A stretch of 48,715 nucleotides of DNA, taken from positions 1 through 48,715 of the forward strand of contig JAUVAV010000026.1 in NCBI GenBank assembly GCA_030591525.1, written 5' to 3'. Of this stretch, positions 1 to 48,715 are shown one piece after another. The stretch comes from a candidate division FCPU426 bacterium. Lineage in GTDB: Bacteria; Oederibacteriota; JAAXVQ01; JAUVAV01. The notes under the pieces are model-generated. The model was not told the DNA's origin, did no database searches, and was given only the letters and a program-made list of their open reading frames with translations. Position 1 is the stretch's first letter. Every line of letters starts with the position of its first letter. The translations under genes were made by a program, and so were the position numbers.

Positions 1-660
1 GCTTATAATATGAACATTACTAATCCTGAAACATTTAACCGGCTGGAGAAATTAGCCGGGCGGGTTGAGGCTAAGGAGCGGGTTACTACCCGGACTATTG
101 ATATGAAAAATTTTAAGCAGGAAGTACAGATAATCAAGGATATTTTCAATGAAGCCTGGGAGAAAAATTGGGGGTATCTTCCGATTACGGAGAAGGAGAT
201 TGACTTTATAGCCGCAGATTTAAAAATGCTGGTTGATCCCGGCCTGGTGCGGTTTGTCTACGTGGATGGAAAACCGGCCGGACTGTTGGTAGTGCTGCTT
301 AACATTAATGAAATTCTGATAAAACTTAAGGGGCGCTTATTTCCCTTTGGCCTGTTTCGGCTATTATGGGGGCGCTCCCGCATTAAATCCATCCGTTTGT
401 TCATGATGGGAGTTACCAAGCAATACCGCCACCTTGGTTTAGAGACCGTGCTTTACTACCATTCCCTGAAGTACGCGATGTCCCGGGGATATCGGGTTTG
501 CGAGAACAGCTTATTGCTGGAGAACAACCCCATGGTGATCCGGGCCTCGAAATTCATGGGAGGGAAGGAATATCGCAGGTACCGCATATTTGACCGGTAC
601 GTGGGGAATGGAAAGAAGAAAACAGAAAACGGAAAACAGAAAACAGAAAATAGAAAATAG
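1..660 (+). CDS. GNAT-like N-acetyltransferase, 5' truncated by window edge
   Basis: The reading frame is open from base 1, three codons before the first ATG at 10, so the gene begins upstream and only about the C-terminal half is present. The visible part matches a ~370-residue family of GNAT-like proteins that have the phrase AWEKNWGYLPITEKE followed by a strand VDGKPAGLLVVLLNINE and the acetyl-CoA-binding region VTKQYRHLGLETVL. These enzymes usually transfer an acyl group from acyl-CoA; the substrate is unknown here. The last ~15 residues are Lys/Glu/Asn/Thr-rich and are encoded by an A-rich tandem repeat (618-659), so the native C-terminus was probably near the RYV motif and has been extended by repeat sequence. 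Family call is fairly secure, substrate is not. Confidence 0.72.
   Translation, partial: AYNMNITNPETFNRLEKLAGRVEAKERVTTRTIDMKNFKQEVQIIKDIFNEAWEKNWGYLPITEKEIDFIAADLKMLVDPGLVRFVYVDGKPAGLLVVLLNINEILIKLKGRLFPFGLFRLLWGRSRIKSIRLFMMGVTKQYRHLGLETVLYYHSLKYAMSRGYRVCENSLLLENNPMVIRASKFMGGKEYRRYRIFDRYVGNGKKKTENGKQKTENRK
618..659 (+). repeat. A-rich GAAAACA-type short tandem repeat inside the GNAT C-terminus
   Basis: Units of the form gaaaacagaaaac, gaaaacg and gaaaatag recur several times and supply the last coding triplets and the stop of the acetyltransferase. A related motif appears in both orientations after the tRNA (about 15287-15298 and 15340-15353), so this is a dispersed simple repeat, not sequence specific to the gene. 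Confidence 0.6.
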
Positions 661-698
661 TAGTATACCAACCGTTTATTAGGGCATAACCGGCTGTT

Positions 699-726
699 GT
701 AGGAGCGACGCATGCGTCGCCCCTAC
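699..726. repeat. REP-like palindrome, GTAGGRGC...GCCCCTAC family
   Basis: A 28-bp palindrome with ends gtaggagc and gcccctac around cgacgcatgcgtcg lies between two genes. Other members with the same ends and different centres occur at about 6300, 9421, 12007, 29045, 29092 and 35707. The gap 661-778 holds this element and then a strong ribosome-binding site (762-771) for the next gene. Confidence 0.8.
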
Positions 727-778
727 AATCCGTGGGTGACATATCTCACTACAATTTTCCCGGGAGGGAGGCGGCCAT

Positions 779-3700
779 ATGGCTGAACAAGCAAGCATCA
801 ACGAAGTAAATCAGAGGGAAGAACTGGTGTTACACCGGGGATTAGTCTTGCTGGGAGGCCTCCTGACCGGCGCCGGGTTAACCATGGCCTTAGGCTTGCG
901 CCTGCTCCTGCCGCTTCCGGAAGCGGCCGGGATGGTCGGCAAATTAACCCTGGGAAGCATTCCAGCCCATGAAGGATTAAAAGCCATACTAATCGTAGCC
1001 GGAGGAATTATCGGCGTGGTGGCAGCGCAATGGTTCTGGCTTATATTGGCCCGGGGTCAGCGCCGGTTATGTCGTTTGCCTTTGTCCACGGCCCTGAAGC
1101 GAGCCAGCGTGCCGTTTGCGGTTTTTTTGCCCCAGATCACTTATTTATACCGGGGGGAACCGGCCATGTTCCCGCCTTGGCTGGCGTTTATCGGTCTATC
1201 GGCCGGTTTTATATTGTTGGCATGGTTGGAGAGAGGTGATAAACGAAAAATATTTTTTGCCCATCCCACTGAAGCCGGGTATAGTTCCGCTGCTTTATTT
1301 ACCCATGGCGGAGTAATAGTTTTAGGCGCCTGTCTGGGATGGTTCCTGCAATCCTTGCCCGCTTTTTCCTTCCCGGTGCTTATGGGACTCTGGTTTCCGC
1401 TGGGAGTTGGAATAGGAGTATGGGTGGCTTCTTTGCTCCTGGCCGCGCTCTGGGGTCTATATGATACCAAACATACTTTTGATCAGATTTATCTGGCAAT
1501 AGCGATAGCGCTGCTGCCCTTGGCGCTGCTGCCGTTGCAAACCATCGGATGGTATCAATATCTGGACCCGGCCCAGGGCAAAATATTAAGCGTGAAAAAG
1601 CTGGCATGGCTTCCGATTAGCTTGATCAGTCTGGCGGGAACTTTAATCCCGGGATTGTTGATGCTTAATTTCTGGCGGCTCCGCAGCCAGGCAGTTGAAG
1701 GGCCGCCGGCCTGGGAAGAATTGTTCCGGGCGTTAATGCTGATTGCCGCCTTTCCAATTATTATTTACGCCGTCGCCTATTGGCCGGCCGGCGCGGCTTT
1801 TAACCAAACCGCCCTGGCGGGTCCACTCGATTTTTTCCACGAAGGCGAGAGCCTGAGTACAGCCCAAGCCATGCTGGCCGGCAGATTGCCTTTCAAGGAA
1901 ATTCTCCTGCGGCATGGATTTCTATCGGATGCTGTAAGCGGTTTAGTGGCCGTCAATTGGATGGGAGCTTCCTTGGAGTCTTATCGCTTCCTTATGGTTC
2001 TGTTGGCTCCGCTGGGACTGGTGGCGATTTACCTTTTGGCCATATTCTGCCTGCCTTGGGTCTGGGCCGTGCTTTTAAGTTTGGTGCTGCTTACCGGAAG
2101 CATAGGCACTATTCCCGGCACACGATTTTTTTTCGCCCTGGTGAGTTTTATTTTCACGCTCTACTATATCCAAAAGAGAAACTGGACGGCCTTGCTTTTC
2201 TCCGGGCTGTTTACGGCCTTGGCGCTCATTGCTTCCTTTACCGCGGGATTGACGGCCCTGGCCGGGCACCTGGTACTCCTGACCGGCTTCGCTTTTTTTA
2301 TTCCCGGCAGCCTCCTCAAGGAACGTCTGGCCGGGCCCGGGATTTACCTGGGAGCCCTGTTGGCGGGTCTTCTGCCCTGGTGGCTTTACCTGGCGATGAG
2401 CGGAACCCTGGGCGCTTACTTTCACAATTTTATCTGGGTGCTTACTACTTATGAAACTATTTTTGGATTACCTTTGCCCGGAATCGGTCCGAACCCGGGC
2501 CTGGGAAAAATTTTATACTTCCTCACCCCGCCGCTGATTATAACCCTCGGCGGCCTGTATCTGCTGAATTCCCTGAAAACCGTGCGGGAGCATGGTCTCC
2601 CTTGGAACATATTGCTGCTGACCGCTTTAACGGGAGTGTTCTGGATACGCTTTCTGAAGCGCAGTGATTTTTCTTTTCTGCAAGAGGTATTGCCGATAGC
2701 GGCCATGCTAACCGCTTTTTTCCTATACCGGCTTACCGCGCGCCAACTTTCTTTGCGGGGCTTGGTTTTCCTGGCCTTATTACCCGCGCTCTTTATTCCG
2801 CGGGACGGCCGGCTTGATTTAACCGCCCTGGCCGGCGGTTTCGGAGCCAAGAATCAGCTCTCAGTGGAGGGAATGGCCACCAGCGGGCTGGAGTCCATGG
2901 GGGATGTCTACCTGCCGGAAAAACAGGCTCGCGGACTGGAGCAAATCGCCGCTTACCTGGATGAAAGAGTAGGCAGCGCGGAAACCTTTTTTGATTTTTC
3001 CAATAGGCCTTTATTGTATTTTCTCGTACCCCGGCGTCCGGTAGTCAAGTCTTTAAGCACTATGACCATCGCATCTTTCCAGCAGCAGTTGGAAGCTATA
3101 CGCAGTCTCTCTCTCTCTGCCCCTAAAACCGTGGTATGCCGGAGCCGTTTGGCCGGGCCTGATAATCTTGACGGTATCCCGGTGGAAGTACGGCAATATG
3201 CGGTTTCCGAGTATCTTCTTCAGAAATTTGTGCCTGCCGCCCTGATTGCAGACACGGTGATGCTTTCACCCGCCCCCAAGGGGGTGAAAGCCAATCAGCA
3301 GGCCACAGCTGCCATGCGAAGAGAGACAGATCTGAAAAGTCTGCCCTATAATTGGGGTCGTCTGCAAAAGTACGCTCCGGTTCAGGGCCGGAAGGCGGAT
3401 GAATTTTTGCTGGCAGGTGGAACGAAGGCACTGGAGCCGGCCGGACTTACCGCGACCGCCAGAGGAGAAGGATTGGAAGTCGGACCGGCCGAGGGCCCGC
3501 TTAAACTTCGGCTGGTTTGCAATTCCCGGAAGATTAAAAAAGCTAATGTTCTGGTGATGGATTTAAAATCCGGGCCAATGCTGGATGGAAAGACCGCGTG
3601 GATTTCATGGGGCAAAGCTTCATCCCTGAGCCGGCTGAGATTTACCTTACAGGGAGATAATCAAACATATCGTTACGTATTCCGGATAGGAGCTTTGCCA

Positions 3701-3835
3701 TCCTGGGTTTACGCCGGCCGGATTGACCGGCTGCATTTGGAACTTCCCGGAGGGGGATGGACCTGGGAAGGGACCTCGCTTATGCGGATTGAGGATATTC
3801 CGGAATTGAGGATGAGCGAGGTTGCGGACAAATAA
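779..3835 (+). CDS. large polytopic membrane protein, GT-C glycosyltransferase-like
   Basis: A 1018-residue protein with more than a dozen hydrophobic segments in the first ~670 residues, then a soluble C-terminal part. After several helices comes the phrase DFFHEGESLSTAQAMLAG with LRHGFLSD (residues ~350-385). An acidic/His loop of this kind after the first helices is typical of GT-C enzymes, which transfer sugars from lipid-linked donors on the outer face of the membrane. Residues ~880-1010 look like a beta-sandwich ending (PSWVYAGRIDRLHLELPG), as in carbohydrate-binding modules. ATG at 779 follows GGGAGGGAGG at a good distance. No neighbour names the acceptor. It could instead be a membrane protein of another fold, so the function is inferred. 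Confidence 0.55.
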   Translation: MAEQASINEVNQREELVLHRGLVLLGGLLTGAGLTMALGLRLLLPLPEAAGMVGKLTLGSIPAHEGLKAILIVAGGIIGVVAAQWFWLILARGQRRLCRLPLSTALKRASVPFAVFLPQITYLYRGEPAMFPPWLAFIGLSAGFILLAWLERGDKRKIFFAHPTEAGYSSAALFTHGGVIVLGACLGWFLQSLPAFSFPVLMGLWFPLGVGIGVWVASLLLAALWGLYDTKHTFDQIYLAIAIALLPLALLPLQTIGWYQYLDPAQGKILSVKKLAWLPISLISLAGTLIPGLLMLNFWRLRSQAVEGPPAWEELFRALMLIAAFPIIIYAVAYWPAGAAFNQTALAGPLDFFHEGESLSTAQAMLAGRLPFKEILLRHGFLSDAVSGLVAVNWMGASLESYRFLMVLLAPLGLVAIYLLAIFCLPWVWAVLLSLVLLTGSIGTIPGTRFFFALVSFIFTLYYIQKRNWTALLFSGLFTALALIASFTAGLTALAGHLVLLTGFAFFIPGSLLKERLAGPGIYLGALLAGLLPWWLYLAMSGTLGAYFHNFIWVLTTYETIFGLPLPGIGPNPGLGKILYFLTPPLIITLGGLYLLNSLKTVREHGLPWNILLLTALTGVFWIRFLKRSDFSFLQEVLPIAAMLTAFFLYRLTARQLSLRGLVFLALLPALFIPRDGRLDLTALAGGFGAKNQLSVEGMATSGLESMGDVYLPEKQARGLEQIAAYLDERVGSAETFFDFSNRPLLYFLVPRRPVVKSLSTMTIASFQQQLEAIRSLSLSAPKTVVCRSRLAGPDNLDGIPVEVRQYAVSEYLLQKFVPAALIADTVMLSPAPKGVKANQQATAAMRRETDLKSLPYNWGRLQKYAPVQGRKADEFLLAGGTKALEPAGLTATARGEGLEVGPAEGPLKLRLVCNSRKIKKANVLVMDLKSGPMLDGKTAWISWGKASSLSRLRFTLQGDNQTYRYVFRIGALPSWVYAGRIDRLHLELPGGGWTWEGTSLMRIEDIPELRMSEVADK

Positions 3836-3837
3836 GT

Positions 3838-3859
3838 GGGAACGGTCGCGACCGTTCCC
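3838..3859. repeat. perfect 22-bp palindrome just after a stop codon
   Basis: The sequence gggaacggtcg is followed directly by its reverse complement, starting two bases after the stop of the membrane protein gene. It could form a hairpin that ends or protects the transcript. No T-run follows, so a Rho-independent terminator is not supported. Confidence 0.6.
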
Positions 3860-3887
3860 TGCAAAAGCGGGAGAATGACAGCAGTTT

Positions 3888-3983
3888 CCCCCTTTTCAAA
3901 AAGGGGGATTAAGGGGGATTTTTTATATAAAAGCGGGCGTTTTATTGATTAAATCCCCCCGGCCCCCTTTACAAAAGGGGGAG
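3888..3983. repeat. inverted repeat with CCCCCTTT / AAAGGGGG arms
   Basis: The left arm (3888-3922) contains cccccttttcaaaaaggggg and gattaagggggat. The right arm (3951-3983) contains aaatccccccggccccc and aaaagggggag. The arms are imperfect inverted copies of about 33 bp separated by ~28 bp. This is a common style of dispersed non-coding repeat in bacterial genomes. It fills most of the gap 3836-4046 upstream of the phosphate transporter. Confidence 0.7.
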
Positions 3984-4046
3984 AACGACTAAAGTCCGGA
4001 AAGCGCTTAGTTTGCATTCTTAATAGTTCCTTAAGGAGAAAAAAGA

Positions 4047-5699
4047 GTGGTTGTAAATATTGTATTCGGTCTTATCGGCGGTCTGGGGCTTTTTTTATTC
4101 GGAATGAAGTTTCTCTCCGATGCCCTGCGTAATGCCTCCGGCGAGCGAATAAAAAAAATTCTCGGTTTTTTAACGAAAAATCCCGTCATAGGATTAATCA
4201 TGGGTGCCGGTATTACGGCCTTGATCCAGAGCAGTTCCGCTGCTACGGTGATAACCGTGGGAATGGTGAATGCCGGTTTGATCACGCTCAAGCAGGCGCT
4301 CTCAGTAATACTGGGAGCGAATATCGGCACTACGCTTACGGCCTGGATTGTGGCTTCCATGTCTATTTTTAAAATACAACTTTACGCCATGCCGGCGATT
4401 GGGATTGGTTTTTTCATGATGAATTTTAGCCGTTCCTTCCGGTGGCGGCAAGCCGGAGAAATATTCTTCGGGTTTGGTATTCTCTTTTTCGGTTTGATAA
4501 TTATGAAAGATGCCACTCACCCGATATCGCAGCATCCCGGCATTAAAGACTTTTTCCTGGTTTTCTCTCAATATCCCATACTTGGGGTATTGGCCGGGAC
4601 GCTTTTTACTATTATGGTACAATCCTCTTCGGCCACGGTGGCAGTGGTTCAGGCTCTGGCCTGGCAGGGGCTCCTGGATTTTAACGCGGCGATTCCCCTT
4701 ATTCTGGGCGACAACATCGGCACGACCATTACGGCCCAACTGGCCAGCCTGCAAACCAACCTTACCGCCCGGCGGACTGCGATGGCGCATACCTTGGTAA
4801 ATGTTATCGGCGTAGGCTACATTCTGATTTTTGTCTACAATGGCTGGTATGCCCGCTTGATTGAATGGCTGCTGCCCGGAGAGATAAGTACTTCCAATAT
4901 CATGGTGCACATTGCGCTGTCTCACACCGTATTTAATGTTTTCAATTCCTGCATATTATTTCTTCCCCTGATTAAATCGCTGGAAAGACTGGTAATCTGG
5001 ATTCTGCCGGCCAAAATGGGAGAGGATCCCCAGCGTCCCCAATACCTGGAATCGCATCTCTTGGAGGAGCCGGCGCTGGCATTACAGCAGTCCAAAAAAG
5101 AAATTGTGCGCATGGCCAGGTTGGCGGAGACAGCGGTACAGGATGTCTTTACGGGATTTTTCCAGCGCGACCAAAAAATATTGGAACGGGTGGGAGAGAA
5201 GGAACAGGCCATAGATACTTTTCAGCATGAAATCACGGCTTATTTGGTAGAGCTTTCGCAGCGTAATTTATCCACCGAAGAAGCCCGCCAGCTCCCGGTT
5301 TTGATGCATTCCGTGAACGATTTGGAGCGTATCGGCGACCACGCGGTTAATTTGGAGGAACTGGCGGAACGATATATACGCCTCGAAATGAAACTCAATG
5401 AACATGCTATTGAGGAGTTAAGCAAAATGGCCGAGCAGATTAGAAATATGCTCCAGGAGGTTATTCAGGCCCTGCAGCATAATAATCTGGATGCCGCCCG
5501 GCATATCCTGGTTCAGGAAGAAAGTTTGGACCGGCATTACGAGCAGCTTAAGGAACGCAATTTGGTTCGCTTAAATCAGCGTCAATGTCAGCCCTTGGCC
5601 GGCATTGTATTTGTCGACTTTATTAGTAACCTGGAAAAGATAGGAGATCATATCACTAATATCGGTCAGGCGGTTTTAAAAGCTTACCAATGGAGATGA
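4047..5699 (+). CDS. Na/Pi cotransporter family protein with C-terminal PhoU-like domain
   Basis: A 550-residue integral membrane protein with two copies of the Na/Pi-cotransporter repeat, each with the signature QSSSA (residues ~60 and ~191) and a following glycine-rich stretch (LGANIGTTLTAW; LGDNIGTTITAQ). About eight to ten hydrophobic segments fill the first ~330 residues. Residues ~345-545 are helical and PhoU-like, with two ERIGDHAVN / EKIGDHITN copies, the metal-site helices of PhoU. The family (YjbB/NptA type) moves phosphate using the sodium gradient, often as an exporter; PhoU-like tails are thought to tune activity. The start is GTG at 4047 with AAGGAGAA seven bases upstream. No pst or pho genes lie next to it. 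Confidence 0.9.
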   Translation: MVVNIVFGLIGGLGLFLFGMKFLSDALRNASGERIKKILGFLTKNPVIGLIMGAGITALIQSSSAATVITVGMVNAGLITLKQALSVILGANIGTTLTAWIVASMSIFKIQLYAMPAIGIGFFMMNFSRSFRWRQAGEIFFGFGILFFGLIIMKDATHPISQHPGIKDFFLVFSQYPILGVLAGTLFTIMVQSSSATVAVVQALAWQGLLDFNAAIPLILGDNIGTTITAQLASLQTNLTARRTAMAHTLVNVIGVGYILIFVYNGWYARLIEWLLPGEISTSNIMVHIALSHTVFNVFNSCILFLPLIKSLERLVIWILPAKMGEDPQRPQYLESHLLEEPALALQQSKKEIVRMARLAETAVQDVFTGFFQRDQKILERVGEKEQAIDTFQHEITAYLVELSQRNLSTEEARQLPVLMHSVNDLERIGDHAVNLEELAERYIRLEMKLNEHAIEELSKMAEQIRNMLQEVIQALQHNNLDAARHILVQEESLDRHYEQLKERNLVRLNQRQCQPLAGIVFVDFISNLEKIGDHITNIGQAVLKAYQWR

Positions 5700-5712
5700 A
5701 ATGTAGTATAAT
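5684..5712 (+). promoter_or_regulatory. candidate sigma-70 promoter for first PilZ gene
   Basis: TTACCA (5684-5689) and TATAAT (5707-5712) are 17 bp apart. They overlap the end of the transporter gene and lie about 135 bp ahead of the PilZ start. The -35 is only 4/6 to consensus, so this is tentative. Confidence 0.4.
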
Positions 5713-5760
5713 AAAAAAACTATTATATCGAAATGTTAGTTCGTAGAAGCGGCCCCCTTG

Positions 5761-5780
5761 TCCTGAGCGAAGTCGAAGGG
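5761..5780. repeat. dispersed repeat fragment TCCTGAGCGAAGTCGAAGGG
   Basis: This 20-mer is a widespread intergenic repeat motif seen in many bacterial genomes, usually as one arm of a hairpin. Only one arm is clear here. The rest of the gap 5700-5846 shows nothing beyond the promoter candidate and the next ribosome-binding site. Confidence 0.55.
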
Positions 5781-5846
5781 CGTGCCTGCCCGAAGAAACC
5801 AAAGGATTGAAAAAATGGCATAATGATTGAAAGGAGGGAAAAAATC

Positions 5847-6290
5847 ATGGCCAATGAAGAATTCAGGGGAGAAACCGGTGCTGAGCGACGCCGGTATCCC
5901 CGCATACCGATTAAGCTGCAGGTTAGTTATAAATGCATAGAAAAGGGGATTATCTCTAAGCCTGAAGCTTATCTGGCCGAGGACCTGGGGGCCGGGGGAT
6001 TGGCAATGCGCAGCTCGCGTTGTCTGGATTTAGGTCAAATGCTGATGTTAAGCCTGTTTTTACCTCCTGCGGATGCTGAGGGGACGGATAAGGATTTAAA
6101 TGTTTTTACGGAAGAAGAATGCGTTACGGTCGGCATTCTTTCCCGCGTTGCCTGGTCTACTTCCTTTCGTGAAGGCGGTTATTTGATCGGTCTCCAGTTT
6201 TTAGATCTGGACCGGGACGACCGCCGCAGGCTGAAGGATTTTCTGACAAATTTCCAGTTGGATGAGCCGGATTCTTCGCTGTATACTTAA
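5847..6290 (+). CDS. PilZ domain protein (first of three)
   Basis: PilZ domains bind cyclic di-GMP and pass the signal to motility, polysaccharide or secretion machinery. The c-di-GMP site has two parts, both visible: an arginine motif (ERRRYPRI) near the N-terminus, and about 40 residues later a loop EDLGAGGLAM standing in for the usual D/N-x-S-x-x-G, with Gly in place of Ser. The rest is a single six-stranded-barrel-sized domain with no output domain attached. I prefer ATG 5847 (147 aa) over the ATG at 5823 because AAGGAGG (5831-5837) sits nine bases before it. A further PilZ gene follows after a repeat-filled gap. The Ser replacement may weaken ligand binding. Confidence 0.85.
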   Translation: MANEEFRGETGAERRRYPRIPIKLQVSYKCIEKGIISKPEAYLAEDLGAGGLAMRSSRCLDLGQMLMLSLFLPPADAEGTDKDLNVFTEEECVTVGILSRVAWSTSFREGGYLIGLQFLDLDRDDRRRLKDFLTNFQLDEPDSSLYT

Positions 6291-6299
6291 TAGAACCCG

Positions 6300-6464
6300 C
6301 GGGCCGGCATGGAAGCCGGCCCCTACGATAAATTCAAAATACCTGTGTATTTGTAGGGGCAACCCCCTGTGGTTGCCCGAATGGGGTTTCATTTAGTTCC
6401 TTCGGGCAGGCACGGGGGCCTGCCCCTACGATAAATTCAAAATACCTATATATTTGGAGGGGCG
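6300..6464. repeat. composite of REP palindromes and a ~41-bp direct repeat
   Basis: Two copies of a unit beginning ccctacgataaattcaaaat (about 6321-6361 and 6424-6464) are embedded among palindromic pieces with GGGGC and GCCCC ends (for example 6300-6327 and 6352-6377). The structure fills the whole gap 6291-6506 between two PilZ genes and looks like repeated insertion or duplication of the REP family. Confidence 0.75.
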
Positions 6465-6506
6465 GACTGCCATGTTTGCCCATCAAAAGATATAAGGAGA
6501 TTTTGC

Positions 6507-6881
6507 ATGCGGGAATATGGGAGTGTTCAGTTTAACCAGCGTCAATATCCCAGGTTGGATTTTGCCCTGGGGCTGGCTTTTGAAGCTGCCGGGCAGAAAA
6601 TACCCGACGGAATAACCGGTAATGTTTCCCTGGGTGGAATGCTGGCCTACCTGCCCCGTAGCGTAAAGCAGGGCCATGTATTGCAAGTCACCATGCTTCT
6701 GCCATGTAATGACGGCAAACAGGTTTTTAAAGCCCAGGCTGAAGTGGTCTGGGTCCGGGAGGGTGAATTTGAGGATGGCTGGGCTTGCCAGGCCGGATTA
6801 CGGCTGCTGGAAATGCCGGCTGATTCATGGCACATTTGGCGTCGTTTTCTGATGGAGTGGCAGGGAGAGGAAAAAGAATAG
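6507..6881 (+). CDS. PilZ domain protein (second of three)
   Basis: A 124-residue single-domain protein. The arginine motif is QRQYPRLDF (one Arg replaced by Gln compared with RxxxR) and the second motif GNVSLGGM fits D/N-x-S-x-x-G well. These are the two halves of the c-di-GMP site of PilZ proteins. The ending LRLLEMPADSWHIWRRFL matches the final strand and C-terminal helix of the fold. AAGGAGA at 6494-6500 precedes the ATG. The stop codon is 12 bases before the ilvE start, so the two genes are probably co-transcribed, although no functional link between them is evident. Confidence 0.85.
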   Translation: MREYGSVQFNQRQYPRLDFALGLAFEAAGQKIPDGITGNVSLGGMLAYLPRSVKQGHVLQVTMLLPCNDGKQVFKAQAEVVWVREGEFEDGWACQAGLRLLEMPADSWHIWRRFLMEWQGEEKE

Positions 6882-6893
6882 GAGGAAGTAGTA

Positions 6894-7817
6894 ATGAGTT
6901 TTCCTGGAAAATTCATCTGGATAGACGGAAAAATGGTTCCCTGGGATGAAGCCAAGATTCATATACTCAGTCATGCGCTGCATTACGGTTCCTGCGCGTT
7001 TGAAGGCATTCGCATGTATACCAATTCCCAGGGATCCTTTATTCTTCGTCTTCGTGAACACATAGACCGGTTGTTTAAATCCGCCAAGATCTACCGTATG
7101 GATATTCCCTATACTCTGGATCAATTATGCGCCGCGGTTAAAGAAACTGTGGCCGCTAATGAATTAAAGGCCGGATACATCCGGCCCTTTGTTTTTCGGG
7201 GATATCATTCGCTGGGGCTGAACCCTTTCAACTGCCCCATGGTAACCGCGGTGGCCGTCTGGGAATGGGGCGCTTACCTGGGGAAAGAGGCGCTGGAAAA
7301 GGGAGCTTCCGTGAGAATTTCTTCCTGGAACCGTCCGGCACCCAATACCATGCCGACTATGGCCAAAGTGGCTGCCAATTACATGAATTCCCAGCTTATA
7401 AAAATGGAAGCCATTCAGGATGGTTTTGATGAAGGCATTGGTCTCGATACCTTTGGTTATCTTTCCGAAGGGTCAGGAGAAAACATTTTTATCGTTAAAA
7501 ACGGGATGATTTTTACCCCGCCTTCTTCTGCCAGCATTTTACCGGGTATCACCCGGCACTGCGTGTTCCAGTTGGCCCGGGAGATGGGGTACAAAGTTAA
7601 ACAGCAGGTTCTGCCGCGTGAGAGCTTGTATGTTGCGGATGAAGCTTTTATGACCGGGGCGGCGGCGGAAATAACGCCGATTGCCCAAGTGGATAAAATC
7701 AAGGTTGGAGACGGCCGGCGCGGTCCCATCACCCAAGCTATTCAGGAGGCCTTTTTCGGGATACTGAGAGGTGAACGTAAAGATACACATGGATGGCTGA
7801 CTCCGGTAATTGGTTAG
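6894..7817 (+). CDS. ilvE: branched-chain amino acid aminotransferase
   Basis: A 307-residue fold-type IV PLP enzyme that interconverts leucine, isoleucine and valine with their 2-oxo acids in the cytoplasm, using glutamate/2-oxoglutarate. Diagnostic features: [14 protein letters not shown] near residue 30, the PLP lysine K158 in [11 protein letters not shown], the motif [11 protein letters not shown] (residues ~190-200) and LPGITRHCV, then [13 protein letters not shown] in the PLP phosphate region. Length and order are normal for IlvE. D-amino-acid transaminase and aminodeoxychorismate lyase share the fold but lack this combination. The ribosome-binding site AGGAGG directly follows the upstream stop. 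Confidence 0.95.
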
Positions 7818-7845
7818 TTTGTGTTGCAGGAAGGCAAATTAAGCT

Positions 7846-7937
7846 CGTCACCCCGGCGAAAGCCGGGGTCTATGAATTATCTTTGCTTATATAACAATGC
7901 TTTTCTGGATTCCGGCTAAAAGCACGCCGGAATGACG
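7846..7937. repeat. inverted repeat of the CACCCCGGCGAAAGCCGGGG type
   Basis: The left arm (7846-7870) is cgtcaccccggcgaaagccg and onwards; the right arm (7905-7937) has ctggattccgg and gccggaatgacg. Between them lies an AT-rich spacer. This is a common dispersed non-coding element. The remainder of the gap 7818-8030 is AT-rich without a convincing promoter. Confidence 0.75.
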
Positions 7938-8030
7938 ACACCATAAAGAATTAAAACTGTTTTTCCACAACAGATACTAATAATAATACAGTGTTTTTCA
8001 TGCTGTAAGTAATCGGATACGAGGCAGCGA

Positions 8031-9344
8031 GTGAGCAAAACCTTCATTTTAGACACTAACGTAGTACTGCATAATCCTCAAGCCCTAACTATGTTTGGTG
8101 ACAACGAGGTAGTTGTTCCCATTGTCGCGTTGGAAGAATTGGATAAATTCAAGAAACTTAATGATGAAAAGGGTAAAAATGCCAGAAGCGTATCCCGCTT
8201 TATTGACAGCCTGCGTCCCACCGGCTCCCTGGCCAAGGGGATTAAAATGAAGAGCGGCGGCAGCCTTCAGGTCATGGTGCAAATGCCGGAGATTAACCTG
8301 CCGGGACTGGAAGGTCACAAGATCGATAACCGGATATTGGCCTTGGCTCTGAGCTTGCAAAAAAACGGGAAGAAGAATGTCCGCCTGATAACCAAGGACG
8401 TGAATCTGAGAGTGAAGGCCGACGCTTACGGCGTGATGGCCGAGGATTTTGAAAGCCATAAAGTAAACATCGATGAGTTATATTCCGGAGTTCTCAAGCT
8501 GGAAGTTCCGGCCGAACAAATCACCCGGTTTCACGAGGAAAAACATTTCCCGCTTTCCCAGCAGGATATATGTCCCAATCAATTTGTGGTTTTAAAGGAC
8601 GACTCCGGCAAATCCCGTCCGAGCGCATCCGGAAAAGTAAATGGGGAGGGAAGCATAGTGGTGCCGCTGGCTTTCGGAGACCAGGAGATTTGGTCGGTCA
8701 AGGCCCGAAATCTGCGGCAGAAATTTGCACTCGAACTCTTGCTGGATAATGATATTCCCCTGGTAACCCTGGTAGGCCCGGCCGGAACCGGCAAGACGCT
8801 GCTGGCATTGGCTGCCGCGCTACGGACTACGCTGGATGAGAGAGCCTTCCGTAAAATTTTGGTGAGCCGGCCGGTAATCCCGCTCGGCCGGGATATCGGA
8901 TTTCTTCCCGGAACCAAGGAGGAAAAGATTGCTCCCTGGATGCAGCCAATCTTCGATAATCTGGAATTCCTGATGGATAAGAACGGTGAATCCGAGGAAA
9001 CCGGGGAGGGAACCATGCATTATCTGCTGGAGAGCGGAAAAATTATGCTGGAATCCCTGACCTACATTCGCGGACGTTCAATCCCCAAACAGTATATAAT
9101 TATAGATGAAGCTCAGAATCTTACTCCCCACGAAGTGAAAACCATTGTATCCCGGGCCGGCATGGGTTCTAAAGTGGTTTTAACCGGTGATCCCTATCAA
9201 ATTGACAACCCTTACCTTGATTCCAATTCTAACGGCCTGACCTATCTGGTCGAGCATTTTAAATCCCAGAAATTATTTGGACATATTACGCTGTCCAAGA
9301 GCGAACGCTCACCCTTGGCGGCCCTGGCGGCGGAATTACTTTAA
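8031..9344 (+). CDS. PhoH family ATPase with N-terminal PIN domain (YlaK type)
   Basis: A 437-residue two-domain protein. Residues 1-145 are a PIN ribonuclease-type domain with the acidic start FILDTNVVLHNP (D8), EELDKFK, and DNRILALAL followed by LITKDVNLRVKA. Residues ~220-437 are the PhoH ATPase with Walker A GPAGTGKT (~249-256), Walker B IIIDEAQN (~357) and a TGDPYQID sensor region. PIN-PhoH proteins are linked to ATP- or GTP-driven RNA unwinding and cleavage; the exact RNA substrates are unknown. The start is GTG, with GAGG six bases upstream. Its 5' gap is occupied by a repeat, so it is probably transcribed separately from ilvE. Confidence 0.93.
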   Translation: MSKTFILDTNVVLHNPQALTMFGDNEVVVPIVALEELDKFKKLNDEKGKNARSVSRFIDSLRPTGSLAKGIKMKSGGSLQVMVQMPEINLPGLEGHKIDNRILALALSLQKNGKKNVRLITKDVNLRVKADAYGVMAEDFESHKVNIDELYSGVLKLEVPAEQITRFHEEKHFPLSQQDICPNQFVVLKDDSGKSRPSASGKVNGEGSIVVPLAFGDQEIWSVKARNLRQKFALELLLDNDIPLVTLVGPAGTGKTLLALAAALRTTLDERAFRKILVSRPVIPLGRDIGFLPGTKEEKIAPWMQPIFDNLEFLMDKNGESEETGEGTMHYLLESGKIMLESLTYIRGRSIPKQYIIIDEAQNLTPHEVKTIVSRAGMGSKVVLTGDPYQIDNPYLDSNSNGLTYLVEHFKSQKLFGHITLSKSERSPLAALAAELL

Positions 9345-9420
9345 TACACTAGTGTTGCGTTTCAGAAATTCTATTAATATGTCACCCTAATATTGATAGT
9401 ATTATAACCAGAATTACCGG

Positions 9421-9449
9421 GTAGAGACGCCCAATTTGGGCGTCTCTAC
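9421..9449. repeat. perfect palindrome, GTAGAGACGC family
   Basis: gtagagacgccca is followed by tt and t-gggcgtctctac. It is related in style to the GTAGGGGC palindromes but with GTAGAGAC ends. It lies mid-gap (9345-9563). The rest of that gap contains only the candidate ribosome-binding site AGGAG at 9546-9550. Confidence 0.7.
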
Positions 9450-9563
9450 AAATGATGCGATCCGGGAAATTCGGACAGGTCAGAAACAGCAGGGGTTTTC
9501 CGACAGGCTTCTGGCCGAGACGTGCCCACCCACTACAGGTTCTTTAGGAGAAGATATTACACC

Positions 9564-9944
9564 ATGGCGCGGATAGGGGCTGATATTCTCCTGGGTCTGC
9601 ATTTTCTCTGGGTGCTGTTCATGCTGCTGGGTTTTCCTTTGGCATGGTTTTTAAAAAGCCGCAGGATACGTTTATGGCATGCGATAGGACTGGCAAGTTA
9701 TATCCTGCTGGCTGTGTTCAACAGGTTTTGTCCCTTGACTTTAGGAGAGGAAGTTCTGCGCCGCCAGGCTGAGCCGGGCTTTACTTACCATGGTTCTTTT
9801 TTAGCCGGCTGGCTGGAGAAGTTGATATATGTTGAGAATTGGGGCGCGCCGCTCTGGATTTTCCGGCTGCTGGCGGGTATTTACCTAGCGCTGGTTTTTT
9901 CCTCTTGGTGGTGGTGGCCCAGGAATAAAAAGCCGGGAGATTAA
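9564..9944 (+). CDS. DUF2784 family membrane protein
   Basis: A 126-residue protein with three or four hydrophobic helices. It has the family hallmark CPLTLGEEVLRRQ followed by a Tyr-His-Gly-Ser-Phe loop and a final helix; these match DUF2784, a small membrane family of unknown function. The ATG at 9564 is preferred over the in-frame ATG at 9522 because the longer start would add a non-family tail and lacks a ribosome-binding site; AGGAG lies at 9546-9550, 13 bases upstream of 9564, which is rather far. The stop is separated from the next start by a single base, so the two genes are translationally coupled. Confidence 0.8.
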   Translation: MARIGADILLGLHFLWVLFMLLGFPLAWFLKSRRIRLWHAIGLASYILLAVFNRFCPLTLGEEVLRRQAEPGFTYHGSFLAGWLEKLIYVENWGAPLWIFRLLAGIYLALVFSSWWWWPRNKKPGD

Positions 9945-9945
9945 C

Positions 9946-11547
9946 ATGCGGGTTTTCCGTGAGAAAGCCGGGAGGATAGGTATTCTACTCGTCGGCTTGA
10001 CCAGCGGCGTCTTTCTCGGGGGCCGGCCGATCGCGGCCGAAACTTTATCCGTTAAGATATTAAAAGCCTGCCAGGTATTGGAAACCGTCCGTCCGGTTTC
10101 GCAACCCGGCCGGATTGAAGAGTTGGAAATATTTCTATTGGCAGCGGCTTATGAGGAACTGGGTCAGAGCCGGGAAGCGGGTCAATATTATCAATACCTG
10201 GCTGATTTTTATGCTGCCAGCCCCCTGGTATCACTGCTTCCGGAAACTTTGCAGCCGGGATCCTATCTGTCTGAATTTAATCCGGATCCTGATTTTTCCC
10301 GCTTGGTAAAGAACGCGTACAGTGATATCTTGAAATCACGCAAATCGAATGTTATTCTCAACCTGGAACAGTTCGCTCGGCTTTTAACCGCCTTGGTGCA
10401 TACCCCGTCAGCCTTACGGGAGACCGGAGGAGTGGAGCTTTTTCTGAAAGAGTATCCGGAAGCGCCCTACGCCGGCTGGGCGGCTTATCAGGCGGCTTGG
10501 CAGCAGCGTTTGCAGAGCGGAGAAAACCCGGAAGTACTCCGGGAGTTTTGGGCCGGGCATAAGTCCCATCCGCTGGGGCGAGAGGCCCGGGAAGCCGTGG
10601 AAGTAGAGAATTTTTCTCCAGTCCGCCTGGCCCGGCTTTCGTCCCTGCTTCCGGGCCGGGGGGAGGAGATACTGGAACCGGGTTTAAGCGTATCATCAAC
10701 CTGGATGTATTATGAAGCGCTTTACCTGGCAGGCACCATTGGATTCGCCCTGGCTGCCCAGCAGGGCCCGCGTCTGGAAAATCTGACCGGAGCCTTGATA
10801 TTTGCCAATTTACTAATACTTAATCACCGCTCCAGTGCGGAAAAAACCTATTATATGGCTCGCCGCCGCAATCAGGCCGAACGGAGAAAATTTATTCTCG
10901 ATCGCCTGGAAAAGCCGATTACGGGAACCGGGCGTTTTAACCTGCCGTCTAAACCTAAGCCGGAGGCCGGGCCTTGCGCCAACGATTTATTGCTTTCCTT
11001 GTGCTATCAGACCGGAGGGGTGGCGGAAGGGTTTCGGCACTCCGGAATAATCCGGGAAGATGAATTGACCAATCTCGGTTTCCGCGCCGAGTATGTAAGG
11101 AGCGCGCTGGATATATGGCGTTCTGGAAAAATTTCTTTAGGTCTGGCCCTGGCGCCGTTTGCGCGGTGTTTTTTTAATCAAGCCGGACCGGCGCCCGGGA
11201 GGAATCCGGACTGCGGGATGAAAATCCACGAAGCCGCGGCCGGCGTAGAATTAGCCTGCCTGACCAGGTTGGCATTAGGCGGAGGATGGCTCCAAGCAAG
11301 GATTTCAGGCGGTCCGGCTTGGCGGCAAAGGGGGTTCTCGGTTTCCGGCCTTTCTTACCGGGAACAGGGATCAGCGCTTAGCGGGTCTCTGGACCTGGCA
11401 TGGGGAGGAGCGAGCGGAACCTACTGGCGCGTCGGAGTTGTGCTGGACGATTCATTTCAATCCGGGGAGGTGAAAGTCGCGGATCAGACACTTGCAGTAC
11501 CTTCAATCAGCCTGGGGATTCAATTCGGCTTAGGCGTGCGGTTCTAA
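9946..11547 (+). CDS. exported protein with helical repeats and barrel-like C-terminus
   Basis: A 533-residue protein with a Sec-type signal peptide: basic start, hydrophobic stretch IGILLVGLTSGVFLGG, probable cleavage after the AAA-type site before ETLS (~residue 30). Residues ~35-110 look like TPR-style helices (LAAAYEELGQSREAGQYYQYLADFY). The last ~110 residues alternate short beta strands (ALGGGWLQARISG, YWRVGVVLDDS) and end in GLGVRF, a terminal aromatic as found in outer-membrane barrels and autotransporter-like proteins. Location in the outer membrane or periplasm is inferred. I do not recognise a family. It starts one base after the DUF2784 stop. Confidence 0.6.
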   Translation: MRVFREKAGRIGILLVGLTSGVFLGGRPIAAETLSVKILKACQVLETVRPVSQPGRIEELEIFLLAAAYEELGQSREAGQYYQYLADFYAASPLVSLLPETLQPGSYLSEFNPDPDFSRLVKNAYSDILKSRKSNVILNLEQFARLLTALVHTPSALRETGGVELFLKEYPEAPYAGWAAYQAAWQQRLQSGENPEVLREFWAGHKSHPLGREAREAVEVENFSPVRLARLSSLLPGRGEEILEPGLSVSSTWMYYEALYLAGTIGFALAAQQGPRLENLTGALIFANLLILNHRSSAEKTYYMARRRNQAERRKFILDRLEKPITGTGRFNLPSKPKPEAGPCANDLLLSLCYQTGGVAEGFRHSGIIREDELTNLGFRAEYVRSALDIWRSGKISLGLALAPFARCFFNQAGPAPGRNPDCGMKIHEAAAGVELACLTRLALGGGWLQARISGGPAWRQRGFSVSGLSYREQGSALSGSLDLAWGGASGTYWRVGVVLDDSFQSGEVKVADQTLAVPSISLGIQFGLGVRF

Positions 11548-11629
11548 AGCTGGCACGCTGAAAAATGCCTGCGGTTGACCGTGGGCGGGATTTTTTCAGA
11601 AACATACTACTTCAACTGCGAGGGAAACC

Positions 11630-11953
11630 ATGGAAAAAAACAACCGAAGAGTCTTTCGAAGAGTCATCGTGGAATTGGAGGTTGATTACCGCCGGCCGGA
11701 CGGCAAGTTACGCAGTTCCGCCTGCCGCGATTTGTCCGCCGGCGGACTGAAACTTCAAACCCCGGAAGCGCTGCCGGTGAGTACGCCGGTAGAAGTGATT
11801 TTACATGTGCCGGGAATACAAGGAGAGGAAATTATCCGCCGTTCAGGAGTTGTAGTCTGGAACCAACCGGAGGTACCGGATGAGCAGGGCCGCATCTGGG
11901 GCATAAAATTTGACGAGCTTTTAGCCGATGAATTGGCGGACATGATCAAGTAA
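11630..11953 (+). CDS. PilZ domain protein (third of three)
   Basis: A 107-residue single-domain protein with the best c-di-GMP site of the three: RRVFRRV supplies the arginine motif and RDLSAGGLKL the D-x-S-x-x-G loop. It probably acts as a stand-alone c-di-GMP adaptor; no output domain is present. GAGGGA precedes the ATG by a few bases. It follows the exported barrel-like protein by ~80 bases and may share its transcript, but no direct functional tie can be read from the sequence. Confidence 0.88.
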   Translation: MEKNNRRVFRRVIVELEVDYRRPDGKLRSSACRDLSAGGLKLQTPEALPVSTPVEVILHVPGIQGEEIIRRSGVVVWNQPEVPDEQGRIWGIKFDELLADELADMIK

Positions 11954-12006
11954 GCCGGATAGCCGTGTAATATCTTAGCCGTTCGTCATGGCATTACCGG
12001 GCAATT

Positions 12007-12034
12007 GTAGGGGCGTTTAATTAAACGCCCCTAC
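12007..12034. repeat. perfect 28-bp REP-like palindrome, GTAGGGGC family
   Basis: gtaggggcgtttaa followed exactly by ttaaacgcccctac. It is the cleanest member of the family in the window and lies in the 471-bp non-coding gap 11954-12424. Confidence 0.85.
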
Positions 12035-12065
12035 ATCCCCGAGGGCGGCATATCCCAGCTTTCTA

Positions 12066-12372
12066 CGAGCCTGAGCACTTAGTCTAGAATTCAATTATTC
12101 CCCTCCCATCAAGGGAGAGGAATAATTTGTGGTTCTTCGGAGTAAAATTCAATTTTTTTCACAGCTTCTAAGTAATTGGTTACATTACTGGCTATTCCAT
12201 GATTGACAATCCGCAGCGGAGAAAAGTATAATTTGATGCTGGGAGCTTGAGCAATTAGTCGGTTTTTTGAGAGTGGATAGTAGAAAGTAGACCGCATTTG
12301 AGATATTTTATCTAATTTCTACTCTCGAATCTCAAATGCTCTGGAGCCTGAGCAACTAATTGCTCAGGCTCC
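12066..12372. repeat. cluster of GGAGYYTGAGCAATTAGTC repeats with nested inverted repeats
   Basis: Three copies of a gagcytgagcaattagtc-like core occur here: 12066-12085, 12241-12260 and 12343-12372. The last is a near-perfect hairpin with arms ggagcctgagcaa / ttgctcaggctcc. Between copies two and three there is another nested inverted repeat (gagagtggatagtag / ctactctc and gcatttgagat / atctcaaatgc). A fourth copy ends the first giant gene at 28988-29034. No gene is evident in this stretch. Confidence 0.7.
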
Positions 12373-12424
12373 TTGGAGGCATGGCTTGTCCTGTCTCGGC
12401 AGCCGGGAAGTTGAGGTAAAAAAT

Positions 12425-13504
12425 ATGCGTATGCTAATGGCTTATGTAATAGGATTTGCAATTGTAAATCTAACGGCGGGATGCGCCGTGCCGCCGGCTT
12501 CATTTACACCGCCTGCCGGAACTGAAAGCGGGCTCCGGGTGCTGAAGCGAATCCGGGTCGGGTTCAATCCTATTGGAGTGGCGGTTACGGATGACGGCGC
12601 TTTTGTGTATGTAGCCAACAGTACCAGTAACTCGGTTTCCAAGATAGCCACCGCTGCCATGCGGGTAGTCTCCACCATTCAGGTCAGCGAGAGTCCGGCC
12701 TGGATCGCTCTGGAACCCAAGGCCGGATTGGTTGGCATAACCGCCCGCGAGGGCCGGGTCCTGACTTTGCTGGATATAGCCGGGAATTATTTGATCAACA
12801 ACATTGCGTTGGATTTTTCTCCGGAGCAAATAGCCATTCATCCTTCCGGCCGCCTGGCATACCTGAGTAACAGCAGTGATTTCAACCTGACGATTATTGA
12901 CTTGGAAAAACGCCGGGTCTTGAAAAAAGTAACCATGAACAGCGAAACGGCGGGGTTGGCAATAACTCCCGATGGACAGTATGTATATGTAAGTACGCGG
13001 GGCCAGCATTACAACCTTATGATAGTCTCTACCCGGGAGCATGCGGTTACGGCCCGCGCCAGCGCCGGATCGGCGCCGGTGGCGATTGCCATGTGTCCCG
13101 GAGGCAAATATGCATATATCGCCAACCATGATTCGGATGATATAACCATGGTGTATATTCCGGAGCATCATCCCACCGTGAATATACCCGTAGGTTCGGG
13201 ACCCATAGACCTGGCGGTAACGCCCAGTGGGAAATATATCTATGTTACCTGCCATAGGGACAACACCATTGCCGTGGTGGAGGCAGCCAGCCAGAAAGTA
13301 GTTCACCGGCTTAAATTGGAAGTCTCGCCCTGCGGAATCGCTTTCTCTCCGGACGGCGCGATGGCCTTTGTCGCAAATTACGAATTTAAAAGTCCTGATC
13401 AGCATGCTCTGGCCGCCTCGCCCCAACTGGCCTTGGGAACCGGGGCTGCCCACCGCATTAATAATAACACCCTGATGGTCATTACCACCGGGCCCTACCG
13501 CTAA
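12425..13504 (+). CDS. YncE-like beta-propeller lipoprotein
   Basis: About 359 residues. The N-terminus has a hydrophobic stretch and a lipobox LTAGC with the lipidated cysteine at residue 20, so the mature protein should be anchored to a membrane facing the periplasm. The rest is a series of ~40-residue repeats with the phrase GVAVTDDGAFVYVANST, ITPDGQYVYVST, CPGGKYAYIANHDSD, VTPSGKYIYVTCH and FSPDGAMAFVANYE, typical of the seven-bladed YncE/40-residue YVTN propeller family. Such proteins are usually binding or scaffolding surfaces, not enzymes. ATG 12425 is chosen over ATG 12386 because it gives a proper lipoprotein signal and follows GTTGAGGT. glgA starts 13 bases after its stop. Confidence 0.88.
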   Translation: MRMLMAYVIGFAIVNLTAGCAVPPASFTPPAGTESGLRVLKRIRVGFNPIGVAVTDDGAFVYVANSTSNSVSKIATAAMRVVSTIQVSESPAWIALEPKAGLVGITAREGRVLTLLDIAGNYLINNIALDFSPEQIAIHPSGRLAYLSNSSDFNLTIIDLEKRRVLKKVTMNSETAGLAITPDGQYVYVSTRGQHYNLMIVSTREHAVTARASAGSAPVAIAMCPGGKYAYIANHDSDDITMVYIPEHHPTVNIPVGSGPIDLAVTPSGKYIYVTCHRDNTIAVVEAASQKVVHRLKLEVSPCGIAFSPDGAMAFVANYEFKSPDQHALAASPQLALGTGAAHRINNNTLMVITTGPYR

Positions 13505-13517
13505 ACCGGCTCCTGGA

Positions 13518-14963
13518 ATGAAAATACTTTTTCCTGTTTCCGAATGTGTTCCCTATGCCAAGACCGGCGGTCTGGCGGACGTGGCGGCAGCCTTGCCTGA
13601 AGCCCTGGTCCGGCTTGGGCATGAAGTCCACGTTGTAATGCCGCTTTATCGCCAGGTTAAATCTTCGGGTGTTAAATTGCTTTCGGCATCCCAACCCCTG
13701 CCAATAACTCTCGGCGACCGGGTTATATCCGGACGGGCGTTCCGCGCCCGGAAGACGTGTAAGGCGTTAACCAGGCATTTTATAAGTTGCGATGAGTTCT
13801 TCGACCGGCCGGAAATGTACCATTCCCCGGAAGGCGATTATCTGGACAATGACCAGCGTTTTATTTTTTTCTGCCAAGCCGTCCTGGCGTTGGGCCAAAA
13901 CCTGGGAATTAAGTGGGATATAGTGCATTGCCATGATTGGCATACCGGCTTGATCCCGGTTTATCTCAAAACCCAATCTGCCCGTAAGCCGGCCTACGCT
14001 CGCGCCCGTAGCCTAATGACCATTCACAACCTGGCCTTTCAGGGGCTTTTCCCTAAGAGCAGTTTTGCATTGACCGGGCTTCCCGGTTCATTTTTCGCCC
14101 CGGAAGGATTGGAATTTTGGGGGCGCTGGAATTTTCTTAAAGCCGGGTTGGTTTATTCGGATTGGATTAATAGCGTGTCCCGGACTTATGCCGAAGAAAT
14201 ACAGACTCCGGAAGCCGGCTGCGGTCTGGATGGAGTTTTGCGTAACCGTTGCCGGGTACTTTCCGGCATATTAAATGGGGTGGATTATTCACTTTGGAAT
14301 CCGGAAGAGGATCCCTATCTGCCGGTGCATTTCCAAGCCGGCCGCATGGGGCCGAAGGCGGAAATCAAAGCCCGTCTGCTGACCGAACAAGGTCTCCATC
14401 CTGCGGCGACGGCCCCCTTGATCGGGATCGTCGGCCGCCTGGACAATCAAAAGGGGTTTGATATTCTGGCGGAAATAATCGGAAAGATAATGAACTTGAA
14501 TATTCAAATAATCCTGCTGGGCACTGGAATGAAAAAATACCATGATCTTTTTTTGCGCCTCAAGGCCAAATTTCCCGGCAAAATGGCTTTGATCTTGAGA
14601 TTCGACAATGCCTTGGCACATAAAATTTACGCGGGCTCGGATTTATTTCTCATGCCCAGCCGGTACGAACCTTGCGGCCTGGGGCAAATGATCAGCATGC
14701 GCTACGGTTCCATACCCGTCGTGCGCCGTACCGGTGGTCTGGCAGATACAGTGATCGATTTTAACGGTTACCAAGGCAATGGTTTCACATTTGGGCCCTA
14801 TACCGGAGAGGCGCTGCTAGGGACCTTAAAGCACGCTCTAGGAGTTTTTAAGGATAAACCGGCCTGGACGCGCTTGATGAAAAACGCCATGAGCGCTGAT
14901 TTCTCCTGGGAGCGCTCCGCCGGAGAATACCAAAAGCTGTATCAAAAAATTATTTCCCAATAG
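13518..14963 (+). CDS. glgA: glycogen synthase (ADP-glucose, GT5)
   Basis: A 481-residue GT-B enzyme of CAZy family GT5 that extends alpha-1,4-glucan using a nucleotide-glucose donor in the cytoplasm. Diagnostic sites: K15-T-G-G-L at the N-terminus (donor binding), HCHDWHTGLIP (~137-147), LNGVDYSLWNP, VGRLDNQKGFD, and the C-terminal PSRYEPCGLGQMISMRYGSIPVV with RRTGGLADTV. All usual glgA landmarks are present, so it should be active. The close spacing to the propeller lipoprotein suggests a shared transcript. Its position just before a giant protein containing phosphohexomutase and phosphoglucose isomerase domains is notable, although a tRNA and promoter intervene. Confidence 0.95.
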   Translation: MKILFPVSECVPYAKTGGLADVAAALPEALVRLGHEVHVVMPLYRQVKSSGVKLLSASQPLPITLGDRVISGRAFRARKTCKALTRHFISCDEFFDRPEMYHSPEGDYLDNDQRFIFFCQAVLALGQNLGIKWDIVHCHDWHTGLIPVYLKTQSARKPAYARARSLMTIHNLAFQGLFPKSSFALTGLPGSFFAPEGLEFWGRWNFLKAGLVYSDWINSVSRTYAEEIQTPEAGCGLDGVLRNRCRVLSGILNGVDYSLWNPEEDPYLPVHFQAGRMGPKAEIKARLLTEQGLHPAATAPLIGIVGRLDNQKGFDILAEIIGKIMNLNIQIILLGTGMKKYHDLFLRLKAKFPGKMALILRFDNALAHKIYAGSDLFLMPSRYEPCGLGQMISMRYGSIPVVRRTGGLADTVIDFNGYQGNGFTFGPYTGEALLGTLKHALGVFKDKPAWTRLMKNAMSADFSWERSAGEYQKLYQKIISQ

Positions 14964-15026
14964 GCCACAATTACCTTGCAAGTTCAGAGAACATCATTTA
15001 TATTACTTCTTCTTAATAATAGGTGA

Positions 15027-15164
15027 TTTTGCTGCAAAACGCTTTTGGCTGTCTTTGCGAGGAGCGGTAGCGACGAAGCAATCTCGATTTTATAAAGATA
15101 AATTCAGATTGCCACACTCCCTTTGGTCGCTCGCAATGACTTCTGAGGGGGTTTTGCAGCAGAA
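15027..15164. mobile_element. MITE-like inverted repeat element upstream of tRNA-Glu
   Basis: Outer inverted repeats ttttgctgcaaaac (15027-15040) and gttttgcagcagaa (15151-15164) flank inner arms gtctttgcgaggagcgg... (15051-15084) and ...cggt/ttggtcgctcgcaatgac (15106-15140). The inner arms belong to a well-known class of dispersed elements carrying TTGCGAGGAGCG and GAAGCAATCTC. There is no coding capacity; the element is non-autonomous. It fills most of the gap 14964-15179. Confidence 0.75.
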
Positions 15165-15179
15165 TCATAGACTGTTTAC

Positions 15180-15255
15180 GTCCCCATCGTCTAGAGGCCT
15201 AGGACATCGCGCTTTCAATGCGACGACACGGGTTCGAATCCCGTTGGGGACGCCA
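15180..15255 (+). tRNA. tRNA-Glu (anticodon UUC)
   Basis: A complete cloverleaf can be folded: acceptor GTCCCCA / TGGGGAC, D arm around CTAGAGGCCTAG, anticodon stem TCGCG / TGCGA with loop CTTTCAA giving anticodon TTC, variable region, and T arm ACGGG-TTCGAAT-CCCGT. The discriminator base is G and CCA is encoded (15253-15255). All are normal for tRNA-Glu. Confidence 0.95.
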
Positions 15256-15281
15256 AAATTTTCGCGAAGCGAAAATTTTGG
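15253..15281. repeat. hairpin overlapping the tRNA 3' CCA
   Basis: ccaaaattttcgc, a gaa loop, and gcgaaaattttgg form a perfect inverted repeat that starts with the CCA of the tRNA. It could help 3' processing or be a palindromic insertion at the tRNA end. It has no T-run of its own. Confidence 0.7.
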
Positions 15282-15408
15282 CAGAGCAACTGAAAACAGA
15301 AAAATGAGAAGTATAATTTTCAGTTGCGGTCAGTTATCAGTTTTCTGTTTTCACGCTTTTTCTTTGCCTTTTCGCGCCTATTCTTTCCCCCGGCCTTCCG
15401 GTATATAG

Positions 15409-15437
15409 GGGCAGACCTCCGGGTCCGCCCTTTTTTT
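15409..15437 (+). terminator. probable Rho-independent terminator
   Basis: gggcagacc, loop tcc, gggtccgccc with one mismatch, followed directly by TTTTTTT (15431-15437). It would end transcripts coming from the tRNA. The hairpin itself resembles a member of the TAGGGGC palindrome family. From 15438 to 15603 nothing recognisable was seen. Confidence 0.55.
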
Positions 15438-15603
15438 ATGCTCCGGCAGGGCGCACCTGCGAAGTCCTTTACACACCCGTCAAGGGGATTTTCTAAAAAA
15501 TGGCCTTTAGCGACACATCCATTACTATTACCCTGTAAATGTAGCAAAATAAAACAAGCGACAAAATAAATATAAATAATCATAAAAATAATGTGGTCTC
15601 GAC

Positions 15604-15632
15604 TTGATATTGACGATTTTTAATGATATACT
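15604..15632 (+). promoter_or_regulatory. sigma-70 promoter of giant gene 1
   Basis: TTGATA (15604-15609), 17-bp spacer, TATACT (15627-15632). The start codon is about 57 bp further on. The same layout precedes the other three giant genes. Confidence 0.75.
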
Positions 15633-15689
15633 TCCACTATATTTAAAAATGACCACTAACATTAAATAAATATTCACGGAGTTAAAGAG

Positions 15690-18600
15690 ATGTCAAATTT
15701 TAAAAGAGATTTCATGAATGGTTTAAATAATGTGGAACAGTTCGCCTCTATGGCCGAATGGTATAAGCCGCAACGCCGGGTATGGGCGAAAATCATCTCA
15801 ATCCTGGTCTCGGTAACATTTGTGTTTCCCTACATGACCTGGGCGTTTGAGGCAACGTCTTTTTCCCAACCAGCCAATCTGGTTATGTTCAACCAGCAGC
15901 CAATCAAGATTGCGCATAAGCTCGGAACTATTACGCAATCCTTCCAGGGAAGCGACCGTTTGGTAGTGCATGTGCAGGATTTGCACTGCAACTACGAGGT
16001 GCAGAACAATATTGCCAAGATGATAGATGTTCTGGCCAAAGAGCATGGTCTGGAACTGGTGGGTATAGAGGGCGCATCACTGCCCGTGAATGCCACTGCT
16101 ATCTCAACCTTTCCGGTTGCGGAAGTTAAAAAAGAGACTGCGCATTATCTGGTCAAGCAGGGCAAGCTGACCGGGGCTGAGATGTACGCGGCAATCGGCC
16201 AACATCGCATCCGGCTGGAAGGCATTGAGAGCGCTGACCTGTATGCACATAACCGGACCACAGTAATGAAATTTCTTAATTATGAAAGCCAGGGATATAT
16301 CTTTGACCTGCGCGAGACTCTGGACGAACTGAAGAGAGGCATTTACAATCCGGCGCTTACGGCTCTGGATAAGAAGAAGCAGGCCTTTCGCGAGGGAGAT
16401 CTCTCTCTGTTGAAGTACAGTGTATATTTATATGGTTTTGCGAGGCAAGGAGGCCGGGAAGAACTCTCCTTGTATCCCAACCTGAGAGCGTACGTATCCA
16501 AACGGAAAGCAATGTTTTCCGATCTGGTGGATTCGGACGGGCTGTTCAATGAGCTGGATCTGCTGGACCGTGGCCTGCGGGCCGGGATGTACACCAGCGC
16601 GGAACAGGAGAAACTGGACCTGCTTTCGCACCGTTTGGACATCATGGAAAAGCTGGTTAATATTTCCGCCTCGCCTAAGGACCTGGCTGAATACCGCGTT
16701 GCGCCCGAAGGCTTCCAAGTGCAGAAGTTCCTGGATTTCATTGCGCGGCATGACGAACTGGAAGAGTTTATCCTGGACGCGGAAGTATACAAGCTCGACC
16801 AGTACCTGGGAGAAGTAAGGAGTTTCTACCTGGTGGCGGATGATCGCAGCCGGGCGTTTGTAAAGAATATCATGACCCGCATGCAAAAGCACCAGACCAA
16901 GGTTTCCATGCTGGTAACCGGCGGGTACCACACGGATATGGTTCTGAACGAGTTGAAGCAAAAAGGCGTTTCCTATATATGCATTAAGCCGCGTCTAAGC
17001 CGGCAGGACATAGTGAATCCCTACTTCGCGCTCCTGCGCGAGCGGCGCACTCCCCTGGAAAAACTCCTGGCCAAGAACCAGAATATCCTGGGCATTCCAA
17101 TAATGTTGCATCAGACCATAGGAGATCATCGTGAGGTGATGAGTCTGAAAGAATTCTTAGCCTTGAGCCCAAAAGAGCGGTTGAATGTGATCACCATAAT
17201 TACCCTTTTAAAAGCAGGCTTACTCGCCTCGTTAAGTTCGAAGAAAACCAGTGCAGCAGTGGTTTTGGCGGAATATAAGTTAATGATAGAAAATTACGCA
17301 GCGAACAAAACCCAGGTAGTTTTGCAAACGCTGGAGAGATTAAATGATAATATCTGGGTAGCGCGTTTCACATCGGAAATAACCATGTTCGTCCACCGCT
17401 TAACAGGATTCACAGACAGTAATATAGCTGCGGAAATAGAAGTAGCCGGGGGCACGGCCTGCGTGATATCTCCACAGGCAGAAGGCTCGATGGTAAAAGC
17501 TCTTACAACCTGGTTACCCAGCCGCGCGTCCATATTTGCGGGTATTGGAAAGTGGCTGTCGCAGGCTGCAAAGTTGGCGCTGGATCGTGTTTTAGCGAAC
17601 CGGGGGTTAGGCCCACTAACCTGGCTGGTTTTGGCCGCTATATATATAGGACAAGGCGACAATCAGCAAAAAAGAGGAGATACAATACGCTCAAGCCTGC
17701 GGGCTGCATTGGGCGATGCTTCCAAAGAAATCGAGCGGCTCCTGGATTCTGATCAACTAAATACATTTGCTTACAATTTGCTGCCTGAAAATAGGCTGTA
17801 TACAGATGGAGGCGAAACACAAATAAATGGTATTTCAGAAGAGACAATAGGAACCCTGGCCGGGATGTGGCTGGGGAAAACTATATTCAACTTGGAATTT
17901 GTACTTAAAGCTGATGTTGTGAATAAACTAAACATTTCTTTGGAGCAAGCCGGTCTATTGATGCACGGCCTTATAATGCCTGCTGCCAAAAAAGCCAAAA
18001 TAGTACGTCAGGTGGGAGCAGAGAAAAGGGGATTTAGAAAAGGTTGGTTATATAAGTCTGTTCTTTATGAAAAAGTAGATTTAGCGGCGGAATCACAGCT
18101 TGCGGCATACCTGAAAGAACTGTTTTCTGATGCCGGCAAAGTCGATGAATTCGTAAATTTATTATTTCATTCAGAGCAATTACATACCGATAAAGTTAAG
18201 TACCTAATGAATATAATTCCCGAAAACAAAATAGCAAGCCTGGCGATAAGGTATTTGGAGAAAATTACAAAGAGTGAAATCTTTACGCTGGAAGTTAAAG
18301 ATGTAAAAGAAATGGGCATTACAATGGAGCAAGCCAGCATATTGATGAGTGACCTCATAATTTCTGCTGCCCAGGAAACCGTAATAGAGGTCCCTGTAAG
18401 CGAAAGTGTGGACTTGAGTGAATCCGGCGGCATTATAAGATTGTCATTCAGGCCAGATGACTCGTTAAGGTTGGAGCTAAAGCTGATTCAAAAGCTGCCA
18501 CCCATGGCAGTGGTCATAGTCGGCCTGGCCGTGTTGGCGGCCGGGAGCTTGCTGAACCTGGATGTCCCGGCAGCCGAAACTACGGCCATGTTCCTGCCGG

Positions 18601-21600
18601 CGCTGGTAATACCGGCCGGAGTGAGCGCTTTCATTATGGATAAATTTTCCCAGCTCCATATTTCCCGGATTGTAAATTCATTCCAAACCGGCCTGGCCGA
18701 CCGGATGGCTAGTGCCCACAACGGACTTCTGCTCACCCTGGCAATAGTGGGCTTGGTAGCCACACCACCAATAGATGAAATTGAAGAGAGGGAGCGGAAG
18801 ATAAAGGAAGAGCAGGCAAAACCCAGTTTACTCAAGGGAGTAAAAGGGATGTATAGTTTAATTGGTCTAGGATCTCTTGCGGCATTTTTATTTATTAATA
18901 GTTTTGGTTCGCCTATTGGAATGCCGGCTGGCCTGTTTTTAGGTCCGGCGGTCGTTTTTGGAGGTATGAGAGTAATCCTTGCAATATTTAAAGTGGATTC
19001 CATGGAAAAATTGAAAGAATATTCACTCATGGTTTTAATTGGAATAATAGTAGTAAGTATTGTTTGCATACCATTTGTTTCCCTGAGCGTATTAAGTGCC
19101 GGGGTTTTGTTTGCTATAGTTAATGTTCTGGCAAGCCTTGGAACAGTGATTTTTGTTACACCAAAGCTTAGAGCGGGGCTGCAAGAAATTTTGCTAAAAC
19201 AAAAAATCCTAGGAGATATTAACGGATTTATAGAAACTCTGAATGATACTTATGAAGTAGAATTAGCCATATTACTTTATAGCAGGTTAAATGCCGGAAT
19301 GAAACAGGAGTTTGAAAACACCGGCGAATTAGCTAAGCAACTGGGTCTTGAAGACACGGATAAAGTCAAGGTCTTACTTGAGAAAATAATCGCAGACGCT
19401 AATGAGGCCGGGATTACGCCGTCAGTGACGATTAAATCGATCACGGAAGAAGGTCCGAAGCAGGCGGAGGCCGACACGGGTGAAGGCACCAAGGCCGAGA
19501 GCATAACACCGCTGATGTTCCTACTCGGCATATTAATGGTATTGAAAGATGCTATAGTCCCAACAGAACAACCTGAACCATCCTCCGAAGCGCCTTACCA
19601 AACCGTAACCGTCGTCGGTGGTACCGGCCCTATGGCTAAAGATATTTTAGAGATGTTAAACGGAATGGGCGTGAAAAAAATAATAGTGGGTTCCTCGGTC
19701 AGAGGTGAAACCGAGGCGGACGAAAATTCCGCCCGGAAAAAAGCCGGGGAGACAGCGGAAAAGTTTGCGAAACAATGGGAAGATCAGGGCAATAAAAAAA
19801 GTAAAATAACCGGCATGACCAATCAAAAAGCCGTGGAAACAGCGGCTAAAGAGAACGGGATCGTGATGTTGGCAGTCAATGCCGAATACGTGGAAGGGGA
19901 AGTTGAGAAACTTAAAGAGGTATTAAACCAGGAAGGGCTTGTCATCATCTCCATGGCAAACTGTCTTTATGAAGTGGAAGCCAGAGAGATGCGCTGGGGA
20001 GTCAAGGAACCTTTACCCCATACTTTCTACACTCATGAAGAATCCACGGCCGAGAGATTACAAAATATATGCCCCAAGGCAACAGTGGTTACAGCTTTCC
20101 AGAATCTGCCGGCAAACTTGATTAAGGGCGATCCAAACAAGGAGATTATAGCGCAGATCGGCATATTTTCGGACTTGCCGCCTTCCTCAGTCGAAAGGGA
20201 AAAAGTATTTAATTTTATCAATGCCATGGGCAAGGGCATTAAGGCCTTTCCTGCCGGCAACCTGGAGCAGAGCCAGAATGCCGAGATAGCGACCGATTTG
20301 GCCATCCAGTCGAATCATACTCTATTTAAAAAATATCCCGCCAGTTTAGTGCTGCGCGCCATAATTGATTTACAGGCCGGTCAAGAGCCGGTTAATCTGG
20401 AAACTGTATCCCTGAGAGCCGCAACCCTGAGAAAGCAGGAACTGGAGAAACTTTTTGAGATGGAAATTACAAATGAAACCAACTGTATCGAGGCGGTTTT
20501 CCACCAGAAAGTTCCGGTTCTGGTGGAAAAGATAGAAATATTAATAGACCATAACATTCCGCTGGATACCTTTCTGCTGAAGCTTACGCTGGAGGAAATA
20601 AAACTGGCCGCGCCTAAGCTTGAAGAAAAGCTGGTTCCCGGCCAAACGGTAACAATCGGTACTTGCGGGGACGCTATTGCGCAAGTGAAGGCCAGGTTGA
20701 GCCGGATTAACCTGGCGTATAGTATGCTCAAGCAAGGCCAAAAACTTACAGCCGCTGAACTGGCGGCGAAAATGAAATGGTTTAGAGGCCGCAACTTCAC
20801 ACCGAAACTATTTGAGGATAACCTGAATATGAAACTGGCAGTCGCCGCAGAGGTGCTTGAGTATCTTACTACCGAAGCGGCGGAACAAGCCGGACGCCCG
20901 GGCGTGAAAAAGGTAAAAGTAGAAGATGCCTATTTAGCTGCCCCTTATACTTTCTATTATATGGATATACCGGGAAGGGTTGTTTTGCCTACGGGCGGCC
21001 CGCATGATGAGGCCTGGTGGAAAGAAGCAGAGCGTATAAAAGCTGTCGGAAATCCTGCTCCCTGGGGGCAGGAAGAACTTGTTCCAGTGGAAACGCAACC
21101 CGGTGTGATAGAGGTAAAAATTACCAGGGATATGCTTCCGGATTGGAGAAAAGGGAACCCCGCGGGAAGAAACCTGCGGTCTTCATTTGGAAGATACAAG
21201 GCAATAGCGTTGATTGCGGTTGCCGGCTTAAGGCATATACAGAATATTTTTAATCCGCACGATACCCGGCAAGTAAAAAATTCTGTCGAACGGATGATCA
21301 CCTCGTATGCTCTGGGACTTATGATGATGATAAAGTACAACAAAGGCGCCGGTTATCCGCTGCAGATTAATTATGGGCATGAAGTTAGATATAATAGTGT
21401 GCTATATAAGCATATTTCCACTCGTGTCTTTGCAGCCATGGGTTTTATCTCCCATATAGTGCCTGAAGACAAAGCGAACGCTATCTGGATTACTTCCACC
21501 ATGGGCAAGATACTTGGTTTTGCTCTGTCTCTATGCGGCACTGCCTCCCATGCGCTGAGCAAGATAGATGGGCTGAAAATCATCGGGTTTGAAGGAGCCC

Positions 21601-24600
21601 AGTTTTTACTCAGCGACATTAAAGCGCTGATTGATATTATGGACGCGATTTATGAAAAAATCGAAAAGGACGGCGAGTTTACTTTTGTCCTTTCAGCAAA
21701 GGATGATCCGAGAATTTCGGACCAGCTTTATTCCCATACTAACGATGGTATGGCTGTGTATAAGGAATATCAGGACGCTGCGGTTTGTGATAAGGAGATG
21801 TTAGATTGGATCAAAAGTCTGGACCCGTCAAAAATTCATATTGATTGTATGCATGGGGCGGCCTACAGCACATTGACCAATTTTTTCAAAACCGCCGGAC
21901 TTGAAGATTTGATCGGGAAGCTGGATTGGATGCATACTGAAGAAAAGCCGGATTTCGGGGGGATTGGCAAAAGCTATGAAAATCCCAAAACCGGCAAAAG
22001 AGAGCCATATGATTATGGAGCAGATGCTACCCAAGTTTATGAAAAGAAAATGCCTGATGGCAAGGTCATACAATACTTCCCAGTGTTTTGCACTGCTGAT
22101 TATCAGGAGAGATTTGCCCAAAAGCCCATAGGGGATATTGTTTTAAATACTGATATGGACCATGATCGTTTAGTAGCTAATCAAATTTTGCCTAATAATG
22201 AAGAGACCAAAGAATATTTGAAAACATTAGGAGTGCCTTATAATGTGATTAACGAAGATAAAATCCTCGCGGTTTTTCTTCCGAATAAGTTCTTTCATTT
22301 ATTGCAGGATATGAATTTTATTCGTTTGACCGAGATGATGGAACAAGGAAAAATCGCTAAAGAAAGAACTATGGTAGTGCTAAAAACCCTGGCTTCAACC
22401 CCGGCAGTTGATAAATGGGCAGCGAAGAAAAAAGCCGAAGGCTATAAAATAGAGGTGATAAATACGGCTGTGGGATTTGCCAAATTGGCAAATATTATGT
22501 ACCGGGCAGAGGCGCAAATGCGCGATCATCCTGGGGAGGATGTGATTATTGAGGATGCTTCCGGCAGTAGAGTTAATATTGGCCCAAATCCAATAATTCT
22601 GGCTGCCTGGGAGGAGAGCGGCGGGATTATTGTTGGTACTACGAAAGAAATCAAGGATATTTCTGGAAAGTCATTTCTCGCCTTAAGAGAGAAAAGCGCG
22701 ACTGAGTCAATCCTGCTTAGTCTGGCCATGATTTCAAAACTGCAAAAGGAAAAGGGAGAGCCTGATTTAAAGACATATTTAAAAGAAATATACGATGATG
22801 CTGAGGTGGATTTTCCCCTGGATTTGCGTCTGGATAACAATTTATATATTCCTGACACCACCGCGGAATCAGTTGAACAGGAAAAAGCCGGCAATGAGAG
22901 AAAAAACCGGATTTTTGGCGCGTATCTCTCAATTGTAATTGCGTATATGAATGACCAACTGGTACTTGCGGATGCGCAGAATATTTTGCGGGATATTTTC
23001 GATCAGGAATTTCAAGCCAGAAAGAAGCAGGGGACCTTAGATGATGTATTCATTAAGCGCTTTCAACAGCTGAATTTTGAGTTGCTAAAGGATATTAAAT
23101 TTACCGGCGATGGCGTGATATTTGTTTTTGAAGAAGCCGGCAAGCAATGGCATATTCTATTCAGACCCTCAGGCACTGAACCCAAGCTTAAAGCCTATGG
23201 TTTTGGAAGTGAAGCTGAACAATTAACTGATTATACCTGGGGCTTTGCATTTAATGAAAATACTGCGGGTAAGCTGCCGGAAACGTTTACTAAAAATAAA
23301 GTTCTGAAAAAGCTCTGGGGAAAAGACGGAGTAAAAGCAGTGGAAAAGGCCATGCGTATGCAAGATGCCTGGGAATTGTATGGTCAAGTAGTTGACACGG
23401 CGGATTTGGATGCGGTCGAGCTGAAGGAGCTACAAGAAAACTTATTAAAAATTGAATACACTCCGGCGGATGATCATTTGCCAATGATTAATGACCGGCT
23501 TGCGGAAATCGAATGTAAGCCAATTAGTTTGGATTTTACTTTTTTTCCGCAGGCTATGTCGCAAGAAAAAATTGTTGAATTGCTGGAAGCTGTGCCGGAA
23601 GCAGTATTTGAGCAGCTGGGACATGAAAAAGCGGAGGTTATGGCTAAACAGCAAGGGACGCCTTTTGATCTGGTGGCAGCCGGTTATGCTCGGGCTCTCA
23701 CAAAAGTCATTCCGGTGTTAATTGCGGAACTGGAGCAGGCAAAATCGGACGGAGACGAGGAACTGGTAAAAGAGACACGGGAAAAATTGGATGGCATGCT
23801 CGCGGTAGTGTCGGATACCACCCTTGCAACCTATGACCGCATGGCAGAGAAATATACGGAATTGCGGGGCGCAAAGCCCACGGGGAGAGATCTGCTTGAA
23901 CTTAGCAAATTATTAAAATATGCCAGAAAATTAAGGCCTGAAGGTTCAAAGGAAAAGGTCAGAATTCTTGATGTGGGCACAGGAACAAGAGACTTACTCT
24001 GGTTCTCGAAAATCGAGGATATCCATGTCGTGGGCATTGACATTGCGCAGAAGGTGGTCGACTCAATTCACGCAATAAATTCAAAATTGAATGTTTTGAA
24101 AATGGATATGCATAAACTTAGATTCAACGATGAGAGCTTTGACGTCATTAGATATAACACCGTCTTCCACCATACTCCTATTGTTGATTCCCGGCAAGGA
24201 GCCGACGTGGTATTACGCGAGGCGCGTCGTGTGCTCAAAAAGGACGGAGGGCTTTATATAACGGTAAAAGCGGAAACTGATGAAAGACACGGTTTTATGG
24301 GTCTGGACACTGGGGAAGGACTGGGAATACGCTATTACCAATTTTATAACCAAGAGATGCTAAAGTCTCTCTTGGTGCGGAATGGTTTTTTAGTAAAGAA
24401 AATTGAGGAATATACAGACGATAGGGGTGAAAAAAACCTGATTGCTTTTGCCAGAAAAAAAGAGGTTGCGCCGGAACTGGACAGCCAGATAAAACAAGTT
24501 GCTGAAATACTAAATGCAGCAGAAACCGATGTTCAGGCCGCCTTGGTCGGGAGCATGGATACCACCGAGGTGCTGGATAATTTCGCGGAATCAGTGGGCA

Positions 24601-27600
24601 TATCCAAGGATGCGGCCTTGGCGAACATGATTAAGGCCGGCCTGGCCACAGACCAGGGGAAGGGCAAGTTCCGGCTTAATCCCGATATGTGCGGCCCGGC
24701 TAAACTGGCGGAATTCATCCGGCTCCAGGTTGATGCTTGCCAGAATAGCGAGATGGTGCAGTTGCAGGAATTCCCGATTCGGATCGAGAGAATAATCACT
24801 AATTCCGTAAAACCGGAAGATTTTATCGGGAAACTGGCAGAAATAACTAAACGGGAAAAAACGAACTTAGCCGCGCAGCTCAGCCAGGCCGGACTTTTTC
24901 CCACGATTGTGGAGTACTGGAAACTAGCTGAGGCGCTGGGGGATCCCGGAGAGGACCAAACATTGCAAGTTAAGGATTTGGTTAATCCGAAAGCAGTGGA
25001 CTATTACCGGGAGCAGGGCGTGGACGTAGAATTCAGCCTGCCTAAAAAAACCAAAGCAGGCCGCAGGGTGCTAAAAGCCTTGCAACAATACTGGTCAGTC
25101 GTATGGGATAACATGGCCCGAGGCGGATTTAATTACCGGGGCATGGGCACAAAGCAGACGGTTAAACAATTCTATGAAAATTATTTCAAACCTGAATGGG
25201 ATGAAAAGATCCACGCATTTATAGAAAAAAACTTTGATGAAGCAACGCCCCTGAAAGCCATTGTGACAAACGGCATAGGCGCGAATGACCAGTTTATGAA
25301 GTCCTATGTGGAGATGTACAACCTGAACAGAAAGCCGGGTGATCCGGTATGGTATCATGGAATCACGGCCCGCAACTTGCCCGCATTCTTAATGGATATT
25401 AAACCGGAAAACACGCTTTTCATTGACATTTCCCGCTCCGGCAGCACCTGGGAAGGCGTGGAAATCATGCAGCGTACGCTTGCCAAGGTATTTACTAAGC
25501 GAATTATTCTGGCTAATGGCGGAGACTTGGTAGAGTTGGCTGAAAGCATTAAAGAATCATCGCTGATTATCGGTATGAGTCCGGACATCGGCGGAAGAAA
25601 TATGCATCGTAAGACAGTTCTTCATTTTGTGCCCTTGACAATAATTGGCAGGTTCCAGCCGAAGCTGAGCGCCGGGTTTCTTGCGAAACTGTTTCATAAA
25701 TATGATAAAGCCAATGATTTTGCGAAAAAGGAAGAAACCATGGCCGCGGGCTGCGGTGCTTTCCTCAATGCGGCTATGAAGCTGCGGGGCGTGAATCACA
25801 TTAACCTGATAACCAATTCTCAGCAGTTGAAAAATACTGCCGGGGCCTGGGAGCAGTACATCATGGAAGGAGCCAATAAGAAGGATGTCATTACCCTGGG
25901 AATGCATGACTTGGAAAATAAGAATGAGTACACCATTCTCAGGAATTTAGCCGGGAGTCCGGCAGGAGATAAAACTATTGGCATGGTGCTTTTGGATAAA
26001 GCCATGTCGGATTATCAAAAGGAATTAAGCCTGGTGCAAGAGCTGGGAGAGTCAATGCCGCTTATGGTATTCACGATTGACAGCAGTACCCCGGAAGACA
26101 GTACCTGGCAAGGCATAACGCCGGACCAGGAGTCTGCGCTTGATATATTATGGACCGATTTTATTACGGTTCTCAGCGGTATGCTGAGAATAGACGTGAA
26201 TCCAAACCCCAATGTCAAAAAGGTGCGCGAAATGACAGCCGATTATGTAGCAAGATGGAAAGCGACGAAAGAACAATATGAGCAAGATCCTCTTGGCACG
26301 GGCGAAACAGACCTGCTTATCAGTTTGGGATATCCGGGAGATAAGGGGACAGAGGCTGTCGGGACAAAGGAAAAACAGGAACCCATAAAAAATCCCCAAG
26401 ACGCAAAGAATATGGGTGTGAAGTTGGCAAGGCAGTTGCATGAACAGGGCTTGCTTGAGGGGCGAGACCGGCTGAATGTATTTGTAGGTTCGGACAGCCT
26501 GATTGATTTGGCAGAGGAATTAAAATACCAGACTTTCCAGACAACTTTGGCCAAAAAAATAGGCTGGATAACCGGAACCGGAATTTATCCGCATCGGGCG
26601 CATAAAGGACATGAAGCGACTTTGTTTGAACAGGTGGCCCGAATTTCCATTAATTTCTTTCTTAATCCCAGGAAGCTGGGGCCTGATGATTTTTATAATG
26701 AGCCGTTTGAGGATATGACAAGCAGCAAGAAATACGCAAATATTAACGGCGCCACCGTGAATGAAACAAATAATTCGATGACCATGCCTAACATCCAGCG
26801 CACTGCCCAGGTCTCGCCCACATTTCTTTTTGAATTCAATGAGATGACGCCGGAGATTGAGGGTAAGATAGGAGCATTATATGATGCGTTTATTGATGAG
26901 ATAGTAATAATTAACGCAGAGAGTAGAGGTAAAGAATTTTTGCCAGGCACGACCGCCCAGGCGAATATGCTTCTGCTGTTAGATGTGCCGGTATGGCTGA
27001 TGGGTATTACACGGCTGTTCAATGGATGGATGCTGTACCAGTGGACAGGTTTATTCCTGCGCGCCAGGGAGCATGTGGCAAGCGCGCAAGCGGTTAAGCA
27101 ATTCAACACGCGTGTTGAATTGTTAAAAAAACGCGTTTGGAATATAAACACGGCTGAGCTTAGAATGAATCAGGCCGAAAAAGTATCTTTCCAGGCTCTT
27201 TCCCTAAAAAAAGTTGGGTTGCGTAACTGGTTGAGGGGCATGTTCCTGGGACACCAGACTCCGGGCCGAAATCCGGGCGAGATAAAAATACATATACCTG
27301 GTTTTTTAATCAATATCATGAACCGCGGTCAAAATCATCGGCTTTACGGCCGGGCAGTCCAATATTTTGTACATGTGGTGGATTATCAGAGTTGGCTTCA
27401 TTTTAAAGAGGTAGTTAGCGCCAGAGGCCAAAATCCGGGAATTGTTAATGCGGAATTGAGTCCGACCAAGGAAGAAAAACAAGCAGCTCAGGCAGCGGTA
27501 GAGAGCCTGGGCCAAAGGCAAACGCCGGTTGAAGTTTATACCAAGACAACAAAGGTGCTCCTGAGCCCGGCCATTATAATCCAGACCTTGATGGAAAGAC

Positions 27601-28991
27601 TTGAGGCCGAATCTGCTGCTAAGGCATTTACAAGTCACTTGAGCAGTCAGCTCAGTAAGAAAGGTGAAGTGTTGAGCCTGGAAGCCGTGACAGCCGCGCT
27701 AAGCAGCATGGATACCGCTACAGTCCCCGGTTTAGGGGCATTGCAGAACCTGGCCAGGCAGATAGAGACCATGCCGGATTCTAAAATGCGCACCCTGCTA
27801 TCAAGTAAGCTGCTGTCAAGCGTACTCCCCTTGATGGGAGGCAGAACAGAGGCGGTTCAGGCGAGTGGAGTTGATTTGGAGGGTAAGACCTTCAAGATGA
27901 CAGGTATTTCCACGGAGGCGGCCAATGGGCTGTTGGCGTGGATCGATGACGCTTTAAGCCAAGGCGCAGATGCTAAGACTACAGAACTACTAGAGCATGC
28001 CAAAATCGTTTTGAACCAGGCCGCGGGTACACCTGTGGATCAAGTGGTTAAACAGGAGCTGGATAAGGAGGCAGGTGCGTTTTTTGCCGAGCTTATGCTG
28101 CAGGCCGAGATAAGCGCGTATGAACAGCCAAATATTCTGGGTATAGATTCCCGGAAGAAGATAGCCTGCTTTGCAAATGTAGGAGTTGAAGCGGTTAAGG
28201 TAGGGGATATCAATGCGGCGGTCCCCCTCTTTGGAGTATTTCCCAGCAAGAGTTCTAAACCTGGGGACATGAAAGCCGCGCTTACCGAAGCGCTGGAGAA
28301 CCATCCTGAACGGCTGAGCATGTTCACCGGACTGCGCCGGACGCCGGCTTTGGTACGGGCTCCGAACACGGTTTTAAACTGGTTGGCCCGGCAGTTTATG
28401 GTTGAAGCAAGCGCCGAGTACTTGCCCGTCAGGGTACGCATGTTAATGGATGTGCTGGCCATGAAGACCTCGCCCGTATATTACTTCTGGCATAATATGA
28501 AGAACATGGATGAAAAACTGGCCAAGACAGAGCTTCTGAACAAAATGCAAGGCATGAAGTTGCCGGACTTCACGGTCTGGATGAACAGCAATGACCTTAC
28601 AGCGCAACAGTTGCGGCGGATGGTTCGCGCAACGGATTCCAGAAGCCGGGCCGAGCTGGCTGCGCATTTTGTCAGGATAATGTATCCGTCCAGACTGGGC
28701 ATAGAGACGGAAGCTTTGACCGCCGCGCCGCAAGATGAGCAGATCAGGAACTACGAGGCTTTAACCGCCTTCTTTGCAGGCATGGAGAGTGTGCCCACAG
28801 TGGTGATTACTCTGCCGGAAAGTACAGTGCAGGTTGCCATACCAATTGCCATGATTCGCGTTATAGGGTTCAAGGGAGCGCTGGGTCTTGCGGTTGATAA
28901 GCTTGAGGCCCTGGACATACAGGTGGATCAGGAAATTCTGGACCTCTACCTGCGCCAGTATCTGCGGAATTCGGTCAACGTAGCGGCCTAG
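15690..28991 (+). CDS. giant exported multidomain protein 1 (4433 aa), metabolic-enzyme core
   Basis: Constant N-module (1-~468): long n-region, hydrophobic h-region ~34-51, likely cleavage after A52, then a TIKI/ChaN-like domain with HVQDLH (H94, D97, H99), E127 and GGYHT (H414). The core has ~8-10 further hydrophobic segments (~640-660, 930-1290), then recognisable domains: F420-dependent NADP reductase (~1303-1560; VVGGTG, AFQNLP, NLEQSQNAE); alpha-phosphohexomutase (~1830-2520; TASH with S1953, D-x-D-x-D-R at 2155-2160, EESGG 2308-2312, RPSGTEP ~2492); SAM methyltransferase (~2750-2925; ILDVGTGT); glucose-6-phosphate isomerase-like (~3098-3650; SRSGST 3248, GGR ~3301-3303). Constant C-module from ~3821, ending NSVNVAA. 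ATG 15690 follows GGAG. The domains are clear; why cytosolic-type enzymes sit in an exported, membrane-associated giant is not. Confidence 0.85.
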   Translation: MSNFKRDFMNGLNNVEQFASMAEWYKPQRRVWAKIISILVSVTFVFPYMTWAFEATSFSQPANLVMFNQQPIKIAHKLGTITQSFQGSDRLVVHVQDLHCNYEVQNNIAKMIDVLAKEHGLELVGIEGASLPVNATAISTFPVAEVKKETAHYLVKQGKLTGAEMYAAIGQHRIRLEGIESADLYAHNRTTVMKFLNYESQGYIFDLRETLDELKRGIYNPALTALDKKKQAFREGDLSLLKYSVYLYGFARQGGREELSLYPNLRAYVSKRKAMFSDLVDSDGLFNELDLLDRGLRAGMYTSAEQEKLDLLSHRLDIMEKLVNISASPKDLAEYRVAPEGFQVQKFLDFIARHDELEEFILDAEVYKLDQYLGEVRSFYLVADDRSRAFVKNIMTRMQKHQTKVSMLVTGGYHTDMVLNELKQKGVSYICIKPRLSRQDIVNPYFALLRERRTPLEKLLAKNQNILGIPIMLHQTIGDHREVMSLKEFLALSPKERLNVITIITLLKAGLLASLSSKKTSAAVVLAEYKLMIENYAANKTQVVLQTLERLNDNIWVARFTSEITMFVHRLTGFTDSNIAAEIEVAGGTACVISPQAEGSMVKALTTWLPSRASIFAGIGKWLSQAAKLALDRVLANRGLGPLTWLVLAAIYIGQGDNQQKRGDTIRSSLRAALGDASKEIERLLDSDQLNTFAYNLLPENRLYTDGGETQINGISEETIGTLAGMWLGKTIFNLEFVLKADVVNKLNISLEQAGLLMHGLIMPAAKKAKIVRQVGAEKRGFRKGWLYKSVLYEKVDLAAESQLAAYLKELFSDAGKVDEFVNLLFHSEQLHTDKVKYLMNIIPENKIASLAIRYLEKITKSEIFTLEVKDVKEMGITMEQASILMSDLIISAAQETVIEVPVSESVDLSESGGIIRLSFRPDDSLRLELKLIQKLPPMAVVIVGLAVLAAGSLLNLDVPAAETTAMFLPALVIPAGVSAFIMDKFSQLHISRIVNSFQTGLADRMASAHNGLLLTLAIVGLVATPPIDEIEERERKIKEEQAKPSLLKGVKGMYSLIGLGSLAAFLFINSFGSPIGMPAGLFLGPAVVFGGMRVILAIFKVDSMEKLKEYSLMVLIGIIVVSIVCIPFVSLSVLSAGVLFAIVNVLASLGTVIFVTPKLRAGLQEILLKQKILGDINGFIETLNDTYEVELAILLYSRLNAGMKQEFENTGELAKQLGLEDTDKVKVLLEKIIADANEAGITPSVTIKSITEEGPKQAEADTGEGTKAESITPLMFLLGILMVLKDAIVPTEQPEPSSEAPYQTVTVVGGTGPMAKDILEMLNGMGVKKIIVGSSVRGETEADENSARKKAGETAEKFAKQWEDQGNKKSKITGMTNQKAVETAAKENGIVMLAVNAEYVEGEVEKLKEVLNQEGLVIISMANCLYEVEAREMRWGVKEPLPHTFYTHEESTAERLQNICPKATVVTAFQNLPANLIKGDPNKEIIAQIGIFSDLPPSSVEREKVFNFINAMGKGIKAFPAGNLEQSQNAEIATDLAIQSNHTLFKKYPASLVLRAIIDLQAGQEPVNLETVSLRAATLRKQELEKLFEMEITNETNCIEAVFHQKVPVLVEKIEILIDHNIPLDTFLLKLTLEEIKLAAPKLEEKLVPGQTVTIGTCGDAIAQVKARLSRINLAYSMLKQGQKLTAAELAAKMKWFRGRNFTPKLFEDNLNMKLAVAAEVLEYLTTEAAEQAGRPGVKKVKVEDAYLAAPYTFYYMDIPGRVVLPTGGPHDEAWWKEAERIKAVGNPAPWGQEELVPVETQPGVIEVKITRDMLPDWRKGNPAGRNLRSSFGRYKAIALIAVAGLRHIQNIFNPHDTRQVKNSVERMITSYALGLMMMIKYNKGAGYPLQINYGHEVRYNSVLYKHISTRVFAAMGFISHIVPEDKANAIWITSTMGKILGFALSLCGTASHALSKIDGLKIIGFEGAQFLLSDIKALIDIMDAIYEKIEKDGEFTFVLSAKDDPRISDQLYSHTNDGMAVYKEYQDAAVCDKEMLDWIKSLDPSKIHIDCMHGAAYSTLTNFFKTAGLEDLIGKLDWMHTEEKPDFGGIGKSYENPKTGKREPYDYGADATQVYEKKMPDGKVIQYFPVFCTADYQERFAQKPIGDIVLNTDMDHDRLVANQILPNNEETKEYLKTLGVPYNVINEDKILAVFLPNKFFHLLQDMNFIRLTEMMEQGKIAKERTMVVLKTLASTPAVDKWAAKKKAEGYKIEVINTAVGFAKLANIMYRAEAQMRDHPGEDVIIEDASGSRVNIGPNPIILAAWEESGGIIVGTTKEIKDISGKSFLALREKSATESILLSLAMISKLQKEKGEPDLKTYLKEIYDDAEVDFPLDLRLDNNLYIPDTTAESVEQEKAGNERKNRIFGAYLSIVIAYMNDQLVLADAQNILRDIFDQEFQARKKQGTLDDVFIKRFQQLNFELLKDIKFTGDGVIFVFEEAGKQWHILFRPSGTEPKLKAYGFGSEAEQLTDYTWGFAFNENTAGKLPETFTKNKVLKKLWGKDGVKAVEKAMRMQDAWELYGQVVDTADLDAVELKELQENLLKIEYTPADDHLPMINDRLAEIECKPISLDFTFFPQAMSQEKIVELLEAVPEAVFEQLGHEKAEVMAKQQGTPFDLVAAGYARALTKVIPVLIAELEQAKSDGDEELVKETREKLDGMLAVVSDTTLATYDRMAEKYTELRGAKPTGRDLLELSKLLKYARKLRPEGSKEKVRILDVGTGTRDLLWFSKIEDIHVVGIDIAQKVVDSIHAINSKLNVLKMDMHKLRFNDESFDVIRYNTVFHHTPIVDSRQGADVVLREARRVLKKDGGLYITVKAETDERHGFMGLDTGEGLGIRYYQFYNQEMLKSLLVRNGFLVKKIEEYTDDRGEKNLIAFARKKEVAPELDSQIKQVAEILNAAETDVQAALVGSMDTTEVLDNFAESVGISKDAALANMIKAGLATDQGKGKFRLNPDMCGPAKLAEFIRLQVDACQNSEMVQLQEFPIRIERIITNSVKPEDFIGKLAEITKREKTNLAAQLSQAGLFPTIVEYWKLAEALGDPGEDQTLQVKDLVNPKAVDYYREQGVDVEFSLPKKTKAGRRVLKALQQYWSVVWDNMARGGFNYRGMGTKQTVKQFYENYFKPEWDEKIHAFIEKNFDEATPLKAIVTNGIGANDQFMKSYVEMYNLNRKPGDPVWYHGITARNLPAFLMDIKPENTLFIDISRSGSTWEGVEIMQRTLAKVFTKRIILANGGDLVELAESIKESSLIIGMSPDIGGRNMHRKTVLHFVPLTIIGRFQPKLSAGFLAKLFHKYDKANDFAKKEETMAAGCGAFLNAAMKLRGVNHINLITNSQQLKNTAGAWEQYIMEGANKKDVITLGMHDLENKNEYTILRNLAGSPAGDKTIGMVLLDKAMSDYQKELSLVQELGESMPLMVFTIDSSTPEDSTWQGITPDQESALDILWTDFITVLSGMLRIDVNPNPNVKKVREMTADYVARWKATKEQYEQDPLGTGETDLLISLGYPGDKGTEAVGTKEKQEPIKNPQDAKNMGVKLARQLHEQGLLEGRDRLNVFVGSDSLIDLAEELKYQTFQTTLAKKIGWITGTGIYPHRAHKGHEATLFEQVARISINFFLNPRKLGPDDFYNEPFEDMTSSKKYANINGATVNETNNSMTMPNIQRTAQVSPTFLFEFNEMTPEIEGKIGALYDAFIDEIVIINAESRGKEFLPGTTAQANMLLLLDVPVWLMGITRLFNGWMLYQWTGLFLRAREHVASAQAVKQFNTRVELLKKRVWNINTAELRMNQAEKVSFQALSLKKVGLRNWLRGMFLGHQTPGRNPGEIKIHIPGFLINIMNRGQNHRLYGRAVQYFVHVVDYQSWLHFKEVVSARGQNPGIVNAELSPTKEEKQAAQAAVESLGQRQTPVEVYTKTTKVLLSPAIIIQTLMERLEAESAAKAFTSHLSSQLSKKGEVLSLEAVTAALSSMDTATVPGLGALQNLARQIETMPDSKMRTLLSSKLLSSVLPLMGGRTEAVQASGVDLEGKTFKMTGISTEAANGLLAWIDDALSQGADAKTTELLEHAKIVLNQAAGTPVDQVVKQELDKEAGAFFAELMLQAEISAYEQPNILGIDSRKKIACFANVGVEAVKVGDINAAVPLFGVFPSKSSKPGDMKAALTEALENHPERLSMFTGLRRTPALVRAPNTVLNWLARQFMVEASAEYLPVRVRMLMDVLAMKTSPVYYFWHNMKNMDEKLAKTELLNKMQGMKLPDFTVWMNSNDLTAQQLRRMVRATDSRSRAELAAHFVRIMYPSRLGIETEALTAAPQDEQIRNYEALTAFFAGMESVPTVVITLPESTVQVAIPIAMIRVIGFKGALGLAVDKLEALDIQVDQEILDLYLRQYLRNSVNVAA
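15961..16026 (+). repeat. 66-bp DNA tract shared by all four giant genes (copy 1)
   Basis: The stretch encoding VVHVQDLHCNYEVQNNI is closely similar at the DNA level at 15961-16026, 29545-29610, 36121-36186 and 43921-43986, with many silent third positions also the same (tggtagtgca..., tgcactgcaa). It marks paralogy and may be a site of gene conversion among the four genes. Confidence 0.75.
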
Positions 28992-29034
28992 GAGTTTGAG
29001 CAATTAGTCATAGACTAAATGCTCAAACTCCTAG
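28988..29034. repeat. 47-bp hairpin containing the stop codon of giant gene 1
   Basis: Arms of 22 bases (ctaggagtttgagcaatta... and its inverse) with a three-base loop and a single mismatch. The TAG stop of the giant gene is part of the left arm. It belongs to the GGAGYYTGAGCAATTAGTC family clustered at 12066-12372. It may stabilise or end the transcript; no T-run follows. Confidence 0.8.
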
Positions 29035-29044
29035 GGAGAGTGAA

Positions 29045-29117
29045 GTAGGGGCCGGCTTTCATGCCGGCCCCTGGATTTAAATCATACATCTGGGCGGCCA
29101 CAGGGGGCCGCCCCTAC
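29045..29117. repeat. paired REP-like palindromes
   Basis: Two palindromes of the GTAGGGGC...GCCCC type, 29045-29072 (centre ggctttcatgcc) and 29092-29117 (gggcggcc...ggccgcccctac), separated by 19 AT-rich bases. The outer ends are themselves complementary, so the pair could fold as one unit. The stretch 29118-29206 holds nothing else recognisable. Confidence 0.75.
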
Positions 29118-29206
29118 AACCTTTATATTGACTGTTAAAACCGCGTCATAATGACACAAACACAATATTAACATTATAAAACAAACATAAATCAAACCAT
29201 CTAAAA

Positions 29207-29235
29207 TTGACTTCCCCCTTTTTTCATGATATAAT
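29207..29235 (+). promoter_or_regulatory. sigma-70 promoter of giant gene 2
   Basis: TTGACT (29207-29212), 17-bp spacer, perfect TATAAT (29230-29235). It lies about 40 bp upstream of the start codon and is the strongest of the four by consensus match. Confidence 0.8.
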
Positions 29236-29276
29236 TCAATAAATACCTTAAAATCAAATGGATTTTGGAGAAAAAG

Positions 29277-32200
29277 ATGTTACGGAAAAACCCATTATTT
29301 CCTGAGAACGCGGATATAAATAAGACGGTTTCGATATCCCAATGGCATAAACCGCAGGCTAGAGTATGGACGAGAATCATCTCGATCCTGGTTTCTGTCA
29401 CCTTTGTGTTTCCCTACCTGACCTGGGCGTTTGAACCCGGCTCCTTTTTAGCGCCAGCTCATTATATTTTATATAACCAACAGCCAATCAAAATTCCACC
29501 AAAGTTCGGCGCTATCACCCAATTATATAAAGGCAATGAACGCCTGGTAGTGCATGTGCAGGATTTGCACTGCAATTACGAGGTGCAGAATAATATAGCG
29601 AAAATGATAGACCTTTTGGCCGGACAATGCGGTTTGCAATTGGTGGGTATTGAGGGAGCGTCTCTGCCTATAAATGTAACCAAGCTCTCCACCTTTCCGG
29701 TAGAGGAAGTAAAAAGGGAGACCGCGCACTATTTAATGAAGCAGGGCAAGCTTACCGGACCTGAACTTTATGCCGCCACGGGCAAGCGTCCCATTTGGCT
29801 GGAAGGCATTGAGACCGCGGCTTTGTACGAGCATAACCATAAAACCGTTAGGAAATTTATTAATCATGAAAGCCAGGGCTATATTTTCGATCTGCGCGAG
29901 ACCCTGGAGGAGCTTAAGCCCGGAGTTTACAACCCCACGCTTGCAGCCCTGGACAAGCAGAAGCAGGCCTTTCGCCGGGGCGCGCTCTCTTTGCTGAAAT
30001 ACTGCGCCTACCTGCATGCTTATGCCAACCGCTGCGAAGAAGATCTGGGAGCGTATCCCAACTTGAAAGCGTATTTGTCCAAACATCGTCCGGCATCCTC
30101 CGAAGGCATGGATGCAGACCGGCTGTTTAGCGAGTTAGGTCAACTGGATCAACGCCTGCGTGCCCGGTTTTACACTACCTCTGTGCAGGAAGACATGGAT
30201 GTTATGCAGCGCCGTCTGGATATAATGGACAAAATCCTGAATATCTCAGCCTCGTCTGAGGAGTTGGCAAAGTACCGGTATCGGCCCGGGGATTTCAAAG
30301 TAGGGCGCTTCCTGGAGTTTATCAGCCAACATGATAAAACCGGGGAATTAATCCTGGATCCGGAAGTGTATGCACTGGACCGCTATCTGGGAGAGGCACG
30401 GACTTTCTACCAGACAGCGGATGAACGCAGCCGGGCATTCGTGGAAAATATTATTGACCGGATGGAGGCACACCAGACCGGAATTTCCATGTTGGTGACC
30501 GGAGGCTTTCATACCGGCCTGGTGCTCAAGGAATTGGAAAGCCAGGGGGTGTCATATATCTGCGTGAAGCCGCAACTGAGGCGCCGGGATATTATAAATC
30601 CGTACTTTGCCCTGCTGAGGAACCAACGCACACCACTGGAAAAACTCCTGGCCCAAAACCAGAATGTCCTGGCTATTGAGCTCTCCTCTCCGCAGAGGAG
30701 TGGAGATACGAATCGCGTGATAAAACCCACAGAGCTGAGCATAACCGAAGGCTTATATTACCGTCTGGCGGATACGATACTAAAAACCGGCCTTCTGGCA
30801 CGCGAGCTAAAAAAGTTTGCCGAGGCGTCCGGGCTGCTCGCGTCGTATCAGGAGGAAATCAGAAAATATGCTTCGAACGATCCTGGAATATTACTGCAAC
30901 AGGTAAAAATTAAAGGGAGTGTCATGGCGGCGCGGTTCAATTCGGGTTTGAGCGCGTTTATCCATAAAACACGGGAATTCGATCTCATAAACCAGGCAGC
31001 CGCCCGGTTTGATATGTTTGGGAATAAGGTGCAAATAATCGCCGCAGACCAGGAAGTCAAGGTCTTAAGGAAATTGGAACAAACCAGGCGCGAGACCGCA
31101 GCCCAACAAAACATTATAAAGGCAGCCGTGCACGGCGGAAGTCCGGTCGCGGCCCTGGTATTAATCGGCTGTGCGCTTATCATGTCGCCGGGGCGGGCAT
31201 GGGCGCGAGTGCGGGGATTTACGGCTTGGTGGGACAGATGGCAGGACAAGGCAGTTTTGAATTCTACACGGCTTTTGGCAAGCGTATGGTCCGTACTGCT
31301 CACGCACAGTCAGACCAAAATCCCGGCCCGGGCAAAAGGTTTTGGGAGCCTGGGAGTACTCGGCGCTCTGCTCATAATTGGCGCGACTTTACCCTATCGT
31401 CCGCAGAATCTTAATATGGTCACCGTTTATGATGATGAAGCGATGGAGGGAAATGATTCTAATTTAGCTGGTGACTTGAAGCAGGTTCTTTTGGACTCGG
31501 GTAATAGCGAAGAAGAAAGTGATAAATTCATTAAGGGATTGGAATTAGGCCTACAAAACAAAAAGAGTTTTCTATGTAATGAAGATAAAAAAGCACTAAT
31601 GCGGGTCGTGCTCTTTTTTTATAATCAAATAAAATATCGGGAAAATATACCTCTGGACGCTGCCGCCATACAAAAAGAGCTTATCAGTGCCGATGAAATC
31701 AAATCGGATGCAGAGGAAGTAAAGAGATTGATTGAGATGACAATTAATTATATTTCTGTTCCTCTCGTGGAGCGGAGTATGGAATATGCAAATACGGCGT
31801 TAGATGCTGAGTTCTTGATAAATTTATTGAGGTCAGAAATCAATAAAGCTAGAGCCAACAACGGCGGGCTGAAAAAGGCAAATGCTTTAAGTTTGGCGTG
31901 GAAAATAGCGCACGAGTTCACAAGGGCGGTATGGGAAAACAACGAGGAAGTCCGCGCTGGAATTGGTTTTGAAATTAGGGATATAGAAAAAAAATATAAT
32001 TTGGAAATAGAAGTGATATTAGAATTGTTGTCTCTCATCGAAATATTAAATAATCAAATCGGCCTGAATACTAAAATTGAGATAAAATCAGATGAGGAGA
32101 AGATTTGGCTGTATATAGATTATAAGATGAAAACCGGCCGCCAGCCCCTTAATCTTCCCGGCGCGGCCGGAGCCTGGGCAGTATCATTCGGCGTGTTGGC

Positions 32201-35200
32201 CATAGCTTGGGCCCATCCCCTGCTTTTAGGCCCGGCTGTCTGGTTCTTTCTTTTCAACACCTATAAAGCCTTGTGGACATTTAATGCCTGGCAAAAGATG
32301 CCGAACCGGGGCTGGACCACACCAGTAGCGGAATATAATCCGGCTTCCGGCGGGATTACGGTCACGCACGACGAATTGAAAATAAGCACCAACTGGCTGG
32401 TGCGGGCGCATGAGCAGTACGCGCACGCCTGGGCGCATAAGCTGGCGGACCGGCTCATGCCTATGCTGGGCTTTAAATCCGTGGCCGAGTACGCCCGGGC
32501 CGCGCAAGCAGGGGAAAAGACCTGGGGATATTATATTTGGAACGTGTTCTTCTGCGAATTTCTCGCGCACGGCCTGGATTTCCTGGCCGCGCCCCTAACC
32601 CTGACGCATGCGTATCTGCACTCCCCGTTTAAAGCTGTTGGGAAGAAAATAAGCAACGTTTTTGGTTTTGCCCGGATTCAGGGGAAGGGGCAGTTGGGAC
32701 CGGCCGCAATCCTGGTAATGTTTTGCATAGCGGCATTAAATCCCTCTGCCGGAAAAGCTGCCGGGATAGACATAGAGGAGGTTAAAAAGGCTTACACTAT
32801 GTCCCGGGACGCCGTCGAAATTCATGCCTGGCTAAAAAAACAAAAAAAACAAGAATGGACGCCGAGTGAGATTGCCAGCGCAATGCAGAGTCTTCCCCCA
32901 GAGGGTGCGCGGCTGGCATTATATGTTTTAAAAGAGCGAACCGGATATAATGCAATAGATCCTGGAATAGAAGTTAAAACGGTTAAAGGCGGATTTGTTT
33001 TTAATGTAGTAAAACACAATCAAGACTATGAACCTTTCCGGTTGCCGGAGGGCGTATTGGATAATGAAAAGATAAAAGAGTTTAATTCTAAAGTGGAAAT
33101 ATTGATACAGTCCTTGGAGGCGGATAATAAAATTGAAGAGGCGGTTAATGGGTTTATTAAGGCGTTCGAGGAATACTTAAAGATTTTACTGGCTCCCACA
33201 GAGAAAGAAATAGCCATAGTAAAAACTTATGCTAAATATTTATTGCGTCACCCGCAGGGTAGGGTTATTAAAACTATTTTGAGTGAAAGAGATAAAAAAT
33301 ATTATGAGGCCTTTATGAAATTGGCGGGCAGATTTAAGTCAGCGGAGAGCATGTCCCAACCCCCAAAGAGACGCCTCCGCCCTCCGGATGAAGCTGCGTT
33401 GTTTAACCTGCTCGCGTTACGTCTGAGCGCCCCGCGTATAAAAGAACTGATTAAAACCAAATTAGGATTTGGAGCTAACGAGCCCATTCTGCGCCCCACG
33501 CCTTGGCCACTGAAACTTCTTCCCCAATGGCATAGAACATGGATGCTGATAATGACTGCGGGTCTGGCGGTTTTAGTGGGAAACCCCAAGGTGGAAAACA
33601 ATCCGGAAGAATCCATTACCGAGAGCGATCCCCTGCTGGCTGATCTGGCCATGAGATGCTTTTTCAAAGAGTCCGCTCTTTGGAGTCCGTATGTCAGCAG
33701 AACCAATATGTCGAACGTATACATGGCAGAGTTTTCCGTTAAAGAACTCGGCCGGCAAAATTGGCTCAAGGCCTGGATATTAGGGCACTATAGGGAAGAT
33801 GTGGATACCGGCCAAATACGGATTTTTATGCCGCCATATGTACAGTCTGTTCTGCGGGACGGGAAACCTGCTGGCCGTAACCGGCTCTCCCGTATCAAGT
33901 ACGCCTTAGCCTATTCCCTGGCCAAGAGCATGCTGAATTATCAGGGTGATAAGCGTTTCCGCCGGGAGTTGGATGGGTTGAAATTGGAATGGCCGGATAA
34001 GATAATTGAGCAGGAATTAAGTCAGGAGACCCTGCCTACAACCAGCCTGCCCAAGGCCATGCCCTACGATGAATATTTACAGAAGACGAATGGAAAAATA
34101 GTTGTGACTGCTGCCCAAATAAGCGGATTTTACACTAAAACTATGCAGGTTATTGATGGAAAAGAAACCAGCCCCGGCCGGGAGGAAATAAAGCGGCAAC
34201 TGGAAATGTGGATTTCCCAACATGGCGAGCCGGGCCTGGATGCATTATTAGCCATCCTGGCGCGGGCAAATCCCGGCAAGGATACAGAGTTGATGGTTCT
34301 GCAATCCCTGGCTCAGGAAGCCGGCCGGGAGGAAAGTGCGGAGATAAAAGACCTGGTACTCAAGGATGTTCAAGCCGGAATTATTAAACTGCTTTCCCAA
34401 GACACGGCTAAGACTATTTCCCGACAGAAACAACTCATGCCGAATTTAAAGATACAAGTAATGGGTATTCCCGAGACCGCTAAAAAGGCTATGCTGAAGG
34501 ATATTCAAAACCGTTTGCACGATAATGCATGGAAGAAGTCCCATGCTAAGGAAACGGCTGACAACCTGGTCATGGATTTGAAGGCATTGGAAATGGTCTT
34601 GAAAGAGGCGCCGGATTCTATCGCCGCGCTATCCAGGGTGTGGGTGCTGGAAGACGAAATGAATATCTCACGAATAGCCGGATTGGATGAGAAGCCCGGT
34701 TTGGTTGTGGCTACGCTTGGCAATGAAGGCAGGGAAGAAGTAAATGCCGTGATTGCGGGCGTGGAAATGATTGAGATCGCTGATAATGTCTTTGTGCCCA
34801 AGCCGGTTGTTACGGAAGTTAAGACGCCGGATTGCCATGTTGGCATAAGCTCTAATATTGCAAGCGGTATACTGCCCCAAGACAGCCTGGTTTATACCTG
34901 CAAAACAGCGCGCGCCCTGCCGCCCGAAATCAGCAACCGCAAACCGCTATGGCTGACCGGGCTGATGCTGAGCCTGGCCCGCAACCGGCTTCTGCCGGGT
35001 AGCTGGCGTCTGGGCTTGCTGGATAAAACAATTCGCTGGAATCCGGTTCAGTATGCGCAAAGCCTGGTTGAGATCAATGAAAGTCTGGAAGATAACTTGT
35101 TGGTCTTGGAATTTAAAATCCAGGATTTGAATAGAAATACTCCGCTGGGCCATGCCTTCCGGCGTATGGTGGAAAATCCCAGCCCGCAAAACCGCGCGAA

Positions 35201-35555
35201 ATTCGTTGCGGTTTTGGTCCGGCGTAATTGCCAGGAACATAAGCGGCATTCAGATATGGACGAAAAAATCATGGACTGGCTGGCCTTCTCCGCGATCATA
35301 GAGAGAATGGGATGGCCTGCCATGAAATTCGCCCATCCTCAATTATATCATCCTACTTGGCAGATTGAAAAATTATGGAAGCTTAAGTCCAAAGAACTCC
35401 GCATGCCAATGACCATGCTCAATGCCATAGGTTTTAAAGCACTCCTGGGCATGGCCATGGATGACGCGGAAAAATGTCTGTTTACTGTAGAGCAGGAAGC
35501 CATCCGGATTTTGCACCGTAGAGGCTTGCGAAAGACTTTTGGTGGAGCGGCCTAA
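29277..35555 (+). CDS. giant exported protein 2 (2092 aa), constant ends with helical/membrane core
   Basis: I choose ATG 29277, six bases after GGAG (29267-29270), over the in-frame TTG 29265 that overlaps that site. N-module: WHKPQARVW pre-signal motif, h-region ~32-50, cleavage near A51, then the TIKI/ChaN-like domain with HVQDLHCNYE (H93) and GGFHT (H412). The core (~475-1470) has hydrophobic segments near 620, 690, 960, 1150 and 1420, a charged helical AT-rich stretch (~715-950), and a helix HEQYAHAWAH (H1045-H1054) after THDEL that resembles a degenerate zinc-protease HExxH site. The C-module (~1472-2092) begins MAEFSVKELG and matches that of giants 1 and 3 in length, ending IGFKALLGMAMDD...GGAA. 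No enzyme domain is recognisable. Likely periplasmic or envelope-associated. Confidence 0.8.
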   Translation: MLRKNPLFPENADINKTVSISQWHKPQARVWTRIISILVSVTFVFPYLTWAFEPGSFLAPAHYILYNQQPIKIPPKFGAITQLYKGNERLVVHVQDLHCNYEVQNNIAKMIDLLAGQCGLQLVGIEGASLPINVTKLSTFPVEEVKRETAHYLMKQGKLTGPELYAATGKRPIWLEGIETAALYEHNHKTVRKFINHESQGYIFDLRETLEELKPGVYNPTLAALDKQKQAFRRGALSLLKYCAYLHAYANRCEEDLGAYPNLKAYLSKHRPASSEGMDADRLFSELGQLDQRLRARFYTTSVQEDMDVMQRRLDIMDKILNISASSEELAKYRYRPGDFKVGRFLEFISQHDKTGELILDPEVYALDRYLGEARTFYQTADERSRAFVENIIDRMEAHQTGISMLVTGGFHTGLVLKELESQGVSYICVKPQLRRRDIINPYFALLRNQRTPLEKLLAQNQNVLAIELSSPQRSGDTNRVIKPTELSITEGLYYRLADTILKTGLLARELKKFAEASGLLASYQEEIRKYASNDPGILLQQVKIKGSVMAARFNSGLSAFIHKTREFDLINQAAARFDMFGNKVQIIAADQEVKVLRKLEQTRRETAAQQNIIKAAVHGGSPVAALVLIGCALIMSPGRAWARVRGFTAWWDRWQDKAVLNSTRLLASVWSVLLTHSQTKIPARAKGFGSLGVLGALLIIGATLPYRPQNLNMVTVYDDEAMEGNDSNLAGDLKQVLLDSGNSEEESDKFIKGLELGLQNKKSFLCNEDKKALMRVVLFFYNQIKYRENIPLDAAAIQKELISADEIKSDAEEVKRLIEMTINYISVPLVERSMEYANTALDAEFLINLLRSEINKARANNGGLKKANALSLAWKIAHEFTRAVWENNEEVRAGIGFEIRDIEKKYNLEIEVILELLSLIEILNNQIGLNTKIEIKSDEEKIWLYIDYKMKTGRQPLNLPGAAGAWAVSFGVLAIAWAHPLLLGPAVWFFLFNTYKALWTFNAWQKMPNRGWTTPVAEYNPASGGITVTHDELKISTNWLVRAHEQYAHAWAHKLADRLMPMLGFKSVAEYARAAQAGEKTWGYYIWNVFFCEFLAHGLDFLAAPLTLTHAYLHSPFKAVGKKISNVFGFARIQGKGQLGPAAILVMFCIAALNPSAGKAAGIDIEEVKKAYTMSRDAVEIHAWLKKQKKQEWTPSEIASAMQSLPPEGARLALYVLKERTGYNAIDPGIEVKTVKGGFVFNVVKHNQDYEPFRLPEGVLDNEKIKEFNSKVEILIQSLEADNKIEEAVNGFIKAFEEYLKILLAPTEKEIAIVKTYAKYLLRHPQGRVIKTILSERDKKYYEAFMKLAGRFKSAESMSQPPKRRLRPPDEAALFNLLALRLSAPRIKELIKTKLGFGANEPILRPTPWPLKLLPQWHRTWMLIMTAGLAVLVGNPKVENNPEESITESDPLLADLAMRCFFKESALWSPYVSRTNMSNVYMAEFSVKELGRQNWLKAWILGHYREDVDTGQIRIFMPPYVQSVLRDGKPAGRNRLSRIKYALAYSLAKSMLNYQGDKRFRRELDGLKLEWPDKIIEQELSQETLPTTSLPKAMPYDEYLQKTNGKIVVTAAQISGFYTKTMQVIDGKETSPGREEIKRQLEMWISQHGEPGLDALLAILARANPGKDTELMVLQSLAQEAGREESAEIKDLVLKDVQAGIIKLLSQDTAKTISRQKQLMPNLKIQVMGIPETAKKAMLKDIQNRLHDNAWKKSHAKETADNLVMDLKALEMVLKEAPDSIAALSRVWVLEDEMNISRIAGLDEKPGLVVATLGNEGREEVNAVIAGVEMIEIADNVFVPKPVVTEVKTPDCHVGISSNIASGILPQDSLVYTCKTARALPPEISNRKPLWLTGLMLSLARNRLLPGSWRLGLLDKTIRWNPVQYAQSLVEINESLEDNLLVLEFKIQDLNRNTPLGHAFRRMVENPSPQNRAKFVAVLVRRNCQEHKRHSDMDEKIMDWLAFSAIIERMGWPAMKFAHPQLYHPTWQIEKLWKLKSKELRMPMTMLNAIGFKALLGMAMDDAEKCLFTVEQEAIRILHRRGLRKTFGGAA

Positions 35556-35625
35556 GCCGTTTCTTCCAGCCCTAAGCGGGATCATAACCGGAGCGCAGGG
35601 CCGGCGGATACGACAGTTCAATAAT

Positions 35626-35654
35626 TTGAAAATCACTGATTTCTTTGATATAAT
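35626..35654 (+). promoter_or_regulatory. sigma-70 promoter of giant gene 3
   Basis: TTGAAA (35626-35631), 17-bp spacer, TATAAT (35649-35654). It lies 234 bp from the start codon only because a 141-bp element has been inserted after it; without that the distance would be about 84 bp. 35556-35625 contains nothing else recognisable. Confidence 0.75.
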
Positions 35655-35669
35655 TATATTTGGACAATA

Positions 35670-35810
35670 GAATGGCACTAACTTAGACATTTTTTCGGCG
35701 TTCAAATAGGGGCACGGCGCGCCGTGCCCCTACTTAATACAGGGTTACATGCAAAATAATGAAGTTTTATACCGAGGTCATATAAAAACAGCTTAAGTTA
35801 GTGCCATTTC
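35670..35810. mobile_element. 141-bp MITE with 10-bp target-site duplication in leader of giant gene 3
   Basis: Terminal inverted repeats share aatggcactaactta (left 35671-35685; right end inverted at 35794-35809). The element is bordered by identical 10-bp copies of ttggacaata at 35660-35669 and 35811-35820, a target duplication. It has no ORF and carries a REP palindrome inside it (35707-35732). TIR style and a ~10-bp duplication are compatible with mobilisation by an IS4-type transposase; that is inference. Confidence 0.85.
35707..35732. repeat. perfect 26-bp REP-like palindrome nested in the MITE
   Basis: taggggcacggcg followed exactly by cgccgtgccccta. It is a member of the GTAGGGGC family and sits in the middle of the 141-bp element, so one repeat has jumped into, or been captured by, the other. 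Confidence 0.8.
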
Positions 35811-35888
35811 TTGGACAATAATAAATTGGTTGTTTTCGGCTGGAAACGAATCGAGAGAAGAATACACGAAAGGAAACCTGGAATAATA

Positions 35889-38800
35889 ATGTACCCCCAG
35901 TTCGCCTCCCTGAGCGCATGGCATGCATCCGGACGTAAATTATGGGTCAAGAGCATTGCTCTCCTGGTGGCCCTCAGCATGGTTTTGCCCTGCCTGGGTT
36001 GGGCCTTTGAGCCTGGAGTCTTTCCTCGGCCGGCCGGGCAAGTTATGTTCAATAAACTGCCGGTCGAGATTTCTTCCAAACTTGGAAAAATCACTCACTC
36101 CTTCCAGGCCGGAGAGCGTCTGGTAGTGCATGTCCAGGATCTGCACTGCAATTACGAGGTGCAGAACAATATCGCGGGCATGATAGACGCCCTGGCCCAG
36201 AGGCATGGGTTGCGTCTGGTGGCAGTGGAGGGCGCCTCCCTGCCGGTAAATGTAAGCAAGCTCTCCACCTTTCCGCTCGATTCAGTAAAAAAAGAGACCG
36301 CGCACTATTTAATGAAACAGGGCAAGATTACCGGGGCAGAGTTATACGCAGCCACTGGCAAGTACCCGGTATGGCTGGAAGGCATTGAGACCGGGGAATT
36401 GTACGAGAATAATTGGTCTGCTGTGATGAAATTCCTGAACAACGAGAGCCAGGGTTTTATTTTTGATTTACGCGAGACCCTGGAGGAATTAAAACCCGGA
36501 ATATACAATCCGGCGCTGACAGAGCTGGACCGGAAAAAGACGGCTTTCCGCGAGGGCGATCTGTCTTTGGTGAAATACAGCGCCTGGTTATACCACTACG
36601 CGTCGCGTGGCGGGGAAAAGCTGGAAGACTTTACAAATTTGCGGGCATACCTGTCTAAGCGGAAGCCGGTTTTTGCCGGCCCAGTGGAGGCGGACGATTT
36701 GTACCGGGAGCTCGAAATCCTGGACCAGCGTCTGCGTTCCGGAATGTATACTGACGCTGCCCAGGAAAAAATGGACCGGCTCCAGCATAGGCTGGATATT
36801 ATGGAAAAAATGCTTAATATTTCGGCCGCGCCCGAAGATTTGGCGCAATTTCGGGCTGCTCCGGAAGAATTTAAAATCCAGCCCTTTATGGATTTTATCG
36901 CGCGCCATGATGAGTTGGGGGAATTCCTGTTGGACGCCGAGGTATCCGGGTTGGATACTTACATGGAGCAGGTAAGGGGATTCTACCAGGTGGCGGACCA
37001 TCGCAGCCGGGCCTTTGTGAGTAATGTCATCAGCCGGATGAACCGGCGTAACACGAATATCGCCGTACTGGTAACCGGCGGGTTTCATACGGAAATAATT
37101 CTCAAGGAACTAAAGGAGCAGGGTATCTCGCATATCTGCGTGAAGCCGCGCCTGGAGCATCAGGATATCGCGAATCCCTATTTCTCCCTACTGCGCAACC
37201 GGCGTACGCCGCTGGAAAAACTGCTGGCGCAAAACCAGAATATCCTGGGACTGAGGCCGGAATGGCCAATGGGTTCAGCAGCCGCGCCAAGAGACCCGGT
37301 ATTTTTCCGCCTGGTCGATCTTAGTAATTATTTAGGCACCCTGGGGCAAGGTTTTAAGGATGGACTAAGCCTGGCCGGGCTGCGCCAATTCTGCGAAAAA
37401 ACCATGCGCGCCTATCCGCAGAGAAATCCCGGCATAGCCCCGGTATGGGCAAAAGTAAGAAAAACCGCGGCCGGTCTGTTTGCGCCGTTTACCCCAGGCC
37501 TCTCAGTGGTGATTCACAGGGCCGGTTCCTCTGTGCGCCTGAAAATTACAGCCCTAGAGCGTCTGGTACTGGCCGGGCAGCCGGCAATGCTGGTCAAAAC
37601 CGGCCAGGCGGATCCGGAGAAAATGCTGGCAGCCGGACAGCTGGGAATCGGTGGCCGAATAATTGATACTATTAAAAACACTGCCTCTCTATTTGCCGCG
37701 CGGCCGGCCCGGGCCCGCGCCGCGGTCTTACTCCTGGTGCTGGCATCCATAGGCCTGGTGGGCGTTAATCTATTAGTCGCCTGGATATCCGGCAGCGGCC
37801 AGGCAATGGACCTTCCGATGTACGCTCTATTCGGAGCTATAGTTCCCGATGGCATAGTCCAATGGTTTGAAAGAATAAGCGGTATAGCTAAAAGAAAAGA
37901 GTTTGAGGAAGTAAAAAGCGACGCGAAAATAGTTTCCAACCAAGTTGATGAACAAATAAGCGGGCTGGAAAATGTTGGAAATATTAAGACGGAAAAACTG
38001 GATGAAATATATACGGAATTAAAAAAGCGGGAGGGACCGCTTGAAAAGATAGAACAGACTAATGCTGATTATTCAAGCTTGGATAATAATGATATTTTCT
38101 ATACCAAGGTTGCATCGAAAATTAAGGATATCGGGGAAGCAAAGCAGATAATCAGCAAGGAAATAAATGTAACCCGGCTTGAAAAAATAGATGAGGAAAT
38201 AGATAAGATTAATAAGCGTCTGGAAGCTGAATTGGAATATGCTTACTTGCTGGATACAGGAATATGGGAAAATATAAGTAAGAAATTAAACGCAATTAAA
38301 GAGAAGATAGCGGTTTTAAAAGAACTGAATATTACTACTAAGCAGAACATAAAAATCTTAGAGGGCTTTACTGAAACTGTTGCGGATGAAGCGGAAGGGA
38401 TTTCAAAAGCAATAGCGGATTTCAAGAACATTCCGGATGAACACCTAATGATATTTGTATGTTGGTATTTAAACGGCGTGTATTCGAAATATGATGATGA
38501 AAAACGGAAAAATGATGAGGTTATAAACCTTGCGAAAGAAGTCTCCGATATTTATGAAAATCCTAATGAAGATTATAGGGAAAGAATAGATTCATTAGTA
38601 TCCAGATTAAGGAAGAAACATAAATATTCTGAAGTTTACAGCCATGCGTTGAGGGTTTGCAGCACCAGGGGCTTTCAAGAAACTGATAACTTGCCGGCAT
38701 ACGTTCAAAACGCGGTTGGCCTGATTGAAAAAAGAATTCTTGGAATAGAGCATGACGATAAGCTTGCAGAGAAAGCACTTCTGTCTGAAGAATTCCAGGC

Positions 38801-41800
38801 GGCTCGGAAATTGATTGAGGATTTAAAAAAGAAGGAACCGACTTTTGGAATGCTTGAGAGCGATAATAAAGATGAAATGGAAAAATTCAGGAAATTAAGC
38901 AGCGGCGGGGTGGAAGCATCGGAAAAATACTTGAGAGATCATGCGGAGAAACATTCTAAGGATATTTTAGGTAATGGGAACAAATTTACGCCGGCGCAAT
39001 ATAAAGAAGTTATGGATTTATTAAAAGGAAATGCTGATGCTTATTTTGTTGTTTTTACGAAACATCAAAACGAAAAAGGAAGGGTTAGATGGGATAAAAG
39101 ATACTGCTTCTATGATATGGAGAATAAAATCGTATTGAAGCTCCGGATGTTTAATAAAAGTAAATATAATTTTGTTACTATGCATAATCTGAAAATAGAC
39201 GATCTGCGAGAACAGTTGGGCCGGGATAGAAATTATCTCGTGGCTGAGACCGAGGAGTTTACCCGGGAGTGGGAAGAAGCAATAACTTTATCAGACGAAA
39301 AACGCCGGGGCGAAGACGTGGCTATTCAAGGCGGCTTAAAGATAATAGCTCCCTTTGTGTACGAAGATGAAATGAAGCAGGATATGATAGAAAAAATTAT
39401 TGAAGATAAAAAAGGCTGGAGGGCGCAGGCGCGCGGACTTGATCTCGATAGGATAATAAGCAAAACCGGGGAAAAAATCACAGCCAAGTTTATCTTTGAT
39501 AAAGAGGGAAGATTGCCCAACGGTGTATGGGCAGCTAATTTTACAGATGAAGATAAAAACCTGGTTATTATTATTGGCAAAGAATTGCTTGGAAATGAGG
39601 CTGAAATGGAAGAAGCGATATTTCATGAGGCCAAGGAAGCTGAGTTTATGAAGGAACGCACTAAACGGATGCAAAAAAACCAGTTGACCGATAAAGCTAT
39701 AAAGGGATTCCGGAGACGGGCGCATATCCGGGCAGCGGCGCTGCAATCTATAGTGTTTGCGGGTAAAGATGATAAAGGTAATATAAATAAACCAACCCCC
39801 CTGCATCAGAGAATACTTGAGGAAATGGTGCCGGCCCGGCTTAAAGAAATAATTGAAGAGCAGAGAGCATACCAGGAAAAAGCCATAAAAAAATATTGGG
39901 GCAAAGAAAATATTAGCCAATTTATTGAATACACAAAATATGAAGCAGTATTAAGAAAAGAAGCAAAACGGATTCTGGCTGAAAAGCAACCGGCGCAAAC
40001 CCAAGCAGTTGGCGCCGAAACCGGCCCGGGGCAACAAAGCAATCAGCCGGCGCCGTCAGAGGTAAAAGATCCAAACTATCGTATTAAAACCAGTATGGTT
40101 ATTAATCGGATAAAGGTTGATTTTAGGATGCAAAAGGGCGCAAAAATTGAGAGAGGGACATTGGCCCACTTGCGGACCGGTTTTTATGAAGTTGCGCATG
40201 CGCTGCTGAAAGAAGATGGTCTGCTCTGGGACTGGATTGAGGATGATCATTATCTTACGGCTTTGCTTACAAAATTGAATATAGATTACCATAAACATGG
40301 CGATAGAAGAATAGTGTTTAAGGTTTCTGCAAGAGGTTTGGATACTTTTGTGGCTAAATGGGTATATCGGCCCGGAGAGGCGCGGGATCTGGACGAGCAA
40401 GTGCGGGATATGTTGAAAGTATATACCCAAACCAAGAGACTTTACGGCGATGATAAAATAGTTGTGCCTTTGACCGGAGATCATACTGATCGTGTATATG
40501 TTGAGGAATACGTGGATGGTTTGGAACGGGATGAATTAGTTGATCTTTTTGTTAAACAAGAGAAGAGCTTGAGCGAGATTGTCCGGATGGAAGCCTTTGG
40601 TTTGGCCAGGGTTTGGAGAACTTTCCGGGATGAGTTTGGCAAGGGAATGATTTTTACTGATCACCACGGCCGGGACGTTTTATTCGTAAAGCATGGAGAT
40701 GGATACCTGGCAAAGTTTTTTGATTTTGAATATGTTGAAAAAGGCGTTTCTCCCGCGAAAATGATGGCTGTCTATATGGATCCAAGTCAAACGAGGACTA
40801 TGGTAAGTATCAATCCTAAAAAATATGCCAGAGATTTCTATCAAGGCATTATTGAGGCCCGGGGAGAAGAAGGACTGAGATTTCTTGAAGAAGCACTTTT
40901 TGAAAAGCCGGAATTGCCCGAGCTTAAAGAATTTATTAAAGAGTTGCAAAAAGAGATAAGTATATCCGGCAGGATTTTCCATCACCAGAAAGCCTCGGCC
41001 TCTCCCCTGGGTATGATGGCAATTACGCTCCCGTTGCTGGGAGGATACGGCCTGATGAATATTCTGGCCGCCCAGGGCGTGTTTAGTCCAACCGCTGCCA
41101 TCGGAGCGCCGGTGCTTTTTTCACTGCCCCTGGCTTTAATCCCCCTGTTGATAATCTATTCATTAGTTCTGGCCAGAGGCGCGAACCTGCCGGGAAAAGG
41201 TTTGATGCTTGCGGGAGTTCGGCTTGTAAGGTCATGGAGCCAAACCCTGGGAATATCCGGAGTGGAAAGAGCCGTTGGCCAAGAAATAGTCCGGCCGGAT
41301 AAGGTCGTAGAGAATGCCCTGACCGGATTCAGGGAAGAGGCCGGCCGTATCCGGTACAATCTACCTATTTTATTCCATCAGCTTGGGTGGCGGGATGCCT
41401 TTCCCAGGATGAGAGAGTTATGGATAATGGGGCAAGCCCTGGGCCGGCGTGTGCTAATGGGCGCGACCGCGGCGAACCGGGTGGATATATCAGACCTGGA
41501 AACATGGTTTAATAATTCTCCGGTAGTGCAGGATTTAGTGACTAGGGCCTGGAACGCGGATGCGGCTGAGCTGAGGCACAAGGGCGAGACCGGGCAATTG
41601 TCATTTCAAGCCTTGTCCCGGCCAAAAGCATTATGGGAGAAAGGGCCCGGGGCACTATTGATGGGGCAGCGCCTTACAGACCCGAAAACCGGCAAAGCAG
41701 TGGTGTCTGTGCCCGTATCAATTATGAGCGTTCTCACTCAGAACCAGGCTTGGAATCCGGAGCAATACCAACAGGCGGAAGAGCTATTTAAGCTGATGCT

Positions 41801-43409
41801 CTCGTTTCACCGTCCGGGACATGACAAGCAGATAATCAAGCATGAAAAACTTGGTTCGCAAAGACGGATAACCAGGACCCTGATGCCGGGCAGAAAAGAG
41901 ATAAACGGATTGCTGAACGCGATCCGGGCCCTGGGCAGGAGAATAAACCCGGCTGATTATTACCCAGAGCAGGAGAGTATAATCCTGACCGCAGCGGATG
42001 TGTATCGCATATACGTTTATTGCATGAAAAACCTGGGCCAAGCAAATTTTGCCCATGCGAAGCTGGTAGAGCATTTCGCCGGTCTGCTGAATAGCGGCGC
42101 AGGACTGAATTTGAGAGCGTTCTCAGCCGCGGCCAAGGAAGTGAAAGCAGAAGGAGACCCGGTTATAACAGCTATGCAGGGCCTGGTCGCGGACGTGGAA
42201 AATATAGAGGATGAGAATTTGCAAAAAGTAATAGCCAGCGGACTGATGGGAAGCTTGCTGGATTTAATCTCTTCAAAGCCTGGGGAAGTATTGACTAAAA
42301 GCAGTGTTGCGTGGGATGACAAATCCTTTACCGTAACCGGCATACCCAAAAAAACAGCCGCGATAATGCGGGACGCCCTGGCCAAAGTACGGACTAAGGG
42401 TATGACTGAGAACATGCAAAACCTGGTAGAGGCTTTAATATTTGTTCTGAACGCCCAGAGCGGGCAGGGGCTTGAGCAGGCCGCGGAGATTGAGGCCGAA
42501 GCCGGCAGTGCATTGGCTGAGGCCAAGCTGAGGCTGGAGAAGAGCATGATGCAGGCAGAGGTGCTGGGCACTGACTCATCCGGCCGCAAGGTGCGATGCG
42601 TGTGCGCGGGGCTTGAACCGGTAAAGACCGGGCTGGGTGAGATAGGCCGGCTGCTATTACTGGACAGCAACTCGAGCAGTATGAATATAGAAAAAATCAT
42701 AGCCCAGGCCATAAAGGGCGAGTACGGAGTCCTGGGATTGTTTGATAACTTCGCAATAGCGCCCCAGCCGATAGCGGCCGCGGGCATAACGAGGAATCGG
42801 TTGGCAGCCCGGCTGCTAAGCGCGGGGAAAAGCGGTTATGTGCCAATCAGCGTAAGCAGAGTCCTGGATGGCATGGTGCGCAAAATCGCGCCGGTCTACT
42901 GGGTATGGCAGAACCTGCAAGCGAGCGGCAAAGGATTGCCTGAAAATTCGCGTCTCTCTAACCTGGGTGGTATGAGTCTGGACCAGTGTTGGAAATGGCT
43001 GAACAGTGGGGATCCGAAGGCAGAGACTATGCGTGCCATGCTGCATTCCGCCGATCCCAGACACGAGGCCCTAATGGCCAGAACCTGGCTGGGCCTGATA
43101 TATCCGGCCCGCCTGGCGGCTGACCAATCTGTCCAGATTATACGTAATAAGGCAAGACAGATGCAGGAACTGAGTTTTGTATCACAATTCTTTACCAATA
43201 TGACCAGTGTGTTTACCGTGCTGATCTCGCGAGGAGATGTGAAGCTGGCTGTGCCAATAGCCATGTTCCAGGAAGTTGGCTTTAAAGGAATTATTGGAGC
43301 TGTGGCGGATAAGATGGAAAAAATGGGTATTGAGGTAAGATATGAGATTATTGACCTGTTCATGCGCCAACGCCAGCGCCTGTGGAATTCCGTAAACATA
43401 GCGGCCTAG
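35889..43409 (+). CDS. giant exported protein 3 (2506 aa), constant ends with coiled-coil and kinase-like core
   Basis: ATG 35889 is preferred; the in-frame TTG 35811 lies in the MITE target duplication and would add 26 unrelated residues. The ribosome-binding site is weak (AAAGG ~15 bases upstream). N-module: WHASGRKLW, h-region ~21-38, cleavage near A39, HVQDLHCNYE (H81) and GGFHT (H400). The core has an AT-rich coiled-coil section (~660-900), a region with FHEAKEAE (H1246, E1247, E1250) after GKELL, a Pro/Gln/Ala linker, then a kinase-like fold: VAKW (K1490), TDHHGRDVLF (D1591, H1593, D1596) and FDFE (D1612), laid out as in aminoglycoside-phosphotransferase/protein-kinase-like folds but with Asp in the usual Asn place. 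Two or three hydrophobic segments follow (~1700-1760). The C-module (~1892-2506) ends NSVNIAA. Confidence 0.8.
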   Translation: MYPQFASLSAWHASGRKLWVKSIALLVALSMVLPCLGWAFEPGVFPRPAGQVMFNKLPVEISSKLGKITHSFQAGERLVVHVQDLHCNYEVQNNIAGMIDALAQRHGLRLVAVEGASLPVNVSKLSTFPLDSVKKETAHYLMKQGKITGAELYAATGKYPVWLEGIETGELYENNWSAVMKFLNNESQGFIFDLRETLEELKPGIYNPALTELDRKKTAFREGDLSLVKYSAWLYHYASRGGEKLEDFTNLRAYLSKRKPVFAGPVEADDLYRELEILDQRLRSGMYTDAAQEKMDRLQHRLDIMEKMLNISAAPEDLAQFRAAPEEFKIQPFMDFIARHDELGEFLLDAEVSGLDTYMEQVRGFYQVADHRSRAFVSNVISRMNRRNTNIAVLVTGGFHTEIILKELKEQGISHICVKPRLEHQDIANPYFSLLRNRRTPLEKLLAQNQNILGLRPEWPMGSAAAPRDPVFFRLVDLSNYLGTLGQGFKDGLSLAGLRQFCEKTMRAYPQRNPGIAPVWAKVRKTAAGLFAPFTPGLSVVIHRAGSSVRLKITALERLVLAGQPAMLVKTGQADPEKMLAAGQLGIGGRIIDTIKNTASLFAARPARARAAVLLLVLASIGLVGVNLLVAWISGSGQAMDLPMYALFGAIVPDGIVQWFERISGIAKRKEFEEVKSDAKIVSNQVDEQISGLENVGNIKTEKLDEIYTELKKREGPLEKIEQTNADYSSLDNNDIFYTKVASKIKDIGEAKQIISKEINVTRLEKIDEEIDKINKRLEAELEYAYLLDTGIWENISKKLNAIKEKIAVLKELNITTKQNIKILEGFTETVADEAEGISKAIADFKNIPDEHLMIFVCWYLNGVYSKYDDEKRKNDEVINLAKEVSDIYENPNEDYRERIDSLVSRLRKKHKYSEVYSHALRVCSTRGFQETDNLPAYVQNAVGLIEKRILGIEHDDKLAEKALLSEEFQAARKLIEDLKKKEPTFGMLESDNKDEMEKFRKLSSGGVEASEKYLRDHAEKHSKDILGNGNKFTPAQYKEVMDLLKGNADAYFVVFTKHQNEKGRVRWDKRYCFYDMENKIVLKLRMFNKSKYNFVTMHNLKIDDLREQLGRDRNYLVAETEEFTREWEEAITLSDEKRRGEDVAIQGGLKIIAPFVYEDEMKQDMIEKIIEDKKGWRAQARGLDLDRIISKTGEKITAKFIFDKEGRLPNGVWAANFTDEDKNLVIIIGKELLGNEAEMEEAIFHEAKEAEFMKERTKRMQKNQLTDKAIKGFRRRAHIRAAALQSIVFAGKDDKGNINKPTPLHQRILEEMVPARLKEIIEEQRAYQEKAIKKYWGKENISQFIEYTKYEAVLRKEAKRILAEKQPAQTQAVGAETGPGQQSNQPAPSEVKDPNYRIKTSMVINRIKVDFRMQKGAKIERGTLAHLRTGFYEVAHALLKEDGLLWDWIEDDHYLTALLTKLNIDYHKHGDRRIVFKVSARGLDTFVAKWVYRPGEARDLDEQVRDMLKVYTQTKRLYGDDKIVVPLTGDHTDRVYVEEYVDGLERDELVDLFVKQEKSLSEIVRMEAFGLARVWRTFRDEFGKGMIFTDHHGRDVLFVKHGDGYLAKFFDFEYVEKGVSPAKMMAVYMDPSQTRTMVSINPKKYARDFYQGIIEARGEEGLRFLEEALFEKPELPELKEFIKELQKEISISGRIFHHQKASASPLGMMAITLPLLGGYGLMNILAAQGVFSPTAAIGAPVLFSLPLALIPLLIIYSLVLARGANLPGKGLMLAGVRLVRSWSQTLGISGVERAVGQEIVRPDKVVENALTGFREEAGRIRYNLPILFHQLGWRDAFPRMRELWIMGQALGRRVLMGATAANRVDISDLETWFNNSPVVQDLVTRAWNADAAELRHKGETGQLSFQALSRPKALWEKGPGALLMGQRLTDPKTGKAVVSVPVSIMSVLTQNQAWNPEQYQQAEELFKLMLSFHRPGHDKQIIKHEKLGSQRRITRTLMPGRKEINGLLNAIRALGRRINPADYYPEQESIILTAADVYRIYVYCMKNLGQANFAHAKLVEHFAGLLNSGAGLNLRAFSAAAKEVKAEGDPVITAMQGLVADVENIEDENLQKVIASGLMGSLLDLISSKPGEVLTKSSVAWDDKSFTVTGIPKKTAAIMRDALAKVRTKGMTENMQNLVEALIFVLNAQSGQGLEQAAEIEAEAGSALAEAKLRLEKSMMQAEVLGTDSSGRKVRCVCAGLEPVKTGLGEIGRLLLLDSNSSSMNIEKIIAQAIKGEYGVLGLFDNFAIAPQPIAAAGITRNRLAARLLSAGKSGYVPISVSRVLDGMVRKIAPVYWVWQNLQASGKGLPENSRLSNLGGMSLDQCWKWLNSGDPKAETMRAMLHSADPRHEALMARTWLGLIYPARLAADQSVQIIRNKARQMQELSFVSQFFTNMTSVFTVLISRGDVKLAVPIAMFQEVGFKGIIGAVADKMEKMGIEVRYEIIDLFMRQRQRLWNSVNIAA

Positions 43410-43507
43410 TAGGGGCGGGCCTCTGTTTCCGCTCATAATACACCTACCTGAATGTATCAGAACGAAACACATGAATAAATAACCAGAAAACAGAAGCATG
43501 AATAAAC

Positions 43508-43536
43508 TTGATGGATTAATTAAATTATGCTATAAT
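43508..43536 (+). promoter_or_regulatory. sigma-70 promoter of giant gene 4
   Basis: TTGATG (43508-43513), 17-bp spacer, perfect TATAAT (43531-43536), about 84 bp before the start codon. The preceding gap from 43410 begins with a half palindrome (gtaggggcgggcc) and otherwise shows nothing. Confidence 0.75.
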
Positions 43537-43619
43537 TATACATAAGGGCAATCCGAAATTGAAAAAAATTGAAGAATTCAAAGCATTTGATCAAGAGAAT
43601 TACATAAGGAGCAATTATT

Positions 43620-46600
43620 TTGACTGGATTAGATTTAATTAAAAAAATATTTCCGCCTTCTTTTTCCTGTCTAGGGAAAAGAGCTAAGGATGAGAGGATG
43701 TTTGTTTCTCTATCCGGATGGCAAGCGCCAAGCCTGAGGTCATGGACCAGGATTATTGTGCTCTCAATCTCCATAAGCTTTATTTTTCCCTTCCTGTCAT
43801 GGGCTTTTGAGCCCGGGATATTTCCCCGTCCATCCCACCAGTTAAAATTTAACCATCAGATTATAGCTATTCCGCAGAGTCTCGGTGCTATTACAAAATT
43901 TTATAAAGGCGGGAAACGCCTGGTAGTGCACGTACAGGACCTGCACTGCAATTATGAGGTACAGAATAACATTGCGAACATGATAGACAAGCTGGCCAAC
44001 CGGCAGAGCCTGAGCCTGGTTGCAGTGGAGGGAGCGTCTGAACGGATAAACGTGAGCAAACTCTCGCGTTTTCCCATAGCAGCGGTAAAGAAAAACATAG
44101 CGCATTATTTAATGCAACAGGGCAAAATAACCGGGCCGGAGTTGTACGCGGCTACGGGACAGCATGCCATACATCTGGAAGGGATTGAGAGCCAGGAGTT
44201 GTACGACCAGAACCGGAAAACCGTGATGGAGTTTCTCAATAACGAGACCCAGGGATATATTTGCGATTTACGCGACGGCCTGAATGCGCTCAAGACCGGG
44301 GTGTATAATCGCAAGCTGAGAAAATTCGATGAGAAGCAGCAGGCGTTTCGCAGGGGGGAAATGACCCTGCTTAAATACAGTGTTTTTATCCACAGCCGGG
44401 CCAGGCGCAGTAAAGAAAATCTCTCAGCCTGCCCCAACCTTTCTGCGTATGTCTCCCGGAGAGAACAAATATTGTCCCGGGCCGTGGATTCAGACGGATT
44501 GTTCAGGGAGCTGGAGCGCCTGGATCAGAGACTGCGGGCCGGGTTGTATACCACGCCCGAGCAGGAAGAAATGGACGTTCTGCAGCACCGTCTGGACGTA
44601 ATGGAGAAACTGCTCAATATCTCAGCCTCGCCCGAAGAGTTGGCCGAGTACCGGGCCAAGATGCAAGACTTCAGCATTGAACGGTTTCTGGAATACATGG
44701 CGCGGCATGATAAAAAACGCGAGTTCATGCCGGATGTTGAGATGTTCAGGCTGGATGAGAATCTGAAAAAAGTGAGGGAATTTTACCAGGTGGCTGACCA
44801 GCGCAGCCTGGTTTTTGTAAAGAACATTATAGAGCGGATGAAGCGCGAGCAGGCGGATATTGCCATGCTGGTGACCGGCGGGTATCACACGGATATTATG
44901 CTGGCGGAGTTGGAAAGAAAAGGCATATCTTATATCTGCGTAAAGCCGCGTCTGCAGCGCCAGGATATCGTGAACCCGTATTTTGCCCTTTTGCGCGGCC
45001 AACGCACACCCCTGGAAAAACTCCTGGCGCAGAACCAGAATATCCTGGGACTCGAGACAGCCTGGATTCAGGGTAAGTCCTCAGCGCCGGCTAAACCGGG
45101 TTTCTATAAATTACTGGATGTGCTTATGGTCATGGGTGCTTTAGTAGAAGGCGTGAAAACGGGTGTGTCAAGCCGGCTGAAAATACGGATGTATTATGAT
45201 GATCTGATGGAGAAGTACGTCTTCCATAATAAGAAGATAGGACCCATCTGGGCCCAAGTCCGGATGGATTCCCGATGCCTGGCCGCGCCCCTTACCACGG
45301 GATTTGCCGCAGTCATTCAGAAAATCAGGCAGGCGGAAATATCCGGCAAAACGCTGGCCAGCCTGAGGTGCGGAAAGTATATGGCCAGCATTATAAGCGA
45401 GAATCCGGCGGATATTTTAAAGGCCATTAAGAAAAGTTTTGTTTTGTCCTGGCAGCAAAGAGTTTATGCGTTGGCTCCATATTGGGGTGTGGTTGGTATG
45501 ATGATGTGGCTGGTAATTCTGGCGGCCGAAAAAATGTTGGGCCTGGAGGCCGACGCATCGATGGGCATAGTTGCAGCGGGAACGAGTTTTATAACCACAG
45601 AGCAGGGGAAAGACGTTTTGCCCGGTACGGAAAAGATAAGCGGAGACAAGCTAAACCTGCTTATGGCTATTATTCATTATTTGGATAAAAAGAATACTAA
45701 TGAAATTAGTCCGGCAGAGATAGAGGAACTTTATGACGGGGAAAAGAGTGTTAAGCCTTTAAAAGATTACCTGAGCCGAAATGAATTTATTGAATATTCT
45801 AAAACCACGAGTACCTGGCAACTGACCGAAAAATCCAGGAATATCCGCACAGCTGCCAGGATAATCGAGGTAATGATTGACAATATTGGAAAGGGAAATG
45901 AGGTTTACAGCGAATTGGTGATGAAAGCGGGCCGGAAAGACCGGGAAATTCTGGATGCGGTTATTAATGGAATAATTGAAACGATTAGTAATGAGGAAAC
46001 AGATATTTCCCGGATTATGGATCTGGAAAGTGTCCGGGAGAGGGTTAACCCGGAAAATGAAAAGGCAACCGAGTCGTTTTTAGCCAGCGTGCGGGAAGAA
46101 GCAGGCAAGGTTTTGCAGGAGCAGGCAGCTTACAAGGAAATTAAAGGAGAAACTTTGGATGGATTGCAAGAATTGGTAGAGACCATACCGGGAGAGGCAG
46201 CTCCGGAGATAGCAAAGAGTGTTGACGATACAGAATTACAGGAAACCATGCTGTCCGAAGATTTTACAATAGGATTATTAAACGCCGGCTTGCATGATTG
46301 GTATATCGCGCTAAAAAATGAATCTTCAGGCTTTATAACTAAAAAGAATGCAAAATATGAAAAGAAGAATTCGATTAATAAACTAAAATGGGGAATATTA
46401 CGCATCTTGAGCGTAGAGCGGTATAACCAGCTTCCTAAAGCATGGGAAAGTATATACATTCAAGCAGTAGAGCAGGCAGTTCCTGGAAAAAAACGCAGAA
46501 AGCAACGAAGCGCATCTGCAAAACATCCGGGCAAAAAAGAGACGTCTTTTGTGCCGGAAGATAGGGAGTACGTAGTAGCAGTGCTTGATCGGTTGGACGG

Positions 46601-48715
46601 CCAAAACGGCATTACGCTTAATGACAAGCAAAAAAAGTGGTTGGTCAGCATGATACTTGAAGGGAAGTTTGCAGACCCGGGCAAGACAGATGAAATTTTA
46701 AATACTAACAAGACGGCGATGGAAATAATCGATCATCATTTACGAAAGCCTGAATTTTCAGAGGGCGGGAAAATTCAAGATGATCAGACAAAAGAAAGAG
46801 TGCAAGGTGTACTTAACAATTTTATTAAGAATGTAATCGAACAGGCGAAGAAATTAAAATCCGCCTCGCCGACGAACCTAGCCGGCCTGAAAGCAGCAGC
46901 TGGGCACTTAACTTATGGAAATGTCCAGCAAGCCATGTTTAATGTTGTAAATAGGCAGGTGAGGGAAGCAGGCGTTGAGGATAGTTGGAAGGGGCTTTAT
47001 TACCAAATACGAATTTCCGGTCAAAGTGGAGAGATTAACATAGAAAAATTAAAAGCCTTGATAGAACTAGAGCCTGATATTAGTCAAAAAGCTCCGTGGA
47101 AAATTATTCATGAATTAATAAAAAAAGCCAGCTACTATAAAAGCTTCGACCTTGGTAAATTCAATGGTTTAATCAGAGAAAACGCGCCTGCTATAATAGA
47201 GAATGAGAATTGGAGCGAAGGAATAAATGAATATGCTGATTTAATTGAGAAAATTATCGCTTCTGAAGAGCCGGAAAAATGGATCGCAAATATTAAGGAA
47301 TTTATTCTGGCAATGGTTATAGAGGCGTGTAAATTGCAGATCCGGGAAAAAGATGAGGGTAAATCGTCGGCCGACAAGCCGGTTGTTGACAGTGGTGAAT
47401 TATCCCTAACCAATGAAGACAAGGAATTGGTGGCAGAAGTTTTTGGCTCAATTGCCGAACAGGGACTATTCAAAGAATTATTTACTACTATGAATCAGGC
47501 TGACTTGATTAATGACGCGCTATTTTACGCCATTATAGAATTCGGCCGGGATATTAACGGGATGTTCAAACAATATACGGATATAAAAAATGTTGTTAAT
47601 CCAAAAGAGTTTGCCGCATTGATCAACACTGTGCTTGGTATAGTTGCTGAAAAAAAAGCCGCTAGCGCCAAGCCGGATCACACTGCTGGTGTGGAACCTT
47701 CAAAAGAAGGTTTGCTGGACAGCTCGGGTCAGTCTGAGAAACAGGATGAAATAAGTAAAGAAGATATGGCGAAAGCATTTGCAGCGGGAGCCCAGTATGC
47801 TGCGCAGCATGTCTTGAATCTCATCCAGGCGCTTAGAGAAGCGACGTACCTGAAAACCGCCTTAAGCAAAAAGGCAGAGCATAAAAAATATCTTGGTCAA
47901 AAATTGCGCGAAATGCACGGGGATGAAGCGGCTGCGGTAGAGAAACTGGCTGATGAGATGAAAATTACGGAAAAATTGGCAAGGCAATATTTAGAGCAAA
48001 TTTACCAGGAATCTCCGGAACTTAAGCAGGAGATGGAGCAAGAACAACAATTCACCGCGGAAGTGATCTCTGCGATTAACCAAGCGCACGGGGTTAGGCA
48101 GTATGCTTTAAAGATATTAGCGGATAAGCTGAAATTTGAATTAAAAGCAGAAGGCCGCACTCCGGAGCAGGAAAAAGTGGAGGCCAGGATTGATATAATT
48201 TACGACCACGATGGAAGATTAAAGGCAAAAATGGACGAAGAACGGAGCATAGCCGGACAGGTATTGAATGCCATCTGGGACTATGCCGGATTTGAAGAAC
48301 TTATTCAGGATGATAAAGAAATAGACGAGGAAAACCGGGAGTTGTACCGGGAATCCAATTGGCCCTGGCAATTAATAAAAGATTTCGAACCTGAAAGGTT
48401 AGAGCAAATTGGGCTGCGCCAAGAGAGTTTCTCAACTCTTTTTAATGCAGTGGAGGAATGCAGCGGATATACTGAATTAATGCGGCCCAGCCCGGAAGCA
48501 GAGGTTTTGAGCAAGCTTAAAGCTCACAAAAAGCTCTATGCCGTATATCAACAGCGGATGAAAAGCGAGCAGGAATTAAATCAGCAGCTTATGGAAGCAG
48601 TTAAAAGTAACGGATATATGCCAGAGTCGGCAATAGCGGATATGGTTGCACAAGGAGGAATAAAAGAGAATATAGAAAAAAGGCTTGAAAATATTCTGCA
48701 AAGCGGGGAAGAAGA
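43620..48715 (+). CDS. giant exported protein 4, 3' truncated by window edge (at least 1698 aa)
   Basis: An open frame runs without a stop from 43620 to the last base, so the C-terminus lies outside. The start is TTG at 43620, eight bases after AAGGAG (43606-43611); no ATG fits as well. N-module: GWQAPSLRSW, h-region ~44-61, cleavage near A62, then HVQDLHCNYEVQNN (H104), VEGAS and GGYHT (H423), closing with TPLEKLLAQNQNILG. One hydrophobic segment (VVGMMMWLVILAAE, ~625-645) follows. The core from ~655 is AT-rich and almost wholly helical and charged. Residues ~677-745 (NLLMAIIHYLDKKN, EISPAEIEELY, LSRNEFIEY) resemble a winged helix; the rest has coiled-coil-like stretches and no recognisable enzyme motif. 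The reasons for family membership are strong; core function is unknown. Confidence 0.82.
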   Translation, partial: MTGLDLIKKIFPPSFSCLGKRAKDERMFVSLSGWQAPSLRSWTRIIVLSISISFIFPFLSWAFEPGIFPRPSHQLKFNHQIIAIPQSLGAITKFYKGGKRLVVHVQDLHCNYEVQNNIANMIDKLANRQSLSLVAVEGASERINVSKLSRFPIAAVKKNIAHYLMQQGKITGPELYAATGQHAIHLEGIESQELYDQNRKTVMEFLNNETQGYICDLRDGLNALKTGVYNRKLRKFDEKQQAFRRGEMTLLKYSVFIHSRARRSKENLSACPNLSAYVSRREQILSRAVDSDGLFRELERLDQRLRAGLYTTPEQEEMDVLQHRLDVMEKLLNISASPEELAEYRAKMQDFSIERFLEYMARHDKKREFMPDVEMFRLDENLKKVREFYQVADQRSLVFVKNIIERMKREQADIAMLVTGGYHTDIMLAELERKGISYICVKPRLQRQDIVNPYFALLRGQRTPLEKLLAQNQNILGLETAWIQGKSSAPAKPGFYKLLDVLMVMGALVEGVKTGVSSRLKIRMYYDDLMEKYVFHNKKIGPIWAQVRMDSRCLAAPLTTGFAAVIQKIRQAEISGKTLASLRCGKYMASIISENPADILKAIKKSFVLSWQQRVYALAPYWGVVGMMMWLVILAAEKMLGLEADASMGIVAAGTSFITTEQGKDVLPGTEKISGDKLNLLMAIIHYLDKKNTNEISPAEIEELYDGEKSVKPLKDYLSRNEFIEYSKTTSTWQLTEKSRNIRTAARIIEVMIDNIGKGNEVYSELVMKAGRKDREILDAVINGIIETISNEETDISRIMDLESVRERVNPENEKATESFLASVREEAGKVLQEQAAYKEIKGETLDGLQELVETIPGEAAPEIAKSVDDTELQETMLSEDFTIGLLNAGLHDWYIALKNESSGFITKKNAKYEKKNSINKLKWGILRILSVERYNQLPKAWESIYIQAVEQAVPGKKRRKQRSASAKHPGKKETSFVPEDREYVVAVLDRLDGQNGITLNDKQKKWLVSMILEGKFADPGKTDEILNTNKTAMEIIDHHLRKPEFSEGGKIQDDQTKERVQGVLNNFIKNVIEQAKKLKSASPTNLAGLKAAAGHLTYGNVQQAMFNVVNRQVREAGVEDSWKGLYYQIRISGQSGEINIEKLKALIELEPDISQKAPWKIIHELIKKASYYKSFDLGKFNGLIRENAPAIIENENWSEGINEYADLIEKIIASEEPEKWIANIKEFILAMVIEACKLQIREKDEGKSSADKPVVDSGELSLTNEDKELVAEVFGSIAEQGLFKELFTTMNQADLINDALFYAIIEFGRDINGMFKQYTDIKNVVNPKEFAALINTVLGIVAEKKAASAKPDHTAGVEPSKEGLLDSSGQSEKQDEISKEDMAKAFAAGAQYAAQHVLNLIQALREATYLKTALSKKAEHKKYLGQKLREMHGDEAAAVEKLADEMKITEKLARQYLEQIYQESPELKQEMEQEQQFTAEVISAINQAHGVRQYALKILADKLKFELKAEGRTPEQEKVEARIDIIYDHDGRLKAKMDEERSIAGQVLNAIWDYAGFEELIQDDKEIDEENRELYRESNWPWQLIKDFEPERLEQIGLRQESFSTLFNAVEECSGYTELMRPSPEAEVLSKLKAHKKLYAVYQQRMKSEQELNQQLMEAVKSNGYMPESAIADMVAQGGIKENIEKRLENILQSGEE

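What the first reader, a model, noticed from the sequence alone, without database searches (positions are those of the whole stretch)
15690..48715. Tandem family of giant proteins with constant ends and exchangeable cores
Four consecutive giant genes share a ~470-residue N-module. The three complete ones also share a ~615-residue C-module (about 613, 621 and 615 residues). The cores between them (about 3350, 1000 and 1420 residues in the complete ones) show no evident similarity to each other. Constant-variable-constant design is known from polymorphic toxins and surface antigens, but here the variable parts include housekeeping-enzyme domains. I know of no named system with this layout. Omnitrophota are known for giant genes, but the shared end modules and core swapping look undescribed.
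Basis: partly seen in the sequence, partly recalled or inferred. Interest (0 to 1): 0.92.

Follow-up and report, generated by a model that had tools for sequence, protein, structure and literature searches.

The report
Giant proteins with constant ends
A little-known bacterial lineage carries a family of giant proteins that begin with the same exported-looking, enzyme-like module and end in the same tiny tail, while the middles differ from gene to gene and some hold extra copies of sugar-metabolism enzymes; the same module also heads many giant proteins of Omnitrophota.

Summary
Four tandem giants share an N-module (52-64% identity); the three complete ones share a weaker C-module (20-27%); their cores look unrelated. 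The genome holds 16 N-modules. All 7 sampled relatives of its order have 8-33 matches; its other 37 phylum genomes have none, or one short fragment. The host groups with Firestonebacteria/FCPU426/Goldiibacteriota MAGs, not Omnitrophota, yet 57 of 78 genomes sampled from an Omnitrophota MAG's phylum (that MAG included) carry the module, in open frames of up to 35,113 codons. The N-module is a signal-peptide-like leader plus a TIKI/EreA/ChaN-fold domain with that superfamily's catalytic residues at matching spacing. A short C-terminal tail (mostly -AA or -SA) closes 76 of 82 giant frames, against 9 of 125 other long ORFs (8 look like giant fragments) and 0 of 6 stand-alone N-module proteins. Cores carry extra copies of glycolytic enzymes; catalytic motifs are intact in enolase and one TIM. 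In 4 of 6 sister-species pairs the stretch after residue ~635 is missing or replaced. Best reading: exported giants with constant targeting/processing ends and an exchangeable payload. Compartment and function are inferred, not shown.

The parts
15690..28991 (+). g1, complete giant gene, 4433 aa
15840..17090 (+). N-module of g1 (from WAFE to QNIL): TIKI/EreA/ChaN-fold domain; D97, H99, E127, R386, H414 kept
19605..20315 (+). g1 core: NADPH-dependent F420 reductase-like domain (res 1306-1542), below the family's curated cut-off
   Evidence: TIGR01915, E 1.4e-19, 71 bits, cut-off 149.8
21537..23186 (+). g1 core: phosphoglucomutase/phosphomannomutase-like region, motifs GTASHAL (21537), TDMDHDR (22149), EESGG (22611), RPSGTEPK (23163)
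   Evidence: (Pfam matches below cut-off, E 0.03), motif positions; the canonical motifs are recalled
23946..24416 (+). g1 core: SAM methyltransferase domain (res 2753-2909)
25191..25676 (+). g1 core: glucose-6-phosphate isomerase-like domain (res 3168-3329), weak match; Pfam PGI did not detect it
   Evidence: (NF003016, E 4.3e-5), motifs; against:
26964..28988 (+). C-module of g1, ending in the C-terminal tail NVAA
29265..35555 (+). g2, complete giant gene, 2096 aa
29424..30671 (+). N-module of g2
33462..35552 (+). C-module of g2 (most divergent), tail GGAA
35811..43409 (+). g3, complete giant gene, 2532 aa (TTG start listed; a start further downstream is possible)
36000..37247 (+). N-module of g3
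41358..43406 (+). C-module of g3, tail NIAA
43620..48713 (+). g4, giant gene truncated by the contig end (1698 aa seen)
43800..45047 (+). N-module of g4

Best explanation
The four genes belong to one family of giant exported proteins with constant ends and an exchangeable payload. SHOWN by sequence: a signal-peptide-like leader, then a ~415-residue TIKI/EreA/ChaN-fold domain with the superfamily's catalytic residues, then a core that differs between paralogues and is in several cases missing or replaced between sister species from residue ~635 on, then (in a subset) a divergent C-module, and finally a near-universal C-terminal small-residue tail. INFERRED: the leader exports the protein through Sec; the N-domain is an active hydrolase that processes the giant or acts on the envelope or a neighbour; the tail is read by a sorting or processing machine and so checks that the giant is full length; the core is the payload. 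Cores are built by capture and duplication of enzyme domains, several acting on sugar phosphates, plus membrane hairpins, and are used at the cell surface or on neighbouring cells.
For: N-module: 16 copies in the host, 8-33 matches in each of 7 order relatives; its model (mean pLDDT 85.8) matches EreC and BcR135 best in Foldseek and HopBA1, EreC, BcR135 and ChaN at Z 8.2-9.7. H99-E127 and R386-H414 are each 28 apart, as H50-E78 and R261-H289 of EreC (PMC7979712, passages) and H85-E113 of BcR135 and H3902-E3930 of RRSP (PMC6254334, passages; R4001-H4030 of RRSP is 29). D97, H99, E127, R386, H414 are invariant in 50 of 50 rows and in 24-25 of 26 further rows, the rest being gaps. Leader: W[A/D] after the hydrophobic stretch in 68 of 78 order leaders examined. 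Tail: 21 of 23, 22 of 23, 15 of 17, 18 of 19, against 4 of 97 and 5 of 28 other long ORFs and 0 of 6 stand-alone forms; codons and stops vary in 25 ends, so the constraint is on protein. Core changes. Enzymes.
Against: No localisation, proteomic or activity data. Paired hydrophobic helices in the cores carry K/R on the outer flanks and few in the short loop, which by the positive-inside rule fits a cytosolic core better than an exported one; likewise the first helix after the N-module has more K/R on its N-module side in 34 of 50 proteins and fewer in 9. Glycolytic enzymes outside the cell have no obvious substrate supply. Foldseek's best E is 5.5e-3 and Z of 8-10 is modest. The first catalytic acid is Asp where EreC and RRSP have Glu. 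The TIKI-family Pfam profile reaches only E 0.059 in 2 of 50 rows; an unrelated profile, epsilon antitoxin PF08998, scores better in 8 of 50 (best E 9.7e-5), which I take as chance. The tail pattern was defined after seeing the sequences; 2 Omnitrophota-phylum ends (L230, L235) lack it without an evident break, and so does one G001 frame outside the counts (L141). The enolase/aldolase frame is cut by a contig edge, so its N-module is not seen.
Confidence: 0.5

Rival explanations
1. Membrane-attached cytosolic metabolon: the leader is an anchor, the hairpins tether the core to the inner face of the membrane, the enzymes work as a second, membrane-bound set, and the -AA tail is a ClpXP-type degron that controls turnover.
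For: K/R-flanked hairpins with few K/R in the loops (71 of 93 loops have none); enolase and one TIM copy with intact catalytic motifs; tmRNA tags of the host and a relative end in -ALAA, so -AA ends could be read by the same protease (the ClpXP link is recalled); sugar-phosphate enzymes recur in other cores (glucosamine-6-phosphate isomerase family in a G002 giant; inositol monophosphatase in one of 6 Omnitrophota-phylum giants).
Against: The leader has signal-peptide features (K/R before, few after the hydrophobic stretch; WA at its end in the order), which would put the N-module outside; few tails are LAA; canonical stand-alone TIM, enolase, PGK, PGI and aldolase are present, so no second set is needed.
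Confidence: 0.25
2. Accretion: selection keeps only the ends; cores grow by illegitimate recombination that captures pieces of cellular genes, and the enzyme domains are mostly relics or structural beads.
For: Enzyme domains are partial, duplicated or insertion-laden (a truncated TIM followed by a full TIM in C78; insertions in the enolase, and a PGK copy lacking its N-terminal part); orthologous cores are 40-78% identical where N-terminal regions are 79-88%, and segments are lost; the enzyme copies differ from genome to genome; 9 of 17 core pieces of this genome have no Pfam match.
Against: Enolase keeps all 12 of the catalytic residues that I recall at 30% identity and the complete TIM copy keeps Lys, His and Glu, which neutral decay would not preserve.
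Confidence: 0.2
3. Polymorphic-toxin-like weapons: constant trafficking ends and swapped effectors delivered into prey or rivals.
For: Constant-variable-constant layout, core changes, a TIKI-fold domain, a fold also found in effectors and toxins, and hairpins that could insert into a target membrane; predation was proposed for Omnitrophota giants (PMC10066038 and PMC12419801, passages).
Against: The variable part is central, not the C-terminal tip; no ORF of 100 aa or more lies within the spacers between the tandem giants (273, 255 and 210 bases; two minus-strand ORFs overlap gene ends); no toxin family reached E 0.001 in the scanned cores of this genome (Pfam).
Confidence: 0.15

Closest known systems
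Giant ORFs of Omnitrophota (e.g. the 39,678-aa protein of Velamenicoccus archaeovorus; PMC10066038, passages seen)
   Same: Giant size, several transmembrane helices, few recognisable domains. The N-module is present in 57 of 78 sampled genomes of that phylum, stands at the start of the frame in the ones read (6 giant frames, 25 frames), and the same kind of C-terminal tail occurs there
   Different: The passages seen mention no shared TIKI-fold N-module or C-terminal tail; the V. archaeovorus protein itself was not tested (its paper is not held). The host here is another lineage and the window's genes are under 20 kb
TIKI/EreA/ChaN superfamily hydrolases (EreC, BcR135, HopBA1, ChaN, RRSP domain of MARTX)
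   Same: Fold and catalytic constellation with the same spacing
   Different: Only remote sequence similarity, Asp in place of the first Glu; here it is the first domain of giant proteins
Polymorphic toxins (recalled)
   Same: Constant parts plus an exchangeable part, tandem paralogues
   Different: The variable part is central, no immunity gene is seen, and the recognisable payload is sugar-metabolism enzymes rather than toxins
Lipocone-containing gigantic proteins of Omnitrophota (PMC12419801, passages seen)
   Same: Giant proteins joining transmembrane segments with diverse enzymes, read there as predation tools
   Different: The passages mention neither the shared ends nor glycolytic enzymes; I did not test for lipocone domains

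Membership tests
TIKI/EreA/ChaN superfamily (N-module) | Common fold: parallel beta-sheet core with flanking helices as in EreC, BcR135, ChaN, HopBA1 | tested here: met
   AF2 model pLDDT 85.8; Foldseek top 5 rows are EreC and BcR135, best E 5.5e-3, probability 0.98; VIA-align Z 9.7 HopBA1 (173 aligned, 4.3 A), 9.1 EreC, 8.5 BcR135, 8.2 ChaN. A Tetrahymena complex IV chain scores 9.5 (7.0 and 6.8 in other entries); the remaining rows are at 6.8 and below. Z of this size is modest by the tool's own note
TIKI/EreA/ChaN superfamily (N-module) | 2His/2acid catalytic residues plus a conserved basic residue | tested here: met
   D97, H99, E127, R386, H414 invariant in 50 of 50 rows (46 of them from loci picked by patterns that include D97 and H99) and 24-25 of 26 rows found without those patterns, the rest gaps; spacing as in EreC, BcR135, RRSP. 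The first acid is Asp, not Glu
TIKI/EreA/ChaN superfamily (N-module) | Match to a curated family profile | tested here: inconclusive
   PF04187 (ChaN/Tiki) at best E 0.059 in 2 of 50 members; PF08998 (epsilon antitoxin) at best E 9.7e-5 in 8 of 50, taken as chance
TIKI/EreA/ChaN superfamily (N-module) | Hydrolase activity | not testable with these tools
   needs an assay
Omnitrophota giant ORFs | Host in Omnitrophota | tested here: not met
   The host's order relatives are MAGs labelled Firestonebacteria, FCPU426, Goldiibacteriota or bacterium; among 37 other genomes of its phylum 0 (four-row profile) or 1 (50-row profile, a 54-residue match in a 103-codon frame) have a match, while 57 of 78 of the phylum of L102 (titled Omnitrophota) do
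Omnitrophota giant ORFs | ORF longer than 20 kb | tested here: not met
   Window genes are 13.3, 6.3, 7.6 and at least 5.1 kb; family members in the order reach 9,482 codons
Omnitrophota giant ORFs | Several transmembrane helices | tested here: met
   many members; own hydropathy scan, not a trained predictor; g3 and g4 show only 2 and 1 hydrophobic segments beyond the leader
Polymorphic toxins | Variable C-terminal toxin tip | tested here: not met
   the variable part is central, followed by a C-module and a constant tail
Polymorphic toxins | Adjacent immunity gene | tested here: not met
   no ORF of 100 aa or more lies within the spacers g1/g2, g2/g3, g3/g4; shorter ORFs were not examined
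Polymorphic toxins | Delivery system and toxicity | not tested
   no secretion-system scan was made; toxicity needs the bench

The most novel reading that the evidence does not exclude
Many giant proteins of Omnitrophota and of this separate lineage are one superfamily with a defined export-and-sorting anatomy: a signal peptide, a TIKI-type hydrolase that matures the protein or its target, a swappable payload thousands of residues long, and a few-residue C-terminal address read by a dedicated, still unknown machine. The payload delivers working sugar-metabolism enzymes outside the cell or into another cell, a metabolic effector system with no parallel known to me.
Probability: 0.25. Interest if true: 0.95.

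Novelty: new variant of a known kind. Interest (0 to 1): 0.86.

Why it matters
Giant ORFs of Omnitrophota have been described as poorly conserved and with few annotated domains (PMC10066038, passages). A shared first domain with a mapped active site and a shared last few residues give them a handle: a profile that finds family members in any genome, a catalytic site to mutate, and a C-terminal signal whose reader can be sought. The extra enolase, TIM, PGK and aldolase copies raise a testable question: what is a giant-borne set of sugar enzymes for?

Tried and rejected
C-module fold: AF2 model on 10 rows, pLDDT 67, pTM 0.44; Foldseek's best PDB match has E 0.92. A weak model, so this says nothing about novelty of the fold.

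Reading the tail as a DNA element: rejected, since last codons, stops and downstream bases vary in the 25 ends of G000 and G002 looked at.

Reading the tail as a plain ssrA-type LAA degron: not supported as such; the tmRNA tags end in -ALAA but few giant tails have Leu at -3. A weaker ClpX-type degron stays open (rival 1).

Giants as replacement of missing glycolytic genes: rejected; stand-alone TIM, enolase, PGK, PGI and aldolase are found in all 8 genomes of the order, some only as fragments (TIM and PGK in G004, aldolase in G001).

Conserved Cys100 as catalytic: rejected; it varies in the Omnitrophota-phylum rows.

PF00342 (PGI) did not detect the g1 isomerase domain, so that label rests on weak NCBIfam matches. 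In the Omnitrophota phylum 2 of 6 giants scanned gave a Pfam match (HD, inositol monophosphatase), so the glycolytic theme is shown for the host's lineage only.

The Trp-rich leader seen in the order (67 of 78) is not general: 7 of 25 in the Omnitrophota-phylum set.

Literature: searches aimed at shared ends or glycolytic giants gave listings in which I saw no such report; I saw passages of PMC10066038, PMC12057145 (and its section 13 whole), PMC11573180 and PMC12419801 only. The West-Roberts bioRxiv paper on giant genes and the Velamenicoccus paper PMC9004380 are not held and may contain some of this.

After the filing check I reran the phylum search with the 50-row profile: it adds one short fragment in G031 and raises G005 to 33 matches; one search showed that the four-row profile also finds all 25 frames of the Omnitrophota set.
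Full report
WHAT IS THERE. The window is one whole contig (48,715 bases). Downstream of a tRNA-Glu (15180-15255) lie four tandem giant genes: g1 4433 aa, g2 2096 aa, g3 2532 aa, and g4, cut off by the contig end at 1698 aa. blastp among them gives 52-64% identity over about the first 450-590 residues and 20-27% over the last ~650-700 of the complete ones; the g2/g3 C-module match alone is weak (E 0.001 in one direction, 0.02 in the other), but g1 links both. The cores give no match above chance by blastp or by hhalign (6 of 6 pairs E >= 0.02).

HOW WIDE. A profile of the four N-modules finds 16 copies in this 2.7-Mb genome and 8-30 matches, some of them fragments, in each of the 7 sampled relatives of the same order, but none in 37 other genomes of the phylum or 14 of other phyla. 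A rerun with a 50-row profile over 45 genomes of the phylum gives 8-33 in the same 7 and, in 1 of the other 37, a 54-residue match in a 103-codon frame. Named relatives are MAGs labelled Firestonebacteria, FCPU426, Goldiibacteriota or simply bacterium, so the host is not placed with Omnitrophota. However, one hit lies in a MAG titled Omnitrophota (L102 = G059), and a search of 78 genomes of its phylum, G059 included, finds the module in 57 at E <= 1e-25, in open frames up to 35,113, 23,964 and 16,199 codons (the match list is cut, and the phylum's name rests on that record title). Where I read the sequence (6 of 6 giant frames; 25 of 25 N-module frames, one of them, L104, from a MAG labelled only bacterium) the module lies at the start of the frame. 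Some genomes also encode the module alone (406-548 codons; L242-L247). In a FastTree of 111 N-modules the 75 from the order form one clade (support 0.96, midpoint root).

WHAT THE N-MODULE IS. A structure model from 50 aligned rows has mean pLDDT 85.8. Foldseek ranks erythromycin esterase EreC and BcR135 first, with a best E of 5.5e-3 and probability 0.98, and the structural aligner lists HopBA1 (Z 9.7), EreC (9.1), BcR135 (8.5) and ChaN (8.2) at the top, together with a Tetrahymena complex IV chain (9.5). PMC6254334 names HopBA1, BcR135 and ChaN as TIKI superfamily proteins with which RRSP aligns (passages). Spacing supports it independently: H99 and E127 are 28 apart, as are H50-E78 of EreC, H85-E113 of BcR135 and H3902-E3930 of RRSP; R386 and H414 are 28 apart, as are R261-H289 of EreC (R4001-H4030 of RRSP: 29). 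The residues are invariant in 50 of 50 rows, with the caution that 46 of these rows come from loci found with patterns containing D97 and H99, and in 24-25 of 26 rows found without those patterns, the remainder being gaps. Pfam does not confirm it: ChaN/Tiki reaches E 0.059 in 2 of 50 rows, while an epsilon-antitoxin profile reaches 9.7e-5 in 8 of 50, which I take as chance. In front of the domain is a leader with K/R before (mean 3.2) and little after (0.5) the hydrophobic stretch in the 60 of 67 proteins where one was found; among leaders that passed a hydrophobicity filter, 67 of 78 in the order carry a Trp upstream and 68 of 78 W[A/D] after it, but in the Omnitrophota-phylum set only 7 and 4 of 25.

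THE C-TERMINAL ENDS. The C-module is real but divergent. Using an 8-member profile, 11 of 23 complete 3' ends in two genomes match at E < 1e-10 (8 are seeds; the others are G002 C4, G002 C49 and, over 149 columns, G000 C63), 4 match at 1e-6 to 1e-3, 8 do not, and 9 random core segments give E >= 0.13. Its model is poor and has no PDB match. The more striking constant is the last few residues: in the order a basic stretch, then mostly -AA, sometimes -SA, -AV or the like. Raw counts, with a pattern (AA, AV, SA, SS, SV or MA at the end) set after viewing: 21 of 23 ends in G000 and G002 against 4 of 97 other long ORFs (Fisher p 2e-17; -AA alone 19 of 23 against 4 of 97); 22 of 23 ends in order loci; 15 of 17 usable ends from the Omnitrophota-phylum genomes out of 20 stretches fetched, two having runs of N and one not reaching an end, the place of each end being calculated from the frame length and not read through; 18 of 19 in further loci against 5 of 28 other ORFs. 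The 23 ends include two frames recognised by the C-module alone. Of the six misses, four are frames broken by a frameshift, a stop or masked bases: in three of them the continuation ends with the tail (G002 C12, L078, L251) and in one it runs off the contig (G002 C4). Two (L230, L235) are unexplained. Outside these counts, one search shows two more N-module frames with a 3' end in G001: L147 ends in SSV and L141, which looks truncated, lacks the tail. Of the 9 other ORFs with the tail, 8 look like pieces of neighbouring giants (cut by a contig or stretch edge, or continuing a broken frame); I did not prove this for each. The six stand-alone N-module proteins lack it. Codons and stop codons vary in 25 ends, so the constraint is on the protein.

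THE CORES. In this genome the cores carry, over Pfam cut-offs: methyltransferase (g1); triosephosphate isomerase in two stretches (C78) and a PGK match (C78, 35 bits); pyruvate phosphate dikinase N-domain and PEP-utiliser domain (C37); alpha/beta hydrolase (C8); iPGM, metalloenzyme and two winged-helix-type matches (C10); GH130 (C33, barely); nucleotidyl transferase (C91); enolase and class-II aldolase (C81); MGH1-like hydrolase (C63). The enolase/aldolase frame is cut by its contig edge and the MGH1-like frame shows no N-module; both are assigned to the family by C-module and tail. Below cut-off in g1: F420 reductase-like, phosphoglucomutase-like and G6P isomerase-like regions, with motif positions. 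Nine of the 17 core pieces scanned had no match at E 0.001, and g2, g3 and g4 have none. A G002 giant carries a glucosamine-6-phosphate isomerase family domain and HD domains; a G005 giant carries PGK. These glycolytic domains are extra copies: stand-alone TIM, enolase, PGK, PGI and aldolase occur in all 8 genomes of the order, some as fragments. The C81 enolase is 30% identical to the cell's own enolase, yet keeps all 12 catalytic residues that I recall for enolase. The complete TIM copy keeps the Lys, His and Glu motifs at 35% identity; the copy before it lacks the N-terminal part. The PGK copy in G005 is more eroded.

CORE CHANGES. I could pair six giants of this genome with frames of the sister G001 that span the boundary after the N-module (residue numbers count from the preceding stop). 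In g1, residues 633-997 are missing in the sister (about 54 residues in their place); in g2, 636-1126; in C10, 636-1265 (the sister frame is short and looks truncated); in C33, 635 to about 1160 is replaced by some 840 residues without a match in any giant compared. Two pairs (C91, 79%; C8, 41%, which may not be orthologous) are collinear. A seventh candidate, C43 (62%), also breaks, near residue 689, but its partner is uncertain and I left it out. In the five clear pairs the N-terminal regions are 79-88% identical (93% for the g1 module alone); cores are 40-78% where alignable. So cores do change while the head stays, with a recurrent boundary near residue 635. Modules are also shared in new contexts: a piece of g2's core (about 150-220 residues) recurs in C10, in two places of one G002 giant and in another G002 giant.

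MEMBRANE HAIRPINS. A hydropathy scan of 67 giants finds 93 paired helices with a median loop of 6; 71 loops have no K/R; flanks hold 0.148 K/R and 0.063 D/E per residue against 0.124 and 0.122 overall. By the positive-inside rule this favours a cytosolic core; with a cleaved leader it would mean hairpins inserted from the outside. I cannot decide between them.

HOW IT MOST LIKELY WORKS. Shown: the anatomy, its spread, the fold and active-site residues, the tail, the core changes, the enzyme content. Inferred: export by the leader; hydrolysis by the N-domain, either maturing the giant or acting on the envelope; recognition of the tail by a sorting or quality-control machine, which would explain why giants with different cores end alike; use of the core outside the cell. 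I give this 0.5. The main rival is a membrane-attached cytosolic metabolon with a degron tail (0.25).

NOVELTY. Giant proteins of Omnitrophota are known; PMC10066038 calls them poorly conserved with few annotated domains (passages), and PMC12419801 notes diverse enzymes and transmembrane segments in some (passages). In the listings and passages seen I found no shared TIKI-fold head, no near-universal tail, and no link to this second lineage. Two relevant works are not held. I file it as a new variant of a known kind, with an unusual step up in generality.

Noticed in passing
L106:2697-4148 (G000 contig C78, minus strand): Two TIM copies in tandem, the first lacking its N-terminal part, and the start of a third right after; a PGK-like stretch lies before them, the same order as the stand-alone pgk and tpi genes on contig C56.
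   Followed up: partly
L242-L247 (genomes of the Omnitrophota phylum): Stand-alone N-module proteins of 406-548 codons without the C-terminal tail; possibly the ancestral form.
   Followed up: partly
G002 contig C12 36810-36852 and contig C4 2956-2971: Two giant frames change reading frame near their 3' end; real or assembly error is unknown.
   Followed up: partly
PDB 8b6h chain DQ: A Tetrahymena complex IV subunit scores among TIKI-fold proteins against the N-module model.
   Followed up: no
window 4047-9344: Ordinary genes upstream: Na/Pi cotransporter with PhoU domain, two PilZ proteins, class-IV aminotransferase, PIN-PhoH protein.
   Followed up: no
window 610-657: Short lysine-rich simple repeat at the end of the first ORF.
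   Followed up: no
L269, L268 (tmRNA): tmRNA tags AEPELALAA (G000) and DEQQFALAA (G002) end in -AA like the giants.
   Followed up: partly
L141:6677-9616: The sister-species counterpart of the C10 giant ends after 980 codons without the tail and looks truncated.
   Followed up: no

Follow-up and report, generated by a model that had tools for sequence, protein, structure and literature searches.

In enzymes of the protein-kinase-like (PKL) fold, a lysine positions the ATP phosphates, a first aspartate occupies the catalytic base position, and an asparagine and the aspartate of the DFG motif bind the metal. An aspartate is also able to ligate a divalent cation. According to Kannan et al., each of ten key PKL residues, bar one, can be dispensed with in some family (PMC1821047). 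Loss of the Lys, the HRD-Asp or the DFG-Asp is the usual ground for calling a pseudokinase (PMC12599244). The giant ORFs of the PVC superphylum (Omnitrophota and relatives) are very large, include transmembrane segments and have few recognisable domains (PMC10066038, PMC12057145).

The window, which is the whole stretch of DNA analysed (48,715 nucleotides), is an entire contig from a genome of 2.7 Mb. Four giant ORFs of 4433, 2096, 2532 and more than 1698 amino acids lie in tandem on the + strand at 15690-48713, and all four have a 450-600-amino acid N-terminal domain in common. For the version of this domain in the third ORF, giant 3, there are 16 matches within its own genome and 120 within eight genomes of the order, in open frames of up to 9482 amino acids; a search of the phylum's 36 remaining genomes gave none. 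The C-terminal region of giant 3 and the C-termini of giant 1 and a few further giants are homologous, at about 27% identity. For the middle of giant 3 (residues about 660-1480), no giant in the collection supplied a clear homologue. Hydropathy alone was used to locate hydrophobic segments at residues 48-66 and 638-656 and another near residue 1760. Giant 1 includes an embedded methyltransferase domain (PF08241, E 6.5e-13, window 23949-24263, residues about 2754-2858). The features of giant 3 are as follows; residues are numbered from the TTG at 35811, and numbers counted from the ATG at 35889 are lower by 26.

35811..43409, + strand: giant 3, an ORF of 2532 amino acids counted from TTG or 2506 counted from the ATG
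35901..37250, + strand: N-terminal domain of about 450 amino acids, common to the four giants of the window
39618..39647, + strand: IFHEAKEAEF, an HExxEA motif upstream of the kinase-like segment
40266..40985, + strand: putative PKL core, about residues 1486-1725, supported by hhalign comparison with PKL profiles and by motif statistics
40296..40325, + strand: HGDRRIVFKV, putative beta1-loop-beta2 (GxxxxVFKV), resembling QGANKLVFKV of L118b, a PKL domain of another giant
40350..40361, + strand: VAKW, putative beta3 with Lys1516
40497..40520, + strand: YVEEYVDG, hinge-like; the L118b counterpart is YIEEFIDG
40656..40685, + strand: TDHHGRDVLF at the catalytic-loop position, with D1617 at the catalytic-base position and D1622 at the metal-Asn position
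40719..40730, + strand: FDFE, with D1638 as the DFG-type metal Asp
41358..43406, + strand: C-terminal region of about 680 amino acids

The motifs VAKW, TDHHGRDVLF and FDFE occur once each in giant 3. The original prediction placed them in kinase-like order at intervals of about 100 and 20 residues, and the same order was recovered with 101 residues from Lys1516 to D1617 and 21 from D1617 to D1638. By alignment, the Lys, the catalytic Asp and the DFG-type Asp are all kept. The Asn that is usual, not universal, in PKL domains five residues past the catalytic Asp is an Asp in giant 3 (codon GAC, 40674-40676); the change predicted for this position is real in the alignment, and the residue first reported as D1596, in ATG numbering, is D1622 here. 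In addition, Phe-Thr stands where His-x usually precedes the catalytic Asp. The assignment of Lys1516 as the beta3 lysine appears less secure, since the N-lobe alignment is ambiguous, and the C-lobe motifs are firmer. Two further kinase-like elements beyond the three motifs of the original prediction, the hinge-like YVEEYVDG and HGDRRIVFKV, strengthen the pattern.

Profile comparisons support the kinase-like reading. When the segment was aligned by hhalign with a profile of eight PKL domains, L118b included, the match had a Prob of 77.7 and a P value of 1.9e-5, ranked first among the 590 windows scored, and spanned the hinge to beyond the DFE. A second profile, built without the window sequence and without L118b, the nearest look-alike of the segment, from 14 members (11 domains from giants and three from further kinase proteins of the phylum), gave a P value of 7.1e-4, above all 400 non-PKL decoys (best decoy 0.014). 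The alignment kept the hinge, the catalytic loop and the DFE in register; L118b itself reached 7.5e-7 against this profile. The segment ranked 6th of 588 against a five-member canonical profile alone and scored just -1.0 bits in HMMER with the giant PKL profile. The P values and ranks from the first two profiles indicated that the similarity to PKL domains is significant and moderate, not overwhelming. In a local alignment of the segment with L118b, a comparison that carries a mild selection bias because L118b was picked for its weak similarity to the window, the score was reached by none of 1000 shuffles and ranked second among 1296 windows. A profile made of the window segment and L118b produced only two matches among all PDB sequences, both MSK1 kinase constructs (E 0.18-0.26) and with the catalytic loop in register, and no kinase was found in PDB sequence searches with either sequence alone.

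Direct searches with the segment alone gave no match in Pfam, NCBIfam or PHROGs and none to a kinase in the PDB; in Pfam, neither APH (PF01636) nor Pkinase (PF00069) matched it at E 10. The proposed kinase-like fold was partly supported: the profile searches against PKL domains speak for it, and the segment, which matches neither Pfam family, is best filed as a divergent PKL domain outside both. Searches of 44 genomes of the phylum and of the genome_contigs, viral contig, phage and plasmid collections found no homologue of the segment. A PADLOC match to Csn2 over part of the segment (E 0.0096) was set aside as chance, and a weak phmmer match in L042 was dropped, the ORF being OmpA-like by eye. 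AlphaFold2 models had a pLDDT of 40 for the segment alone and 44 with an alignment of eight sequences (pTM 0.23 and 0.30), and Foldseek searches with these very-low-confidence models returned nothing significant. For much of the domain, the predicted secondary structures follow a kinase-like order, an observation of little weight at such low confidence. Models of this quality neither confirmed nor contradicted the predicted bilobal arrangement, and the fold assignment rests on sequence. The lack of a significant single-sequence match anywhere searched and of a confident AlphaFold2 fold agrees with a rival explanation, in which the segment has a non-kinase fold and resembles a kinase by chance, as part of a rapidly evolving, otherwise unrelated region. 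We regard this explanation as unlikely, since the profile ranks, the motif statistics and the repeated occurrence of PKL domains in sister giants all speak against it.

The chance expectation of the motif set was estimated with a pattern consisting of a catalytic loop (N or D), a hydrophobic-hydrophobic-D-F-type element and an upstream hinge. Across 102 long proteins (315,738 amino acids), mostly giants of the giant 3 family plus a few fetched neighbours, it occurred nine times compared with 0.30 expected after block shuffling; as it was composed after the giant 3 sequence and some of the other matches had been viewed, the count is supportive, not a clean test. Six of the other eight matches are recognisable PKL domains and two are apparently accidental. 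When giant 3 was shuffled 61 times and the Lys was also demanded, the pattern never arose.

Within the order, about 17 PKL domains were located in the variable cores of giants other than giant 3. Their carriers are L118, L078, L166 and L168, with two domains each, and L079, L135, L150, L096, L100, L084, L167, L169 and L148; L078 and L150 belong to a single giant of G016, L079 and L167 to another. The domains L118a, L079 (scanned as an isolated domain), L148, L166 and L100 are above the Pfam cut-offs for Pkinase or APH, and the remaining ones are weaker or were reached via iterated profiles. L148, L166, L168 and L169 were fetched through kinase matches, have ends cut by contig ends, and likely belong to the same N-terminal family as giant 3. 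The catalytic loops of the other giants include HGDMRGDN, HGDLRADN, HGDPRLEN, HGDPHYEN, HGDIQPEN, PHDIHGNN, HGDYHAGN, GIDIRPEN, QIDVRLQN and QIDVNPAN. Plainly decayed loops are present in L078b (HGNPSPAQ), L096 (HNAINAGS) and L100 (HTSINSKN), and the corresponding domains, L078 8239-8961, L096 2283-2975 and L100 3006-3698 (- strand), are apparent pseudokinases. The presence of both intact and decayed kinase domains in related giants makes the giant 3 finding look real. More generally, PKL domains turn up repeatedly in the variable cores of these giants, a result that reaches beyond giant 3.

Other features of these giants were recorded along the way. L118, a 2647-amino acid giant of G014, has two different PKL domains (263-1090 and 3293-4141, - strand), one above the Pkinase cut-off and the other recognised by no Pfam model. 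In L148 (485-4186, - strand) an Mpv17/PMP22 domain (E 1.5e-14) adjoins the APH domain, and residues about 5330-5580 of the L079 open frame, past residue 4933 where the piece scanned with Pfam ended, look like a glucosamine-6-phosphate deaminase by eye. The HExxEA motif, possibly part of a metalloprotease-like domain, is matched in seven other giants, sometimes adjoining a PKL domain, and is found upstream of L118b among other places.

Taken together, the data suggest that giant 3 is anchored in the membrane and that residues about 1486-1725, in its variable core, form a highly divergent PKL domain, a reading to which we give a probability of roughly 0.8; a kinase-like fold of the segment is, judged from its sequence, likely. 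The segment would fold as a bilobal kinase. The domain would probably be located on the cytoplasmic side, a placement derived from the two hydrophobic segments that precede it and the one that follows. It may bind a nucleotide and a divalent metal, with D1622 providing a carboxylate instead of the Asn amide, and would then either phosphorylate a substrate with an altered metal preference or be a regulatory or structural module that responds to nucleotides. We consider nucleotide binding reasonably probable and phosphotransfer plausible at somewhat under even odds.

Two versions of the divergent PKL domain can be distinguished. It could be a pseudokinase that kept the fold and lost phosphotransfer, acting as a scaffold, a switch or a relic in a fast-evolving giant. 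The replacement of the metal-binding Asn by Asp and of His-x by Phe-Thr agrees with this version, as do the residues clearly lost from the PKL domains of L078b, L096 and L100 and the fact that no orthologue was found that shows constraint, such as conservation of D1622. However, giant 3 keeps the three residues whose loss usually defines pseudokinases, and PKL families tolerate change at nearly every key residue. This version has nearly an even chance of being correct. Alternatively, the domain could be an active kinase, either of small molecules, like APH or choline kinase, or of proteins, in which the Asp acts as a second metal ligand, a role compatible with the ability of this residue to ligate divalent cations. 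Both the DFE and the D-x-H at the catalytic Asp look APH-like, and the APH domain (E 7.5e-18) of L148, a fragment of a giant from the same genus, is similar there, with IVHGDYHAGNVLF and VFDWEH at the places matching the giant 3 catalytic loop and DFE. Yet the segment has no Pfam APH match, and a simple Asn to Asp change was seen in FTDHHGRD of giant 3 alone among the giant PKL domains examined. Activity of this kind is a tentative possibility, about one chance in three. A broader proposal, that the variable cores of a lineage-specific family of membrane-anchored giants gain and lose enzyme domains, those of kinase fold among them, and that the giant 3 copy is an active kinase with Asp for the metal Asn, is improbable in its full form.

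The giants of uncultured PVC-type bacteria are mostly unannotated. Recurrent kinase-fold domains in the variable cores of one such family, intact or decayed, offer a testable biochemical handle on the role of these proteins, and the Asn to Asp variant would offer a test, supplied by nature, of the extent to which a kinase-fold metal site tolerates change.

The putative PKL domain of giant 3 and its host protein share features with three known systems. In APH phosphotransferases (PF01636 and choline-kinase-like relatives), the catalytic Asp is followed by x-H-x-x-[N/D] and by a DFE-type metal Asp, as in giant 3; in contrast to them, the giant 3 segment lacks a PF01636 match, has Asp in place of Asn, and is embedded in a 2500-amino acid giant instead of being free-standing. 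Bacterial Ser/Thr kinases and pseudokinases (PF00069; PMC12599244) have the same order and spacing of Lys, hinge, catalytic Asp and DFG-type Asp, and PF00069 domains are present in other giants of the same order, whereas the giant 3 segment has neither a PF00069 match nor an HRD and, unlike pseudokinases, retains all three residues normally lost. The giant 3 family, which lies in the lineage that has Candidatus Firestonebacteria as its named member, resembles the PVC giant ORFs in its large size, its transmembrane segments and its few recognisable domains, and differs from them in having its own conserved N-terminal domain and kinase and methyltransferase domains in the cores.
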